Source: an archaeon (GTDB lineage: Archaea; Nanobdellota; Nanobdellia; Woesearchaeales; UBA9642). From it: a DNA stretch of 64,000 nucleotides. Location: positions 1 to 64,000 of the forward strand of contig JAGVGF010000001.1 of NCBI GenBank assembly GCA_020057295.1, written 5' to 3'. Positions 1-64,000 of this stretch are shown piece after piece. The translations under genes and the position numbers were made by a program. Within the stretch, counting starts at the first letter, position 1; each line of letters starts with the position of its first letter. Under the pieces are notes generated by a model. That model ran no database searches. It was not told where the DNA came from and saw only the letters and a list, made by a program, of their open reading frames with translations.

Positions 1-46
1 ATATTTACCAGAAAATAATTAAAAGAAAAAATTGATTAAATATGCT

Positions 47-1255
47 CTATCTAATTACGCCTATGGCATAATTTTCTCTCGAGAATATTTCACTTGCAAG
101 TCTTTTTACATATTCTAAATCTAATCCTTTAATTTCGTGTAATAATTCTTCATGGTAGTTTCTTCTGCCTCTTGTCATTGAGAAAAATGTACTCTTAGCC
201 ATTTCTAGATTTGATTCATTACTTATTACTAGTTGACCTGCTATTTTGGATTTTAATAATTCTAATTGTTCCTGTGAAATTCTGTGCGATATATTCGCGC
301 ATTCTTCTATAACTAACTCTTCTATTTGAGGAATATTTTCTTTTTGACATAATACAAACACTCTCCAATCCCCTACTGTAGAATAGAATTCATAGCCTGA
401 TTTTATTCCATATGCAAGTGCGTGTTTTGTTCTAACAGTCTTAAAAATTTCACTTGTCGGGCCGTTACCTAGAATAGAATCTATAACCATCACTGCAGCT
501 TCTTTCTTCAAGTTCATATCTCTAACTTGATATCCTATAGATATCATACCTTGTTTTGTATTTCGGTTATGCTCTGTAAAAACTCTGCCTTCTATTTGTG
601 GAATTTGATTGTAAGATTCCCTTACGCCGCCTTTTTGTAGATTATATAAAGATACTAATCTGACGAGTTCATCATGATTTACTTCACCGACAGCGCATAT
701 TATCATATTGCTACCAACATAGTTTGCATTATGCGCGTTTAAAATATCCTCTCTTGTAAATAATTTTATAGAATCTCTAGTTCCTCTTATCGGTCTTGAT
801 AAAGGATGGCCTTTGTATAATGATTCAGAAATTACTTGATGCATATCCATTTCAATAGTTTCTTCAGACATTGTTATTTCTTTAGATATTACTTCTTTTT
901 CTCTTGCTATGGATTCGTCACTCATTATAGGATTTATTAAACAATCCATTGCGACATCTATTGCTGTAGGTAATTCTTCTGATAAAAAATTTGCATAAAT
1001 ATATGTGCGTTCTTTTCCTGTTGATGCTTGGACAGTGCCTCCACTTTTTTCTAAGTCTCGGAATACTGTTTCCATGCTAGGTCTTTTTTCTGACCCTGAT
1101 ACCATTAAATGTTCAAAGAAATGTGCAAGTCCTAGTTTACCTTCTAAATCGTGTAATGATCCGTATTTTACACCAGCTACAAGACCTACGGTATGACTTT
1201 GTCTATACTTTGTTATGATTGTAATGCCGTTGTTTAGAATAGTTATATTTTCCAT
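47..1255 (-). CDS. M16 family zinc peptidase (insulinase/processing-peptidase type)
   Basis: This 402-residue protein carries the inverted zinc motif HFFEH at residues 45-49 (His45, Glu48, His49). Glu126 sits 77 residues after the second His, which is the spacing expected for the third zinc ligand of M16 peptidases. The length fits a single two-domain M16 subunit of the processing-peptidase type. There is no signal peptide, so it should act in the cytosol on short or unfolded polypeptides; that role follows from the family only. The gene is complete, with its stop at the extreme left of the window. It is separated from L15e by about 95 bp of AT-rich DNA and is probably its own transcript. The natural substrate cannot be read from the sequence. 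Confidence 0.9.
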   Translation of the reverse strand: MENITILNNGITIITKYRQSHTVGLVAGVKYGSLHDLEGKLGLAHFFEHLMVSGSEKRPSMETVFRDLEKSGGTVQASTGKERTYIYANFLSEELPTAIDVAMDCLINPIMSDESIAREKEVISKEITMSEETIEMDMHQVISESLYKGHPLSRPIRGTRDSIKLFTREDILNAHNANYVGSNMIICAVGEVNHDELVRLVSLYNLQKGGVRESYNQIPQIEGRVFTEHNRNTKQGMISIGYQVRDMNLKKEAAVMVIDSILGNGPTSEIFKTVRTKHALAYGIKSGYEFYSTVGDWRVFVLCQKENIPQIEELVIEECANISHRISQEQLELLKSKIAGQLVISNESNLEMAKSTFFSMTRGRRNYHEELLHEIKGLDLEYVKRLASEIFSRENYAIGVIR

Positions 1256-1350
1256 AGGTTTAAATTATAATCATGCTTTATATTTTTTACTATTATAAAG
1301 AATAAAAACTTAGAAATGTATTATTAAAATTAAAAGAAAAAAATAAGAAA

Positions 1351-1923
1351 TTAGTTGGCGTGACCGCCAGCTGCTTTGTTGCTTGGTCTTGACTTCTCAT
1401 AACCAAAGCCCTTTCCACGTAGACCTCTTGATTTTCTTGCAGCGGATGTTATTCCTCTGTAGACTCTTCCAGTCTGTGTGATTATTCCATGATATATCTC
1501 ATCTTTCTGTATTACCGGATTAGTTCTATCTAATAGAATAATTTCATACCATGCTGAAAGTCCGTCTTTACCTACGAAATAACTGTTTAATACTTCACAA
1601 TTTGGAAACTTTTCGTTTGCTCTCTCTTCGGCTACTAATTGATAATTTTTAGCTAAATTCTTTTGTTGATAATTGTGTGCAGTTCTACGACCAGATCTTA
1701 TGCTAGGTCTCATTCTGCCTCCTCTATCAACTCTTTGTCTAACAACAATTACGCCCTGTTTAGCTCTATATCCTAAAGAACGTGCCTTGTCGATTCTAGT
1801 TGGTTTAACTATTCTAACAGTTGTATCTTGAGAACGCCATTCTGTCATTCGTTTCCTTTGAAACTCTTTAAATTCTGGACTAGAACCCATCCAAATATTT
1901 TTTACGTGTTTATATAATCCCAT
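1351..1923 (-). CDS. rpl15e: Large ribosomal subunit protein eL15 (L15e)
   Basis: This 190-residue basic protein matches archaeal/eukaryotic L15e. It starts MGLYKHVKNIW, contains the conserved core around PTRIDKARSLGYRAKQG and RRTAHNYQQ, and ends in an Arg/Gly/Lys-rich tail ending GGHAN that would reach into rRNA. It is a structural protein of the 50S subunit. A longer frame begins 10 codons upstream, but the start at 1923 is preferred. It matches the family N-terminus and has a perfect GGAGG 9 nt upstream, while the extra residues are encoded by a leader hairpin. The gene sits behind its own TATA box and a roughly 110-nt structured leader. Confidence 0.96.
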   Translation of the reverse strand: MGLYKHVKNIWMGSSPEFKEFQRKRMTEWRSQDTTVRIVKPTRIDKARSLGYRAKQGVIVVRQRVDRGGRMRPSIRSGRRTAHNYQQKNLAKNYQLVAEERANEKFPNCEVLNSYFVGKDGLSAWYEIILLDRTNPVIQKDEIYHGIITQTGRVYRGITSAARKSRGLRGKGFGYEKSRPSNKAAGGHAN

Positions 1924-2035
1924 TTTATTTAGCCTCCATTCGGATGAACTCACGTTTTCGTGAGGACATCACTTTTTACAAGATTTTTCGTAAAAATCTT
2001 TCAGATTCAGGTAAGCAATTACCCACAACTCTGAT
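1924..2035 (-). promoter_or_regulatory. Structured 5' leader of L15e with three hairpins
   Basis: Between the predicted transcription start (about 2035) and the L15e start lie three self-complementary segments. They are 2010-2023 (GGTAA stem, 4-nt loop), 1980-2000 (9-bp stem AAGATTTTT, 3-nt loop) and 1949-1964 (CTCACG stem, TTTT loop on the plus strand). The last hairpin lies about 10 nt before the GGAGG ribosome-binding site. Most genes in this window have short or no leaders, so a folded leader on a ribosomal-protein gene suggests regulation, for example by L15e itself. That role is inference. Confidence 0.5.
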
Positions 2036-2056
2036 ACAATAAAGAACTAAAACTTC

Positions 2057-2065
2057 ATTTATAAA
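2057..2065 (-). promoter_or_regulatory. TATA box of the L15e gene
   Basis: On the minus strand this reads TTTATAAAT, a strong archaeal TATA box. It predicts a transcription start near 2032-2036 and therefore an L15e leader of about 110 nt. Confidence 0.6.
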
Positions 2066-2141
2066 GGTTTTTGATTTGTACAATCTTAATTTCATAACTT
2101 TTTTAAATTAGTTCGAAGTTTTTATGTGAAAGGTGATTTAT

Positions 2142-2504
2142 ATGGAAAATGCAGAAAACCCAAACGCAGCAGTAGACAAGGTTAATGAATCTGTTTCTTT
2201 AGGCGGAAATATTGAATTAATAGGATTCAAACAAGTAAGTTTAGCAGATGTAGTAGTAGTAAAGAAATTAGTCGGACACTACACTAGAAAGATACAAGAA
2301 CACTCTCAAAATTTTGAGAAGATACAAATAATATTAAAAGAGATACATAAAGTAGAAGATAATTCTAAAAATGAAATACATGTTAAAGCATTAGATAATG
2401 GTAAAGCATTTAGTTCAGAAGTTGTTGACAAAAACTTATTTATAGCATTAGACAGTGCGTTAAAGAAAGTTTTAGGTGAAGTAACACATCACAACAAGAG
2501 ATAA
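2142..2504 (+). CDS. Putative ribosome-associated HPF/RaiA-like protein
   Basis: This 120-residue protein has the pattern of the HPF/RaiA (S30Ae) ribosome-hibernation fold. An N-terminal strand (NIELIGFKQVS) is followed by a long basic helix, a strand segment (KIQIILKEIHKV), another strand pair (NEIHVKALDNGKAFSSEV), and a final helix (NLFIALDSALKKVLGEV). That helix resembles the DMYAAID...KLE signature of RaiA-type proteins. It may bind idle ribosomes; this rests on pattern similarity only. A GTG at 2133 is in frame, but ATG 2142 with AAAGGTGAT just upstream is the better start. It is divergent from L15e. An unrelated small cytosolic protein remains possible. Confidence 0.5.
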   Translation: MENAENPNAAVDKVNESVSLGGNIELIGFKQVSLADVVVVKKLVGHYTRKIQEHSQNFEKIQIILKEIHKVEDNSKNEIHVKALDNGKAFSSEVVDKNLFIALDSALKKVLGEVTHHNKR

Positions 2505-2507
2505 ATT

Positions 2508-3167
2508 TTATTCTTTATCTTTTTTCTTTGATTTTTTTTCAGCATATTTTTCTATATCTTCAGCAGTTAATATTTTATGTAATGGTGGCTTATAGGCTGG
2601 TATTATATAATATAATACTATTGATATAAGATTTGCTAAGATAAATATTATTACACATGCGAATACAGTTGTCCACTCTAGAAGAATATTAGAATATACT
2701 ATAATAATTCCGAGTAATCCTATTAAATTAATATATGCTGGTGAAGATATTGTATAAGCAATCCTTTTTGGTAAGAAATGAAAAAAATCTACAAATACCA
2801 GTATAAACCCTAATATTAAAATTCCTAATGGTATAATTATCTTAATATTATCTGTAGTAAATATAAACCCCTGTATAGTTTCTCCAGATGGTTCGTATAG
2901 TTTTCTAAATAAATCTATGGCTACAAATAATAATACTAATGCATTTCCATAAGCAGTATTCCATCCTAGTTCTTCATCTTTATGTCTGCCAAAATAAAAT
3001 TCCATCAATATTAACGTAGCAAGTAATGGCAAGAGCATCCATAACATATTTTCATACTGAAATGGTGCTGAAAGAATCTCGGTAGTTCTAGTATAAAAAT
3101 CTGTGAGTAAATAATTCCAAGAATTACTGACAAATATGGTTACTGAACTAATTGTTTCATTAAACAT
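2508..3167 (-). CDS. Polytopic membrane protein of unknown function
   Basis: This 219-residue protein has about five or six hydrophobic segments, near residues 43-60, 73-90, 107-127, 141-158 and 165-192. They are separated by short loops, and the protein ends in a very charged cytosolic tail, EKKSKKKDKE. I recognise no catalytic motif or named family. The gene is convergent with the HPF-like gene (3-bp gap) and divergent from the antiporter gene at 3244, with which it shares a 76-bp intergenic promoter region. A link to the antiporter is possible but not shown. Confidence 0.7.
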   Translation of the reverse strand: MFNETISSVTIFVSNSWNYLLTDFYTRTTEILSAPFQYENMLWMLLPLLATLILMEFYFGRHKDEELGWNTAYGNALVLLFVAIDLFRKLYEPSGETIQGFIFTTDNIKIIIPLGILILGFILVFVDFFHFLPKRIAYTISSPAYINLIGLLGIIIVYSNILLEWTTVFACVIIFILANLISIVLYYIIPAYKPPLHKILTAEDIEKYAEKKSKKKDKE

Positions 3168-3243
3168 CTTAATCTCTCGTATAGCTTATTTATATACTTT
3201 TTCAAAACACAAACTTTTTTAATAAGTTAAAAGGATATGTACG

Positions 3244-4443
3244 ATGGTTGAAGCTAGAATACTTCTTATATTGTCTGTAATGTTAATATTTGCTGTTGTT
3301 GGTTATCTAATTTCTAAAAAATTAAGACAACCAGCGACAATATTTATGATATTATTAGGCATAATACTAGGTGGTAGTGTTTTAGGTTTAGTACATTATG
3401 ACTCTACTCTGGCTGTAATTGCACAAATTGGTAGTATAATCTTAATGTTTGTTGCTGGATTAAATTCTAATATTAAAGAAATATTTAGTAGAAAAAATTT
3501 TCTTGTAGCACTATTCGGAGCAATTCTTCCATTAATTGGAGGATTTATAGTATCACGAGCATTCGGCTATCCTTTGTATGAATCGATATTTGTTGGAGCA
3601 ACATTAACAGCCACATGTCTAGGAATAACAACTGCATTATTAAAAGAACTTGGAAAAATAAAGACTGAAACAGCCAAGATAATGATTGGTGCAGCAGTTA
3701 TAGACGACATAATAAGTCTAACTATATTATCTATGGTTCTAAGTGTGCCTTCTAATACAACAGCATTTAATGTAGCATTTAATATTTTATTAGTTATTGT
3801 GTTTGTAGTATTAATGGTACTATTTGGTGAGGGATTATTAACTAAAATATTAGATTATTTTAACGATAAGGTAATTAAACACAGTCCGAAATTGACTTTT
3901 GTTCTTGGACTAAGTATGGTTTTCTTGTTTAGTTATTTATCGTATGTTCTTGGACTTGCGCCAATAACAGGAGCGTTTCTTGTAGGAGTATCGCTTGCTA
4001 GAAGCAGAGCCGTAAATATTTTAATGGCCGGAAGCGAATATTTTGAAATAATATTTACCTCAATATTCTTTATAACAATAGGAATAATTGTTGAAGTAAA
4101 AGCATTTTATACACTATTTTGGTTTATCATAGCATTAACAATTGTTGCAATATTAACTAAGCTACTTGGAAGTGGAGTATCATCATATAAGTTAGGATTA
4201 AAACCTAAAGACGCATTAATTGTGGGTGTGGGAATGGTTCCGCGTGGAGAAGTAGCATTTATTATAGCACTGAACGGATTATTGCTCGGAGTTATAAGTA
4301 CGGAAATTTATAGTGCTATAGTATTTATGAGTTTTCTAACAACAATAATAACTTTAATATTATTAAAAATGTTGTATGAGAAAAGTTCTAGCGGTAGTGA
4401 TGACGAACACGTAGAATTTATAGATTTGAAAATAAAACGATAA
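3244..4443 (+). CDS. Cation:proton antiporter, CPA2 family
   Basis: This 399-residue membrane protein has about 12 hydrophobic helices, typical of CPA2 antiporters (KefB/NapA type). The ion-binding pair Asp154-Asp155 lies in AAVIDDIISL, the paired-Asp form found in electrogenic Na+/H+ exchangers. A late-helix motif GMVPRGEVAF carries the conserved Arg-Gly-Glu. There is no C-terminal RCK/TrkA-N domain, only a short acidic tail, so it lacks built-in nucleotide gating. It likely exchanges Na+ or K+ for H+ across the cytoplasmic membrane. An AAAAGGATAT sequence just upstream can serve as ribosome-binding site. Confidence 0.9.
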   Translation: MVEARILLILSVMLIFAVVGYLISKKLRQPATIFMILLGIILGGSVLGLVHYDSTLAVIAQIGSIILMFVAGLNSNIKEIFSRKNFLVALFGAILPLIGGFIVSRAFGYPLYESIFVGATLTATCLGITTALLKELGKIKTETAKIMIGAAVIDDIISLTILSMVLSVPSNTTAFNVAFNILLVIVFVVLMVLFGEGLLTKILDYFNDKVIKHSPKLTFVLGLSMVFLFSYLSYVLGLAPITGAFLVGVSLARSRAVNILMAGSEYFEIIFTSIFFITIGIIVEVKAFYTLFWFIIALTIVAILTKLLGSGVSSYKLGLKPKDALIVGVGMVPRGEVAFIIALNGLLLGVISTEIYSAIVFMSFLTTIITLILLKMLYEKSSSGSDDEHVEFIDLKIKR

Positions 4444-4485
4444 ATCTTAGTATTATAAATTTAAAAATAGAAATAAATATTTAAC

Positions 4486-5055
4486 TTAATCTAAGAATAT
4501 GTAATGTTTCTCTTCTCTCTCTAATTCTTTTAGGATTCTCTTGATTATTATCTTTTCTGGGTCAGGCATTAGCTTAACGCGTTCTTTTAGATCTATGAAA
4601 CTTTTGAATGGTTCTCCTCTTCGCTCTTCTAATATTTGCCACATATGTTTTTTTCCAAGACCGGGTAATAATTCTAGACTATGCATTCTTGTACTTAATG
4701 GCTGTGCCTTATTGAAGAATTCAACGAATTTTTCTTGATTTTCTCTGACAATTTTTTGTACTATTGGCTCTATTTCTGCCTTTGCAGTTGGTGTAAGCCT
4801 GTTTAATTGTAATCTTCCATTAATATGATGAATCTTATCTCTCTCTTTTTCTCCAATGTATACATCTTCAGATGGTTGTAAGAATATATCTTTTTTTGGA
4901 ACTAATTCTAATAATGTGAAATTGTTTTTCCCAATTGCTTGAACTATTGCTGTTTTTTTAAACATTGGTCTATCATCATTACTATATCCATTCGGCAAGA
5001 AATCTAAGACTATAGCGAACTCTTCCTTATTCTTCGTATCTTGAGTGTTTTCCAT
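4486..5055 (-). CDS. DUF655 family RNA/DNA-binding protein
   Basis: This 189-residue protein has the conserved DUF655 layout. An N-terminal OB-like part contains AIVLDFLPNGY and ERDKIHHINGRL. A helix-hairpin-helix segment follows (LELLPGLGKKHMWQILEERR, then FIDLKERVKLMPDP). DUF655 proteins sit next to L21e and RpoF across Archaea and are presumed to bind nucleic acid; the precise role is unknown. The frame opens at GTG 5064, but ATG 5055 is better placed behind GGTGGGG. It is third in the L21e-rpoF-DUF655 run, with a gap of about 70 bp. Confidence 0.88.
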   Translation of the reverse strand: MENTQDTKNKEEFAIVLDFLPNGYSNDDRPMFKKTAIVQAIGKNNFTLLELVPKKDIFLQPSEDVYIGEKERDKIHHINGRLQLNRLTPTAKAEIEPIVQKIVRENQEKFVEFFNKAQPLSTRMHSLELLPGLGKKHMWQILEERRGEPFKSFIDLKERVKLMPDPEKIIIKRILKELEREEKHYIFLD

Positions 5056-5125
5056 GTTCCCCACCGATTATACTATAGTTTTTTACCTATGAATATATAA
5101 ATTTTGTGCCCTCATTAGTAAGAAC

Positions 5126-5482
5126 TTACTTTTTTTTGGGCAGATATTCTGCCAATATTTCAAGAACTTTATCTAAATTATCATTAGTTACAGTCAAAGA
5201 ATAACTTTGAATTACATTCTTTAATTCAGTCATATTCTGTGGCGTTAAATCTATAATCTTTAATATGTATGCATCTCTTAATCTAGGAATATTTAATTTT
5301 TGTATTTTTGCAAACATTTCATCTGCATCCTTCTGTTTAACAATTTTTAATACTTCTAATTGTTCTGAAACCTTTGCTGTTCTGAATCCTAATTCAGTAT
5401 CTCTCTTCTTGATTTCTTTTAATTCTTCCTTCAATTCAGCCATGCTGATCGGTCTTTCTTCAACAACTTTTATTTCAGGCAT
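5126..5482 (-). CDS. rpoF: DNA-directed RNA polymerase subunit F (Rpb4)
   Basis: This 118-residue helical protein is the archaeal Rpb4 homologue. Its N-terminal EERPISMAELKEEL strand-helix docks on Rpo7/Rpb7, and a C-terminal helical bundle (the HRDC-like part) follows, with the typical pattern ILKIIDLTPQNMTELKNVIQ. With Rpb7 it forms the polymerase stalk that helps open promoters and bind nascent RNA. Its ATG overlaps the L21e stop (TAATG), so the two are translationally coupled. The order L21e-rpoF-DUF655 is conserved in archaea and supports the call. Confidence 0.93.
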   Translation of the reverse strand: MPEIKVVEERPISMAELKEELKEIKKRDTELGFRTAKVSEQLEVLKIVKQKDADEMFAKIQKLNIPRLRDAYILKIIDLTPQNMTELKNVIQSYSLTVTNDNLDKVLEILAEYLPKKK

Positions 5483-5775
5483 TACTTCACCTTGATTAAA
5501 TGTACTGGATGAACAATCAATGTCTTGTCTTTACCAAGATCATTTATTTTAACTTCATAACATGTGCCCTTCTTTCTAAGTACAACTGCATTTTTACCCA
5601 TAAACTTAGGTCTATACATACCTTTCTGATATGCTGGTTCTACAGATAAGTATACTTTATCCCCTACATCAAATTTTTGTAAGAATTTTCTAATACTAAT
5701 CTTACCTTTTAAACCGTGATCTTTCTTGAACTTGTGTCTAGTTCTTTTTCTGAAACCATCCATTCTAGTAGTCAT
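5482..5775 (-). CDS. rpl21e: Large ribosomal subunit protein eL21 (L21e)
   Basis: This 97-residue basic protein matches L21e throughout. Its N-terminus carries FRKRTRHKFKK, the core reads FDVGDKVYLSVEPAYQKGM, and the end is VHPVHLIKVK. It is a structural protein of the large subunit near the central protuberance. The start at 5775 is supported by GAGGT a few bases upstream; an in-frame Met four codons later is less well placed. It is first gene of the L21e-rpoF-DUF655 operon and overlaps rpoF by the TAATG junction. Confidence 0.97.
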   Translation of the reverse strand: MTTRMDGFRKRTRHKFKKDHGLKGKISIRKFLQKFDVGDKVYLSVEPAYQKGMYRPKFMGKNAVVLRKKGTCYEVKINDLGKDKTLIVHPVHLIKVK

Positions 5776-5848
5776 ACTAATACCTCATAAACGTTAATAC
5801 CCTGAGAAACAAGGATTTATTTATAAATGTTTTGTACGTTATTTATGC

Positions 5849-6346
5849 TTATTTGAGCAAGTCGTTATAGTCTTTATGAACTTCTAAATCATGTTTGTTT
5901 AAATAGTTCTCAAGTTTTACAGTAAACAAGTGATGTTTATCTTTTGTTAAAACTTTAGAATGCGTTTTCATTGCAATTGCCATTAATACAGCATCACTTG
6001 CATCTGGAATCTCCGTTAATAATTCTGGATCAATACTGTTAACAAAATCCTTTTCACCCTGCCTATCTCCTGGATGAACATTAGCACTAATTATTGTTAA
6101 TTGCGGATGTTTTTTAATCAATCTTCGCATATTTTCTCTAACACGTTCATCAACTTTATGATCATTATAAATAAATTCTTCAGCATTAAATGATGTTATC
6201 CCGACATTAAACTTATCTAACAACTCTTTTAATTGATGTTCCTTCTGATGTTCAAAAGTGTGTATAATAAAACACGTATCTAGTAATACATAATCTTTAG
6301 CGTTGTTCATATCGACGTGTTTTAATTGTTCAATTAGTTCTTTCAT
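5849..6346 (-). CDS. PIN-domain ribonuclease-like protein
   Basis: This 165-residue protein has the acidic constellation of a PIN domain: Asp23 in VLLDTCFII, Glu56/Glu57 after the second strand, Asp115/Asp118 in IPDASDAVL, and Asp136 in VLTKDKHH. PIN proteins are Mg/Mn-dependent single-strand ribonucleases. No antitoxin-like gene is adjacent, so a VapBC toxin is less likely than a stand-alone PIN nuclease, perhaps in rRNA or tRNA maturation given the translation neighbourhood. That role is inference. It is followed after 20 bp by the macrodomain gene, which lies upstream in the same transcript direction. Confidence 0.82.
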   Translation of the reverse strand: MKELIEQLKHVDMNNAKDYVLLDTCFIIHTFEHQKEHQLKELLDKFNVGITSFNAEEFIYNDHKVDERVRENMRRLIKKHPQLTIISANVHPGDRQGEKDFVNSIDPELLTEIPDASDAVLMAIAMKTHSKVLTKDKHHLFTVKLENYLNKHDLEVHKDYNDLLK

Positions 6347-6366
6347 TAGAATAAAATTCTTTGAGG

Positions 6367-6888
6367 TTATATATTAAGGTTGCTATTCTTAAATTCTTTT
6401 AGATATGCTTTGTAATCATCATCACTATATAGAACTAATGTCACTTCCTTAACATTTTTTGGTTTATAATTTTTTAAAACTTCGTGTACTATTTTTACTG
6501 CTATCTGTATAGGAACATCGTATGATCCTGTAGAAATTGAAGGAAATGCTATGCTCTGTAATTTATGTTCATCTGCAATCTTTAGAGAATTTTCATAACA
6601 TTCAGCTAATAAACTTATATCATCTTGACCATATATTGGTCCTACAGTATGAATTACATTTTTACTTGGAAGATTAAATCCAGATGTTATTACGGCTTCT
6701 CCTGTTTGTAACCCTTTAAGATGAGTGTTCTTTCTTATTTTTATACATTCATCAAGAAGTTCTGGACCTGCTGCTCTATGTATTGCTCCATCAACTCCTC
6801 CACCACCAAATAATGTTCTATTAGCAGCATTAACTATAGCATCTACTTGTAAACGCGTAATATCTCCTCTTATTATTTTAATATTCAT
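6367..6888 (-). CDS. Macrodomain ADP-ribose hydrolase (MacroD type)
   Basis: This 173-residue single macrodomain has the MacroD/YmdB motifs. IIRGDITRLQVDAIVNAAN carries the adenine-binding Asp and the catalytic-loop Asn. GGGGVDGAIHRAAG is the substrate loop, GLQTGEAVIT and VIHTVGP are conserved strands, and AFPSISTGSYDVP is the phosphate-binding loop. Enzymes of this type remove ADP-ribose from acidic residues or deacetylate O-acetyl-ADP-ribose. The frame opens at GTG 6897, but ATG 6888 with an upstream GAGTGAT is preferred. It is separated from Cbf5 by only about 18 bp and may be co-transcribed with it. Confidence 0.93.
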   Translation of the reverse strand: MNIKIIRGDITRLQVDAIVNAANRTLFGGGGVDGAIHRAAGPELLDECIKIRKNTHLKGLQTGEAVITSGFNLPSKNVIHTVGPIYGQDDISLLAECYENSLKIADEHKLQSIAFPSISTGSYDVPIQIAVKIVHEVLKNYKPKNVKEVTLVLYSDDDYKAYLKEFKNSNLNI

Positions 6889-6906
6889 CTTAATCACTCT
6901 ATTTTT

Positions 6907-7899
6907 TTATTCTGGTTTATCGATTTTTGGATATATTCCTCGATCCATAAATACTTGTTCAGTCTTTAAGACTATTCCCCTTTCACTCTTTAGAATTTCA
7001 TCAGTGCTCATCAAGGCTTTCCCTACAAGTATTAATTCATCTTTTAATGTAAATACAGCAACAAAATCTTCTTTATCAATTTCTTTTTCTAACTTTACTA
7101 CTCCAGGAACTTTTAAATATGCTCCAGAACATAAACTATTAACTGTTGTATCCATTACATATATCTTTCTTAAATGTGAAACGGCAAATTCGGGAGTTAC
7201 TATGATATTTCGTAATTTTGTATCATCATGTTCTTGTTTATAATAATGATATGCATCCGTTAAATCTTGTAATGTTATAATATTATTTTCTGTAAATGGA
7301 CCTGCTTTGCTTCTTCGTAATTCAACCATGTGTGCACTAGTGTCCATGTATTGTCCAAAATCGTGACACCATTTCCTAACATAAGTTCCTGCCTGACATC
7401 CCATCTTAAACATTACATCTCGTCCATCAATATCTAATACTTCAACGTAATAGACATTTCTTTCTCTTAATTGTCTTTTCACAGCACTTTTTACAGGAGG
7501 CATTTGCATTAATTTTCCTTGAAATTTTTTGACTGAATCAATAATTTTACCTTCTGGAATATCTTCGTGAATATGCATTATACCAACATATTCTTTACCA
7601 GCAGTAAGTAATGATTGCATTATCCTTGTTGCATTCTGTAACCCTACTGGAAGTACTCCTGTAACTCCAGGATCTAATGTTCCTGAATGTCCTGCTTTAT
7701 CTAAATGTAAAATATCTTTTACAAATCCAGAAATTTGATGACTTGTTGGACCTGCTGGCTTATCAATATTAACCATTCCAAACTTTAACATTTCATCAGT
7801 CGTTCTATCTTCAGGTCTTTTTCCGAATTTTCCAGAACTAGCGTACTCTCTCTTAATAACTAATGAACGATCCATATTCTCAAACGGTAATTTAGACAT
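6907..7899 (-). CDS. cbf5: Pseudouridine synthase Cbf5 (H/ACA RNP / tRNA Psi55)
   Basis: This 330-residue protein has a TruB-type catalytic domain with Asp76 in GHSGTLDPGVTGVLPVG, the conserved VNIDKPAGPTSHQ entry motif and PPVKSAVKR in the N-terminal half. A C-terminal PUA domain starts near residue 245 (FAVSHLRKIYVMDTTVNSLCSGAYLKVPG). In archaea Cbf5 works with Nop10, L7Ae and Gar1 on H/ACA guide RNAs and can also modify tRNA position 55. The length is typical of archaeal Cbf5. No partner gene is in the window. It may be co-transcribed with the downstream macrodomain and PIN genes. Confidence 0.95.
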   Translation of the reverse strand: MSKLPFENMDRSLVIKREYASSGKFGKRPEDRTTDEMLKFGMVNIDKPAGPTSHQISGFVKDILHLDKAGHSGTLDPGVTGVLPVGLQNATRIMQSLLTAGKEYVGIMHIHEDIPEGKIIDSVKKFQGKLMQMPPVKSAVKRQLRERNVYYVEVLDIDGRDVMFKMGCQAGTYVRKWCHDFGQYMDTSAHMVELRRSKAGPFTENNIITLQDLTDAYHYYKQEHDDTKLRNIIVTPEFAVSHLRKIYVMDTTVNSLCSGAYLKVPGVVKLEKEIDKEDFVAVFTLKDELILVGKALMSTDEILKSERGIVLKTEQVFMDRGIYPKIDKPE

Positions 7900-7934
7900 A
7901 AAATATTAGAATAAGATATTATTTATAAAATTGG

Positions 7935-9053
7935 TTATTTTAATCGTAATGTCATAAATTCTGTGAATTCTTCAAGAAATTGCATCCGCTCTTCACAGAA
8001 ACCTTTAGAAGGATATGTTACTTGATGTAATTTACTCTTTGCGGCTTGAACATATTTGGATGCTACTTCGCGTGCATATCTTATAGCGCAATGTTTAGTC
8101 ATTATACTTATTACTTGATCAATTTCTTCTGTTGATGCATCGCTCTTGCCTATTATAGAATCTAATATTTTTCTTTCGCTAGGCTTTGCACGCTCTCTAG
8201 TCTTTATTGCTATTAATGTATGTTTTCCTTTACGAATATCGGAACCATAAGTATTTCCTTTAGCATCGTTATTTGTTAAATCCATCATATCATCTTGTAA
8301 TTGAAATGCTATTCCCATATTTAATCCATAATCTCTAAGCAATTCTAATCTGCCATTACTCACATTTGCGAGTATTCCACCAATTTCTGCAGCAACACCG
8401 AACAAATTACCTGTCTTTAACGTAACCATTTCAATATATGCTGGTTCAGTCATTTTTTCTAAGCTTCTTAATTCTTGATATAAATCAGATACTTGTCCAA
8501 TATTCACACGAACATCGGCTGCATTCAATACTTTTAACGCTTCAAATTTTAGTGTGTCATCAAAATTTGTATTTATTAATGCATCTATTGACATTCCACG
8601 GGTGAGATTTCCGACAAGTATTGTTTGACTTACTGTATGTCTTGATTGTAAACTATTAAATAATAATCCTCTATAATCCGTACTATTAACTTTTGAAAAT
8701 GAATTTTGAAATGTTCCAACCATATTAACTTTGCCCCTACGTTTAGAATCCTCATCCATTATATCATCATGCATTAATGTATAATTATGTAATAATTCTA
8801 GAGCAATAGATGCTTTATACGCTTCTTCACTGGTTTTAGCTGTTAATAATTCATAAACTGCAATCATTAATGCAGGTCTTAATCTTTTACCGCCAAGCAT
8901 TATTTGCTCAGAAATGTACGTGTAATTTTTTCTAGAATCAGAAGGCTTTGCAAAATGTACGTATTTATCTAAGAATGGTGTTAATTGCTTATCAACAATT
9001 ATTCTGTAACTTTCCAGTTTTTCCTTAAATCCCTTAGGTGTTTCTTCAGACAT
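7935..9053 (-). CDS. Polyprenyl diphosphate synthase (GGPP synthase type)
   Basis: This 372-residue all-helical prenyltransferase has GGKRLRP (54-60), the first Asp-rich motif DDIMD (96-100) followed by SKRRG, and a second Asp-rich motif QDDMMD near residue 253. These bind the Mg-diphosphate of the allylic substrate and IPP. The product chain length is probably geranylgeranyl for archaeal lipids, but it cannot be fixed from sequence alone. It is longer than usual because of an insertion after the first motif, residues about 108-140. The cis-prenyltransferase at 63043 would use its product. Confidence 0.92.
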   Translation of the reverse strand: MSEETPKGFKEKLESYRIIVDKQLTPFLDKYVHFAKPSDSRKNYTYISEQIMLGGKRLRPALMIAVYELLTAKTSEEAYKASIALELLHNYTLMHDDIMDEDSKRRGKVNMVGTFQNSFSKVNSTDYRGLLFNSLQSRHTVSQTILVGNLTRGMSIDALINTNFDDTLKFEALKVLNAADVRVNIGQVSDLYQELRSLEKMTEPAYIEMVTLKTGNLFGVAAEIGGILANVSNGRLELLRDYGLNMGIAFQLQDDMMDLTNNDAKGNTYGSDIRKGKHTLIAIKTRERAKPSERKILDSIIGKSDASTEEIDQVISIMTKHCAIRYAREVASKYVQAAKSKLHQVTYPSKGFCEERMQFLEEFTEFMTLRLK

Positions 9054-9143
9054 TTACTTAACTCCACTCACCTCTGAATGGATTTTATAAGCCATTAAAA
9101 AGTTAATTGTTTTACAAATAGTATGATTTTTTGAATGTTGTCT

Positions 9144-10664
9144 TTATGGTTTATTTTCTTCTGTATTTTTCATTGTTGGGAAGAATAGTATATCTCTTAT
9201 TGATACTGAATCTGTGAGTAACATTACCATTCTATCAATTCCAATTCCGAGACCGCCCATTGGTGGCATACCATATTCTACTGCTTTACAGAAATCTTCA
9301 TCCATAGGATTACTCTCTTCAAGTCCAGATCTTAATTCTTTAGCCTGTTCTTCAAGTAAGTATCTTTGTCTTATTGGATCATTTAATTCCGAGTACGCAT
9401 TTCCAACTTCCCATCCATTAATGTATGGCTCGAATCGTTCAATTAATGAGGAATCATGTCTATGTAATTTACATAATGGTGTTGTTTCTTTTGGATGATC
9501 TATAATAAATACTGGCTGTATTAATTTTTCTTCAACAATTTTAAATAATTGATTAATTAATAATCCTGTAGTCATATCATCACGATATTCAATCTTATGT
9601 TTGTCAAGCAATTTTTTTAGTTCATCATTTGACATTCCATTAACGTCAGTTCCTGAAAATTCTTTTAATGCATCTTTCATAGTCATACGTTTCCAAGGTT
9701 TTTGTAAATTAATTTCCTTGCCTTGATATGTTATTGTTGTTGTTCCTAAAACTTTTAATGTGACATAATTGTATGCATCTTCTACTAATTCCATTACATC
9801 ATTATAATCCCAGTATGCTGCATAACACTCCATTAATGTAAATTCAGGATTATGACTTGTATCGATTCCTTCATTTCTGAATACTTTACCGATTTCATAG
9901 ACTCTTTCATATCCGCCTACAATTAATCTTTTTAAGTATAATTCTAATGAAATTCTTAAATATAATTTCATATCTAGTTCGTTATGATGTGTAATAAATG
10001 GTTTTGCTGCTGCTCCACCATATATTGGCTGTAATATTGGTGTTTCAACTTCCATAAATCCTTTAGTGTCCAAAAATTCTTTTAATGCCTTTAAGATTTT
10101 TGTTCTAGTCTCAAAAATTTTCTTAGAATGATCATCCATTATCAAGTCTAGATATCGTTGTCTATATTTTATTTCAATATCTTGAATGCCATGATACTTT
10201 TCTGGCAGAGGTCTTAAAGATTTTGCGAGTATGTTATATCCTAAAACTTTAACAGTTAACTCTCCTGTTTTAGTCTTAAATATTGTTCCATGTACTCCAA
10301 TATAATCTCCAACATCTAATAATTTTATTTGATCATAATTTTTAGTATCTTGCTCATTTAATAATAACTGTATCTTGCCTTCATTATCTCTAACATGTGA
10401 GAATGCCATCTTGCCTAATTTTCTTAATCCGACAATTCTACCAGCTATAGCTACAGTATCAGTAGTATGTTCTTCAGCATTCAATGTTTTATATTTTTCA
10501 TGTAATTCTAAAGAATGATGTGTCTGATTAAACTTGTAAGGATAAGGATTAATTCCGAATTCTTTTAATTGATTTAACTTTTTTACACGCTCAGCAATTA
10601 AGTGATGTTCTTTCTCAAGTCTTAATTCTGTGTCTTTTAATCCTCTTAATTCCTTTTCATCCAT
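9144..10664 (-). CDS. lysS: Lysyl-tRNA synthetase, class II
   Basis: This 506-residue class II LysRS has an N-terminal OB-fold anticodon-binding domain (VAIAGRIVGLRKLGKMAFSH) and a catalytic core. Motif 1 lies near FMEVETPILQ, motif 2 is FRNEGIDTSHNPEFT, and motif 3 is GLGIGIDRMVMLL. It charges tRNA-Lys with lysine. Many archaea use the unrelated class I enzyme, so the class II form is a point of note. A GGGGTG ribosome-binding site lies a few bases before the ATG and a TTTAAATA box lies about 35 nt upstream. Confidence 0.96.
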   Translation of the reverse strand: MDEKELRGLKDTELRLEKEHHLIAERVKKLNQLKEFGINPYPYKFNQTHHSLELHEKYKTLNAEEHTTDTVAIAGRIVGLRKLGKMAFSHVRDNEGKIQLLLNEQDTKNYDQIKLLDVGDYIGVHGTIFKTKTGELTVKVLGYNILAKSLRPLPEKYHGIQDIEIKYRQRYLDLIMDDHSKKIFETRTKILKALKEFLDTKGFMEVETPILQPIYGGAAAKPFITHHNELDMKLYLRISLELYLKRLIVGGYERVYEIGKVFRNEGIDTSHNPEFTLMECYAAYWDYNDVMELVEDAYNYVTLKVLGTTTITYQGKEINLQKPWKRMTMKDALKEFSGTDVNGMSNDELKKLLDKHKIEYRDDMTTGLLINQLFKIVEEKLIQPVFIIDHPKETTPLCKLHRHDSSLIERFEPYINGWEVGNAYSELNDPIRQRYLLEEQAKELRSGLEESNPMDEDFCKAVEYGMPPMGGLGIGIDRMVMLLTDSVSIRDILFFPTMKNTEENKP

Positions 10665-10709
10665 TAATTAACACCCCGATACTTTTGAATTATTTAGCGT
10701 ATGTATTTA

Positions 10710-10964
10710 AAATTAACGGATTTATTCATACATAATTCTACCAACGTATCAAATAAACTATTTAGTATGATAAATCATACCATTAAATTCATAGAAAAAA
10801 TTCGATTGAAAGAATTAATTTAGCACTATTATGATATTTGTGATGTTCATTCTGTCAAATTAATATCGCTATCATCACAGTTATCTTTTATCTCAAGTAT
10901 CCCGTACTTGTTTATACAGATCAAAGTACACCTCGTTTATTTTTTATTATTTATTCTTTTAACA
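10710..10964. other. Gene-free stretch with three inverted repeats
   Basis: No coding frame is visible here. Three self-complementary segments stand out. At 10765-10780 GTATGA pairs with TCATAC. At 10833-10885 there is a 12-position stem built on TGTGATG/CATCACA and GATA/TATC around a 27-nt loop. At 10894-10910 CAAGTA pairs with TACTTG around a 5-nt loop. The region lies downstream of the small-ORF cluster on the minus strand and upstream of lysS, so it could be a folded 3' UTR, terminator or small RNA. It matches no RNA family I recognise. Confidence 0.35.
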
Positions 10965-11108
10965 TTAATCTTTAGCAAACAATTCATCAAGCTCATATTT
11001 TGATAACTTTTTTTTGTTAAGCACTGCTGAACTTGACTTACGTTTCATTCCAGTCACTTCATCACGTAGCCAATCATCTTCACTTCCATTAACGTCAATA
11101 TCTTCCAT
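10965..11108 (-). CDS. Small acidic/basic protein of 47 residues, unknown
   Basis: This ORF is below usual length cut-offs. It starts at ATG 11108 behind GGGGGTAAT, encodes MEDIDVNGSEDDWLRDE, then a basic middle with KRK and NKKK, and ends ELDELFAKD before TAA. The acidic-basic-acidic pattern and the good ribosome-binding site argue for a real gene, but there is no homology evidence. It is the last of three small ORFs on this strand (36, 18 and 47 residues). Confidence 0.45.
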   Translation of the reverse strand: MEDIDVNGSEDDWLRDEVTGMKRKSSSAVLNKKKLSKYELDELFAKD

Positions 11109-11208
11109 AATTACCCCCACACTTCAGGGATACCTCTGCTTATTTTAAACTTTTAGTGTTACTAATCAATACTCCATAGCTACTACTACATTAACATTAG
11201 TATTACAC

Positions 11209-11265
11209 TTATTGTGTCTCATCTTCGTTGTCTATTTCCTCTTGTGTCCAAAAGTCTTTATTCAT
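11209..11265 (-). CDS. Possible 18-residue acidic peptide
   Basis: ATG at 11265 is preceded by AAAGGTTAAAAAA and encodes MNKDFWTQEEIDNEDETQ, then TAA. It lies 14 nt after the stop of the 36-residue ORF. It is short enough to occur by chance; the ribosome-binding site and tight spacing are the only support. Confidence 0.25.
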   Translation of the reverse strand: MNKDFWTQEEIDNEDETQ

Positions 11266-11279
11266 TTTTTTAACCTTTT

Positions 11280-11390
11280 TTAATATAGCATGAAAAACAT
11301 TGTAAACATTAATAATACAAATATCATTGTATAGACTAAATAATCTAGAATAGCGTTACTCACACTAACTTTTCTGTCAATTGTATACAT
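11280..11390 (-). CDS. 36-residue single-helix membrane microprotein
   Basis: ATG at 11390 lies 7 nt after a strong CGGAGG ribosome-binding site. The product has a short charged N-terminus (MYTIDRKVSVSN) and one hydrophobic helix of about 20 residues (LVYTMIFVLLMFTMFF) reaching almost to its end. It looks like a tail-anchored membrane microprotein. A TATA box at about 11474-11484 and an inverted repeat at 11438-11456 lie upstream. No homologue is recognised. Confidence 0.5.
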   Translation of the reverse strand: MYTIDRKVSVSNAILDYLVYTMIFVLLMFTMFFMLY

Positions 11391-11437
11391 TTTTTTCCTC
11401 CGGTATGGAGTGTAAATATTTGTTGTTAGTGCAGTGT

Positions 11438-11456
11438 TCGTAGTTTAGTCCTACGA
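11438..11456. promoter_or_regulatory. Inverted repeat at predicted transcription start of small-ORF cluster
   Basis: TCGTAG and CTACGA (6 bp each) flank a 7-nt spacer. The minus-strand TATA box GGTTATAAAAG at 11474-11484 predicts transcription starting at about 11450, within this repeat, so it could be an operator or a hairpin at the 5' end of the RNA. Confidence 0.35.
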
Positions 11457-11674
11457 CTAGCATCGATATATTACTTTTATAACCACTCTCCCCAAAACTA
11501 CTCTTTTATTGATGTAGCAAGTATATAAATATTGTGGAGCTGTAAACTATATTTCATGACGACATATATATGCATGTATATATTATGATTAGTATTATGT
11601 TAACTATAATATGTAAAAGAATTTGATAATATGATTTAATCAAAAATGTTTCTTGCTTAGAACTTTTAAGTTTT

Positions 11675-12022
11675 TTATAGAATTTTTAGTTGTCCTGTTA
11701 TCTTATCTATCTTAGTTTCAACATCAGGTCCTATTGCCATACATGTTGTTGTGCCTGGAGCAACTGTTGTATGTCCTGCATCAGTGATTACTGCTGTAAT
11801 TAGATTGAGTTTTTTTGCTTCTTGTTCAAATTTGTACAATTCTTCTAGATCATTAATTTTCAGCACAACTTTTTTCATACCTTCAGCACGCCAATGTTTT
11901 ATTATCTCTTTATCAGAACGATGTGTTCCCTCGACGCTAGCATGTGCAACTTGAACTGCGAGTTTACCTTTAGGAAGTTTAAGATCCATTCTCACTAATA
12001 TTACTTGCTTATACTCGCTCAT
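11675..12022 (-). CDS. pth2: Peptidyl-tRNA hydrolase, Pth2 type
   Basis: This 115-residue protein matches Pth2 over its whole length. It has QVILVRMDLKLPKGKLAVQ, AQVAHASV-type residues of the active site, the KHWRAEGMKKVVLK helix-strand, and TDAGHTTVAPGTTTCMAIGP near the end. It releases tRNA from prematurely dropped peptidyl-tRNA in archaea and eukaryotes. It lies about 30 bp after the small membrane protein gene on the same strand, so the two probably form a transcript. Length is normal for the family. Confidence 0.96.
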   Translation of the reverse strand: MSEYKQVILVRMDLKLPKGKLAVQVAHASVEGTHRSDKEIIKHWRAEGMKKVVLKINDLEELYKFEQEAKKLNLITAVITDAGHTTVAPGTTTCMAIGPDVETKIDKITGQLKIL

Positions 12023-12052
12023 GATTTGATATTGTTTGTTTAATATAAAAAT

Positions 12053-12256
12053 TTATCTTTTATATATTTCCCATACAATACGCATTATACTTCCTAACGA
12101 TAAAAACATTATTAGCCAATTCTCGAAGAATACAGGAATTCCAATATTAAATAATGATTCACCATGCTCTAAACCTGCTAGTGCTAGAAAAAATATTATT
12201 GCAAAAACTATTAACATCAAAACTAATAGTAACACATTACGTTTATCATCACCCAT
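12053..12256 (-). CDS. Small two-helix membrane protein, unknown
   Basis: This 67-residue protein has two hydrophobic helices (about residues 8-28 and 41-60) joined by a short loop with HGES, a charged N-terminus (MGDDKRN) and a basic end (WEIYKR). The overlapping plus-strand frame lacks such order and looks like a shadow. It precedes pth2 in the same direction with about 30 bp between them. No family is recognised. Confidence 0.65.
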   Translation of the reverse strand: MGDDKRNVLLLVLMLIVFAIIFFLALAGLEHGESLFNIGIPVFFENWLIMFLSLGSIMRIVWEIYKR

Positions 12257-12347
12257 GACACTATTATGGAATGTTAGTATATAAATTTTATTGCTGTTTT
12301 TATTTATGTTATTATTCTTACTTTAGTTATGCTAAATTATGGAGAAA

Positions 12348-12357
12348 ATATTTAAAT
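12348..12357 (+). promoter_or_regulatory. TATA box of proS, predicting a leaderless transcript
   Basis: ATATTTAAAT lies about 29 nt before ATG 12378. With the usual archaeal spacing, transcription would begin at or beside the start codon, and no Shine-Dalgarno site is present. This also decides the start: the upstream TTG at 12360 would lie outside the message. Confidence 0.6.
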
Positions 12358-12377
12358 GATTGTATAATTTCATTGGC

Positions 12378-13835
12378 ATGGTTAACGATTCTGAGAAAGT
12401 GAGTAATGAATTACCACAAATGCTTGGTGCACGTAAGAGTGAATTATCAGAATGGTATCATAACATTTTGTTACTTGCGGATATTGTTGATATTAGATAT
12501 AACATTAAAGGCATGAACGTCTGGAAGGCTTATGGTTATCAGATGATGCAAAATCTGAAACATTTTTGGGACGATATGTTCAAAAATGATGGTATCCAAG
12601 AACTTTATTTCCCGCAAATTATTCCAATAAGTTATTGTGAACAAAATCCAGAATGGTGGGCAGGATTTAAAGAAGAAGGATTCAAAGTTATTGCAGGAGA
12701 AAATAATGAAATTCAAGGTGCATTAAGACCAACTGGTGAAGCAGCAATATATCCGATGTATGCATTATGGATTAGAACTTATAGAGATTTACCATTCAGA
12801 GCATATGAAACAGTATCAAGTTTCAGATATGAAACAGCACATACAAGACCATTAATTAGAGATAGAGAAATCACTGTATGGCACGAAATTCATACTGTAC
12901 ATGCAACAAAAGAAGATTCATTAAACGAAGCATTATTACACGTTGAATTCTATAAAAAGATGTGGAATCATGTTGCATTAAAACCATTAATTGTAGAAAA
13001 GCCCGAATGGGAAGTATTTCCAGGAGCAGTTGGTGGAATTGAATTTTATTACATTAGTCCTGATGGTAAGGCTATGGAAAATGGTTCAGTAAACATTCTA
13101 GGACAAGCATACGCTAAAAAGTTTAATATAAAATATAAAGACAAAAATGGTCAAGATGAAACTGCATGGCAAGTATGCACTGGAAATGGTGCAAGATTAT
13201 TATCAGCAGTATTAATACAGCATGGTGATGATAAAGGATTAATAGTTCCACCAAACATTGCAACATATCAAGCAGTTATTATTCCAATAATTTTTGAAAA
13301 AGAAAAAGAGAAAACTTTAGAGAGTGCATTACAATTAAAACATGAATTACAAAAAGCAGGTATAAGAGTTCATTTAGATGATCGTGATGAAACTCCTGGT
13401 AAAAAATATTATGAATGGGAATTAAAAGGAGTTCCTGTAAGAATTGAAATTGGTCCACGAGATATTACAAACCATCAACTTGTTTTAGTACAAAGAAATG
13501 TTGGTAAAAAGATTATTGTAAAGAGAGAAAATATTGTTGGTGAAGTTAATGGAATGTTGCATGCAGTACAATCAGAATTATTAGCAAAAAGCGAATCTGA
13601 CGTGCATAAATTATTAGAGTATGCAGATACAGTTGATGAAGTTGGAAGAGTAATAGATTCTGCTAAAACTGCAAAGATTCATTGGTGCAGAAACGGTAAA
13701 TGTTATGACACTTTGAAAAAGATTCGTGAAGGTGCTGAAATATTCGGTTCAGACTATTACGAAAAGAAGCCAGGAAAATGTGTAGTATGTGGAAAAGATA
13801 CAGAAAATTTGGCATATTATGCAAAAACATATTAA
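12378..13835 (+). CDS. proS: Prolyl-tRNA synthetase, archaeal/eukaryotic type
   Basis: This 485-residue class II synthetase has motif 2 in RAYETVSSFRYETAHTRPL and the ALRPTGEAAIYPMYA proline-site segment. An anticodon-binding domain lies near residues 285-390. A C-terminal zinc-binding domain has paired cysteines (HWCRNGKCYD and KCVVCGKD) and the conserved terminal tyrosine (AKTY). This architecture is the archaeal/eukaryotic form, lacking the bacterial insertion domain. It charges tRNA-Pro. The start was placed at ATG 12378 because of the TATA spacing. Confidence 0.96.
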   Translation: MVNDSEKVSNELPQMLGARKSELSEWYHNILLLADIVDIRYNIKGMNVWKAYGYQMMQNLKHFWDDMFKNDGIQELYFPQIIPISYCEQNPEWWAGFKEEGFKVIAGENNEIQGALRPTGEAAIYPMYALWIRTYRDLPFRAYETVSSFRYETAHTRPLIRDREITVWHEIHTVHATKEDSLNEALLHVEFYKKMWNHVALKPLIVEKPEWEVFPGAVGGIEFYYISPDGKAMENGSVNILGQAYAKKFNIKYKDKNGQDETAWQVCTGNGARLLSAVLIQHGDDKGLIVPPNIATYQAVIIPIIFEKEKEKTLESALQLKHELQKAGIRVHLDDRDETPGKKYYEWELKGVPVRIEIGPRDITNHQLVLVQRNVGKKIIVKRENIVGEVNGMLHAVQSELLAKSESDVHKLLEYADTVDEVGRVIDSAKTAKIHWCRNGKCYDTLKKIREGAEIFGSDYYEKKPGKCVVCGKDTENLAYYAKTY

Positions 13836-13888
13836 GTATAATTCTAAATAAATATTTTGTGCTTACTTACGCATAAAATATCGAAAAG

Positions 13889-13898
13889 TATTTAAATA
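13889..13898 (+). promoter_or_regulatory. TATA box of the giant surface-protein gene
   Basis: TATTTAAATA, preceded by the purine-rich GAAAAG (BRE-like), predicts a transcription start near 13922. The giant gene would then have a 5' leader of about 70 nt, unlike the leaderless proS beside it. Confidence 0.55.
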
Positions 13899-13941
13899 AC
13901 ATTCTCAAGGATACGACTAGAAAGATTATGGGTGTGGTGAA

Positions 13942-13979
13942 CTATACTAGTTACTTGTTATTTATAGTAATCTAGATAG
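13942..13979 (+). promoter_or_regulatory. Hairpin in the 5' leader of the giant gene
   Basis: CTAT-CTAG-TTACT at 13942-13955 pairs with AGTAA-CTAG-ATAG at 13966-13979 (13 bp with two single-base bulges and a 10-nt loop). It lies between a GGTGTGGTGA Shine-Dalgarno-like run (13931-13940) and ATG 13992. Folding would shorten the distance from that run to the start codon from about 51 to about 13 nt. Confidence 0.4.
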
Positions 13980-13991
13980 TGTTTTAACTAA

Positions 13992-16900
13992 ATGGTTAGT
14001 GATAGTATTAGAAAAAATTATATCGCTCTATTCCTATTAGTGATAGGTTTAGTCACATTCTCATACTTATTATTCTCACAATTTTCATTAACAGGATATG
14101 CTGCTTACGAACACAAAACTTCTAACAGTATATTATTATCATCGACGTTAAATTCTCAGAATAGTTATCTTGATTTAAATTCCTATAATCTTGCTAATGT
14201 TACTGCTGTAAGAATTACTGGGAAAGTTTATGGTGTTGGTAATGTAAAAATTTACTTAAACACTAGTAATGGTAATTATTTAATTTATTCTGGATCTTTG
14301 AATAGTAATAATGTTATTACTGGTTATGATATTTTAGATATTAATACTACAGAAAATGTTACCGATAATACTACATTTAATCAACCAATCACGATTTTAG
14401 ACATAATTAATACCGATAATACTACAGGAATTTTAGTCAATAATACTGAAAACGTTACTAATATTGTTGTTAATGTTACAGAAAACTTTACAGCTAATAT
14501 TACTCAGAATATTACAGAAAATATTAGTGAAACAAGTAACGAAACCGTGCTTAACATAACTGAGAATGTTACTCAAGAAATTATTACTAACATAACATTG
14601 ACTAATACTACAGAGAATACAACTAATGATGTCATTGTTAATGTTACAGAGAATGTTACTCAAGAAATTGTTGTCAATGTTACCGAGAATGTCACTCAAG
14701 AAGTTATTACTAATGTTACTGAGAATATTTCTTCAGAGTTTTTATTAACATTTAACAATGTGTGTTCTGAATCTTGCGTTCTTCCTCGTGTGAATGTTTT
14801 AGGATTAACGATTATTAGTGATAACGCTTCTGTAAATATTACTAACTTAACTTATGATTATATTGTTATAGAGTTTGAGAATATTAGTCAAATCAAATCA
14901 TTAAACAATACTGTGTTAATACTTAATAAAGATCAGAATATAGTATTAAATCTTAGCGAGTTTTTTACTGGAAAAATTTTATTTGATGTTACAAGTTCAC
15001 AAGGATATACTACAAACATTAGTGGTGAATTATTAACTATAACTGCTGTTAAAGCTGGCGATTGGCCTATAAAAATTTATGCTGCAGGAAACAATGTTTT
15101 ATTGACGAGTGAAGAGTTTACTGTAAGAATTCTAGAGACTAATAAAACTAATAAGGTTACTTTATTGCGTAAAGTTAGTCATGCTGATAAAAAAGTTTAT
15201 TTAGAAAATAAACTTGGACTAAAACCTCAAAGAGGAGGACTTGGAATTCAAAGTCAAGGCAATAATAAAGTTTTGAAGGTTGATGACGTTTCTGTTGAAG
15301 AATTATTTGTTGAAAATGAAACAGGCAATTATACAATAAACGGATCAACAAGCGTAATTATTAGTGATGTAAATAATAAAAACATAATCAATATTGATGG
15401 ATTGAACACCATTGACGATCTGCAAAAGATTAATGTTAATGTTCTAGATATGGCCACACCCATAATCTACGTTCAATCCGTCAATATTACTAATGCAACA
15501 ATAACACTAGAGAAGAATGGAATCGTTGGTTCAATATTAACTTGTAACGATATTGATTATGATTCAAATACAGGAATTTGTTTGAATTGGCAAGGTTCAG
15601 AAATTCCTTTTATAGATAATGGAGATTCTATAACATTTACTGTTACACATTTCTCAGCATATGCTGGCGGTCAAGGTAATCAATCGCAAATGAATATTAG
15701 CGATGATACTGATATTTTAGTTCGCGGAGTTAATGTTCAAATCTTATTTTATGCAAATTATACTAATACTACTTCAGGAGTTTCGATAAATGGCACAGGG
15801 CTATATTGTCAAATACACTTTAATACAACAGGGACTTATGATGCTTATGTAAATATGACTTTTAATACGACGTCATTGATATATCAATATAATAATTCTT
15901 TTAGTACTTCAGGAATAATGTATTATCAAGTGTTATGTGATGGAACAGCATCAGGTTATGAACAATTAATTACACAAGATCCTTTTGCTGTTAGTCCTCC
16001 TCCAATAATACTTAATTCGTCTACTATTCCTTCAGGTTCATCAAATCCTAATCAAAACATTATAGGTTATTGTAACGCCACTATAAATGGTACAGGGGAT
16101 GTATCTTCTTATAACTATATATGGTATAGAAATGATTCTTTCAACACTTCTGGAACTATGAGAAATTATGGTTTAGCTTGGAGTCTTAGTTCAGCAAGTT
16201 CTAATATTTGGTATGATATTGATATTTCTCGTGATGGTTCTAAACAAGTAATGTGTGGGAGTAGTGTTGGTGTTAAATACTCGAGTGATTATGGTCAAAC
16301 GTGGTCTGTGATTAACAGTAGTACTCCAAATTGGCGTGGAATAGCATTGTCTGATGATGGAAAATATATTACTGTAGTCGTTCTTTCAGGATATGTGTAT
16401 GTTTCCAATGATACTGGAACTACATGGACTGCTCTTAAAACTGATAATCCTAGAAGTTGGGAAGGAATTGAAATGTCTTCTAATGGAAGTATCCAACTAT
16501 TAGGACAAAACAGCGGATATGTATATGTGTCTACAGATTATGGTATTACTTTTAATGCTGTAAATACGGGGAATATTTTAAACTGGAATAGTGTTGCTGT
16601 ATCAAGCAATGGAAGTATAATGGCCGCAGCCGCTAATGTCGGAAATATCTGGACTTCTTATAATAATGGTTCTACTTGGACTTCTAGAGATAGTTCTCGT
16701 GCATGGTCTGGCTTGGCAATGTCTAGTGATGGAACAAAACTTGTTGCTGGAGTTTATGGGGGTTACTTGTATACTTCAAATGATTCTGGAGTTACATGGA
16801 CACCAAGAGCAACTGATGCAGTCCGTAATTGGATAGGCACAGCAATATCGGATGATGGTAAAAACATGTATGCTAATGCTTTTGGAAATTATATGTATAC

Positions 16901-19900
16901 TTCAAATGATTATGGAGTAACGTGGATACCTACTATTAGTACTGTTACAAGAAATTGGTATGATGTTGCTACATCGGCCAATGGAACATTCTCCACAGGA
17001 GTGTATAATGGAGGAGCATACAGCATCAATGATAATTTCTCCTCTAATGTAAGCGCACCAATTAACATTTTAACCGGTTTAGGAGAAAATAATGTTTATG
17101 ATAATTGGACGTTTAGTTGTCAAGCTAACTCTTCATCAAGTTCAACAAGTTCATGGATGAATAGCAGCGCAGTAAATGTTATTGGCGGATGTAGAAATGT
17201 ACTAACTTCTAATCAAGTAATTACATTGACTCAGAATTTATCAATTAATGATTTGTCATGTTTCAACGTGACTGCTTCAAATATTACACTTGATTGTAAC
17301 GGATACGCTATAATTGGCAATGATAGTACAAATGCTTACGGAATATATTCAAATTCAACAAATACTACTGTAAAGAATTGTGTGATTAAAGGATTCCAAT
17401 ACGATGTGTACTTTAATAGTTCTAAGAATGGTTTAATAAAAGACAATATTATTAATACTACAGCAGGAAATGGTATATATCTATTATTTGGTTCTGATAA
17501 TAATACGGTAAATAATAATACCATATACAGTAGCACCTATAATGGGAATCACGGTATCGACATTTCTTCTAGTAGTAATAATACCATCATCAGTAACACT
17601 ATGTATGCTTCTAATTCTAATGCTGCAGGATTGTATTTATCTAATACTCCTTCAGGAAATATTATACTTAATAATATCATATACGCTAATCTTACTGCTG
17701 GCTCGATGGGTGGTATTCAGCTTGCCGGAGCAAGTTATAATATCATAGATAATAACACCGTCTATGGTGGAGCCTCTAGTCCTGCAATTAATTATTATTC
17801 AGGAACTAATAATTATAATAATTTAACTAATAATGCTTTATCTGGAACAACTATCAATGTGATACTAATGTCTGGAGCATCTTATAATAATATAATAAAT
17901 AACACATTGAATACTACTGGTTCTGGTGTTATGTTGCAAGTCCAGGGATCTTCGGCTAGTAACGTATTTAGAAATAATACATTTAATAATTTTGGTACAG
18001 CATCTACAATGCAATTTACTAGCGGTAATAATAATGTAATAACAGGCAATTATATGAATTCAACTAATGGAGGCGGTACTGCTGTAATATATGTAAGCGG
18101 TGCTATAACAGGATTTAATATTACTAATAATACTATATATCATCAAACAGATTATGTAAAGAAAGGCATATACTTTAATAGTGTAACTTCAGGATTTATT
18201 TTGGATGGTAATAATATTACTACTATAGGATATGGTGATGGATTGTATATTTCTGGTAGTAGTGGGACTCAAACAGTGCATAATATTACTACTAATAATT
18301 ATATCAACAATCTTCCAATATATTATTATGATGGTACATATAAGGCTTGTCCTAATAATCAAGTATTGGAGTTTAATCCTAACAATCAAAATATTTCACA
18401 CTTACAATTTAGGGGCTGTACTAATATTACTATTACTGGATTAAACACTACAGGATTTGATTCAGTAACTATATGGGATTCTAGTTATATTAACGTAACT
18501 AATAGTATAATTAAAAATTATTACGGATTATCTTTCCTAGGTTCATCCAACGATTCGTATATTACAAATAATACTATTTATGGCTCTATCTCTGGATCTT
18601 CAGGAAATGCTCTAACTCTAGGAACACGCATGATTGTAAGATATAATACCATAGTTGTCTCTGGAGGAAGTTCTGATGGTATTGTTATGTCTAATATAGG
18701 ATATAATATTATTGACAATAACACTATCACGACTAGTGGTAGCGGTAGTAGTGATGGTATAATTCCATCAGGATTGTATAATAATATCACTAATAATTAT
18801 ATAACTACTTCTGGAAGTACAAGCCATTGTATATATCCTAATTCTAATGATTTAATTTATAATAATACTCTAATAAGTTATAGTTGCTGTAATGGAGGCG
18901 TTATGGCAGTATATGGTTCAAATAATAATATAACCTATAATACTATCACTGCTAGTTCCTCAACTTACACAGTAACATTTTCTGGCGCACAAAATAATTA
19001 TTTTACTAATAACAATATAACTGTTCTTAATGGTGTAGTTTATGCTTTAAGAGTTGATTCTAATGCAAATAACAATATTTTCAAAAATAATACAATCAAT
19101 GTATCGAGCAATATTAATGCAATATATTTGACTACATCACACAATAATACATTCTCTTATAACTCTTTAAACACAAGTAATGGTATTAGTATCTATATTC
19201 TTAATGGTCAAAATAATACATTTAGCGATTTTACACTAACTAACAAAAATATAACTTCAGAATACAGTTCTATATTAAACAATAATTCATTAACAAATGT
19301 TACAATCAGCCCAACCAATATCTACTTTACAGGCGGGAATAATACTACTAATATGATGCCAATCAAATGGTGGATTGATGTTTATGTTAATAATACTGCT
19401 AGTGGAAGTGCATTCCCTGGAGCTAATGTACTTATTAGAGATGTAAATAATAATTTAACGTTTAATGGAACTACTGATAGTACAGGATACGCTACTGTCA
19501 GACCTAACGCTATAGAATATATTTTAACTGCAAACAAAAATTATACCAGCTATAATAATTACACAGTATCTACAGCTACAGGCACCGGTGATAGTCAGAG
19601 TGTTAATGTAACTGGAAACACAATAATAATATTAAATTCTTTACAATTAGCATGTAACTTAGTTATTGGTCAATCTATAATATTAACAGGAAATCTTTCA
19701 GCTAACGCTTCCAATTGTTTCAACGTAACTGGAAACAATGTTGTAATTGACTGTGCAGGATATAGTATAACTGGAAATAATTCATTAGGAACATCAGGAA
19801 TTTACTCTACAGCAACAAATACTACTGTGAAGAATTGTGTGATTAACGGATTTTTATATGGGATATACTATTTTGGTGCAAGTAATGGCACAATATATAA

Positions 19901-22900
19901 TAATAATATCACTAACAATCTTTCTTCTAGTAGAAGTATTTATCTTAAGACAGGTTCTTATAATAACGTTAGTAATAATAATATCTCACAATCTGGAACA
20001 GTAGCTGATACAATCATAGAATTGAATGGTCAATTCAATGATTATATAATAAACAATGATATACGTAGTACTTCGTCTTACTATCCGACTTATGATTTAA
20101 GATTGACACCAGCAAATAACACTTTAATACAATATAATCGTTTCACTCACTCTGCTGGAAGTTCAGGCTTAATTCTATATGTTGGCGGTTCTAATCCTGG
20201 TTCAAATAATGATATGATTTATGATAACAATATTACCGACAATGGTGGTGCTACTGTGATAGGCGTATATAGTGGAACTAATAACACTTTTAGTCGTAAT
20301 ATAGTCACAGGTGTCTCTAGTAGTGTCATATATATACAAAGCGTTAATGGAGATTATTTCTATAATAATACATTCCCTAAATTATGGATGTATTCTTCAA
20401 ATAATCATTTATTTGTAAATAATACATTCAAAGGTACAGGCGCCAACGGTATAGAAATTCAAGATTCTAGCAATAATAACTTTACATTAGGTAATTCTAC
20501 AGGCTCATACGCTATAAAATTCAGTTATACAAGTTCTGGATCAATTAATAATACATTTACAAATATTACTTTGAGTGCAACAACTACTCACATATTATTA
20601 CTTGCACAAAGTGTTAATAATTCATTTTATTACAACAATCTAACAGGTAGTGGAACATGGATCAATAATTCAAATTCTACTAACACATTTAATACAACAG
20701 TCAATGGCGTTCCACAAGGTAATATTTATACTAACATTACAGCTTATGATGTGTCTGACTCTGATGGAGATAAATGGGCTGATGGTGGAGGACAATATCC
20801 ATTAAACTCATCATTCGCACCAACACAATGGGCAGGATATGGTAACGATTATGGACCATATACATCAAAAATCGGATGTGGTGTAATGCGTACAGGAAAT
20901 ACTATAATCACATTAACACAGAATCTTTCAATCAACAGTTCAACATGCTTCAACATCACTTCAGCAAATGTAACAATAAATTGTAATGGATTTAGTATAA
21001 CTGGAAATTTCACAGCTAACATTTATGGAATATATAGTAACCAATTTAATACTACTATTAAGAATTGTGTTATTAATGGATTTATGGATAATATACAGTT
21101 GAATAGTGCAAATAATAGTTTGATATATAATAATACTTTAAATGGTGCTTATGCAGTCAGTTCCTATCGCGGTAATATTTATTTGACTGCTGTTAATAAT
21201 GTTACTATACTAAATAATCGACTTAATATGACTGCTAGTAACTATGAAGCTAATGTGATGTTTGGTGGCGGTGGTGTTACTGATAATGTGTGGATTGATA
21301 GTAATATTATGAATGGTAGTGGAACTTATGCTAGCAACATCAGATTTCAAGGCGGAACTATTAATAAAATTTTTGTCAATAATAATACTATTTTAATGAA
21401 TTGTACTAGTCAAAATTGCAACGGTATCATTGCAGGCGGTTCAAATCCTTCATTAATTAATATAACTAACAATAATATTACTCTTTATCCTAGTTCTAGC
21501 GCATCAAGCAGTTCTCTACTAATAAGCATTCCTGGTATTTTAAATATTCTAAATAATACATTAAATGTTGCTGGTCCGAATTCTCCTGTAGATCTTTTCT
21601 CTATTACTCCATCTTCTGGTTCAAACATAAGTAATAATATAATATCCACAACTAATAGCTATAAGAATTTTATACTACCTCCTTATGCTTGGTCCAATGT
21701 AAATATCAGTAATAATTATATAAATAATAAACCAATAATTGCCTATGGTTCACTTGGTGTTACTTGTCCTAATAATCTAGTTATAAGCAATTTTACATAT
21801 AATTCTACGACCAATTATTCTTATGTAGGGTTCAGTAGTTGTACAAATGTAACACTAAATAATTTAGCTTATAGTGGAGGATTGGGTGTTTATTCATCAA
21901 CTCTTAATATATATAATTCTACATTTACTAACATGACAGACAGAGGTATTTATTTCGTTTCTGGAACGTCAGCATTAATGAATAATAATACTTTTTATCA
22001 AGATGGATATTTTCCTGCTGTGTCAAGTTATCTTATATGGTCACAATATACTAATTTTAACTTTACAAATAATTATGTATACTATAATAATATCTATTCA
22101 CCAATAATACTTTATACTTCAGGAACGGGTTACGTATACAATAATGTGATAGATGTTAATAATTCTAATGGAGGCATATTGTTGCTTTTACAAAATGGTG
22201 CCAATAGCAGGGTATATAATAATATTATTACCGCCTATAATAATTCTAACTCTATGGGTATGAGATTGCAAAGTGGCTCATCGCCTTCAGCATATAATAA
22301 TACACTGATAAATCTCCCTATTGGCATATCCTTCCAGTCTACATCCAATATTTCTTGTTATGATAATACTATAATAAATTCAACAACTTATGGTGTTTAT
22401 TATTATGGTAATGGTGCCTCATCACAACTTTCAAGCATATACAATAATATTATCACTCCTTATAGCGGTCAAGGAATATATTTGGAACATTCAACGTACA
22501 ATGTTACTATATATAATAATATCATAAATGGTACTCCTGGATACGGCATATATTTTACATTCGTTAAAGTAAATATTAGCGTGTACAATAACACTATATC
22601 TTCAAAAGCAAACTCTGCTGCAGGAATATATTATGACTCAAATCCTCCTACTGCTTATCCTAATTATAATGTGATAATAGCTAACAACAATATTACACTA
22701 AATGGTACATCATCTAATGGTATATACTATAATAATGGTGCAAATGCTAGTAGAGTATATGGTAACACTATAGATATGAATAATGCTGCAGGATCAAAGG
22801 CAATATATATTTCGCAAACAAATACCAGAGATAATGTATTCTACTATAACACTATACTTAATTCTCCAACATGGGTAAGTAACGCAAATGAGACGAATCA

Positions 22901-25900
22901 ATTTAACACTACAGTTAATGGTCAAGCTCAAGGAAATACTTATCCTAATATAACTTCTTATGATATTAATGATAATAATTTTGATGGTTATGGTGAGACT
23001 GGAACTCAGTATCCTGTAAATGCAACAATATTCCCAACAAAATGGGTTGGTGTTGGTGCTGATTATGGTCCCGCAACTAATAAGTTTGGATGTGGAACAA
23101 TAAGTACAACCAATGTGGTATTAACACTATCTCAAAATTTATCTGTTAATAGTTCAACATGTTTCAATATAACAGCACGAAATGTTACAATAGATTGTAA
23201 CGGATTTAGTATTACTGGAAATAATAGTGCTGGAACTTATGGTATATATACAAATTCGACAAATACTACAGTAACGAATTGTGTTATTAGTAATTTCTCA
23301 ACCGGATTAGGAATAAACAGTTCATATGTTACAGTACGAAATAATACTCTCCGACAATCTATTAGTTATGGCTTGTATGTGTTTGCTGGTTCTAATATTA
23401 ATATCTCCGGGAACAATATAACTTCAAATGGTAATTCTATTACTTATTTTAAGAATGTATATAACTCTACATTTAGCAATAATTATCTTTATAATTATAC
23501 TACTAATCATTATTATATTGATTTAAATAGTAATGTAACATTCTTTAATATATTGAATAATTCTTTTGCGGGTACAGCTGTGTCTAGTAGTAGGATGGTT
23601 TCTATGTCGGCAATAACATCTAATATATTTATTGCAAATAATACTGCACTTATAACTGGTACTACTGGAACTTCAAATATTTTCGTAAAGTTATATGGTG
23701 GATCTTCTAATATAACTATTGATTCTAATAATGTTTCCTTCTACGGTTCTTCCACTGCTGGTGGCAATTATATTATAGAAGGAGGACAATCTTTGCCTTA
23801 TACTAATATATTAATTAAGAATAATACTTTTATTCTTTCTGGAGGAGTAGTTAATTATGTATTATACCTTAATTCTCATGGTGGAGGATCATACACTCTT
23901 ACTAGTAATACTATTTCTGTAAGTCAGAATAATTCTGGATTATATCTGTTAGCAGGATATGGTAGGGATTATAATATCTCTACTTCAAATCTAATTAATG
24001 GCAGACCCACACTGTTCTACCATCCAACTTATAATCCTTGCCCTAATAATCAAGTATTTACTAATAATACTTTTTCATTATTAGGCTTTGTTGGATGTAA
24101 TAATATTACTGTGTCCGGAGTAAATGTTAATAATACTGAGGGAGTATGGATTATTGCATCAAACATTACAATTCTTAATTCCAATTTTACTGATTCATTT
24201 GTAGGTGTTCACATCTCTGGCGGAGCATTAGCTAATATTACTAATAATGTTATTAGTGCTTATGTTATGCCTATATATATAAGTGGTAATGATGGTGCAG
24301 TGTCCAATCAATTCTTTTACAGAAATAATGTTACTGCTAAAACAGGAAGTATTCTCCAATATTACAGCACAGTTTCATCAATTAATTATATCGATAATGA
24401 CTTTTTATCCCTAACTGCAAATACTTTAGAAATCTCTAGTTCAATAAGCGATAAATTCATCAACAATCGTATAACTGCTCTTTCGGCATATTATCCTATA
24501 CTTTTTAGTAGTGCCAGTTATCTTAATTTTACTGGTAATAATTTAACAACTGGTACTGGCTATGGTATGTACTTCGCTGGCACTGTTTCTTACTCATCAT
24601 TTTATAATAATAATATTTTTTCTAGTTCATCTGCTATTCGTGTTGCTTCCCAACTCGTACATAATGTATTTTCAGGAGGTTCAATAAATGGTACTTATGG
24701 TATTCATCTAGCTAGTTCTTCATCGAATAATAACACTTTCAAAGGTATTAACATAACTGCTTCGATTGCAAATGTATATGTGGTATCTACATCATACAAT
24801 AATACGTTCTATTGGAACTACTTTAATGGTTCAGGAATATGGGTAAATAATAGTAATTCTACTAATTCGTTTAATTTTACTTTGAATAGTGTGTCTCAAG
24901 GTAATTATTATCCTAACATAACGTCTTATGATATTAATGATATGAATTTTGATGGATGGGGAGATGCAGGAACACAATATCCAATCAATGCAACAACATT
25001 CCCTACAAAATGGGCAGGAATTGGTGCAGATTACAATCCAGCAACTAATAAGTTTGGATGTGGAACAATAAGTACATCAAATATAGTTGCAACTATGAGT
25101 GTAAATATTTCAGTCAATGGTTCAACGTGCTTTACAATAACAGGTGTTAATGTAACGCTTGATTGTAATGGATATTCTATTATTGGAAATCAGACTACGA
25201 GTACGTATGGTATAATTGCTAACGCAAACAATACTGTAATAAGAAATTGTAATATACAAGACTTCTTTGTCGGGGTATATTATCAGACTGGAAAATCGCA
25301 TGGTCAAATCTACAATAATAATATTACGGTAAATGTTAGTATATCTAGCGGAGTAGCCGCAAGACTAGATGGTAATAATATAACCTTCTACAATAATACT
25401 GCTGCATCTGTAGGAAGTTCAGGAGCCTCTTATCCTGTTTTCATATCCGGAGGTTATGTTAATATCACAAATAATAATTTACGAACATCAGGTGGAGGTA
25501 CGAATAGTCATGCAATATTTATCTCTACAATAGTTGGTGGTGTTATAGATAGAAACAATATAAACGCAAGCGCGAGTGCCTCTAGAGGTATTTATATCGC
25601 TCAAGGTAGAGATTATAATATCACTAATAATATTATCTATGCTCCTTCGACCTACGAAGCAATATATTTACAGGATGTTCACAGAGTATTATTCTTAAAC
25701 AATAATCTATCAACAACAGGAAATACTGCGATAGATCTTAGTTCTGGAGGAGGATCAACAAACGCTTCTGATAACAATTTCATCGGAGGTTCAATTACTG
25801 GAAAAATATTCTTTGAATATGATAGATGTATAAATAATACTTTTACAAACGTAACATTAAATTCAAGCAGTACTCATATTGATTTGACTGTAGGAAAATA

Positions 25901-28900
25901 TAACACCTTTTATTACAATAATTTCACAGGAACTGGAACATGGATAACTAATAATAATGAGACAAATCAATTCAACACATCTGTTAATGGAGTTGCTCAA
26001 GGTAATTTCTATCCATCAATTAATTCGTACCTTGTTTATGATAACAATCAAAATGGTTGGGCAGAAACAGGATCACAGTATCCATTCAATAATGTAACAG
26101 TTTCAAGTAAATGGACAGGAATTGGTGCTGATTATGGCCCAGCAACAACGAACTTTGGATGTGGTAATTTGGGAACTGCAAATACTAATTATATATTGCC
26201 AAACAATGTTTCAGTTAATAGTTCAACATGTTTCATAATAACAGCGCAGAACGTAACACTAGATTGTGCAGGATATTCGATTAGTGGGAATACTAGCGCC
26301 GAAACTTCCGGTGTTTATTCCACAATGTTTAATACGACTGTTAAGAATTGTAAAATTAATGGATTTAATTATGGTATATATTTTAACGCAACAAATAATG
26401 GAACCATCCAAAATAATAATATAAATGCAACGCAAACTTCAGGGTATGGTATTTATTTGCGTAATGGCGTGAATTACACTAATGTTTTGAATAACACAGT
26501 CTCTACTAATGCAAATAGCGGGATTGGAATACTTTTACAATCTAATTCTAATATGAATTCAGTGTATAATAATACTATTTCTACTTGGGTATCTAATAGT
26601 CATGCGATCTTGCTTAACCAAAATTGTCAGTATAATTTAATATATAATAATATTGTTTCGACAAATGATTCTGGGTCAATAGGTATACGTTTACAGAATA
26701 GTAATGATTATAATGTTGTTTATTCTAATATAATCTCTACTACGGGAAGTTCTAGTCATGGAATACATTTAGTTTCCGGTGGCTCTCGGTATAATTCTTT
26801 TTACAACAATAATTTAATTATAAACGGCTCTACAGCATATGGAGTTTATTTATCTACTATACAGGCATATAATAATTTTACTTCTAATAATATTTCCTCT
26901 GCTCAAAGTTACGGAATGTTGCTTGATTCGGGAGCATATGACAACATGATCTCTTTAGGATCGATAAATGGAACTATTGCTGTGATACTCACATTCTCTT
27001 CAAAAAATAACATCTTCACAAACATTACATTAAATGGATCAACATCAAATGTTTATGCAGATTCTACTTCAGGTAATAACACATTCTATTACAACAATTT
27101 CACAGGTTCTGGAATGTGGGTAAACAACAGTAATGAGACAAATTCATTCAATACAACAGTTACTGGAATTGCACAAGGCAATTACTATTCAAACATTAAC
27201 AGTTATGATATTAACGATTATATACCAGATGGATGGGGAGATGCAGGAACGCAATATCCAATCAATGCAGCAACAATTCCAACTAAATGGACAGGACTTG
27301 GTGCAGATTATGGTCCAGCAACAACAAAGTTTGGATGTGGAACAATTACGCAGCCGGATAGAACATATAATTTAACATCTGACTTAAACATTAATGGTGC
27401 AACATGTTTCATAATAGCAGCACAGAATGTTACAATAGATTGTAAGAATTATAATATTATAGGAAACAACACTCCTTACACTTATGGCATATATAGTAAT
27501 CAATATTTCTACACAGCATACAATTGTAGCAACATAATAAATTTCACCGATACTGTTGAGCAGCCAGGAACAATCGGTAATGCTACAACAAACAACAGAT
27601 TAATTACAGATAAATTAGCAGGAATTCCTTATAGTTTCTTACATAATGTTACAGTAAATAATACTGGAAACTCGTCAATGTTAAACTTAACTATCGTTGA
27701 AATAGTTTCAAGTCGTGGTGCAAAGATACAATCAGTAGCAGACTATTCAAGTAATTGTACAACCGATTTAAAACAAAACACTTACTGTTACAAAACATAT
27801 AACATAACAACCGTAGTAAGTTTAACGGCTGGACAACAATATCCTGCAGTAACATTCCAAGTGAATTGGTCAAATCATAATAGTACAAATGTTACGCAAA
27901 CATCAAGTTTTGATATTATAATACAAGCTAATCCTCAAATGTATGTTTCATCAACTAATCTATTGTTAAATTCTGGATTCAGTAATCCTAATATAACAAC
28001 ATTAACAGTAGATAGTATTGGTAATGTAGATTTAGGAACATTAAGTACACAAGCAGACAGTGTATTTGTAACAATGACTGGAAGTATTCCATCATCATGG
28101 ATAAAATTCTCAAGTTCAGACAGTTACTGGAATAATACTTGTGGCAGCGACTGTTGGGATTTACTGTATATGAATAGTCCATTAGATCTAAAATTGAACA
28201 CTACAATAACTAATTACAGTACAGCAACATACACTGGTAAAATAAATATAACATCATACATTGCAAGTTCAGTACAAACATATAAAGAGATAAATATTAC
28301 TATAAATGTAACATCAAGTATAAGTACATCCAATAATAATATTAATCAAACTACAAACATTAGCAACATAAATAGTAATATTGTAACAATAAATAATAAT
28401 GGTAATGCTCCATTAACTGATGTTGTAGTAACATATTACAATAACACATTACCAGCATCATGGATAATTATAAACAGTAATTCAAGCAGTTGGAATTCTA
28501 GTGGTAATAAATGGTCAGGCATAGTTGAAGGTTCTAGCGCATATTTGAATGTTTCATTAAATGTTCAAAGTTATACTCCAGGAACATACAATGGATACTT
28601 CACAATAAATACTACTGAAGGAGGAAGTTCGAGAATTAATATTTCAACAACAATCAATCCACAAATATCTCATAACACTACACTGACTCCGAACTTACAT
28701 CATGGCACAACAAATATTATTCCATTAACAATAAACAGTAATGGTAATGCAAAAGCAACAAGTATTAACACAACATTCATCACTGGAACTCTTCCAAGCA
28801 CTTGGATATCATTAAGTTACGGTAGCAATAATGGACAGTCAGTAAATATAGGAGATATAATCGAAGGAAACTCTAAAGATGTAAATATTACAGTAGTTAT

Positions 28901-31900
28901 TCCATCATTCCAAGATCCCGGACAATATAATGGAACAATAAATATTACGGGTACAAATGTTGCAGATAGCATAGTTAATATTTTTGTAAATGTTACAGCC
29001 AATACATCATGGTATATTGTTTCTCCAGTAAATAAAACCAATTCATTCACATTAAATCAGGCAGGAATATTAGCAAACATCACAATAAACAATACAGGTA
29101 ATAATCCATTGAACTTTACAATAAATTATAATATTGGTTATAACGCTGGGGGAGATTTGTGTTCAGGATATTATTGTCTCGGAACACCACAACCAGCCGG
29201 ATCAAATCCAACAAGCATACTTATACAAAAGAATAGTACAGGAACATTTAGTATAATTATTCCAGAAAGCACAGACAGTAAAACAAATGTGGGAGTAGAA
29301 GTAAACATCAGTAATGTTAACGCGACACCAACAGTTCTAACATCCATAATAGTATTTAATGTAACAAATCAGCCGCCACAATTAGTGTACTTGAACGCGA
29401 CACCAAATAATTATACAGAATTATATTATCCAATAGTCGTACAATCAATAATTACAGATGATGAACCAGAAACAGCAGTTATAGGAATGAATATATCATC
29501 AGTATACTTTAATATTACAAATCCACAAGGGACAGTCTATACCATAAACAGCACAAATATTACTGTCACAAACCTTACATTGCAAGGTGTAGCTGACAGG
29601 AAGAGATTTAATACATCATTCACAAATACCAATCTTGAGGGAATATACAATTTAACAGTATTCATTAAAGACAAATCAAATAATTATATTGCATCTAATA
29701 ATTATAGTTTCCAGGTTTTAGGATATACTACAGTAGGGATAACTACTAGTCAAAATATTACATCAAGCAATATTACACAATTACATGGAGAAATCGTAAA
29801 CAGTAATATTACAGTAACAATTACAGGATTAACAAACGCATATAACGCTAATATTACAGCCGTAACACCAAATGGATGGACTGTAACAACAACAAACATA
29901 GGTAATTTAACAGTTGGACAATTAGTCAATGGCACTCTTAATATCACATTGCCATTAGGAACAGTTCCAGGAACATATTCATTAACTCCTGTAGTTTCAT
30001 GGCAGAATGCTAATGGATCATTCAACAATAATACCGGATCACCATTTACAGTTATAGTAAATAATAATCCAGAAATAATTACCAATAATGTAATTAATAC
30101 AGTAATGAACCATAATAGCAATACCTCAATAATTATAGAAATTAACAGTACTGGCAATGTTAATTATGGTGATGGAACAAACCCTGCTTCGATAGTATTC
30201 GAGTCAGGAAATATTCCAATAGGATGGCTAAGCTTTGATAATACATTAACATTATTAACAAAAACATTAGGAATATTAACAAAGAATGTTACAAGAAATG
30301 TTACTGTATACTTGAACATTCCAAAAGGAACATTACCAGGAAACTACACAGGATTATTTAATATATCATCATTAAGTTATTCATACAATAAATATCAACA
30401 AGCAAACTTTACATTAACAATATTGATAGATTCTAATTCATGGAATGCAACAACATTATCTTCAACAAATGATTTCAGCCTGAATAGTGCAGGAAATATG
30501 GCGTCAGTAAACGTAACTAACGATGGTAACGGTAATTTAACATTCAACATAACATATCCAAATTATGGTGATACCGATTACAATTCATATACGAATTTAT
30601 TTAATATTAATCAGAATGTCAGCGGAACAATAGTTAATAGAGATAATATTACATTAGTGCCTGCTGCAAGTTCCATATTGTATGTGTATCAGACAGGCAG
30701 AAATATTACATTACAAAATGTTGGTATAAATGTTACAATAAACGTTAGCGGGACAGTGCGTAATGTTCCATTAATATTTAATATCACAGATCACAATCCT
30801 ATAATTTCTCAGATAACATTCTTAAATAACAGTAATGGACAAGATCAAAATTATACTGAATTAAATACACATATAACATTAAAATCTGTAGTGACTGATG
30901 ATAGAGATATTAACATAACAGCATTAACATTCAATGTTACAATGCCGAACAGTACTGTGATTACATTAATAGGTTCATCAACCAATGAAAATATACTATA
31001 TCAAGGACAATATGTATCGATGAATTTCACACAAGTATTTACTAATTCAAACATTTCAGGAGTATATGCTGTAACTTCTACAATAAAAGATTTAACAGGA
31101 CAGTACACGACAAGCAGTCCTTACTTGTTCAATGTACTAGGAGGAACAACATTAACAGTTACTCCAAACAGCACATTATATAATGCATCTAATGTAACAT
31201 TAGAAAATTCACAAAATATTACTGTAACATTAAACTTAACAAATGTTGGATATGTTACAGCACGTAATATTAACGTAACAGCAAATTTAACTAGTAATAA
31301 TAGTAATTGGATTGTATATCCTCTGAATTATAGTATTTATGTTTCACAAAATTCTACGACAGTATCACTAATAATTAATATTCCAGCAAATACTACACCA
31401 GGGATATATAATATTAATCCAGCAGTGTTCTGGAGCAATCCTAATAGCAGTATAGGATCATACAATTATGGTCTAATAAATATTAGTGTAGATTCTACAA
31501 AGATTGTAAGATTTAACACATATACTACAAATTATACTATTAAACACGGTACAACTAATATTACTGTATTGAGAATAGATTCTGTAGGTAATGATGATGC
31601 ATCAAACGTTATGATTACATTAATTAATACCCCTAATAATTTCACTGTAACAGCAAATCCTGGATCTATAAGTAGTATACCAAAAGGTGAGTATAGATCT
31701 GTTAATTTATCAATTACTCCAACGCAAGGATTAACTAATGGAACTTACACTTTCGATGTTAAAGTCAGAAATGATGGTAAACAGTATTATAGTGATAATT
31801 ATACCGTAACAGTTGTAGTTCCTGCAAGTTATGAATGGAATATTACTGCACGTAACGCTACATTAGTACATAATTCTAACTTTACATTACATGGTGTTTC

Positions 31901-34900
31901 TGGACAAAATAATCAGAACACAGAATTAACAGTCACAAGTTACTCGAATGTTCCAATATTCTTTACTAACATATTAACAGGTGTAGTTAAAGATGCAGGC
32001 ATAATGAATGTTATTAATCCTACCAAAACATTACAACCATTACAATCATATAATATAACATTAAATCATACAGCACCAGCTAATAATAATAATTATACAG
32101 GAGTATTAACAATTGATGATGGACAATCAGCAACAGACATAAATATACTATATGGTTCACATCTTGCAAACCTAACAATTAACAGTATCACGCCAAACAT
32201 CAGCTTAAGAGCAGGAGATATAATTTCTATCAATTCTTCAATAGTCTATGAAGGCAGTCCTGTAACTGGAAACTTAACACCAATCATAATTGTTAATGGA
32301 ACAACATGTACGCTTAATAGTACATCATTTGTTGGTAATTATTTCATAACTAATTGTTCATTACCATCTGCATTAGATGCAAGTTATCATAGTTTAAGGA
32401 TGAATGTTGATTATTCTACAGCACTAGGAGTTATACCATTAACTAGTACACAAATTAATGGATTATACTATAAAGATGTTACTAATCCGAATGTTCAGAT
32501 TATTGTGTTGGATAGTGTAGAAAACGGTGGAAGCATAACTATTTCTGTAAATACTACAGATAATACCGTCATTGATAAGGTTATTGCACAGGTCACCACA
32601 CCCGTGGGAGTAATCAAGAACTTTACACTATCCAATACTAATAATGCTACAATATATAATATTACATTAAATAGTTCAACAAACCTTTCAGAACTAGGAA
32701 TATTTAATGTAAGATATATTGTTAATGACACAACAGGAAATGTTAATAGTACGCAAACTACTAGTTTAGAAATTTATTCATTAAGAACATTTAGTGGTGT
32801 ATTAAAAGACTTAAACAACATACCATTTGTTGTAAACTTTACATTAACAAATGGTTTAACAACAATTAACTTCTCTACCAATAGCAGTGGACACTATAAT
32901 GTAACACTATACGCTAGAATATATAATATTAGTATGATATTTTCAACATATAATATTACTATATATGATGCACCACTATTTAATGTTAGTACATTAATGA
33001 ATCTTGATAGAGTTACCTCTTCAGATGTTACATCACAATTGGTTGGTGCAATTAGAGGATTTGTTGTAGAAACTCAAATGCCTGTAACTTCTATGATTGT
33101 AATAAATTTCGGTTCTGACATTGTTACAAGTAAAGATAATTTACGTGTGTATCAATGTGGTGGATGGAATTATACTAGTAGAATATGTTCAAGTTATTGG
33201 TGGCAACAGTTAGACAATCAAGTTGATAAAATAAATAATGTAGTTAGTGCATCAATACCGGTATTTGCAAATACAACAAGTGCGTTTGTATTAAGTGAGA
33301 TACCATCTAATCCTACACCGATATTGAATCTTCCTATAAAAACTGTAAGTATGGATATTAATCATTCAAGCAGTAAGACAGCATTCTTAGAAGTACAATC
33401 TATTGGTACAGCTGCAATAAATAATATTTATGCATCATGCACAAGTGGAACAATATGTACTAACGGATTTGGACTATTAACAACTAATATTAGTAGTTTA
33501 CCTATAGGAACATTTGCTTATATGAATGTTACAGTAACAGTTCCAACATATCAAGATCCGGGATTATATACTGGCACAATGAGTGTAATTGGAGGAACAG
33601 CAAGCGATACATTCACATTAAACGTTAATGTGCCTTCATTAGTATTATACAATTATACATTAAACAACAATTATCTAAATGCTGGCAGTCAAGACACGGG
33701 AACTTTCACAAATCTAAGAATAAACAATACAGGCAATGCCGCATTAATCATAAATTTAACAGCTAATAGTAGTGATATAACATTCTCAGAATCAGGGTTT
33801 ACAATAAGTAAAAATTCTTACAAAGATATATCGCTATATTATACTGCTCCAGCAAATATAGGATTATATTATTATAATATTAGTATAATCAATCCAAGTC
33901 TTGCTACTCAAAACTTTAACTTATCATTAAATGTTTCACATCAAATAGATATTACATCATTAACACCAACTCAAAGTCTTTATGCTAATGATACTATAAC
34001 ATTAAAGGCTAATGCGATGAATGGATTATCTTTTGTAATAACTAATGTTACATGGAATATTACAGTTAATGGATCAGTATGCACAAATTTACAATCATTA
34101 TATTCTTCAGCTCAAGGATTATGGATTGTAACATGTAATGTGCCATCAGTTGCAGATCGTACTAATCATACATTAAGAGTTTCAGGATATTTTGACGGAC
34201 AATATTCTTATGATACATATCCTATAATTTATGTAGATACATTCCCTCCTTCATTAGTTAATGTTACTGATAATGCTGCAAAAACTGGTGGAACAATACA
34301 AATTAATAGTACAGCAGTAGATGATAGTAACATTAGTACTGCATCAGCTACAATAATTTCGCCAATAGGAGCAACAATAAATCCTATAGTAACATTACTA
34401 AATAAAACAATAGTTTCAGAATATGTATTTACAGAACTTGGAGATTATAATATTAGTTATACAGTAACTGATGCTAATAATAACACATTAACTACAAGTA
34501 AAATTTTCGAAATATATCAACCAATCACATTTACAGGAAACGTATTCAAAGGTAATGGTCAAGGATTAAGTAACTTAACATTCAAATTATATAGACGTTC
34601 TGGTGATTTAACAGAACAATTCAGTACAGGAAATAACGGACTTTATAGTCAAGTCATCAGAAATAGAACTTATAGTGTTGTAAGTATAGATTATGGTAGT
34701 ACTAATATCTTGCTTGATAATGTAAGACTTGCAAATTATGTAAATCAATTCAATCTAGATCCTGTTAATACATCAAATATAGCAATTGCGGATACAAGTA
34801 GCGTTGTTACTGGAATAGCTGTAAACACAAATATCAGTACTACAGGCAATGTAACATTCACATATAATGGAATATTCAATGGTAATCCTTCTAATCTTAA

Positions 34901-37900
34901 AGTTTATAAGTGTAGTAATTGGTCATACACTAACGGAACATGTTCACAATTATATTGGACATTTATTCCATCAACATTAGGATTAGGATTTGTAACATTC
35001 AATATTACAGGATTCTCAGCATACGTTCTAGCATCAGCAGCAAGTCCAGCATATGTTGTCGGTGATAGTATATGTTCAGTAAATGCTGGTGAGAGTAATA
35101 GTAATTCGCCAACTGATTGTCCATCATCTGGTTCATCAACCACCACAACCACAGTAGTTAGTAGTTCTGGAGGCGGAGGAAGTAGTAGTTCTAGTAGTGG
35201 TGGTTCAACAGCAATAAGAACATCTGAAGGTATAAGTGAAAATAAATTAAAAGAAATATTATCATTAATGTTAAATCAAGATACAGGAGTTGCACTTGAT
35301 ACTTCAAGAATAAGTCGTGATTTATATCCTGGAGAATTTGCAGAAACTGTATTAAAAATTAAAAATAAATTAAATGATTCCGTATCATTAAAGATAACTG
35401 TTAGTGGAGCAATAACAGATATGGTTCATATTCCAGTACCATTCCAAGATGTTGCAATTGGTGAAACCATAAAAAATAATATATCATTTGCAATAAAACC
35501 AGATGCAAGACCAGGATTATATAGTGGAGAAATTACAGTACTTAGTGGTTCTGATCAAACACTTGCAAAAATACCTGTAGAAATAAGGATATTAGAGATT
35601 AAAGACCGTTTGTTGGATATGAAAGTTACTCCTATAACTGAGAATATTAACCCTGGAGATACAATAAAAGTTCAAATTGATGTGTTTAATTTAGGAACTA
35701 CAAAGCGTGTAGACTTACAAGTGAAGTTAAAACTTGTAGATCCAGAAACAATGGAATCTTACTCTGAAACTGAAGAGAGTATGGCTATTGAAACATCATT
35801 ATCTGTTATTAAACCATTAAAAGTCCCACAAAATATTCCTTTAGGAAGATATATTATACAAGGTGAAGGATCATATACTAATGGTCAGAGTTCTATGATT
35901 ACTCGAAGCATTGCTACAATTCAAATTGTTAGACCATGGTATAATTATATGATTGTTGGTGTTGTTCCTGTATGGATAGTATTATTAGGATTAGCATTTA
36001 TATTAATTAATATATTATTATTTGAGTGGTATGAAAAGAGGAGAGCTTCTAGGATGAAGTATCATGTTCCTGTAGATTTACATACACTGCCAATGCCTGG
36101 TCCTAGGGTGTCATTCTTAGGTAATATTGCTGATACTAATATAAGAACATTTGTTGAAGTTGATAAGTTACAGACTCATACAATAATTGCAGGTTCAACT
36201 GGTTCTGGTAAGTCTATTGCTGCACAAGTTATGGTTGAAGAAGCATTAAAGAATAATGTTGCTGTAATAGTATATGATCCAACAGCTCAATGGACTGGTT
36301 TCTTAAGAAAGTGTAATGAACGTAGAATGTTAAAAACTTATAGAGATTATGGTATGAGTGAAAGCGAGACTCGATCATTCAATGGAAATATTAGAACAAT
36401 AAGGGATGCTAGAGAGAAATTAAATATTACAAAATTATTGAAACCTGGTGAAATAACAATATTTGATGTTAGTAAATTAGAACCATCACAAATGGATTTG
36501 TTTGTTTCTAATACTGTTAAGCAAGTATTCGAAGCAAATCTTGAAGAATCTCCTCAATTAAAATTGTTAATAGTATACGATGAAGTACACAGATTATTAC
36601 CTAAATTCGGAGGATCTGGTGAAGGGTTCTTACAAATAGAGCGTGCAGTCAGAGAATTCAGAAAATGGGGTGTTGGTATCTTATTAATTTCACAAGTATT
36701 ATCAGACTTTATCGGACAAATTAAGGCGAATATTAATACAGAAGTACAAATGAAGACTCGTGATGAAGATGATCTTAATAGGACAAGAGTAAAATATGGT
36801 GATGATTTCCTAAAGATATTAGTTAAGAGTAATGTTGGAACTGGAATGATTGAGAATTCTGAATATAATAAAGGCAGACCTTATTTCATAAGTTTCAGGC
36901 CTATTTTACATTCAGTACAAAGATTGTCTGATGAAGAATTGAAGAAGTATGAAGAATACAATGGAAGGATAGATACTATAGAATGGGAAATTATGCAATT
37001 AAAAGATTATGATTATGACATATTTGATATTTCACTAGAGTTGAAGTTAGCTTCTGATAAATTAAAAGCTGGCGCGTTTAATATGGTAGATATATATCTT
37101 GAAGGAATTATCCCTCGATTAAAGAGTGCATGGGAAAAGATTGGAAAGAAACCAAAACCTTATGTTAAAGAATTAATTTCGGAAAAGGAATTAAAATCTT
37201 ATAAGGAAAAAACTAAAGATTTAGAAGGACACAAACTATTTGATAAGTCATTATTCATAAAACCATTGAGTAAGGAAGTGTTGATTGTTCAGGAAAAACG
37301 TATTGAGACTAGTATGAAATTGTTTGAGAATAACATTTCTAAAGGCATGCCTGGATTATTATTAACAAGAACAGGTCCTGATGCAATGAGGCAACAGCAT
37401 CCTAAGTTGAAAGATACTAAGATGATTTGGTTGAGTACTCAGATTAATAAGGAAAATGTCATATCTCCAAATATGATAGAACAAATGTATGAGGCTATGA
37501 ACTTGTTTATTAGTGAATGTAAAGGAGAAGAATGTGTAATACTACTAGATGGATTATCTGTAATAATCAATAATACATCATTTGATAGAACATTAAATTT
37601 ACTTGTGCATCTGAAAGATTCTACAGCAGGAAAGAATGTTACAGCTTTAATTCCTATAAATACAGACATATTGAAACGTGAGGATAAAGAACAGTTAGAA
37701 TCAGAGTTTAAGACTGTTAATGGGTGGAGAAGTGATGAAGAAATAGAGCAAGAGGATAAAGAATTGAAAGTTGAATCAAAGAAAAATTTACTAAAAGAAT
37801 CCAAATCAGTAAAAAATAATTTTATTACTACTGAAAATAATTATGAAGGCATGCAATTGATAGATTTATTAGATTTAGCAAAGCTAAAAGATGATACTAA

Positions 37901-38159
37901 GGAATTAAAACAAATATTCCATGTTATTAAATCAAAATATGATTCATTATCAGATAATTATAAGAAGGAATATCAAGAAAGTGTTGAATCTTTGGGTAGT
38001 AAATTGTACGGTGCTAATAAAATTAGTACTAGTATTAGAAGAGTTAAACATACTAAAAATAAAAAATTAATTGTTAAACGTTTAAAAATTAAACATAATA
38101 ATGTATCGCATAAAATAAAAAAGAAGTTAGTTAATAAGAAGACAAAAAAGAAGAGATAA
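13992..38159 (+). CDS. Giant (8055-residue) cell-surface protein fused to a cytosolic HerA-type ATPase and DUF835 domain
   Basis: One unbroken frame of 24 kb. In order: signal/anchor helix (about 11-31, ending SLTGYAAYE); an Asn-Val-Thr repeat tract (about 115-250); Ig-like segments; a BNR/Asp-box propeller (about 728-1020); NosD-type beta-helix modules starting near Cys 1067, 1888, 2296, 3034, 3690 and 4057 plus a truncated one at 4449; many Ig-like/NEW3-like domains (about 4520-7020); a Gly/Ser/Thr linker (about 7044-7078); two more Ig-like domains; a transmembrane helix (about 7317-7343) followed by EKRR; a HerA/DUF87-type ATPase with Walker A GSTGSGKS (7401-7408) and Walker B LLIVYDE (Asp7530, Glu7531); a DUF835 domain (about 7750-7915, VILLDGLSVII); and a Lys/Arg tail. 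It probably spans the membrane once, with the ATPase inside. Adhesion, predation or contact-dependent transport are possible functions, none proven. Confidence 0.9.
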   Translation: MVSDSIRKNYIALFLLVIGLVTFSYLLFSQFSLTGYAAYEHKTSNSILLSSTLNSQNSYLDLNSYNLANVTAVRITGKVYGVGNVKIYLNTSNGNYLIYSGSLNSNNVITGYDILDINTTENVTDNTTFNQPITILDIINTDNTTGILVNNTENVTNIVVNVTENFTANITQNITENISETSNETVLNITENVTQEIITNITLTNTTENTTNDVIVNVTENVTQEIVVNVTENVTQEVITNVTENISSEFLLTFNNVCSESCVLPRVNVLGLTIISDNASVNITNLTYDYIVIEFENISQIKSLNNTVLILNKDQNIVLNLSEFFTGKILFDVTSSQGYTTNISGELLTITAVKAGDWPIKIYAAGNNVLLTSEEFTVRILETNKTNKVTLLRKVSHADKKVYLENKLGLKPQRGGLGIQSQGNNKVLKVDDVSVEELFVENETGNYTINGSTSVIISDVNNKNIINIDGLNTIDDLQKINVNVLDMATPIIYVQSVNITNATITLEKNGIVGSILTCNDIDYDSNTGICLNWQGSEIPFIDNGDSITFTVTHFSAYAGGQGNQSQMNISDDTDILVRGVNVQILFYANYTNTTSGVSINGTGLYCQIHFNTTGTYDAYVNMTFNTTSLIYQYNNSFSTSGIMYYQVLCDGTASGYEQLITQDPFAVSPPPIILNSSTIPSGSSNPNQNIIGYCNATINGTGDVSSYNYIWYRNDSFNTSGTMRNYGLAWSLSSASSNIWYDIDISRDGSKQVMCGSSVGVKYSSDYGQTWSVINSSTPNWRGIALSDDGKYITVVVLSGYVYVSNDTGTTWTALKTDNPRSWEGIEMSSNGSIQLLGQNSGYVYVSTDYGITFNAVNTGNILNWNSVAVSSNGSIMAAAANVGNIWTSYNNGSTWTSRDSSRAWSGLAMSSDGTKLVAGVYGGYLYTSNDSGVTWTPRATDAVRNWIGTAISDDGKNMYANAFGNYMYTSNDYGVTWIPTISTVTRNWYDVATSANGTFSTGVYNGGAYSINDNFSSNVSAPINILTGLGENNVYDNWTFSCQANSSSSSTSSWMNSSAVNVIGGCRNVLTSNQVITLTQNLSINDLSCFNVTASNITLDCNGYAIIGNDSTNAYGIYSNSTNTTVKNCVIKGFQYDVYFNSSKNGLIKDNIINTTAGNGIYLLFGSDNNTVNNNTIYSSTYNGNHGIDISSSSNNTIISNTMYASNSNAAGLYLSNTPSGNIILNNIIYANLTAGSMGGIQLAGASYNIIDNNTVYGGASSPAINYYSGTNNYNNLTNNALSGTTINVILMSGASYNNIINNTLNTTGSGVMLQVQGSSASNVFRNNTFNNFGTASTMQFTSGNNNVITGNYMNSTNGGGTAVIYVSGAITGFNITNNTIYHQTDYVKKGIYFNSVTSGFILDGNNITTIGYGDGLYISGSSGTQTVHNITTNNYINNLPIYYYDGTYKACPNNQVLEFNPNNQNISHLQFRGCTNITITGLNTTGFDSVTIWDSSYINVTNSIIKNYYGLSFLGSSNDSYITNNTIYGSISGSSGNALTLGTRMIVRYNTIVVSGGSSDGIVMSNIGYNIIDNNTITTSGSGSSDGIIPSGLYNNITNNYITTSGSTSHCIYPNSNDLIYNNTLISYSCCNGGVMAVYGSNNNITYNTITASSSTYTVTFSGAQNNYFTNNNITVLNGVVYALRVDSNANNNIFKNNTINVSSNINAIYLTTSHNNTFSYNSLNTSNGISIYILNGQNNTFSDFTLTNKNITSEYSSILNNNSLTNVTISPTNIYFTGGNNTTNMMPIKWWIDVYVNNTASGSAFPGANVLIRDVNNNLTFNGTTDSTGYATVRPNAIEYILTANKNYTSYNNYTVSTATGTGDSQSVNVTGNTIIILNSLQLACNLVIGQSIILTGNLSANASNCFNVTGNNVVIDCAGYSITGNNSLGTSGIYSTATNTTVKNCVINGFLYGIYYFGASNGTIYNNNITNNLSSSRSIYLKTGSYNNVSNNNISQSGTVADTIIELNGQFNDYIINNDIRSTSSYYPTYDLRLTPANNTLIQYNRFTHSAGSSGLILYVGGSNPGSNNDMIYDNNITDNGGATVIGVYSGTNNTFSRNIVTGVSSSVIYIQSVNGDYFYNNTFPKLWMYSSNNHLFVNNTFKGTGANGIEIQDSSNNNFTLGNSTGSYAIKFSYTSSGSINNTFTNITLSATTTHILLLAQSVNNSFYYNNLTGSGTWINNSNSTNTFNTTVNGVPQGNIYTNITAYDVSDSDGDKWADGGGQYPLNSSFAPTQWAGYGNDYGPYTSKIGCGVMRTGNTIITLTQNLSINSSTCFNITSANVTINCNGFSITGNFTANIYGIYSNQFNTTIKNCVINGFMDNIQLNSANNSLIYNNTLNGAYAVSSYRGNIYLTAVNNVTILNNRLNMTASNYEANVMFGGGGVTDNVWIDSNIMNGSGTYASNIRFQGGTINKIFVNNNTILMNCTSQNCNGIIAGGSNPSLINITNNNITLYPSSSASSSSLLISIPGILNILNNTLNVAGPNSPVDLFSITPSSGSNISNNIISTTNSYKNFILPPYAWSNVNISNNYINNKPIIAYGSLGVTCPNNLVISNFTYNSTTNYSYVGFSSCTNVTLNNLAYSGGLGVYSSTLNIYNSTFTNMTDRGIYFVSGTSALMNNNTFYQDGYFPAVSSYLIWSQYTNFNFTNNYVYYNNIYSPIILYTSGTGYVYNNVIDVNNSNGGILLLLQNGANSRVYNNIITAYNNSNSMGMRLQSGSSPSAYNNTLINLPIGISFQSTSNISCYDNTIINSTTYGVYYYGNGASSQLSSIYNNIITPYSGQGIYLEHSTYNVTIYNNIINGTPGYGIYFTFVKVNISVYNNTISSKANSAAGIYYDSNPPTAYPNYNVIIANNNITLNGTSSNGIYYNNGANASRVYGNTIDMNNAAGSKAIYISQTNTRDNVFYYNTILNSPTWVSNANETNQFNTTVNGQAQGNTYPNITSYDINDNNFDGYGETGTQYPVNATIFPTKWVGVGADYGPATNKFGCGTISTTNVVLTLSQNLSVNSSTCFNITARNVTIDCNGFSITGNNSAGTYGIYTNSTNTTVTNCVISNFSTGLGINSSYVTVRNNTLRQSISYGLYVFAGSNINISGNNITSNGNSITYFKNVYNSTFSNNYLYNYTTNHYYIDLNSNVTFFNILNNSFAGTAVSSSRMVSMSAITSNIFIANNTALITGTTGTSNIFVKLYGGSSNITIDSNNVSFYGSSTAGGNYIIEGGQSLPYTNILIKNNTFILSGGVVNYVLYLNSHGGGSYTLTSNTISVSQNNSGLYLLAGYGRDYNISTSNLINGRPTLFYHPTYNPCPNNQVFTNNTFSLLGFVGCNNITVSGVNVNNTEGVWIIASNITILNSNFTDSFVGVHISGGALANITNNVISAYVMPIYISGNDGAVSNQFFYRNNVTAKTGSILQYYSTVSSINYIDNDFLSLTANTLEISSSISDKFINNRITALSAYYPILFSSASYLNFTGNNLTTGTGYGMYFAGTVSYSSFYNNNIFSSSSAIRVASQLVHNVFSGGSINGTYGIHLASSSSNNNTFKGINITASIANVYVVSTSYNNTFYWNYFNGSGIWVNNSNSTNSFNFTLNSVSQGNYYPNITSYDINDMNFDGWGDAGTQYPINATTFPTKWAGIGADYNPATNKFGCGTISTSNIVATMSVNISVNGSTCFTITGVNVTLDCNGYSIIGNQTTSTYGIIANANNTVIRNCNIQDFFVGVYYQTGKSHGQIYNNNITVNVSISSGVAARLDGNNITFYNNTAASVGSSGASYPVFISGGYVNITNNNLRTSGGGTNSHAIFISTIVGGVIDRNNINASASASRGIYIAQGRDYNITNNIIYAPSTYEAIYLQDVHRVLFLNNNLSTTGNTAIDLSSGGGSTNASDNNFIGGSITGKIFFEYDRCINNTFTNVTLNSSSTHIDLTVGKYNTFYYNNFTGTGTWITNNNETNQFNTSVNGVAQGNFYPSINSYLVYDNNQNGWAETGSQYPFNNVTVSSKWTGIGADYGPATTNFGCGNLGTANTNYILPNNVSVNSSTCFIITAQNVTLDCAGYSISGNTSAETSGVYSTMFNTTVKNCKINGFNYGIYFNATNNGTIQNNNINATQTSGYGIYLRNGVNYTNVLNNTVSTNANSGIGILLQSNSNMNSVYNNTISTWVSNSHAILLNQNCQYNLIYNNIVSTNDSGSIGIRLQNSNDYNVVYSNIISTTGSSSHGIHLVSGGSRYNSFYNNNLIINGSTAYGVYLSTIQAYNNFTSNNISSAQSYGMLLDSGAYDNMISLGSINGTIAVILTFSSKNNIFTNITLNGSTSNVYADSTSGNNTFYYNNFTGSGMWVNNSNETNSFNTTVTGIAQGNYYSNINSYDINDYIPDGWGDAGTQYPINAATIPTKWTGLGADYGPATTKFGCGTITQPDRTYNLTSDLNINGATCFIIAAQNVTIDCKNYNIIGNNTPYTYGIYSNQYFYTAYNCSNIINFTDTVEQPGTIGNATTNNRLITDKLAGIPYSFLHNVTVNNTGNSSMLNLTIVEIVSSRGAKIQSVADYSSNCTTDLKQNTYCYKTYNITTVVSLTAGQQYPAVTFQVNWSNHNSTNVTQTSSFDIIIQANPQMYVSSTNLLLNSGFSNPNITTLTVDSIGNVDLGTLSTQADSVFVTMTGSIPSSWIKFSSSDSYWNNTCGSDCWDLLYMNSPLDLKLNTTITNYSTATYTGKINITSYIASSVQTYKEINITINVTSSISTSNNNINQTTNISNINSNIVTINNNGNAPLTDVVVTYYNNTLPASWIIINSNSSSWNSSGNKWSGIVEGSSAYLNVSLNVQSYTPGTYNGYFTINTTEGGSSRINISTTINPQISHNTTLTPNLHHGTTNIIPLTINSNGNAKATSINTTFITGTLPSTWISLSYGSNNGQSVNIGDIIEGNSKDVNITVVIPSFQDPGQYNGTINITGTNVADSIVNIFVNVTANTSWYIVSPVNKTNSFTLNQAGILANITINNTGNNPLNFTINYNIGYNAGGDLCSGYYCLGTPQPAGSNPTSILIQKNSTGTFSIIIPESTDSKTNVGVEVNISNVNATPTVLTSIIVFNVTNQPPQLVYLNATPNNYTELYYPIVVQSIITDDEPETAVIGMNISSVYFNITNPQGTVYTINSTNITVTNLTLQGVADRKRFNTSFTNTNLEGIYNLTVFIKDKSNNYIASNNYSFQVLGYTTVGITTSQNITSSNITQLHGEIVNSNITVTITGLTNAYNANITAVTPNGWTVTTTNIGNLTVGQLVNGTLNITLPLGTVPGTYSLTPVVSWQNANGSFNNNTGSPFTVIVNNNPEIITNNVINTVMNHNSNTSIIIEINSTGNVNYGDGTNPASIVFESGNIPIGWLSFDNTLTLLTKTLGILTKNVTRNVTVYLNIPKGTLPGNYTGLFNISSLSYSYNKYQQANFTLTILIDSNSWNATTLSSTNDFSLNSAGNMASVNVTNDGNGNLTFNITYPNYGDTDYNSYTNLFNINQNVSGTIVNRDNITLVPAASSILYVYQTGRNITLQNVGINVTINVSGTVRNVPLIFNITDHNPIISQITFLNNSNGQDQNYTELNTHITLKSVVTDDRDINITALTFNVTMPNSTVITLIGSSTNENILYQGQYVSMNFTQVFTNSNISGVYAVTSTIKDLTGQYTTSSPYLFNVLGGTTLTVTPNSTLYNASNVTLENSQNITVTLNLTNVGYVTARNINVTANLTSNNSNWIVYPLNYSIYVSQNSTTVSLIINIPANTTPGIYNINPAVFWSNPNSSIGSYNYGLINISVDSTKIVRFNTYTTNYTIKHGTTNITVLRIDSVGNDDASNVMITLINTPNNFTVTANPGSISSIPKGEYRSVNLSITPTQGLTNGTYTFDVKVRNDGKQYYSDNYTVTVVVPASYEWNITARNATLVHNSNFTLHGVSGQNNQNTELTVTSYSNVPIFFTNILTGVVKDAGIMNVINPTKTLQPLQSYNITLNHTAPANNNNYTGVLTIDDGQSATDINILYGSHLANLTINSITPNISLRAGDIISINSSIVYEGSPVTGNLTPIIIVNGTTCTLNSTSFVGNYFITNCSLPSALDASYHSLRMNVDYSTALGVIPLTSTQINGLYYKDVTNPNVQIIVLDSVENGGSITISVNTTDNTVIDKVIAQVTTPVGVIKNFTLSNTNNATIYNITLNSSTNLSELGIFNVRYIVNDTTGNVNSTQTTSLEIYSLRTFSGVLKDLNNIPFVVNFTLTNGLTTINFSTNSSGHYNVTLYARIYNISMIFSTYNITIYDAPLFNVSTLMNLDRVTSSDVTSQLVGAIRGFVVETQMPVTSMIVINFGSDIVTSKDNLRVYQCGGWNYTSRICSSYWWQQLDNQVDKINNVVSASIPVFANTTSAFVLSEIPSNPTPILNLPIKTVSMDINHSSSKTAFLEVQSIGTAAINNIYASCTSGTICTNGFGLLTTNISSLPIGTFAYMNVTVTVPTYQDPGLYTGTMSVIGGTASDTFTLNVNVPSLVLYNYTLNNNYLNAGSQDTGTFTNLRINNTGNAALIINLTANSSDITFSESGFTISKNSYKDISLYYTAPANIGLYYYNISIINPSLATQNFNLSLNVSHQIDITSLTPTQSLYANDTITLKANAMNGLSFVITNVTWNITVNGSVCTNLQSLYSSAQGLWIVTCNVPSVADRTNHTLRVSGYFDGQYSYDTYPIIYVDTFPPSLVNVTDNAAKTGGTIQINSTAVDDSNISTASATIISPIGATINPIVTLLNKTIVSEYVFTELGDYNISYTVTDANNNTLTTSKIFEIYQPITFTGNVFKGNGQGLSNLTFKLYRRSGDLTEQFSTGNNGLYSQVIRNRTYSVVSIDYGSTNILLDNVRLANYVNQFNLDPVNTSNIAIADTSSVVTGIAVNTNISTTGNVTFTYNGIFNGNPSNLKVYKCSNWSYTNGTCSQLYWTFIPSTLGLGFVTFNITGFSAYVLASAASPAYVVGDSICSVNAGESNSNSPTDCPSSGSSTTTTTVVSSSGGGGSSSSSSGGSTAIRTSEGISENKLKEILSLMLNQDTGVALDTSRISRDLYPGEFAETVLKIKNKLNDSVSLKITVSGAITDMVHIPVPFQDVAIGETIKNNISFAIKPDARPGLYSGEITVLSGSDQTLAKIPVEIRILEIKDRLLDMKVTPITENINPGDTIKVQIDVFNLGTTKRVDLQVKLKLVDPETMESYSETEESMAIETSLSVIKPLKVPQNIPLGRYIIQGEGSYTNGQSSMITRSIATIQIVRPWYNYMIVGVVPVWIVLLGLAFILINILLFEWYEKRRASRMKYHVPVDLHTLPMPGPRVSFLGNIADTNIRTFVEVDKLQTHTIIAGSTGSGKSIAAQVMVEEALKNNVAVIVYDPTAQWTGFLRKCNERRMLKTYRDYGMSESETRSFNGNIRTIRDAREKLNITKLLKPGEITIFDVSKLEPSQMDLFVSNTVKQVFEANLEESPQLKLLIVYDEVHRLLPKFGGSGEGFLQIERAVREFRKWGVGILLISQVLSDFIGQIKANINTEVQMKTRDEDDLNRTRVKYGDDFLKILVKSNVGTGMIENSEYNKGRPYFISFRPILHSVQRLSDEELKKYEEYNGRIDTIEWEIMQLKDYDYDIFDISLELKLASDKLKAGAFNMVDIYLEGIIPRLKSAWEKIGKKPKPYVKELISEKELKSYKEKTKDLEGHKLFDKSLFIKPLSKEVLIVQEKRIETSMKLFENNISKGMPGLLLTRTGPDAMRQQHPKLKDTKMIWLSTQINKENVISPNMIEQMYEAMNLFISECKGEECVILLDGLSVIINNTSFDRTLNLLVHLKDSTAGKNVTALIPINTDILKREDKEQLESEFKTVNGWRSDEEIEQEDKELKVESKKNLLKESKSVKNNFITTENNYEGMQLIDLLDLAKLKDDTKELKQIFHVIKSKYDSLSDNYKKEYQESVESLGSKLYGANKISTSIRRVKHTKNKKLIVKRLKIKHNNVSHKIKKKLVNKKTKKKR
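14330..14735 (+). repeat. Asn-Val-Thr (N-glycosylation sequon) repeat tract in the giant protein
   Basis: About 130 residues are made largely of degenerate units such as ENVTQEIVVNVT and ENVTQEVITNVT. Nearly every unit carries an N-x-T/S sequon, which implies dense N-glycosylation once exported. The DNA is correspondingly repetitive (GTTAATGTTAC, GAGAATGTTACTCAAGAA), which can expand or contract by slippage. Confidence 0.8.
16170..17060 (+). repeat. BNR/Asp-box beta-propeller region of the giant protein
   Basis: About seven units of roughly 43 residues carry Asp-box motifs such as SSDYGQTW, SNDTGTTW, SNDSGVTW and SNDYGVTW. Each pairs with a strand like WRGIALSDDGKYI. This is the sialidase/VPS10/YCF48 type of propeller, here inserted in the extracellular part before the beta-helix modules. 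Confidence 0.8.
17190..27560 (+). repeat. Six complete and one truncated NosD-type beta-helix modules
   Basis: Each module opens with a cap of the form C-x-(20-25)-[LN]SxN-x-S-T-C-F-x-[IV]-T, then [IV]DCNGYSI-GN and TTVKNCVINGF. Degenerate parallel beta-helix rungs rich in Asn and YNN follow. Modules 2-6 close with NTTVNGxxQGN, an Asp-rich DINDxNxDGxGD loop, QYPxN and W-G-G-DYGPAT--FGCG, which runs into the next cap. Module starts (Cys codons) are 17190, 19653, 20877, 23091, 25059, 26160 and 27336. Lengths vary (about 370-820 residues) and the last unit is only the cap. Confidence 0.85.
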
Positions 38160-38182
38160 TTATTTTTAAAGAGGTGTGAAAA

Positions 38183-39379
38183 ATGTTATTTTTCAAGAAG
38201 AAAGGACAAGCAACAGATAATATTAATGATTCTGAAGCTGAAAAATTGACTGCGGATACTATTCCTACAGTTAGTGGTAGAGGTAATGCTGATGTTGATT
38301 TGCTTAAAGCTAAAATCATTGCTCAGGAAGAATATCGTAAAACAATTATTGAACGATTAAATAGACAGTCTGAAGAGATTGGTGAATTGCGTGCTGGGCT
38401 TGTTAATTCTCAACATGATCTTGAAAAATTAAAAGTTCAGACTGAGAAGACTATAAGTAAGGTTGAGGAAGTTAAACCTGAAGGATTATTTTTAGAGGTT
38501 AAGCATGTTGATGCTAAGATTGAGACATTAAAGGCTAAGATTTCTTTGGTTGATGATGTTAATACTAAGATTCGTGAGGAATTGCGTGATATTCGTGAGA
38601 GTGTTAAGGGTTTTAGGGGTTTGAATGAAGTTTTAAAGCTTGGTGAAGATGTTAAGGTTGATGTTACAACTTTTAGAAAGATTGAGGCTTCAGTTAATAA
38701 GGATGCTGCTAAGGTTGAAAATATCTTTGTAACATTACAAAAAACTCTTAGCGACATTCAACGTGCTAGAAATAGTATTGAGTATATTGATGAGAATCAG
38801 AAAAAATTAGATAAACAGTTGAATGAGTTGAATGAAAAAATTGTTTCTATGGCGCGTAAGGAAGATTTAGTTGATTTAAAGAGCAGTGTTAATAAAAATT
38901 TAGTATATTTAGATAAGGAGATGGATAAAATTAGAGCTATTGATACTAAGGTTACTTTGAATATTAGTAAGATGGATCAACGTCAGGCACAGATTGATGC
39001 GTTGCAGGAAAAATTAGCTAGTACTATTAGTTCTAGTGATATTAAGAAGATGGTTGAGATTGAGTCTGAATTCAAGGAATTAAAAGGGAAGGTTGTTAAT
39101 ACTGTTGATAAGGACTCTTTTACTGATTTGCGTTATATGGTTATGAAGGATATGGGTAATTTGTCTCGTAAGTTTGATCAGGAGCGTCGTGTGTTGTCTC
39201 GTAGTGTTAGTACTGCACAATCTTATCGTAAGCAGACTGTTGCTGTTGCTAGGCTTGAGAGTAAATTATCTAAGGAGAATGATAAATTAAAGCGTGAAGT
39301 TAAAATGTTGCGTGATCAATTATCATCTACAGGCAGAGATATTAAAGCATTGCAAAAGATAATAAAGAAAAACAAGTAA
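38183..39379 (+). CDS. Cytosolic coiled-coil protein next to the giant gene
   Basis: This 398-residue protein starts MLFFKKKGQ and is then almost entirely charged coiled coil (about residues 40-395). It has long stretches of Leu/Ile/Val heptads such as LDKQLNELNEKIV and LSKENDKLKREVKMLRDQL, and a basic end KIIKKNK. No signal peptide or membrane helix is seen. It lies 23 bp after the giant gene with a good GAGGTG ribosome-binding site, so it is very likely co-transcribed. It may scaffold the cytosolic ATPase part of that protein; this is inference from position. No named family is recognised. Confidence 0.75.
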   Translation: MLFFKKKGQATDNINDSEAEKLTADTIPTVSGRGNADVDLLKAKIIAQEEYRKTIIERLNRQSEEIGELRAGLVNSQHDLEKLKVQTEKTISKVEEVKPEGLFLEVKHVDAKIETLKAKISLVDDVNTKIREELRDIRESVKGFRGLNEVLKLGEDVKVDVTTFRKIEASVNKDAAKVENIFVTLQKTLSDIQRARNSIEYIDENQKKLDKQLNELNEKIVSMARKEDLVDLKSSVNKNLVYLDKEMDKIRAIDTKVTLNISKMDQRQAQIDALQEKLASTISSSDIKKMVEIESEFKELKGKVVNTVDKDSFTDLRYMVMKDMGNLSRKFDQERRVLSRSVSTAQSYRKQTVAVARLESKLSKENDKLKREVKMLRDQLSSTGRDIKALQKIIKKNK

Positions 39380-39403
39380 AAAATTTAAATTTTTATTTTT
39401 TTT
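39380..39403. terminator. T/A-rich terminator between convergent genes
   Basis: The 22-bp gap holds an A-run and a run of eight Ts (39396-39403), serving as a U-tract for the coiled-coil transcript. The A-run gives a U-tract for the pirin transcript on the other strand. No GC hairpin is needed in archaea. Confidence 0.5.
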
Positions 39404-40097
39404 ATAATATATCAAATAGTAAAAGTTCTGCATCATCTTTAGAAATTATGTTTATGGATTTTTCTTGTTCTATGGATGCACCATCACCTTTTCCAAGAGT
39501 GATATCATTAATGCTTATCTCTCCAGAAATCACTTGAATCCATACTCCTCTGCCTTTTTCAATATTGTAAGATATATTCTTTCCCTTCTCCATTATAGAT
39601 GAAAATAATAATACATCTTGGTTTATTATTAATGAATTTTTTCTTCCGTCATTTGATACTAATAAACATAAATTATTTTTTTTATTCTTTTCTGCAAATT
39701 TTTTCTCATCATATCTTGGTTTCAATCCTTTTTTTGATGGAATAATCCATATTTGAAGTAAGTGTACTAGTTTTTTTGAATCATTAATCTCGCTATGTTC
39801 AACACCTGTTCCCGCAGTCATAACTTGAACATCACTACGCTTAATACTAGATGTTGTTCCAGTACTATCAGTATGCGAGAGTTCTCCATCAACTATATAT
39901 GTTATAATTTCCATATCCTTATGTGGATGAGTATCAAAACCTTGTTGTGAGATAACAACATCTTCATTAATCACGCGTAGAGTCCTAAAGGACATGTGTT
40001 TTGTATCATTGTATGTATTAAAAGAAAATGTATGATATGTGTTTAACCATCCATAATCAAAGTGTCCCCTATCTTCTGACTTTCTGATTGTAATCAT
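39402..40097 (-). CDS. Pirin family cupin protein
   Basis: This 231-residue bicupin matches pirin/YhhW. The N-terminal signature is RGHFDYGWLNTYHTFSF. The metal-site motif is GFDTHPHKDMEIITYIVDGEL, with His ligands and Glu, and MTAGTGVEHSE supplies the last ligands. Some bacterial relatives show quercetin dioxygenase activity and others act in regulation; the function here is open. The C-terminal cupin is degenerate as usual. The start region (MITIRKSEDRGHF) fits the family. Confidence 0.92.
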   Translation of the reverse strand: MITIRKSEDRGHFDYGWLNTYHTFSFNTYNDTKHMSFRTLRVINEDVVISQQGFDTHPHKDMEIITYIVDGELSHTDSTGTTSSIKRSDVQVMTAGTGVEHSEINDSKKLVHLLQIWIIPSKKGLKPRYDEKKFAEKNKKNNLCLLVSNDGRKNSLIINQDVLLFSSIMEKGKNISYNIEKGRGVWIQVISGEISINDITLGKGDGASIEQEKSINIISKDDAELLLFDIL

Positions 40098-40169
40098 ATC
40101 TTAAGTAAATATATGCTGTTTATAAGAATTATGAAAGATACAATTAAGGGAATGCCTGTTATTTTAATC

Positions 40170-40640
40170 TTATTTTTCTAAAATCTTTTCCATTATCAGA
40201 GAAGTACCCTCTTCAAAAATAGTCTTATATCCTAACCTTTCATAAAGTTTAACTGCTCTACTATCTTTAAAAACTTTTAAATGAATCTTATTTAATTCAC
40301 GATATAATGTTTCTTGTTCAAGAATTTTCATAATTTGTGTTCCACAGCCTTTGCCTCTAATTTGTTCTAATAATTGTATGCTGATTAGATATCCATAATC
40401 GTCTTTAAATTTGAACTCCACATATCCCACACTAGAATTTTCACATTCTATAATTCTTATATTTTTCTGATGATGATTTTCTCCAAAAGATTTTTCGTTC
40501 CAAGATCCAAAATGTTTTTGAAATGATTCCCGCATATTTTCCTTGAATAGACTAAAGATAAATTCATAATCATCATCTTCAGCATCTCTAAGAATAAATC
40601 GACATTGGTTGATAACTATCTCTTGTCTTTCTTTTTTCAT
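40170..40640 (-). CDS. GNAT family N-acetyltransferase
   Basis: This 156-residue protein has the GNAT fold. Strand VGYVEFKFKDDYGYLISIQLL leads into the acetyl-CoA pyrophosphate loop QIRGKGCGTQIMK. The usual C-terminal LKVFKDSRAVKLYERLGYK follows, with the conserved Asn position replaced by Asp in FKDSRA. It transfers an acetyl group from acetyl-CoA to an amine; the substrate is unknown. It stands alone beside the pirin gene, with 72 bp between them on the same strand. Confidence 0.9.
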   Translation of the reverse strand: MKKERQEIVINQCRFILRDAEDDDYEFIFSLFKENMRESFQKHFGSWNEKSFGENHHQKNIRIIECENSSVGYVEFKFKDDYGYLISIQLLEQIRGKGCGTQIMKILEQETLYRELNKIHLKVFKDSRAVKLYERLGYKTIFEEGTSLIMEKILEK

Positions 40641-40700
40641 ACATTAATATTTTGCGTCTTTATTAAAAATGTTACTAGAATTATGTGATTATATTAAATC

Positions 40701-40717
40701 AGCCTCCAGCGAGAATT
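40701..40717. repeat. 17-bp direct repeat, copy 1 (tRNA 3'-end duplicate)
   Basis: AGCCTCCAGCGAGAATT is repeated exactly at 40782-40798, where it forms the 3' end of the tRNA-Thr-like gene. Here it follows GCGCAGGA, a weakened version of the T arm. Duplicated tRNA 3' ends are typical of integration scars or partial tandem duplication. Confidence 0.8.
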
Positions 40718-40781
40718 TCCTGCGCCTTTTAGTAAAAGTCGCATCAAAACTGAATGTTGAAATAAATTTCAAGCATTCTAA

Positions 40782-40899
40782 AGCCTCCAGCGAGAATTGC
40801 ACTCGCGACCTTCTGCTTACGTGCAAAATGAAATTTTGGATGTTCCAAAACTTTAGTTTTGATACTAGGCAGACGCAATAGCTACTATGCTATGGAGGC
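40782..40899 (-). tRNA. tRNA-Thr-like gene with a 45-nt insertion in the anticodon loop
   Basis: The minus strand folds as a tRNA. The acceptor stem is GCCTCCA/TGGAGGC (7 bp), the discriminator is T as in archaeal tRNA-Thr, the anticodon stem is TCTGC/GCAGA (5 bp), and the T stem is GCGAG/CTCGC (5 bp). Removing 45 nt from the anticodon loop leaves 73 nt. Every intron boundary that keeps T33 and a 7-nt loop gives anticodon CGT or AGT, both Thr; CGT (loop CTCGTAA) is the plausible one. The inserted piece itself folds (TTTTGGA/TCCAAAA plus outer CAAAA/TTTTG). The D loop lacks the GG pair, T55 is G, and a canonical bulge-helix-bulge is not convincing. It could be a degenerate gene. Confidence 0.5.
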
Positions 40900-40928
40900 A
40901 TATATTATATGATGTAATATTTTTAGAT

Positions 40929-40952
40929 GAGCTCACGCAGTTCGTGATGCTC
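40929..40952. other. Hairpin between the two tRNA genes
   Basis: GAGC-TCACG pairs with CGTGA-GCTC (9 bp with one bulged base) around a 5-nt loop. Together with the hairpin at 40971-40990 it lies just downstream of tRNA-Leu on the minus strand and upstream of the tRNA-Thr-like gene, so it may help processing or termination. Confidence 0.4.
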
Positions 40953-40970
40953 GTCAGTTTTTAGTGCAGG

Positions 40971-40990
40971 TTTTTTGCGTAAGCAAAAAA
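40971..40990 (-). terminator. Hairpin with T tract after tRNA-Leu
   Basis: TTTTTTGC and GCAAAAAA form a perfect 8-bp inverted repeat with a 4-nt loop. On the minus strand the tRNA-Leu 3' end is followed after two bases by a T run, a likely archaeal termination signal. Confidence 0.5.
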
Positions 40991-40992
40991 AG

Positions 40993-41078
40993 TGCGGAGG
41001 AAGGGATTCGAACCCTCGAACACACTAAGTGACAGGATCTTAAGTCCTGCGCATTTGACCAGGCTTTGCTACCTCCGC
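40993..41078 (-). tRNA. tRNA-Leu (anticodon TAA)
   Basis: This 86-nt gene has acceptor stem GCGGAGG/CCTCCGC with A discriminator. The anticodon arm is CAGGA-CTTAAGA-TCCTG with TAA in the loop. It has a long variable arm (CACT/AGTG) as expected for leucine, and T arm GAGGG-TTCGAAT-CCCTT. The 3' CCA is not encoded. It reads UUA codons, which are abundant in this AT-rich genome. Confidence 0.95.
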
Positions 41079-41176
41079 ATATAGCCTACGAAAAATCGGG
41101 ATATTTATAAAGTTAATTAGTAAACTTAATAAATTCCGTAAATTATATTTTGCTTAGTTTTCGAGGTATGATAAAA

Positions 41177-41629
41177 ATGGTAAAACTTGTAGAACCAAAA
41201 TCAATGGATGAATGTGTTTACTTCACTAATAGAAATATAGGAGAGAAATTCAATGGAACGGCAAGATGTTGGGTTTTCAGACAACAGTGTCCAAAATGTA
41301 AGAAGGCATTTATGGGTAAACCAGTAGTTGATGGAAAAGCAAAAATTCGTGCTTTAGAATATGTTTGTCCTAATTGTAAGTATACAGTAGAAAAAATGGC
41401 TTATGAAGAAGGATTAACAGCAAATGTAGATTATGTATGTCCAGCATGTTCTTTTCATGGCGGAATGGTTCTCCCTTTTAAGAGAAAGAAAGTTGAAGGT
41501 GTGCTAACATTAAGATTTCCGTGTGAAAAATGTAAAGGCCCAATCGATGTCACAAAAAAGATGAAAATTATAAAGAAGAAAGACAAGAAAGTAAAAGCTG
41601 CTCCAGTCGAAGATTTGGACGATGAATAA
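41177..41629 (+). CDS. Zinc-ribbon protein of unknown function
   Basis: This 150-residue protein has four Cys pairs (QQCPKCKK, YVCPNCKY, YVCPACSF, FPCEKCKG) that should form two zinc ribbons. It ends in a Lys-rich then acidic tail (KKKDKKVKAAPVEDLDDE). Such proteins often bind nucleic acid or ribosomes. Upstream in-frame ATGs exist at 41150 and 41168, but GAGGT at 41163-41167 is spaced correctly only for ATG 41177. It lies just before metG with its own T-rich terminator between them. I do not recognise a named family. Confidence 0.75.
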   Translation: MVKLVEPKSMDECVYFTNRNIGEKFNGTARCWVFRQQCPKCKKAFMGKPVVDGKAKIRALEYVCPNCKYTVEKMAYEEGLTANVDYVCPACSFHGGMVLPFKRKKVEGVLTLRFPCEKCKGPIDVTKKMKIIKKKDKKVKAAPVEDLDDE

Positions 41630-41660
41630 ATATTAATTTTCTATTTTTTTATTTTGATAA
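41630..41660 (+). terminator. T-rich terminator after the zinc-ribbon gene
   Basis: TTTTCTATTTTTTTATTTT directly follows the stop and precedes the metG TATA box. This fits archaeal oligo-T termination. Confidence 0.45.
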
Positions 41661-41662
41661 AA

Positions 41663-41672
41663 CTTTATAAAT
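41663..41672 (+). promoter_or_regulatory. TATA box of metG, predicting a leaderless transcript
   Basis: CTTTATAAAT lies about 26 nt before ATG 41693. There is no Shine-Dalgarno sequence, so transcription likely starts at the initiation codon, as for proS. Confidence 0.55.
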
Positions 41673-41692
41673 TCTAGTTTAATCATGATACT

Positions 41693-43897
41693 ATGTCTAT
41701 TAATACAAATCATTATAAGAAAATACTTGTAACAAGCGCGCTACCTTATGTAAATAATGTTCCACATTTAGGCACAATGATTTGTGTAATTAGTGCTGAT
41801 GTATATACAAGATTTCTTAGATTAATGCATAAAGATGTGATTTCTGTTTTAGGAACAGATGAACACGGTACAACTAGTGAAACTAAAGCAATAGAGGAGG
41901 GTTTGACTCCTAAACAATTATGTGATAAATATTCAGCATTACAGAAGGAGATATATGATTGGTTTAATTGTGAATTTGATTGTTGGGGAAGAAGCAGTAG
42001 CAAAGAAAATGCCGAGACAACAATCGAAGTATTTAATAAATTACATCAGAATGGATATATTTCTGAGGATACACTTGAACAATTATACTGCGAACAGGAT
42101 AAGAGATTTTTAGCGGACAGATTTGTTGAAGGAGAATGTCCTAAATGCCATTACGCAAATGCTCGTGGAGATCAATGTGAAAGTTGCGGAAATTTACTTG
42201 ATGCTAAAGAACTTATTAATCCAAAATGTAAAATCTGTAAAACTAAACCAATTGTAAAAGCATCAAGGCATTTATTTATTGATTTACCAAAGATAGAGCC
42301 AAAATTAAAAGAATGGATGAAATCTGTAGAGGGTGGATGGTCAGGCAATGCAAGAACGATGACCGAAGCATGGTTAAAAGAAGGCTTAAGACAACGATGT
42401 ATAACAAGGGATTTAAAATGGGGCATAAAAGTTCCATTAAAAGGTTTTGAAGATAAAGTATTCTATTCATGGTTTGATGCACCTATAGGCTATATAGGAA
42501 TAACAAGAGAAATAAAATCTGAAAATGACGAATGGAGAAAATGGTGGTTTAATAATAATGAAGTGAAATTAGTTCAATTCATGGGCAAGGATAATATACC
42601 ATTTCACACAATATTATTTCCAGCATTTTGTATAGGAACAAATGATCCATACACTTTAATGAAAGAAATAAGTGTAAATGAATATTTGAATTATGAAGGC
42701 GGACAATTTTCTAAGAGTAGAAATGTTGGAGTATTTGGCGATGATGCACAAAGTACAGGAATACCTGCAGATGTATTTAGATATTATTTAATGATTAATC
42801 GTCCGGAAAAGAGCGATACAGAATTTTCATGGAAAGATTTCCAAATAAAACATAATGCAGAAATAGTAGGAAATTTAGCAAATTTAGTCAATAGAACAGT
42901 TGTATTTTTGAATAGAAATTATGAATCAACAATTCCTGAGTCATCATTAGAAGACAAAGATCAAGCATTACTAGAAGATATACGTGCTATAGAAAAAAAG
43001 ATTTCAAATCTAATAGAAACTATAGATATTAAGGAAGCGTTAAAGGAAGTAATGCATATCTCAAAACTCGGTAATCAATATTTACAAGATAATGAACCAT
43101 GGAAGAATCCCGATAAGCAAAGAAACGCAACAACACTTGCAGTACTTGCAAACATTGTTAAGGATTTAGCAATATTAATATCACCGTACATGCCACTTGC
43201 CGCAAATAGTATTAAAGAACAATTAAATATTTCGAGACTAGATTGGGATGATTTAGGAAAATTAACATTACATCCAGGACATAAGATAAGTAATGCACAA
43301 TTACTGTTCAAAAAAATTGAAGATAAGGATGTTAATGAATTTAGAGAAAGATTTTCAGGGAAAAGAAAAAAATCTGAAAATAAAGAATCTGTTAGCACAT
43401 CTTCAAACGCCGTAATTGGTTTTGATAAACTACAATTACGTGTAGCAAAAATTGTTGGAGTAGAAAGACATCCTAATGCTGAAAAATTATATGTAGAAAA
43501 GTTAGATTTAGGCGATGAGTATAGAACAATAGTTTCAGGACTAGTTCCATATTACACGGTTGAAGAATTATTGAATAAGAATATTGTTGTTGTAACAAAT
43601 CTTGAGCCAGCAAATCTTCGAGGGGTAGAAAGTAACGGAATGCTGCTTGCTGCTGAAGAAAATGGGGTTGTAGGATTGTTAACAACACAAGGCGAACCAG
43701 GAGATTATGTATATATAGATTCTATGAATAATGTAAAATTGGAAACCATTAAAAATTTACCAAAGGTAAACATTAAAGAATTTTCTACAATAAAAATTTA
43801 TGTTAAAGATAAAAAAGTATTATGTGAAGGTAAAGAGTTGCAAACATCTAAAGGATTATTAAGTGTAGAGAAAGTTAATACAGGCAATGTAAGATAA
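41693..43897 (+). CDS. metG: Methionyl-tRNA synthetase with C-terminal tRNA-binding domain
   Basis: This 734-residue class I synthetase has the HIGH-type motif PHLG in TSALPYVNNVPHLG and the zinc-binding insertion with CPKC, CESC and CKIC pairs. The KMSKS-type loop is FSKSR in GGQFSKSRNVGVFG, and a helical anticodon-binding domain with NLVNRTVVFLNR follows. The last 120 residues or so form an EMAP-II/Trbp111-like OB domain (LQLRVAKIVGVERHPNAEKL). It charges initiator and elongator tRNA-Met. The C-terminal tRNA-binding domain is fused here, whereas it is separate in some archaea. The tail after the OB domain (about 45 residues) is of unknown role. Confidence 0.97.
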   Translation: MSINTNHYKKILVTSALPYVNNVPHLGTMICVISADVYTRFLRLMHKDVISVLGTDEHGTTSETKAIEEGLTPKQLCDKYSALQKEIYDWFNCEFDCWGRSSSKENAETTIEVFNKLHQNGYISEDTLEQLYCEQDKRFLADRFVEGECPKCHYANARGDQCESCGNLLDAKELINPKCKICKTKPIVKASRHLFIDLPKIEPKLKEWMKSVEGGWSGNARTMTEAWLKEGLRQRCITRDLKWGIKVPLKGFEDKVFYSWFDAPIGYIGITREIKSENDEWRKWWFNNNEVKLVQFMGKDNIPFHTILFPAFCIGTNDPYTLMKEISVNEYLNYEGGQFSKSRNVGVFGDDAQSTGIPADVFRYYLMINRPEKSDTEFSWKDFQIKHNAEIVGNLANLVNRTVVFLNRNYESTIPESSLEDKDQALLEDIRAIEKKISNLIETIDIKEALKEVMHISKLGNQYLQDNEPWKNPDKQRNATTLAVLANIVKDLAILISPYMPLAANSIKEQLNISRLDWDDLGKLTLHPGHKISNAQLLFKKIEDKDVNEFRERFSGKRKKSENKESVSTSSNAVIGFDKLQLRVAKIVGVERHPNAEKLYVEKLDLGDEYRTIVSGLVPYYTVEELLNKNIVVVTNLEPANLRGVESNGMLLAAEENGVVGLLTTQGEPGDYVYIDSMNNVKLETIKNLPKVNIKEFSTIKIYVKDKKVLCEGKELQTSKGLLSVEKVNTGNVR

Positions 43898-43977
43898 TGC
43901 TGAAGATAAATTTAGTTAAATTCTTAGGATATTTTTTATAGCCATAAATTATATGTTGTTATATGCTTAAAATAGCA

Positions 43978-43993
43978 ATATTTATAAATATAA
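43978..43993 (+). promoter_or_regulatory. TATA box of the envelope operon
   Basis: The strong AT box ATATTTATAAATATAA predicts a start near 44008 and a leader of about 27 nt carrying GAGGGTG (44024-44030) before the TTG start at 44035. It is the only strong promoter seen before the run of six genes to 58244. Confidence 0.55.
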
Positions 43994-44034
43994 AACCTGA
44001 GTTTTACATTAAATCGTTTAAGTGAGGGTGTGAG

Positions 44035-47000
44035 TTGAGAGTTAAAGTCTTAATATTACTATTTGCAATACTTTTAAGCGTGAATATCGTTTCTGCTACT
44101 CTGCTTATCAGAGGAGTATATGGAAGTGCAGAATTAAAAGGATATAGAGCTGCAAACGATACTGTACTAATTAATTTAACTTCTACAAGTGATGTAACAT
44201 CACCTAATGTTAGTTGTACTAAAATCGATGGTACTAATTATAATTGTATAATTACGGATTCTGCTTCTAAATCAATAATGTCATATCCTTTAAACAATAC
44301 TAATGGTGATTCAGCAACAGCCAGCATCAGTGTTGATAATAACATTGGTAGTGTAAGTTATACCATAAGTAATAGTGGTAGAGACATATTATTAGAATAT
44401 AATATACAAGATCTTGGATTCAATACTAATAATATTTGTTCAGGAATAAGTTCAGTAGATATATATGATGGTCAAAGCGTGATAAATACTATTTATATTA
44501 ATGGTTCGACTGGAACATGTATGTATACTGGCAAAACAAATTTAAGTATAGCAAATTCTGGTACTAGACCTATATCATTATTTGTTAAGGATAATGTAGG
44601 AAACACCAGAACTACTGTGCCTCAAAATGTTAGTGTAGATGTTAGCAATCCAATTATTAATAATGGTTTAGGAGTTAAATATGCTGGTAGAGATGAAGAG
44701 ATTGAAACAATAAGTAGCACAGCATCGTTCCTAGTAGATGTATATTTCAGTTTTACTGAAGATAATCCATCAAATATAACTTTAGACTTAAGCAATATTA
44801 ATAATAATCCAGCAATACAGTACGTTTATAGAAATTATGATGTTTCATTAAGTAATTGTCAAGTTAACACTAGTGAAACTATAAAAAGATATGATTGTAT
44901 ATTAAGAAGTATCCCGATGAAGACTTCTAGCAACACATTAAATATTAATGTCACAGTTTCCGATGTATTCGGAAATTATGAATCATCAACATTAACAAAA
45001 TCATTCACCATAGATGATGTTGTTCCACAAGTTTCTATACAGACAGATCATTGTGATACAAAAGGAAGATGCTATGTGAAGAATGGAATTAATAATTTCA
45101 CACTTAAATTTAATAAACAAAATTTTGATAAGAAAATGGTTTTCTTTAACGTTCCAGGATCCATATTTGGAATTAATAGGGTACAGAATTGTACAGCGGG
45201 AGAATGTACTGCAAGCGTACAATTAACATGTAGCAGTAACGAGTTTGAAGTTAGGATAACAAGTCAAGGAGCATTAATAAGTCAAGATGATGCAGGAAAT
45301 GTCATAGCAGATTATTCTACAACAATATACTGTGATAATAATGCTCCAACAATAGAAAATATAACTGTTAATAGTGTAACATCATCAGTATTGCAAGATG
45401 TAGTATCTGGAAGTACAATAACATTAACTGCTGCAGTTTCAGAATTTGAAAGTGATGAGATACTTGCATATGCGTGGCTTGATTTATTAAAAAATAGTAC
45501 GGAAAAAGGAACATGCGTTAAAAGAGGAAATTATAATGTAACATGTACATGGACCGTGAGTAATATTAATGCAGGATATTATCAAGCTAATGTATTATTC
45601 AATGTTAGTGATATTGCAGAAAATACTGCACAACAATCATATTCATTCAAAGTTTTTGGATTTAAAGGAGATAATGAAACTCCAGATAATATTGGAATAA
45701 GATTAAAGAATGTTTATCCAGAACAAATAAATAGAGTTGTATTAGATATGGCTACAAGTAATGCTATACCATATTATGTTTACGCAACATACGATTTAAA
45801 TGTTATTAAAGGTAATGAAATTAGTGTATTATATCAAAATATTGACATAAGCAAATGTACATACGTTGGAAGTTTAGGCACTGTAGGTGCAAACAACGTA
45901 TTTAGTGAAGTAAAAATAAATAATCCTTACGCCAAAGTTGATGAAGTAGGAAGAATAGACCTAAAATTTAATGATAATACCGATCCTAACATTCTAGATA
46001 ATGATTTTATTATATCATGTAATGTTTCAGTAATTGTTAAGGAAGGAAATGATATATTCAAAAACCCTCAACAATTACAATTAGATATTCCATTCACTCT
46101 TATTAACACAAAATTATGTAAAGTCGGTGAAGATTGTACTCCAGGAGCAGTATTTGGACAAAAAATTAAGGAAGTTGAAGATAATTGGCTTGTAAAAGCA
46201 GAATTAATGGGTACATTAAATAAATGGATACCAAAACTACAAAGCATATGTAAATTAAGAGATTATTTTGCAATGGCTAAATTTTTCACAAACTTAGCAA
46301 GTGTGGCAGCAAATGCTGTTGATATCTCATTAGGAACTGGAGGAACAACAGGACAAGGTCCAGTAAATGCATTCATACATATGAATGTAATTGATCAATG
46401 TTTATCAGGACCAAAAACAACTCCATTGACTGACGATACTTTGAATATGATGAAGGATAGAGATCCAAAAGCTTATCTGTCTGCTCTTCAATGGAATGCT
46501 CAGCTTCAAAATGAAAAGGATGCTGCTGATAAATGTTCTGGAATCATTGGTGATGCATGCGACTTTTTAAGTTGTAATATCGCTGGTCAGATTAATGGTT
46601 CAGATACAACTGGTAAAATTCCTGACCTTTTTGGCAAGGATGAAAAGAAAGGATTTGTAGAAAAATTCGGTTCTGAAGCAGCTTATGCTATTGATAGAAA
46701 TTCTGATGTTCCTGATGTAAGTAATAGTATGATGGCTGCTGTAACAACTAAATGTTATCCTGCAATGTATTATAATTTAAATAAATGGAGACAGACAGAT
46801 TGTAATTATTTATATTGTTTGAAGATGGCTTCATATTCTGGAACGGATATTGCTGCATGTGATAAAGCTAAGTTCGCTCAACAATGTTCAACAGTAGTTG
46901 GTGAAGCATTTGAATTACCAATTGCACGTAAAGTAAAGAATTGGATGAATGGTGCATCAGACTTAGTTAAGAACTCATTCCCATTAATGTTAACTTCAGG

Positions 47001-48870
47001 AATAAAGAGGGTAGCATGTGGACGATATATTAGTTTTGATACTGCTAAAGGAATAGAACCTCAAAGTACTGAAGCACAAACATTCGGAATATATGCATGT
47101 CAGATACCATTACAAGTAGCAACATTCGTTGACATGACAGCAAGAAATAGACGTAGTGCAACATTCAATTATCCAGAAATTCCAGATATGTGCGAATATG
47201 CTCAATGTATTGGAGAACCGAATTGTAAACATGAACAAGATTTCTGGGATACATTAAACAGAATGAACATTCCAGTAGCAAGAAATATGACATCACAATT
47301 TGAAAAGAGTCAGAAAACTGCAGAAACAAATAGAAATATTGTTGATTTAAGAAAATTGAGAGGAATGGAAGCAACAAGAATATTATCTCCTAATGACTTT
47401 AAACAAGCGGACTATGATAAATTAGTTGCAGACTTAAAGAGTAGAAGCATCATATCAAGTACATACGGTTCAGCTAGAAATGCACAAGTTTCTGCTATAG
47501 ATACACAGATAGCTAGTAAAAAGGCTGAGTTAGCAAATTTAAATAATGTAGGAGATTTGCCTTACACAGGAAGTGGTTCTAATAGAGCTGAAAAAGCTAA
47601 ATTAGAAGCTGACATTGCAGATTTAGAACGACAAAAAACTTCTATAGATGTTAACACAGATGCAAACATTAAAGAAGTTAGCGCTGAATTACGTAAAAAT
47701 TTAGATTGTAAAAAATCTTCTACAGGAGATTGCTCTACAGTTTTAGGATATTCTGGTACGGGCGACACTACTCAAAGAAATCTTGCTTTAACAATGACTG
47801 ATGCAGAATATCAAAAATTACCTATTCAAGATAGATTATTCATAGATGATCAAAGAAAACAAGCCGTAGATAGATTAGATGCATTGAATGAACAGTTAGG
47901 TGGCAGTGCATTGAGATATCACGAGAATTTACCAGATGAAGTAAAAGATCAATTAGCTGAACGTAAAGGATTACTTTCATCAATGGGACTGTGTGGTCCA
48001 GGAACTGCTCATACAGATTGTGACGCGTATAATATAGAATTAACTAAATCCCCGGCATTATATACTGATATGCAATCTAAAGTAAAAACTCGTAAAGACA
48101 ATACTGATAAATGGGTTGAAGTCAATAATGCTTATATTAAGGCTGAACAATTTGGTTCTACACTGCAGACTGCATTACAGTTCTTGCACGGCCAAAACAT
48201 GTTGAATTGGATGTTTACTAGTTACTGGACTGAAAAATGGTTTGGTAAAGATTATAGTTCATACTTAGACTTTGATAAACGTAAAGAATCAATATGTAAT
48301 CCAGACAATCCAACAAATTTTGGAGATATACTTGGAACACAGGAAGGTTCTGAGGGTAGTATTATAAGTTGTAACGGCGGAAATTGTAGACCTGTATTAA
48401 CATATGCAACTGAAAGAACAGAATTAGAATATCCTAATAAAACAAGATATAACATTTACACTGTAGTATATTATATCGATAGTGGTGATCTAAAAGGTCA
48501 TGACTTAAATTATACTGTAGTATTCAAGGGTGATGGTATAACAATAAAAGGTTATAGAAGAGGAGTTCCATTAAAACCTTACGATGTTAAGAGTGTACAT
48601 AAAGTATTCAAGACAAAAGCAGTATTAAATCAGATTTGTATTAAGTTTGGAAAACCAGGATTCCCTGTAGGAGAATTATCTTCAGAAATGGAATATTGTA
48701 GAGAAATAACTTCAAACACATTTAGTACTGGAACGCCATGGAGTCCAGAACAGGAAGCCGCATCTACAGGAAACTTTGACGAGTTTGATGACGAAGGAAA
48801 CATAATTAGCAGAGGCAGGAATAGTGGAAGTACAGGTGGTAGTACAGAACCGCCAGGAGTATTAGAATAA
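44035..48870 (+). CDS. Large secreted Cys-containing protein A1 of a duplicated envelope operon
   Basis: This 1611-residue exported protein starts at TTG behind GAGGGTGTGAG. The signal peptide is about residues 1-21 (MRVKVLILLFAILLSVNIVSA). Residues about 22-700 are Ig-like repeats with disulfide-type Cys pairs and N-glycosylation sequons. A helical Cys-containing region follows (about 720-1060; NYLYCLKMASYSGTDIAACDKAKFAQQC). A coiled-coil/helical region (about 1090-1380; KAKLEADIADLERQK) and a beta-rich end with a Gly/Ser/Thr tail complete it. There is no C-terminal membrane helix. Its Cys region is paralogous to A2 at 51250. The next gene starts 2 bp after its stop. No named family is recognised. 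Confidence 0.8.
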   Translation: MRVKVLILLFAILLSVNIVSATLLIRGVYGSAELKGYRAANDTVLINLTSTSDVTSPNVSCTKIDGTNYNCIITDSASKSIMSYPLNNTNGDSATASISVDNNIGSVSYTISNSGRDILLEYNIQDLGFNTNNICSGISSVDIYDGQSVINTIYINGSTGTCMYTGKTNLSIANSGTRPISLFVKDNVGNTRTTVPQNVSVDVSNPIINNGLGVKYAGRDEEIETISSTASFLVDVYFSFTEDNPSNITLDLSNINNNPAIQYVYRNYDVSLSNCQVNTSETIKRYDCILRSIPMKTSSNTLNINVTVSDVFGNYESSTLTKSFTIDDVVPQVSIQTDHCDTKGRCYVKNGINNFTLKFNKQNFDKKMVFFNVPGSIFGINRVQNCTAGECTASVQLTCSSNEFEVRITSQGALISQDDAGNVIADYSTTIYCDNNAPTIENITVNSVTSSVLQDVVSGSTITLTAAVSEFESDEILAYAWLDLLKNSTEKGTCVKRGNYNVTCTWTVSNINAGYYQANVLFNVSDIAENTAQQSYSFKVFGFKGDNETPDNIGIRLKNVYPEQINRVVLDMATSNAIPYYVYATYDLNVIKGNEISVLYQNIDISKCTYVGSLGTVGANNVFSEVKINNPYAKVDEVGRIDLKFNDNTDPNILDNDFIISCNVSVIVKEGNDIFKNPQQLQLDIPFTLINTKLCKVGEDCTPGAVFGQKIKEVEDNWLVKAELMGTLNKWIPKLQSICKLRDYFAMAKFFTNLASVAANAVDISLGTGGTTGQGPVNAFIHMNVIDQCLSGPKTTPLTDDTLNMMKDRDPKAYLSALQWNAQLQNEKDAADKCSGIIGDACDFLSCNIAGQINGSDTTGKIPDLFGKDEKKGFVEKFGSEAAYAIDRNSDVPDVSNSMMAAVTTKCYPAMYYNLNKWRQTDCNYLYCLKMASYSGTDIAACDKAKFAQQCSTVVGEAFELPIARKVKNWMNGASDLVKNSFPLMLTSGIKRVACGRYISFDTAKGIEPQSTEAQTFGIYACQIPLQVATFVDMTARNRRSATFNYPEIPDMCEYAQCIGEPNCKHEQDFWDTLNRMNIPVARNMTSQFEKSQKTAETNRNIVDLRKLRGMEATRILSPNDFKQADYDKLVADLKSRSIISSTYGSARNAQVSAIDTQIASKKAELANLNNVGDLPYTGSGSNRAEKAKLEADIADLERQKTSIDVNTDANIKEVSAELRKNLDCKKSSTGDCSTVLGYSGTGDTTQRNLALTMTDAEYQKLPIQDRLFIDDQRKQAVDRLDALNEQLGGSALRYHENLPDEVKDQLAERKGLLSSMGLCGPGTAHTDCDAYNIELTKSPALYTDMQSKVKTRKDNTDKWVEVNNAYIKAEQFGSTLQTALQFLHGQNMLNWMFTSYWTEKWFGKDYSSYLDFDKRKESICNPDNPTNFGDILGTQEGSEGSIISCNGGNCRPVLTYATERTELEYPNKTRYNIYTVVYYIDSGDLKGHDLNYTVVFKGDGITIKGYRRGVPLKPYDVKSVHKVFKTKAVLNQICIKFGKPGFPVGELSSEMEYCREITSNTFSTGTPWSPEQEAASTGNFDEFDDEGNIISRGRNSGSTGGSTEPPGVLE

Positions 48871-48872
48871 AA

Positions 48873-51236
48873 ATGAAATATGTTACAAGTAAAAGAGGCA
48901 ATAAGAAGTTCAATAATAAAGGTCAGATAACAGTATTTATAATATTAGGTATAGTAATATTATTTATTGTAGCATTAGCAGTATACTTACAGCAATCAAA
49001 TAATCAAGTAAGACCTCCAGTACAACAATTAGTAGTTGATGAAGAAGTAAAACCTATTCAATTATATGTTACAGATTGTTTAACATCCACAGCTAAAGAT
49101 GCATTAATAAGATTAGGACAAAACGGTGGATATATTGATGTTACTGGAATGAGAATAGATCCTAGACCATACAATTCTGATGTATTGCTGTTTGAACCTC
49201 AACAAATGCCGTACTGGTATTATTTGAAATCATGCACACAATCTAAGAGTGGATGTTTAACCATAAGAAATCCTCCAGTATGTAATAACGGTGTTGATTG
49301 TGCTCTACCATACAAAGGTCCTGGAAGTATGGAAGAACAATTAAACAAATATATTGAGACACACATAGGAACTTGTATAAACAATTTTGCACCATTCAGT
49401 GAAAGATTTACCGTATTACCCGGGGAAATAAAAGTCGACAGTAGAATTGCGGAGACGGATGTAGGTTTTAAGTTAGATTATCCATTAAAAGTATTGGTTA
49501 AAGGATCAGACAGGCAATCAAACATACCATATTTTTATACTTCACATGATATAAAACTGAAAAAGATATACACATTTGCTCAAGAGATTAGAGATGCAGA
49601 AGCTAATTACACATTCTTAGAAAGAAATACATTAAATTTAATCACAATATATTCAGGAATAGATTCAGCTAAATTACCACCAGTATCAGGTATAGAAATG
49701 TTCACTTCAGGAAAAAAATATTGGATAAGAACAGAAGTAAAACAGAAATTAATGAATGATATATTACCATACACTTTATTACTTCAGATAATGAATGCAG
49801 GAAATGCTAAAACACTAACGAGCAGGAGTACAGATCCAAAATATATCACTTTTGAAGATGGATTATACAAGAGCATGAATTTAAAAGTTTCTAATAATAC
49901 ATATTTTGATTTAAACGCAAATATATATTATCCTCCAGGATCAGACATATACTTTAGAATAGGTAATAGTGAAGTTATTAAGCCAAAAAATTTTGATGCA
50001 GGAGATAGTATAATAATGAAGTTAGTAAATTTTGCAATGAGTGATTACAGTTTCAAATATGATATAACATATCCTGTAATAGTAAAAATTAGTGATCCAG
50101 ATGCCTTTAAAGGTGAAGGATTTACATTCAGTTATGCAATGCAAGCAAATATAAGACAGAATGTTCCAGTAAGTACTAATATAACTGTGGTAAGTGTTGT
50201 GGGTTCACCATCAATAGATTTAGAAGGAACACTGCAAAAAACTAACAGAACCATAAATATAGACACATACGATAAATATACAAAAAAACCTGTAGATGGT
50301 GTAATAATATCCTACAAATGCGGAGAACAATATAGTATAGGACAAACTGTAACAAAAAATAATAAAGCAGTATTACAAGATAGATTCCCATTCTGCGAAT
50401 TTGGTGGAGAAATAGTTTATGAAAAAGCAGGATATATGAGTGGAGCAATAGATTTTGACAATCCGGAAGGTTCAGATGAAAAATATTTTAGAATAGAATT
50501 ATGGCCTCTACAAGAAAAACATGTTAAAGTGTATAAGAGAACACAAACGGATATTAACAAAATCAGAAGAAGTGGTGTTGGAGGAATAGTGTTATATGCT
50601 ACATCATATACTAATATTACACCAAGTGAGAATGTGTTCTTAAACATTGCTAGAATTAAAGAGGATTCAAGAGATGGAGATGTTCCGTTAGTAGGATTTA
50701 TGGTATATAAACATAATAATGTTACTATAAGAACCATTACTAGGCAAGATCAAATCGATCAAATTAATAAATTATTTAGTGAAGGATTAATTGAGCAAGC
50801 TGTTAAGGATTCAATGCTAGCGGATTTAAATTTATTGCCTAATAATCCCGTGCAACAAATAGTTCAAGATAATCAAGAATATATTATGGACTTCGTTCCA
50901 GGCACATATAATATTGATGCATTTACAATGTATAATGGACCAGTAACTGTGGCTGCAGAAACAAAAACATTCTGTCCAGTACCAAAAATTTTAGGAATAT
51001 GTGTAGCTGGAGAAAAAACTCTAAACTTACCACAACAAAATTTTAGTAGTTGGATTAATGGCGGTGTAAAAACCAGCGTAGTATTAACAGAAAACGATGT
51101 ATATAGTAATAATACTTTAGTAATATTTGTTGCTGAAATGCCCTTGCCAACAAATTGGGACATGCTCGAAAAAAGTCCTACAATAGAAGATTATCAGAAA
51201 GATAAATTAGCGTTATTAAGACCCACAGTAGAGTAA
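48873..51236 (+). CDS. Membrane-anchored envelope protein B1
   Basis: This 787-residue protein has a short basic N-terminus (KRGNKKFNNK), then GQITVFIILGIVILFIVALAVYL, a single N-terminal helix, and a large extracellular part. The N-terminus resembles archaeal prepilin-like (class III) signals, though the Glu at +5 is absent. Conserved stretches shared with B2 (55929) include PIQLYVTDCL, PYWYYLKS, SMEEQLNKYI, RIAETDVGFKLDYPL and SGIDSAKLPP. Paired Cys residues suggest disulfides. It starts 2 bp after A1 and is surely in the same operon. Function unknown; presumably it works with A1 in the cell envelope. Confidence 0.8.
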   Translation: MKYVTSKRGNKKFNNKGQITVFIILGIVILFIVALAVYLQQSNNQVRPPVQQLVVDEEVKPIQLYVTDCLTSTAKDALIRLGQNGGYIDVTGMRIDPRPYNSDVLLFEPQQMPYWYYLKSCTQSKSGCLTIRNPPVCNNGVDCALPYKGPGSMEEQLNKYIETHIGTCINNFAPFSERFTVLPGEIKVDSRIAETDVGFKLDYPLKVLVKGSDRQSNIPYFYTSHDIKLKKIYTFAQEIRDAEANYTFLERNTLNLITIYSGIDSAKLPPVSGIEMFTSGKKYWIRTEVKQKLMNDILPYTLLLQIMNAGNAKTLTSRSTDPKYITFEDGLYKSMNLKVSNNTYFDLNANIYYPPGSDIYFRIGNSEVIKPKNFDAGDSIIMKLVNFAMSDYSFKYDITYPVIVKISDPDAFKGEGFTFSYAMQANIRQNVPVSTNITVVSVVGSPSIDLEGTLQKTNRTINIDTYDKYTKKPVDGVIISYKCGEQYSIGQTVTKNNKAVLQDRFPFCEFGGEIVYEKAGYMSGAIDFDNPEGSDEKYFRIELWPLQEKHVKVYKRTQTDINKIRRSGVGGIVLYATSYTNITPSENVFLNIARIKEDSRDGDVPLVGFMVYKHNNVTIRTITRQDQIDQINKLFSEGLIEQAVKDSMLADLNLLPNNPVQQIVQDNQEYIMDFVPGTYNIDAFTMYNGPVTVAAETKTFCPVPKILGICVAGEKTLNLPQQNFSSWINGGVKTSVVLTENDVYSNNTLVIFVAEMPLPTNWDMLEKSPTIEDYQKDKLALLRPTVE

Positions 51237-51249
51237 GAGATAAATTAAT

Positions 51250-54200
51250 ATGAAACGTTTAGATGATATGCTCCGTTTAAAGAATTTTATAAGATACTTT
51301 GCTATATTCTCTATATACTTAATTATTTCATTAACATTTATTACAGCACAAGCATTAGCAGTATTAACATATGATGTTAAGGGTGATGCAGGAACTGCAG
51401 GATTTGTTCATGGTAAAGATTCTTTAGGTTTTGGAGATAATATAGAAGTTAATGTAAAAGCAGATGTTCCTAACGTTAGTTTTGTAACAGCATCTAATGA
51501 TGAAATTCCGTTATCTTGTTCAAATAATGGCAATATTAGTGATTGCGTATATTATTTTCCTCAATCAGATATTCCTTCAGGAATATCACATGTACAATTC
51601 AAGTTAAGACAAGCTGCCCCAGGATTACCATCATTAATTAATGGAGAATTCTATATTGACACATATAGTCCAACAGGAACAATAAATGCTGTCAAAAGCA
51701 GTAATGGATTATTAGTATCTTACACAACACAAGATTATCTTACTAACACAGGAGAATCTGGATGCCAAGGTTCAGGCATAGGACATGTAGAGGTTATAGT
51801 TCAAGGTTCAATAAAATATTCTAGAGATATTACTACAAAAAATTGTACTGTTAATGATACATTCTACGTTAATATGACTAATAGAAATGATGATAAAGTA
51901 TTTTATTCAATGAAAATATTAGATAGAGCTGGCAATGAGTATAATACGGAACAACAAAATATTAGTGGAGATTTTAGAGCACCATTAATAACCGGTCCTT
52001 TTAAGATAATGCAAGGATTAACAGAATTATCTTCCTTCTCCTCAAGTGCAGATGTAACTGCGAACATAGTATTTACTATTGATGATAGAAATTTGAATGA
52101 CAGCACAGTATATGGCGATTTATCAAACGTTAATAGTAATCCTGCAGTAAGTTATGGTTATAAGAATGTAAAAGCATCATGTAACAAAGATAACAGTCAA
52201 ACATCTTATATATGCACATTCAGCAATATTATAATAAGACCATCAAACAGTACTCTTAGAATAATGGTCAATGCGACTGACACTGATGAAAATACTATGT
52301 CTACATTTCTTAATTCAAAAATTCTAACATTAAAAGATAACGCCGGTCAAGTATTATATCTTGGACCAGATACAACTCAATGTACAACAGACTTATCAAG
52401 ATGTTTCACAAAAAGTGGTAGAAATTTATTTTACATAGAATTAGATGGCACATCAAGTTTCAATAGAACATTATTAAATTTAGGTGTTGATGGTGAAAAA
52501 AGATTTGCAATATGCAGATTTAATGATCCTATCTGGAAATGTGCAGCCGTATCAGATGTACAGAATACTTCTAGCAGTATTAATTTGTATATGGCAGAGT
52601 CTTATGATGATTTTGGCAATGCAGTAATTACAAGTTTAGAGAGAAATATAGATGTTGATGATATTGCACCAGAAAATATTACGGTGTTAACTGTTGCTAA
52701 CAGTAATAATAATATTAATTGTTCAGTATCTGGAGATACATTAAGTATAAAGCTTAAAGTTAAAGAAGCAAATCCAGAAATAAAAATCTTTGTTAATACA
52801 AGTACATTTACAACAAAACCAGTTCAGACAGGAACATGCACACTTACTGGAACTTCATGGGATTGTGTATTAAATATTAAAGATTTTGTATCAACACCAA
52901 CAAATATTGTTGAAAATATTGTGTTAAAAGATTTAGCAGGAAATACGAGATCAATTCCATTTACATTCAATGTATGTCAAAGTTCAACAACAGCAACACC
53001 AGATGTTATATCAAGTGTTACTCAAAATAGTATTCCTTCAATAGATCGTAGAACAGCAAGTTACATGCCTGTAAAAGTCTATATTCCTGTAACAATCAAC
53101 AATGATCCTTCATCGACATTGATGTATCTAACAGTAGATAGATGTGTTGGCGGTAATATCGGTAATAATTTAGATTTCATGAAAGGTAGTGGAAATTATT
53201 TTTTCCCAAAATATGGTTCTAGTTCACAATTAGTATTAAGTGTAGGATATAGTGGAGCGATAATGCCTGAAGGAAGTGTAGATATAAACTGTACAGTGTC
53301 AGCTCGAGTAAGAGTTGGAGGAACAGTATTCTTAAGAGATGAAAAAGAAACGTTCACAGTAAAAGTTAATGCATTCAACAATCCATTAGGAACTCCAGAT
53401 TCAACAACAATCAGTGAACTACAAGCTGTGAAAGCACAATTAAGAGACATCGAAGCTACAGAAAAAAAATATGCCGATATTACAGGATTTTTTGATACGA
53501 TTTGTGGTATAGCAGAACTGCTAGGAACAATAAATAGTGTTGTGCAAGCGATTAGGGGAGTAATATGGGGAGTATTAGTGGTTCTTACATCAACTCAAAT
53601 ATTAAAAACTGGAGCAGAAGGAATTTGGAAGGCTATCAATCCATCACTTGGAGGATTCCATAGAATAATAGAAAACTATGTATGGCCTACAGGAATGTTA
53701 AATTTTAATTTTGGGATGCTTCTTAAAGGAGTATGTTTTGTTTACACATGTAAACATTTAGACTTCGGATCATACTTAAATGTAGGATTAGAATTTGGTG
53801 GAGGTGCAAATCCTTTCAGTAAATCTTTAGGACATACTGGCGGTAATTTGGGCAATTATCAATATATGGGTAAAGATTCTTTTCTTGACAGCGATGTTTC
53901 ATACAATATAGGAGGAGCTAATGCAGAACGCATGGTTAATGGTATTAATGCTCATCAATGGCTTGTCAATCCATATAGAAGCACACATTATGATGATACG
54001 TGTATGCCTGCAATATTGTTCAATACAAGAAAAGAAAAACAAATTAATTGTTTATATATGTCGTGTTTGCAAAATAATGTTAAAGCAGGATTGCCTGTGA
54101 CAGTATGTAAAAGGCAGAAAGCTATAGATTCATGTTTATATCTAGAGAGTGCAGAATATAAGTTAACAGGAGATAGCGCATTTGAAGAAATGTGGAAAAA

Positions 54201-54522
54201 CTTTTTTAAGCTTTTATTAAATAACTTAGCAGGAATTGGATTAAGCTTAGCATATCTTTGGGGATGTTCTGATTATTCAGCACCTGTTGGTGAAGATGAA
54301 TATAATGTTATAGAAGCATCATTAAGAGGAGTCTTATGCGGTATATCTGGAGCCGCATTAAACGCTAAAGAAGTTTACAATTCATTCCACAATCCATTAT
54401 TACAATTTTGGAACAAAAATAAAGAAATTAAGCCAGATTATTGTCAAGGATTAGATTGGAGCGAAGGAACAAGTGGAGGTGAAGGTAGTGCATACTATGG
54501 CGCAGATGACTTCACGGAATAA
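51250..54522 (+). CDS. Large secreted protein A2, paralogue of A1
   Basis: This 1090-residue protein has a signal peptide near residues 14-37 (FAIFSIYLIISLTFITAQALA). Ig-like repeats with Cys pairs follow to about residue 710. A helical hydrophobic region comes next (about 735-800; FFDTICGIAELLGTINSVVQA). A Cys-containing domain (about 920-1060; NCLYMSCLQNNVKAGLPVTVCKRQKAIDSC) aligns with the corresponding part of A1 (CxxxCL...C-K...C). It lacks the long coiled-coil insertion and beta-rich end of A1, hence the shorter length. It follows B1 by 13 bp. Function unknown. Confidence 0.8.
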   Translation: MKRLDDMLRLKNFIRYFAIFSIYLIISLTFITAQALAVLTYDVKGDAGTAGFVHGKDSLGFGDNIEVNVKADVPNVSFVTASNDEIPLSCSNNGNISDCVYYFPQSDIPSGISHVQFKLRQAAPGLPSLINGEFYIDTYSPTGTINAVKSSNGLLVSYTTQDYLTNTGESGCQGSGIGHVEVIVQGSIKYSRDITTKNCTVNDTFYVNMTNRNDDKVFYSMKILDRAGNEYNTEQQNISGDFRAPLITGPFKIMQGLTELSSFSSSADVTANIVFTIDDRNLNDSTVYGDLSNVNSNPAVSYGYKNVKASCNKDNSQTSYICTFSNIIIRPSNSTLRIMVNATDTDENTMSTFLNSKILTLKDNAGQVLYLGPDTTQCTTDLSRCFTKSGRNLFYIELDGTSSFNRTLLNLGVDGEKRFAICRFNDPIWKCAAVSDVQNTSSSINLYMAESYDDFGNAVITSLERNIDVDDIAPENITVLTVANSNNNINCSVSGDTLSIKLKVKEANPEIKIFVNTSTFTTKPVQTGTCTLTGTSWDCVLNIKDFVSTPTNIVENIVLKDLAGNTRSIPFTFNVCQSSTTATPDVISSVTQNSIPSIDRRTASYMPVKVYIPVTINNDPSSTLMYLTVDRCVGGNIGNNLDFMKGSGNYFFPKYGSSSQLVLSVGYSGAIMPEGSVDINCTVSARVRVGGTVFLRDEKETFTVKVNAFNNPLGTPDSTTISELQAVKAQLRDIEATEKKYADITGFFDTICGIAELLGTINSVVQAIRGVIWGVLVVLTSTQILKTGAEGIWKAINPSLGGFHRIIENYVWPTGMLNFNFGMLLKGVCFVYTCKHLDFGSYLNVGLEFGGGANPFSKSLGHTGGNLGNYQYMGKDSFLDSDVSYNIGGANAERMVNGINAHQWLVNPYRSTHYDDTCMPAILFNTRKEKQINCLYMSCLQNNVKAGLPVTVCKRQKAIDSCLYLESAEYKLTGDSAFEEMWKNFFKLLLNNLAGIGLSLAYLWGCSDYSAPVGEDEYNVIEASLRGVLCGISGAALNAKEVYNSFHNPLLQFWNKNKEIKPDYCQGLDWSEGTSGGEGSAYYGADDFTE

Positions 54523-55105
54523 AATAATATTATTATCTATATTATTATGTATATCTCTAGATTTAACACTAGCTGCCGATCCAACTCCTGTATCGAGGCA
54601 AAATGTTTGGGACAGGCAAAATTTGGGTGCACAAAACATATTTTTTACTAACTGGGGAAGATATAATAGATACACAGATATAATCGCTAATGAGCAACTA
54701 TTTTATCCTGTAGAACCTTGGGAGATTGAAGTTTGCACTAAAGATTTAAGCAGCGATGTTACTTTGAATCTTGGAGACGCAACACCTTCAGGTTTATCTA
54801 ACGGAGCATTATACAGTGATATTGCTACGGTGCAAGCATATAGAAGAACACCACTCAACGCCACGATAGATAATAAATATTTGTATGAAATATCATGGTA
54901 TTTTCATCCACAATCAGCAAACATGTTTTATTACATAAATATAACAGGACCAAGTGGCGAGGAAGTTGTTATAGATAAAGGAAGAGCAACATCAAGGGCA
55001 GGGGATTTTAGTTATAAAGCATTGTACTCTAACAGTACGTATAATAAAGTAAAAATAAAATATAAGAATAGCGTCATTGATAATATACCAATAATAATAA
55101 AATGA
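54497..55105 (+). CDS. Small secreted protein of the envelope operon
   Basis: This 202-residue exported protein has a signal peptide (SRNKIILLSILLCISLDLTLAA) and then a beta-rich domain with few sequons and one Cys. The frame extends upstream to GTG 54473, but ATG 54497, 6 nt after GAAGGTAGTG, is the best start; a further ATG lies at 54506. It overlaps the A2 stop by 26 bp, and its TGA overlaps the next ATG (ATGA), so translation is coupled on both sides. The mature N-terminus begins ADPTPVSRQNVWDRQ. No family recognised. Confidence 0.7.
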   Translation: MAQMTSRNKIILLSILLCISLDLTLAADPTPVSRQNVWDRQNLGAQNIFFTNWGRYNRYTDIIANEQLFYPVEPWEIEVCTKDLSSDVTLNLGDATPSGLSNGALYSDIATVQAYRRTPLNATIDNKYLYEISWYFHPQSANMFYYINITGPSGEEVVIDKGRATSRAGDFSYKALYSNSTYNKVKIKYKNSVIDNIPIIIK

Positions 55106-55890
55106 AAAAATATGCTAATATACAACTAGAATCGTTGAAGTGTAGTTTGAAGTTTGATAAGATTAGTTTAAAATTAATATTGATTGACATACTCTTTATA
55201 ATATCTCTATTAGCATCATACGTTTTAATATACTTTTTATGGTCTAGAGTGTTGTTCTCTGCTTTTAGAGAATCTGGAGTAATAAACACAGTTCAAGCAT
55301 TAACTTTTACCGCCCTGCCTAGCACTCAAGCGACGCACATACAACAAAATTTTATTATAGGATTACTTTGCGTCGTGTTATTAAGCATAATATTATATCT
55401 ATTATTAATTAGTTTGTTTAGCAGTTATGGATCATCAGTATTGAACAACACAAAATACACTCTAAAATATTTCAAAAATACATTTTATATTTATACTTTA
55501 CTTACTATCTTATATTTATTTTTTATAATATTCTTATTTATCATATCAAAAAACATAATGTTACTCGCTTATGGTGTAATCTTTTTTACATTAATATACG
55601 CTTATTTTATGGTTGTATATTACTTTTTTTTAACCGATAAACATTCATTAATGATATTATTAGATAAGGGATTTAAGCATGCTGTAAGATTTCATTATAT
55701 GATAGTTCCCATAATTATTGCATTATTATGGTTAATTATATTCCCAGCAATACCTTATTTATTATTAAAAAATTATTTAATGCTTTTTATACCATTAACT
55801 TATTTGGTGTTATTATATTTTAGTCAATGGATAAAAAAATATTTGCACGAATTATTCATCAGAATAGATAAAGAATTAGAAAAAGTATAA
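55102..55890 (+). CDS. Polytopic membrane protein of the envelope operon
   Basis: This 262-residue protein has about six hydrophobic helices, near residues 24-50, 83-108, 128-152, 154-178, 199-222 and 224-245. It has short loops and a charged C-terminus (FIRIDKELEKV). It overlaps the preceding gene by ATGA. In position it lies between A2 and B2, so it may be the membrane component that the secreted and anchored proteins use. No transporter signature is visible and no family is recognised. Confidence 0.7.
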   Translation: MKKYANIQLESLKCSLKFDKISLKLILIDILFIISLLASYVLIYFLWSRVLFSAFRESGVINTVQALTFTALPSTQATHIQQNFIIGLLCVVLLSIILYLLLISLFSSYGSSVLNNTKYTLKYFKNTFYIYTLLTILYLFFIIFLFIISKNIMLLAYGVIFFTLIYAYFMVVYYFFLTDKHSLMILLDKGFKHAVRFHYMIVPIIIALLWLIIFPAIPYLLLKNYLMLFIPLTYLVLLYFSQWIKKYLHELFIRIDKELEKV

Positions 55891-55928
55891 TTTATTTTTG
55901 AATATTAATTTGATGTATGGTGTATACT

Positions 55929-58244
55929 ATGAGTAATAAAAGAGGTCAAGTAACAATATTTGTGATAATAGGAATATTAATAGTTCTAATTATAGGGCTC
56001 GGAATATATACTGCCACAAGGGTTACGGAAGAAAAAGTTATAATACCTCAATTACAGGGTGATGCTGGTCCAATACAGTTATATATAGAAGCATGTCTGA
56101 ACGAGGTAGGAACGCAAGGATTAAATGAATTAGGAATGCATGGAGGATACATTTATCCAACAAGTCCAGAATATACAGGAACCAGATTAATTTATGATCC
56201 TTACGAACCATCGGAATCAGATGGAACACAACTAGATATTAAAAATTTGAATAGTTCAATACCTTATTGGTATTATTTTAAATCTGAACAGCAGTGTTGG
56301 CACTGTCAATTTAATACAAACATGCCTACATTGAATTCTATGGAGCAACAATTAAATAAGTATATTAACAAAAATCTAGGATTATGCCTTAAAAATTTTT
56401 CATCGTTTGAAGATCAAGGTTATATTATAAAAGAATTAAATTCAGTATCTGCGGATACAAAAATTGCTGAATCTACCGTAAATTTTATGATAAATTATTC
56501 TATAGAAATAACTCGCAATAGAGAATTAACAAAGGCAGATTTATTTTATAAAGAAGTAAATATTCCATTAAAAAAATATTATACTATTGCTCGGAATATT
56601 ACTGCACTACAAGCAAATACGGGTTTTTTGGATGCATTCACGCTTTACTTAATCGGGCAATATTCCGGATTAGATTTTAAGAAACTTCCTCCAATAGGTG
56701 AATATAGTAGTGGTTATACTACGATATTTTGGTCAAAAACCAGTACTAAAATGAATTTTGAATCATTATTAATATCAAATATACCTTTATTCAGAATAAA
56801 CGGGACTTCAAATAACTTTAATATAACAAGAGTTCCTAGAACGAGTGTTGCTGGAAGAATGTATGCGGGAATGATATTGCATTTGATGAATATTCAAGAA
56901 CAAAAAGATTTAAACTTAGATACAAAAGAAGTAAACTTCATTTATTTAGGACAACCAACATATATGAATATTAATCCGAGTGATGGCGAATTAGTCAGTC
57001 CATCTGTAAGTGGAAAAAATATGGGAGATTTGGGTTCAACAACAGGAGGATTAATGTCTGGAGTAAAACCGGACCAATACTACAATTTCTTTTATGATAT
57101 ATCATATCCGGTAATAGTAACTATACAAGATAATACTCCGGGCAAAGAATATGTATTTGTCTTTGCTGTGCAAGCTAATTTAAAACAAAATAAGAGAATG
57201 AGAGATTGGATAGAAGGTAATGGTACAATAGATTGGTCTAGAGATTATGTTAAGATGAATATCAATGATCCTTCTGGTGGAGCCACATTATACGATCCTA
57301 TTAGTGGAGAAAATTATACTTTTACTCAATCAGGACCAACGAAGAAATTCTTCTGTAACTCTGATCAGAAACTTTCTGGTGAGATAAAATTAAGAACTTA
57401 TGATTCAATAACTTCACAATCATTAAACGAAGTAACTGTAACTCATAATTGTGGAAATTATGCTAGTTGCTATTTAGGCATATCGCAATACAATTCTACA
57501 TTTGATGAATCAATATTTTCTGATAAAATGCCATTGTGCGCTGGAGGATATTTGTTACTAGAAAAACCAGACTATCTTCCAAAGAGAATACCTTTAACAA
57601 CAAATTATGAGGAAAATAATAATTTAGGCGCAGTATATTTAGAACCTATATTTACAAAGAATGTTACATTAAAAAAATTTATGATACAGCGTGATTATAA
57701 GAATATAGGCCCAGCAACGGTTGCTGTAGGATACAAAATGTCGAATAGTTTTGAAGAATTAGGAAAAAATGATACGGTTGTATTAAGATTAACAAGAGTG
57801 ATAAATGATGTTATGGACACTCCATGGTCACAAACAATCATATTTGGAAAAGATGCTATGAATAATAAAACTCAGTTGATGCTTCCGGCCGGAAGATATG
57901 ATATAGATGCTCAATTAATGGATTATAATGGTGTTGTTATACCAAAAGAATGCAAGGCAGTATGTGTTGATGATAGTGGGTGGCAGATAATAACAGGATG
58001 TACAGAATATGACTACATTCCACCAGAGGATATACATATAGATGTTGCTATGTGGGGAGGAATATCATTTAAGAATACAACCCAAATATTTATTTCAGAA
58101 AACGATTTGATGAGTAATAAAACTTTAGAGTTCTATATTGTTAGAATGCCTAATCCTAGATGTTTAGACGATATGAATGAACCACAAATGACAGGATACT
58201 TTGCAAACAAATATAGGAATATATTAAGTCCTAAATTTGTATAG
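55929..58244 (+). CDS. Membrane-anchored envelope protein B2, paralogue of B1
   Basis: This 771-residue protein has an N-terminus MSNKRGQVTIFVIIGILIVL, the same anchor type as B1, then a large extracellular region. Collinear matches with B1 include GPIQLYIEACL, IPYWYYFKS, SMEQQLNKYI, TKIAESTVNF, LKKYYTIARNI and SGLDFKKLPP. ATG 55929 is chosen over 55917 because GGTGTATACT just upstream gives the same spacing as other genes here. It closes the operon, 38 bp after the polytopic protein. Cys pairs late in the sequence (CKAVCVDDSGWQIITGC) suggest disulfides. Function unknown. Confidence 0.8.
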   Translation: MSNKRGQVTIFVIIGILIVLIIGLGIYTATRVTEEKVIIPQLQGDAGPIQLYIEACLNEVGTQGLNELGMHGGYIYPTSPEYTGTRLIYDPYEPSESDGTQLDIKNLNSSIPYWYYFKSEQQCWHCQFNTNMPTLNSMEQQLNKYINKNLGLCLKNFSSFEDQGYIIKELNSVSADTKIAESTVNFMINYSIEITRNRELTKADLFYKEVNIPLKKYYTIARNITALQANTGFLDAFTLYLIGQYSGLDFKKLPPIGEYSSGYTTIFWSKTSTKMNFESLLISNIPLFRINGTSNNFNITRVPRTSVAGRMYAGMILHLMNIQEQKDLNLDTKEVNFIYLGQPTYMNINPSDGELVSPSVSGKNMGDLGSTTGGLMSGVKPDQYYNFFYDISYPVIVTIQDNTPGKEYVFVFAVQANLKQNKRMRDWIEGNGTIDWSRDYVKMNINDPSGGATLYDPISGENYTFTQSGPTKKFFCNSDQKLSGEIKLRTYDSITSQSLNEVTVTHNCGNYASCYLGISQYNSTFDESIFSDKMPLCAGGYLLLEKPDYLPKRIPLTTNYEENNNLGAVYLEPIFTKNVTLKKFMIQRDYKNIGPATVAVGYKMSNSFEELGKNDTVVLRLTRVINDVMDTPWSQTIIFGKDAMNNKTQLMLPAGRYDIDAQLMDYNGVVIPKECKAVCVDDSGWQIITGCTEYDYIPPEDIHIDVAMWGGISFKNTTQIFISENDLMSNKTLEFYIVRMPNPRCLDDMNEPQMTGYFANKYRNILSPKFV

Positions 58245-58300
58245 GTTCTAGAATAAATTTATTATAGATTTTTTTATCGTTATCTTAGAATTTTAATTTT
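58245..58300. terminator. Terminator region between convergent genes
   Basis: An AT-rich 56-bp gap holds a run of seven Ts (ATTTTTTTATC) for the plus-strand operon. On the other strand A-rich blocks give shorter U tracts for the 58301 gene. Confidence 0.4.
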
Positions 58301-59617
58301 CTATCCGCTGCTGTTAGTTTCATTTCCAGTATTTATTATATCCATGATGGTTACTGGTTCTGTGTATACTTGTTCGTATGTTGGTACTGTTGGATTACTA
58401 TTGTAAACGTTTGGATTGAATTGTTTACTTAATTCTAATATCTTTTCCGTATTATTTTCTTTATAGTATTTGTTCATTAACTGTACTATTCGTAATTGAT
58501 TGCAGAATTCTTTACTACTATTATCTGAGATTTTATCACATACATCAACATTGCCTTTCATTACAAATGCTAGATAACAATTATCTTTATATGTTGCTCC
58601 TGTAATCCTGTCACAATAATATATTTGTTGACTACTATCTGCAACTACACTATAACATATATCTTTTTGATCATTAACAAGTCTTGCACAATTAGCTGAG
58701 GCAATTTCTCCATTAGTTTGAGCTATTTGTCTAACATTAATTAATACATCACCAAATGTTTGACTAGTATTACGTGTCACTGTTCCTCCTGGTTTTGTTC
58801 CAGTTCCAGGATTTTGATTATTTGCTGGAGGAACGTATGTTATTGGTTTCTTTTCAGTAACTTTCTGTACAACTTCAAATTCAGCACTACTCTTAGCCTG
58901 CTTATTACTTCCATAATCTGCTATAGCTCTAAGATAATATTTACCCGGCTTAATATTTTGAGGTAATTGTATAGTTCTCGTAACACTTGCTGTTGTTTGT
59001 ACAGCAATAGTTTCTTCCTTACGTGTAATTATACTATCAGCATCATCTACAACCAAATATTTTATTGTGGCATCAAATCTAGATTCAGAACCCATATTAG
59101 TAATGTGCAATTGATATGAAACGGTTTCACCAGCCATAAACGAGTAAGCATTGGTATTTATAGCAATATCAAGCAATGATTCCTTAGTGCTGAACATGTT
59201 AAGATTAAATAGTCCAAAAACTACTACTGCAACAATAAATATTGAAGCTACGATACCAATAATAGTTCCCTTAGAGATGTTAACTTCGTGTTTAACATTT
59301 ATATTTACATTATTTAAGTCAGAAACAACTTTATTAACAATATTAGGACTAAAACCTTGACTAACTAAGGCATTCTTAATCAAATCAATATTATATCCAC
59401 TATTTAACTGAGTCTGAATATAATTGCGTAATTGTAATTCTAGAGCAGGATTAATAACTAAATTAGATCCGGTATTAGAATTAATATAGTTTATAGCGTC
59501 ATCAATATCTTTTTCAGAAATATTATTAGCTAATAAGAACTGTTTAATCTTATCTATACTATAACCTTGACTAATGTAATGCTGAATATAATCAACAACT
59601 TTAGGATTAATAACCAC
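58301..59617 (-). CDS. Membrane protein with cytosolic helical repeats and an extracellular Ig-like domain shared with the giant protein
   Basis: This 438-residue protein begins with two copies of a roughly 50-residue helical unit (residues about 2-46 and 54-103; GYSIDKIKQFLLANNIS and GYNIDLIKNALVSQGFS). A transmembrane helix follows (about 118-140). Next is an Ig-like domain (about 148-245; SLLDIAINTNAYSFMAGETV ... LPQNIKPGKYYLRA) closely resembling the one just outside the membrane in the giant protein (RLLDMKVTPITENINPGDTI ... VPQNIPLGRYIIQG). A Pro/Gly/Thr linker, a Cys-containing helical domain, and the C-terminal PVTIMDIINTGNETNSSG complete it. It starts at GTG 59617 close behind a TATA box, so it is nearly leaderless. 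Function unknown; a partner of the giant protein is possible. Confidence 0.75.
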   Translation of the reverse strand: MVINPKVVDYIQHYISQGYSIDKIKQFLLANNISEKDIDDAINYINSNTGSNLVINPALELQLRNYIQTQLNSGYNIDLIKNALVSQGFSPNIVNKVVSDLNNVNINVKHEVNISKGTIIGIVASIFIVAVVVFGLFNLNMFSTKESLLDIAINTNAYSFMAGETVSYQLHITNMGSESRFDATIKYLVVDDADSIITRKEETIAVQTTASVTRTIQLPQNIKPGKYYLRAIADYGSNKQAKSSAEFEVVQKVTEKKPITYVPPANNQNPGTGTKPGGTVTRNTSQTFGDVLINVRQIAQTNGEIASANCARLVNDQKDICYSVVADSSQQIYYCDRITGATYKDNCYLAFVMKGNVDVCDKISDNSSKEFCNQLRIVQLMNKYYKENNTEKILELSKQFNPNVYNSNPTVPTYEQVYTEPVTIMDIINTGNETNSSG

Positions 59618-59781
59618 TCACCCAGTATTTCATAGAATCAAGTATTTTTAAAGGTAATGATTCTATTCATAATACTTATTCTATTAATATTTTTGCAAGT
59701 GTTATGACTATGGAGTCAAAAGGGTAAAATTTAAATATGACGTTAAATAAGAACGTATAATTAAGATTAAAGGTGATGTTT

Positions 59782-60435
59782 ATGGCTGATGATGATAAAA
59801 AAGTTTACGAGAAGACATACAATAGCATACTAGGCGCGATACCAGTAGACAAACATATAGAAATGAATGAAATGTATGATGCAGCAAGAATAGAGGCATT
59901 AAGTGTTCTAAAAGGTAAGAGAATAAAAGATTATGATCAGGGAATAAATGTTCTAGCAGATGCATTAATAAAATTCAGAAAGAGTTCTAAACATCCAAAC
60001 GTAAGTGAAGATAAAAATGATAGACACCATTACACATCACATGTTAGAGAATTTTTACAGCAGTATGCTAAAGAAAAAGGAATGGATGAAGAAGCTGTAG
60101 AAAAGATGTTTAAGAAAGGAAAACTTAGAGAAGTATTAGAAGTGATGATGGAGTCAGAACAACAATCGGTATTAGAATCAAAAATAGATCATGCAATAAG
60201 AGATATACTAAAACGTGATGAGAGTGTTGTTAAGGGTATAGCAGAATACCATTTAGAAAAGAATCCACATCTAAAGAGTGCATTAAGTAAATACAAGCAA
60301 AACCAGCTAAAAACAAACTACAACTTCCTACTATCAAGCTTGACGCAGCATTACAAACAAAGTATAGAAAATGCTTTAAATGAGTATAAAGTTCCAGATA
60401 AGAAGGAAGATGATAAAGAAGCCAAAAAGAAATAA
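59782..60435 (+). CDS. Helical cytosolic protein of unknown function
   Basis: This 217-residue, highly charged, all-helical protein has no membrane segment or signal. It has segments such as EKTYNSILGAIPVDKH and RHHYTSHVREFLQQYAKEKGMDEEAVEKM, and a Lys/Glu/Asp tail. AAAGGTGAT at 59769-59777 sets the start at ATG 59782 rather than the in-frame GTG 59773 or ATG 59776. It lies about 115 bp before the nucleotidyltransferase-HEPN gene in the same direction, with a T-rich gap and a separate TATA between them. I recognise no family. Confidence 0.65.
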   Translation: MADDDKKVYEKTYNSILGAIPVDKHIEMNEMYDAARIEALSVLKGKRIKDYDQGINVLADALIKFRKSSKHPNVSEDKNDRHHYTSHVREFLQQYAKEKGMDEEAVEKMFKKGKLREVLEVMMESEQQSVLESKIDHAIRDILKRDESVVKGIAEYHLEKNPHLKSALSKYKQNQLKTNYNFLLSSLTQHYKQSIENALNEYKVPDKKEDDKEAKKK

Positions 60436-60475
60436 TTCTCTTTTTTATTAATTTTTTATACTTATACAGCTTTTA
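60436..60475 (+). terminator. T-rich terminator after the helical protein gene
   Basis: TCTTTTTTATTAATTTTTTAT directly follows the stop codon. It is two T tracts suited to archaeal termination. Confidence 0.4.
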
Positions 60476-60549
60476 TCTTTATTATTTTAAATCAATAGAT
60501 TTATAAATAATTCTCTTTTAATTAATTTTAGTTTACAGTGGGTGATACT

Positions 60550-62430
60550 ATGGCTAAGAAGAGGGATAAAGTTGTTAAAGATTATTCTAAAGAATATAAA
60601 AATAATGTTCCAGCACCAATAGGTTTAGATGCACAATTGCCAGCAGACATGCCTGAAGAGGCAAAGAAAAAGTTAACTGAAATAAAAGATAAATTAGATA
60701 GATTTCAAAAAAAAGTATTAGATAAATTTTCAGATTATGTTCTCGGAATTTCGTTACTTCCACCACCAAAACCGGAAGTAAATCCAGAAACAGGTAAGGA
60801 AATACCTGTGGATAAAAATAAGATATACTTATTAGCATTAGTTGATGATAGTGATAGTAAAAAGATGTCTAAAGAAGAGTTAAAAGAGAAATTATCAACA
60901 ATAATGCAATCAATGGCAGAAGAGATAGATAAGAGATTAGCTATCGAAACACTATTATTAACAGAACTATGGCAATCATGTTATGATGGAAAATATGATT
61001 ACTTACAAGCAATAGCGATGAGCATGCCAGTATATGATAAAGGAATGATGGCCGCAATAAAAATTGCAGAAGTACATAAGACAATGGTACTAAAAAAATT
61101 CGAGAAATATATTGTATGTTATGTAATGGGCGGGTCATTAATTCAGGGCAAGGCTACAGCAAAGTCAGATATAGATGTATTTATCGTAATAGATGATACT
61201 GATGTTAAAAAGATGACCAGAGCAGAATTAAAAGATAAGTTAAGAGCAATAATTATAGGAATGGGAATTGATGCTGGAAAAATGACAGGTATAGAAAATA
61301 AGATCAATATTCAAGTATACATTTTGACAGATTTTTGGGATTCAGTAAAAGAAGCTAATCCTGTAATATTCACATTCTTAAGAGATGGAGTCCCATTCTA
61401 TGATCGTGGAATATTTATGCCATGGAAACAATTACTACAAATGGGCAGAGTAAAACCATCACAGGAAGCAATAGACATGTTCATGCATTCAGGAGATCAA
61501 ATCCTAGAACGAGTTAGCTTTAAATTAACAGAAATAGCAACAGAAGACTTCTTTTGGGCAACATTAACTCCTACACAAGCAGCAATAATGTTATATGGCC
61601 TACCTCCACCAACACCAAAGGAAACACCAGAAATGTTAAGAGAGATATTCGTAAAAAAAGAGAAGATGTTGGAAGAAGAGTATGTTACAATACTAGAGAG
61701 AATACTAAAAATACGAAAAGACATAGAGCATGGTGATAAAAAGTTTGCTACGGGTAAAGAAGTAGACTCGTTAGTTGAAGATTCTAAAAAATATTTGAAG
61801 AGATTAAATGAATTATTCAAACAAATTGAAAAATTAAAAGAAGAAGAAACAATAGTTCACAATTATGAAGGTGTAGTAACCATTGTTAGAGATATACTAA
61901 AAATGGAAGGCAGAGAAAAAGTTTCTGACTTAGACATGATAAAAATATTTGAGTCCGAAGTTGTACACAAAGGTTTAATGCCAGAAAAATATTTAAGAAT
62001 GTTACGAGATATAACAAAAGCGAAAAAGGATTATGATGCTAAAAAATTAAGCAAGACAGAAGTGTATCAAGTAAATAAGGATGCCAGAGAATTAATAAAA
62101 TTCTTAGTAGAATATATCCAAAGAAAACGTGGCAGGGAACTAGAAAAGGTAAAAATCAGGGTAAAACACGGCAACAGGTTTGGAGAGATAATCTTACTAA
62201 ATAAGACTGCATTCATAATACATGACATTGATAATGAAGATAAAGAGATAAGTAAGGCCACAGTTACATCTGAAGGCAGATTAACAGACATTAAAGAAAG
62301 TTCATTAGAAGAGCTTGAAAAGGCCATAGCAAGTACGGATATTGTACAGAAGACATTTATTAAAGAAGTAATATTTGAGCAATTAAAAGGAATATTCGGT
62401 AAAGATGTAGAGATATTGATAAATTATTGA
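60550..62430 (+). CDS. Tandem nucleotidyltransferase (inactive + active) with HEPN-like domain
   Basis: This 626-residue protein contains two related nucleotidyltransferase (pol-beta fold) units. The first (about residues 50-175) keeps the pattern YVLGISLLPP...IYLLALVDDSD...KEELKEKL but has lost GGS and the acidic pair. The second (about 190-300) has MGGSLIQGKATAKSDIDVFI with GGS at 194-196 and Asp207/Asp209, so it should be active. A helical region follows with RKDIEH (Arg389, His394), an R-x4-H pattern typical of HEPN ribonuclease/partner domains. Further helices and a beta-rich end complete it. Such NTases add nucleotides to proteins, RNA or small molecules; the target is unknown. GGTGAT sets the start at 60550. 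Confidence 0.7.
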   Translation: MAKKRDKVVKDYSKEYKNNVPAPIGLDAQLPADMPEEAKKKLTEIKDKLDRFQKKVLDKFSDYVLGISLLPPPKPEVNPETGKEIPVDKNKIYLLALVDDSDSKKMSKEELKEKLSTIMQSMAEEIDKRLAIETLLLTELWQSCYDGKYDYLQAIAMSMPVYDKGMMAAIKIAEVHKTMVLKKFEKYIVCYVMGGSLIQGKATAKSDIDVFIVIDDTDVKKMTRAELKDKLRAIIIGMGIDAGKMTGIENKINIQVYILTDFWDSVKEANPVIFTFLRDGVPFYDRGIFMPWKQLLQMGRVKPSQEAIDMFMHSGDQILERVSFKLTEIATEDFFWATLTPTQAAIMLYGLPPPTPKETPEMLREIFVKKEKMLEEEYVTILERILKIRKDIEHGDKKFATGKEVDSLVEDSKKYLKRLNELFKQIEKLKEEETIVHNYEGVVTIVRDILKMEGREKVSDLDMIKIFESEVVHKGLMPEKYLRMLRDITKAKKDYDAKKLSKTEVYQVNKDARELIKFLVEYIQRKRGRELEKVKIRVKHGNRFGEIILLNKTAFIIHDIDNEDKEISKATVTSEGRLTDIKESSLEELEKAIASTDIVQKTFIKEVIFEQLKGIFGKDVEILINY

Positions 62431-62514
62431 TTTAGAGAATGTGAAAATAGCGTAAAAAGCTATATTTAATAACATTTTTAAAGAATATTAAAATGCTAAT
62501 ATTGGTGATTGATA

Positions 62515-63033
62515 ATGCAAACAGGTTATAAAGTAGTAGACATAATGACTAATAAACCAATAGTTGCAAGTAGAGATATGACTTTAAAAGATGCAGCAGA
62601 ATTGATGGCTGGAGAAAATGTTAATAGTTTACTAATAGTAGAAAATAATGAACCTGTAGGAATAGTAACTGATGAAGATGTAGTAAGAAAATGTGTAGCA
62701 AAAGGTTTAGATTCTAAAAAATTAAAATTAAAAGATATATTATCATCAAATTTAATGACAATAACGCCAGAAAAAGACGTATATGATGCATTAATATTAA
62801 TGCGTGATAACAATATAAGACAATTACCAGTAGTCAATAAGAAGAAACTTGAAGGATTCTTAACATTAAAAGATATTTTAAAAATACAGCCAGAATTAAT
62901 AGATTTAGTGGCAGAAAAATACGAAGTAAGAGAAGAATCTAGAAAGATGCAGGAAATAGAAAAATTAGCAGATGATGATGGTTCATATGGATTCTTCAGT
63001 AAACTAAAATTACGTAAAGGAAAGAAGCGTTAA
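62515..63033 (+). CDS. Two-CBS-domain protein
   Basis: This 172-residue protein carries two CBS motifs. The first is MTNKPIVASRDMTLKDAAELM with NSLLIVENNEPVGIVTDEDV. The second is LMTITPEKDVYDALILMRDNNIRQLPVVNKKKLEGFLTLKDI. A charged tail with Lys-rich end follows. CBS pairs bind adenosine nucleotides and act as energy sensors, usually in regulation of another protein, which is not evident here. TTGGTGATTG just upstream supports ATG 62515. The cis-prenyltransferase gene follows after 9 bp, so they are co-transcribed. Confidence 0.9.
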   Translation: MQTGYKVVDIMTNKPIVASRDMTLKDAAELMAGENVNSLLIVENNEPVGIVTDEDVVRKCVAKGLDSKKLKLKDILSSNLMTITPEKDVYDALILMRDNNIRQLPVVNKKKLEGFLTLKDILKIQPELIDLVAEKYEVREESRKMQEIEKLADDDGSYGFFSKLKLRKGKKR

Positions 63034-63042
63034 AGGTATAAC

Positions 63043-63738
63043 ATGAACACTGCTAAACATGTAGCAATAATTCTTGATGGAAACAGAAGATTCGCTCAGA
63101 AGTTAATGTTAGAACCATGGAAAGGACACGAGTATGGTGTACAAAAAGTTGAAGAATTACTGGAATGGTCAAAAGATTTAGGAATAATAGAGTTAACATT
63201 ATACACATTCTCCATACAAAATTTTAATAGGCCAAAACAAGAGTTTGACTACTTAATGAATCTAATAAAAGATGCATTCAATAAATTCTATAATGATCCA
63301 AGAATAGAAGAATATAGCATTAAAGTTAATGTTGTGGGAAGATATACTTTGTTTCCTAAGGATGTAGTTGAGGCAATTGATAGAATCATTGAAAAAACAA
63401 AAAATAACAATAAATTCATAATAAATTTTGCACTTGCATATGGTGGAAGAGAAGAATTAACAGATGCAATGAAGAGAATAGCACAAGAAGTTCAAAATGG
63501 GACTATAGAACCTGAAAAAATCACTGAAAAAACAGTAGAAGAACATCTGTATATATCATCGGAGCCGGATATAATATTAAGAACTGGTGGAGAAAAGAGG
63601 TTGAGTAATTTTTTAATGTGGCAATCATCATATACAGAGTTATTTTTTATAGATAAAGCATGGCCAGAATTCACTAAAGAAGACTTAATTAATGTTTTAA
63701 AAGAATTTGAACAGCGTGGAAGAAGATTTGGAAAATAG
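63043..63738 (+). CDS. uppS: Cis-prenyltransferase (polyprenyl diphosphate synthase, UppS type)
   Basis: This 231-residue protein matches the UppS/DHDDS family. The catalytic Asp lies in AIILDGNRRFA. Later motifs are TLYTFSIQNFNRP, NFALAYGGREEL, and the C-terminal diphosphate-binding RTGGEKRLSNFLMWQSSYTELFF. It builds long cis-polyprenyl diphosphate, used in archaea to make the dolichol-type carrier for protein glycosylation. That fits the many N-glycosylation sequons in this window's surface proteins. It is a little shorter than bacterial UppS, as usual for archaeal forms. Confidence 0.94.
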   Translation: MNTAKHVAIILDGNRRFAQKLMLEPWKGHEYGVQKVEELLEWSKDLGIIELTLYTFSIQNFNRPKQEFDYLMNLIKDAFNKFYNDPRIEEYSIKVNVVGRYTLFPKDVVEAIDRIIEKTKNNNKFIINFALAYGGREELTDAMKRIAQEVQNGTIEPEKITEKTVEEHLYISSEPDIILRTGGEKRLSNFLMWQSSYTELFFIDKAWPEFTKEDLINVLKEFEQRGRRFGK

Positions 63739-63758
63739 ATTCATCTAGATTTGATTAA

Positions 63759-64000
63759 TTACTTGTCATCTTCACTAAATATTTCAGCTCTAAAAGTATA
63801 TATTTTATTACTTAAATTCTTCCAATCATCTTTATCCATTCCAGCCTTTTCAGAAACAGATTCTAAAAATTTTTCAGGAGTAAATTTATACTCGACAGCA
63901 ACTTGCGGTAATAATAGTCCAGAACTACGACCTTGAATAATCAACCCATCTTTACCAATATTAATATTTTTCAGATATTCATCAGAAGATTTAGCCTTTA
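63759..64000 (-). CDS. AMMECR1-domain protein, C-terminal part (gene runs off the window)
   Basis: The last 80 or so residues of an AMMECR1 domain are visible, running in from the right edge. They contain IGKDGLIIQGRSSGLLLPQVAVE, then the helix EKFLESVSEKAGM and the final strand IYTFRAEIFSEDDK. This matches the conserved end of the family (GRSGLLLPQVA and Y-F-AEIF). The 5' part lies beyond 64000. AMMECR1/MEMO-associated proteins are widespread in archaea; their function is not established. The gene converges on uppS with a 20-bp gap. Confidence 0.88.
   Translation of the reverse strand, partial: KAKSSDEYLKNINIGKDGLIIQGRSSGLLLPQVAVEYKFTPEKFLESVSEKAGMDKDDWKNLSNKIYTFRAEIFSEDDK

Follow-up and report, generated by a model that had tools for sequence, protein, structure and literature searches.

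The window analysed here, meaning the whole stretch of 64,000 nt, comes from an archaeon of the Woesearchaeales/UBA9642 (GCA_020057295.1, contig JAGVGF010000001.1, positions 1-64,000, forward strand). It harbors a giant gene whose product comprises, in order, an N-terminal hydrophobic segment, ~7,300 extracellular residues, one transmembrane (TM) helix, a HerA-type ATPase, a DUF835 domain and a basic tail. A gene for a coiled-coil protein, c0, follows. The features are listed below with window coordinates, and residues refer to the giant protein.

13992..38159, + strand: giant SPEARE-like membrane HerA protein, 8055 aa (ORF and translation)
14022..14078, + strand: N-terminal hydrophobic segment of residues 11-29, either a signal peptide or a signal anchor (hydropathy)
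17235..27534, + strand: seven right-handed beta-helix (Beta_helix/NosD) modules, 66-75% identical in DNA (Pfam), starting at 17235, 19692, 20922, 23136, 25104, 26205 and 27381
29787..30005, + strand: best NEW3 (NPCBM_assoc) domain of an Ig-like repeat region (Pfam, E 1.1e-20)
35289..35927, + strand: two juxtamembrane Ig-like domains, residues ~7100-7312 (family alignment, AlphaFold2)
35970..36053, + strand: TM helix, residues 7327-7354 by AlphaFold2, 7321-7339 by hydropathy
36117..37160, + strand: HerA/FtsK-superfamily ATPase core, residues 7376-7723 (Pfam, Foldseek)
36192..36215, + strand: Walker A GSTGSGKS, residues 7401-7408
36579..36584, + strand: Walker B, Asp7530-Glu7531
37296..37709, + strand: DUF835 domain, residues 7769-7906 (Pfam)
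37992..38156, + strand: Lys/Arg-rich helical tail, residues 8001-8055 (composition, AlphaFold2)
38183..39379, + strand: c0, 398-aa coiled-coil protein, 23 bp downstream of the giant gene

A first-pass annotation had described one uninterrupted frame with a signal segment, a single TM helix, intact Walker motifs, a DUF835 domain and a Lys-rich tail, and all of these were recovered. The frame contains no internal stop, hydropathy detects only the two listed segments, both Walker motifs are intact at the residues given, DUF835 is matched with an E of 1.6e-21, and Lys and Arg account for 40% of the final 55 residues. An AlphaFold2 model of residues 7077-8055, built with 45 relatives (mean pLDDT 83.5), shows two Ig-like domains and one long TM helix, followed by a confidently predicted ATPase, DUF835 and an extended helical tail.

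The assignment of the ATPase to the HerA/FtsK type also holds. Pfam matches DUF87/HerA from residue 7376 (E 6e-14), and the top 31 Foldseek matches of the core model (pLDDT 90) are HerA or HerA-domain proteins, with a best E of 7e-12 and TM-scores of ~0.43-0.49 by query length against HerA structures. Identity as a type IV secretion system (T4SS) coupling protein was rejected, since there are only weak cross-hits, among them a TrwB profile match (E 1.5e-4), and the conjugation coupling protein TcpA ranks 32nd, behind the HerA structures. Against the curated NCBIfam HerA equivalog the protein scores 27.8 bits (cut-off 970), and against the CedD profile 43.5 bits (E 1.7e-11; cut-off 600). The rank of HerA among the structures, together with equivalog scores far below cut-off, indicates a HerA-like protein on a distinct membrane-anchored branch of the HerA/FtsK superfamily. 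Among the 45 relatives 31 residues are invariant, nearly all within the motor and including REFRKWG. The window ATPase is very likely catalytically active.

Compared with the HerA translocase (Sulfolobus 4d2i; HerA-NurA 9x1l), the window protein shares the ATPase core fold, Walker A and B and an RKxG-type motif, but it is anchored in the membrane, has no recognised NurA neighbor and is only 13-16% identical. In addition, only ~45 residues, with two strands in the model, separate the TM helix from the P-loop, leaving too little room for a full N-terminal HAS barrel. Two further DUF87 genes (527 and 468 aa) are present in the same genome, and presumably one or both encode the canonical HerA, separate from the giant gene. 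Like the T4SS ATPases (VirB4, VirD4/TraG, TcpA) and CedD, which serve DNA or protein transfer, the window protein is a membrane-linked motor of the HerA/FtsK superfamily; unlike them it carries a giant ectodomain, scores far below the CedD cut-off and has no other T4SS gene recognised beside it.

Pfam places beta-helix/NosD stretches in the first half of the protein and NEW3 Ig-like domains in the second. The juxtamembrane Ig pair is the part of the ectodomain common to most family members. Residues 41-7310 contain 434 N-glycosylation sequons, compared to 253 +/- 13 in shuffled sequences, whereas the part after the TM helix contains 7, compared to 4.7 +/- 2. The confinement of the excess to residues before the TM helix supports an external ectodomain and a cytosolic motor. 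The earlier claim of a HerA/FtsK-superfamily ATPase joined covalently, through one TM helix, to a giant ectodomain is borne out by the domain order and the HerA fold.

The same annotation knew of no described system with this layout, and here it was mistaken. The SPEARE proteins of the Nanohaloarchaeota have the same plan (PMC6642349, PMC10266531); the window protein is neither unique nor undescribed. SPEARE of up to 8,553 aa are mostly extracellular, with a TM helix near the C-terminus; the intracellular part is the most conserved, and similar sequences were noted in Woesearchaeota (Hamm 2019, PMC6642349). A later study reinterpreted the intracellular part as a coiled coil preceded by a VirB4/TraG-like ATPase, found a second such ATPase gene directly downstream in two genomes, and reported a member of 9409 aa, SVXNc_0300 (Reva 2023, PMC10266531). 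The window protein shares with SPEARE a secretion signal, a giant, putatively adhesive ectodomain, a single TM helix near the C-terminus and a conserved cytosolic ATPase; a directly adjacent second ATPase gene is a likeness confined to several of its relatives. The differences are that the window ectodomain is built of beta-helix and NEW3/Ig-like domains, with no Pfam match to laminin-G or WD40, the adhesion domains characteristic of SPEARE being laminin-G and Ig-like; that DUF835 and a basic tail are present where SPEARE has only a coiled coil; that the neighbor is c0 rather than a second ATPase; and that the motor comes closest to HerA, the SPEARE motor being classed as VirB4/TraG by Reva et al. 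The VirB4 N-terminal domain (PF03135) is absent from the window protein and from six short partners of its relatives. The window protein is very probably a SPEARE-type membrane HerA, the proposed homology to the Nanohaloarchaeal proteins resting on published descriptions and shared Pfam cross-hits. Proteomics detected SPEARE, with ectodomain peptides and TM/cytosolic peptides in different gel size fractions (PMC6642349). Because of this split, the mature window protein may undergo cleavage, so that ectodomain and motor need not stay joined. The giant ORFs of Omnitrophota and others (PMC10066038) are likewise very large surface proteins of small host-dependent cells and proposed adhesins; they are described as poor in annotated domains and frequently rich in TM helices, and the available part of that report mentions no terminal HerA-type motor.

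A search with the 367-aa motor core found a paralog of ~1,298 aa on another contig of the same genome, with a core about 58-59% identical. Relatives are present in all six genomes of the taxonomic family, at 26 loci in Woese-, Pace- and Nanoarchaeota and unassigned archaeal records, and in 79 of the 288 genomes of the order, mostly as ordinary proteins of 700-1,500 aa. The motor profile has matches in 67 of 371 sampled genomes of the phylum. Complete members generally share the N-terminal hydrophobic segment, the two juxtamembrane Ig-like domains, the TM helix and the motor, and vary in additional ectodomain and in the C-terminal tail, which typically has DUF5752-like and TPR parts. The full order of ectodomain, TM helix, HerA and DUF835 was found in three more genomes (G202, G047 and G218). 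The membrane-anchored HerA is a widespread family in the lineage, not a one-off fusion.

Giant ectodomains of 2,000-15,400 aa recur on several branches of the family, and 21 of the 69 motors in the tree have an ectodomain of at least 2,000 aa. A single origin of the giants was rejected by an AU test of the one-clade constraint (p 4e-5), in which many sizes are lower bounds, the ORF leaving the contig, and G045 was labelled standard. G045 encodes the nearest sister of the window protein (61% identity), and its ORF is cut by the contig end; the idea that the window gene is the recently enlarged counterpart of a sister of standard size was therefore dropped. A virus or plasmid origin was also rejected, since a motor-profile scan of viral contigs returned only remote matches (25-46% over short stretches). 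Eleven giants, including that of the window, are complete inside their contigs and span 2,958-15,809 aa. The largest, an ORF of 47 kb, lies on contig 41 of G028 (L049-L051, joined 7377-54803), a genome that holds two more giants, one of 9,165 aa and the other no shorter than 11,902 aa. The second largest, of 12,055 aa, lies on contig 23 of G332 (L090-L092, joined 5727-41891, - strand) and has an N-terminus resembling a winged-helix DNA-binding domain ahead of its first hydrophobic segment, which may reflect a misplaced start codon or a real cytosolic domain.

Relatives of c0 adjoin the motor gene or lie a few genes away in most loci and share an invariant G-E-x-R motif. The window genome has exactly two c0 genes, each beside one of its two membrane HerA genes. 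Across the order, motor and c0 occur together in 72 genomes, the motor alone in 7 and c0 alone in 12, such that 72 of 79 motor-bearing genomes have c0 (Fisher p 2e-46, with kinship of the genomes ignored). This association makes it likely that the giant motor works with c0. The 12 genomes with c0 and no detected membrane HerA, such as G010 and G099, could have diverged motors, assembly gaps or another use for c0. Pfam, NCBIfam and PDB profiles match c0 only to generic coiled coils, and a role as an archaellum accessory protein was rejected on these grounds. Hamm et al. (2024, PMC11291902) describe coiled-coil proteins encoded in DPANN loci for type IV pili.

Standard loci frequently also encode a PKD-domain membrane protein, DUF5752 proteins, another large surface protein and a small protein named ribbon-helix-helix-like by appearance, with no Pfam match to that regulator type. 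The window genome has such a locus (L046:402-18000), containing the ~1,298-aa HerA with a TPR tail, DUF5752 proteins and c0, followed by a surface protein with a Big domain that is at least 3,703 aa long. From this set the window locus retains only motor and c0; its other neighbors include ProRS upstream and MetRS further downstream.

In several relatives a motor gene with a short ectodomain lies in tandem with a long or giant one, and an adjacent second ATPase gene is present in G028, G054, G210, G251, G110 and G231. No short-motor gene adjoins the window giant, whose downstream neighbor is c0. In six pairs, one of which (G088) has its genes on different contigs, the cores are 74-90% identical, compared to 21-33% for the Ig part and 22-38% for the TM part, values no higher than between unrelated members. 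Outside the G088 pair, codon third bases match clearly better across much of the core than in the flanks in four pairs, and less markedly so in the C97 pair of G028; in the C41 pair of G028 their identity leaps to 82-90% in a block. Alike cores with diverged outer parts suggest that the motors are kept alike through gene conversion, as one would predict if both subunits have to work in a single ring; recurrent recent duplication would be the alternative explanation. Walker B reads Asp-Gly in the long member of four pairs, all from one family (G251, G269, G110 and G231), but is an intact Asp-Glu in the short member. The long motors are:

L073:12755-15073, Asp-Gly long motor beside an intact short motor
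L072:12923-15316, Asp-Gly long motor beside an intact short motor
L074:12499-14676, Asp-Gly long motor beside an intact short motor
L075:5077-7248, Asp-Gly long motor beside an intact short motor

A 296-aa HerA-like fragment without a TM helix lies between short and long membrane HerA genes in G021 (L077:3726-4613). The two motors of the window genome, ~58% identical and on separate contigs, show no paired-core pattern and look like separate machines. Since the giant gene often adjoins a short-ectodomain motor gene in relatives, a mixed ring in which not all six subunits carry a giant arm appears as likely as the six-armed hexamer first proposed.

The best explanation of the whole, with about an even chance of being correct, is that the window encodes a Woesearchaeal SPEARE-type surface motor that adheres to a partner and performs ATP-driven work at the contact. 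HerA/FtsK-type cores are polymer translocases. The ATPase would assemble as a HerA-like ring beneath the membrane, the ectodomain would extend outward and bind a partner cell, and c0 would dock on the cytosolic ring as an adaptor or regulator. Where the cells meet, ATP hydrolysis would then drive a polymer, either protein or DNA, along the ring or through it, with DUF835 replacing the DUF5752/TPR tails of standard relatives as the regulatory module. Here we infer the ring, the substrate and the direction of transport. Contact-dependent translocation is a tentative reading, its chances slightly below even, and it counts against this reading that neither a channel for translocation nor a substrate, an effector or any further T4SS component was identified beside the window gene. 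A secretion "straw" into the host was proposed for SPEARE (PMC10266531). More broadly, and as tentatively, the family may form a DPANN-wide machine in which short and giant subunits of up to 15,809 aa share a mixed HerA ring with gene-converted motors and c0 inside. The inactive motor would be an arm carrier in one lineage, and the window copy a derived single-gene form serving both roles.

A mechanical or signalling adhesin, in which ATP is used to assemble, release, pull or report on the protein's own ectodomain with DUF835 and c0 as transducers, is a less probable alternative. The translocase activity of such cores, and a strict core conservation that matches the expectation for a translocase, argue against it. 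In its favor, c0 consists purely of coiled coil, neither a cargo nor a channel gene was found nearby in the window, and DUF835, a KaiC-like regulatory fold, occurs as an output domain in archaeal two-component regulators, where it is classed as an iKaiC-type domain (PMC5847659).

It is rather improbable that the protein is a membrane-tethered DNA-processing HerA for uptake or degradation of partner-cell DNA, as was proposed for SPEARE with its type III restriction-like domain (Hamm 2019, PMC6642349). The closest solved folds are indeed DNA-translocating HerA proteins, and ResIII cross-matches weakly (E 3e-4 for the window protein, E 4e-8 in G147). Nevertheless, ResIII is a generic P-loop cross-hit, Pfam recognises neither a nuclease domain in the protein nor a nuclease gene beside it, the genome carries its canonical HerA-like genes separately, and the nuclease interpretation is rejected by Reva et al. 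(PMC10266531). Finally, fusion of two or more genes through misassembly, conceivable for a repetitive ectodomain in a six-contig draft genome, is highly unlikely, because 64-75% DNA identity between modules disfavours easy collapse or joining of repeats, the juxtamembrane Ig-TM-motor junction is kept in 45 relatives, and nine further genomes have complete genes for giants built to this plan.

SPEARE proteins are leading candidates for host attachment and material exchange in DPANN. New here are c0 as a probable partner of the motor, the tandem motor pairs with alike cores and the four pairs whose long partner lacks the catalytic Glu. What was a single giant gene is now a family with a standard-sized form, a cytosolic partner that is nearly always present, a conserved motor amenable to biochemistry and natural active/inactive pairs. 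Its value lies less in the lone gene than in a family supplying partners, minimal versions and natural mutants; with members of ordinary size, the translocation hypothesis becomes testable on proteins of ~700 residues rather than 8,000. The window also contains, at 44035-58244, a run of large proteins (1611, 787, 1090, 262 and 775 aa) with no Pfam match and a 210-aa ORF; two proteins of this run start with a hydrophobic segment, GQ(I/V)T(V/I)F, resembling that of pilins.
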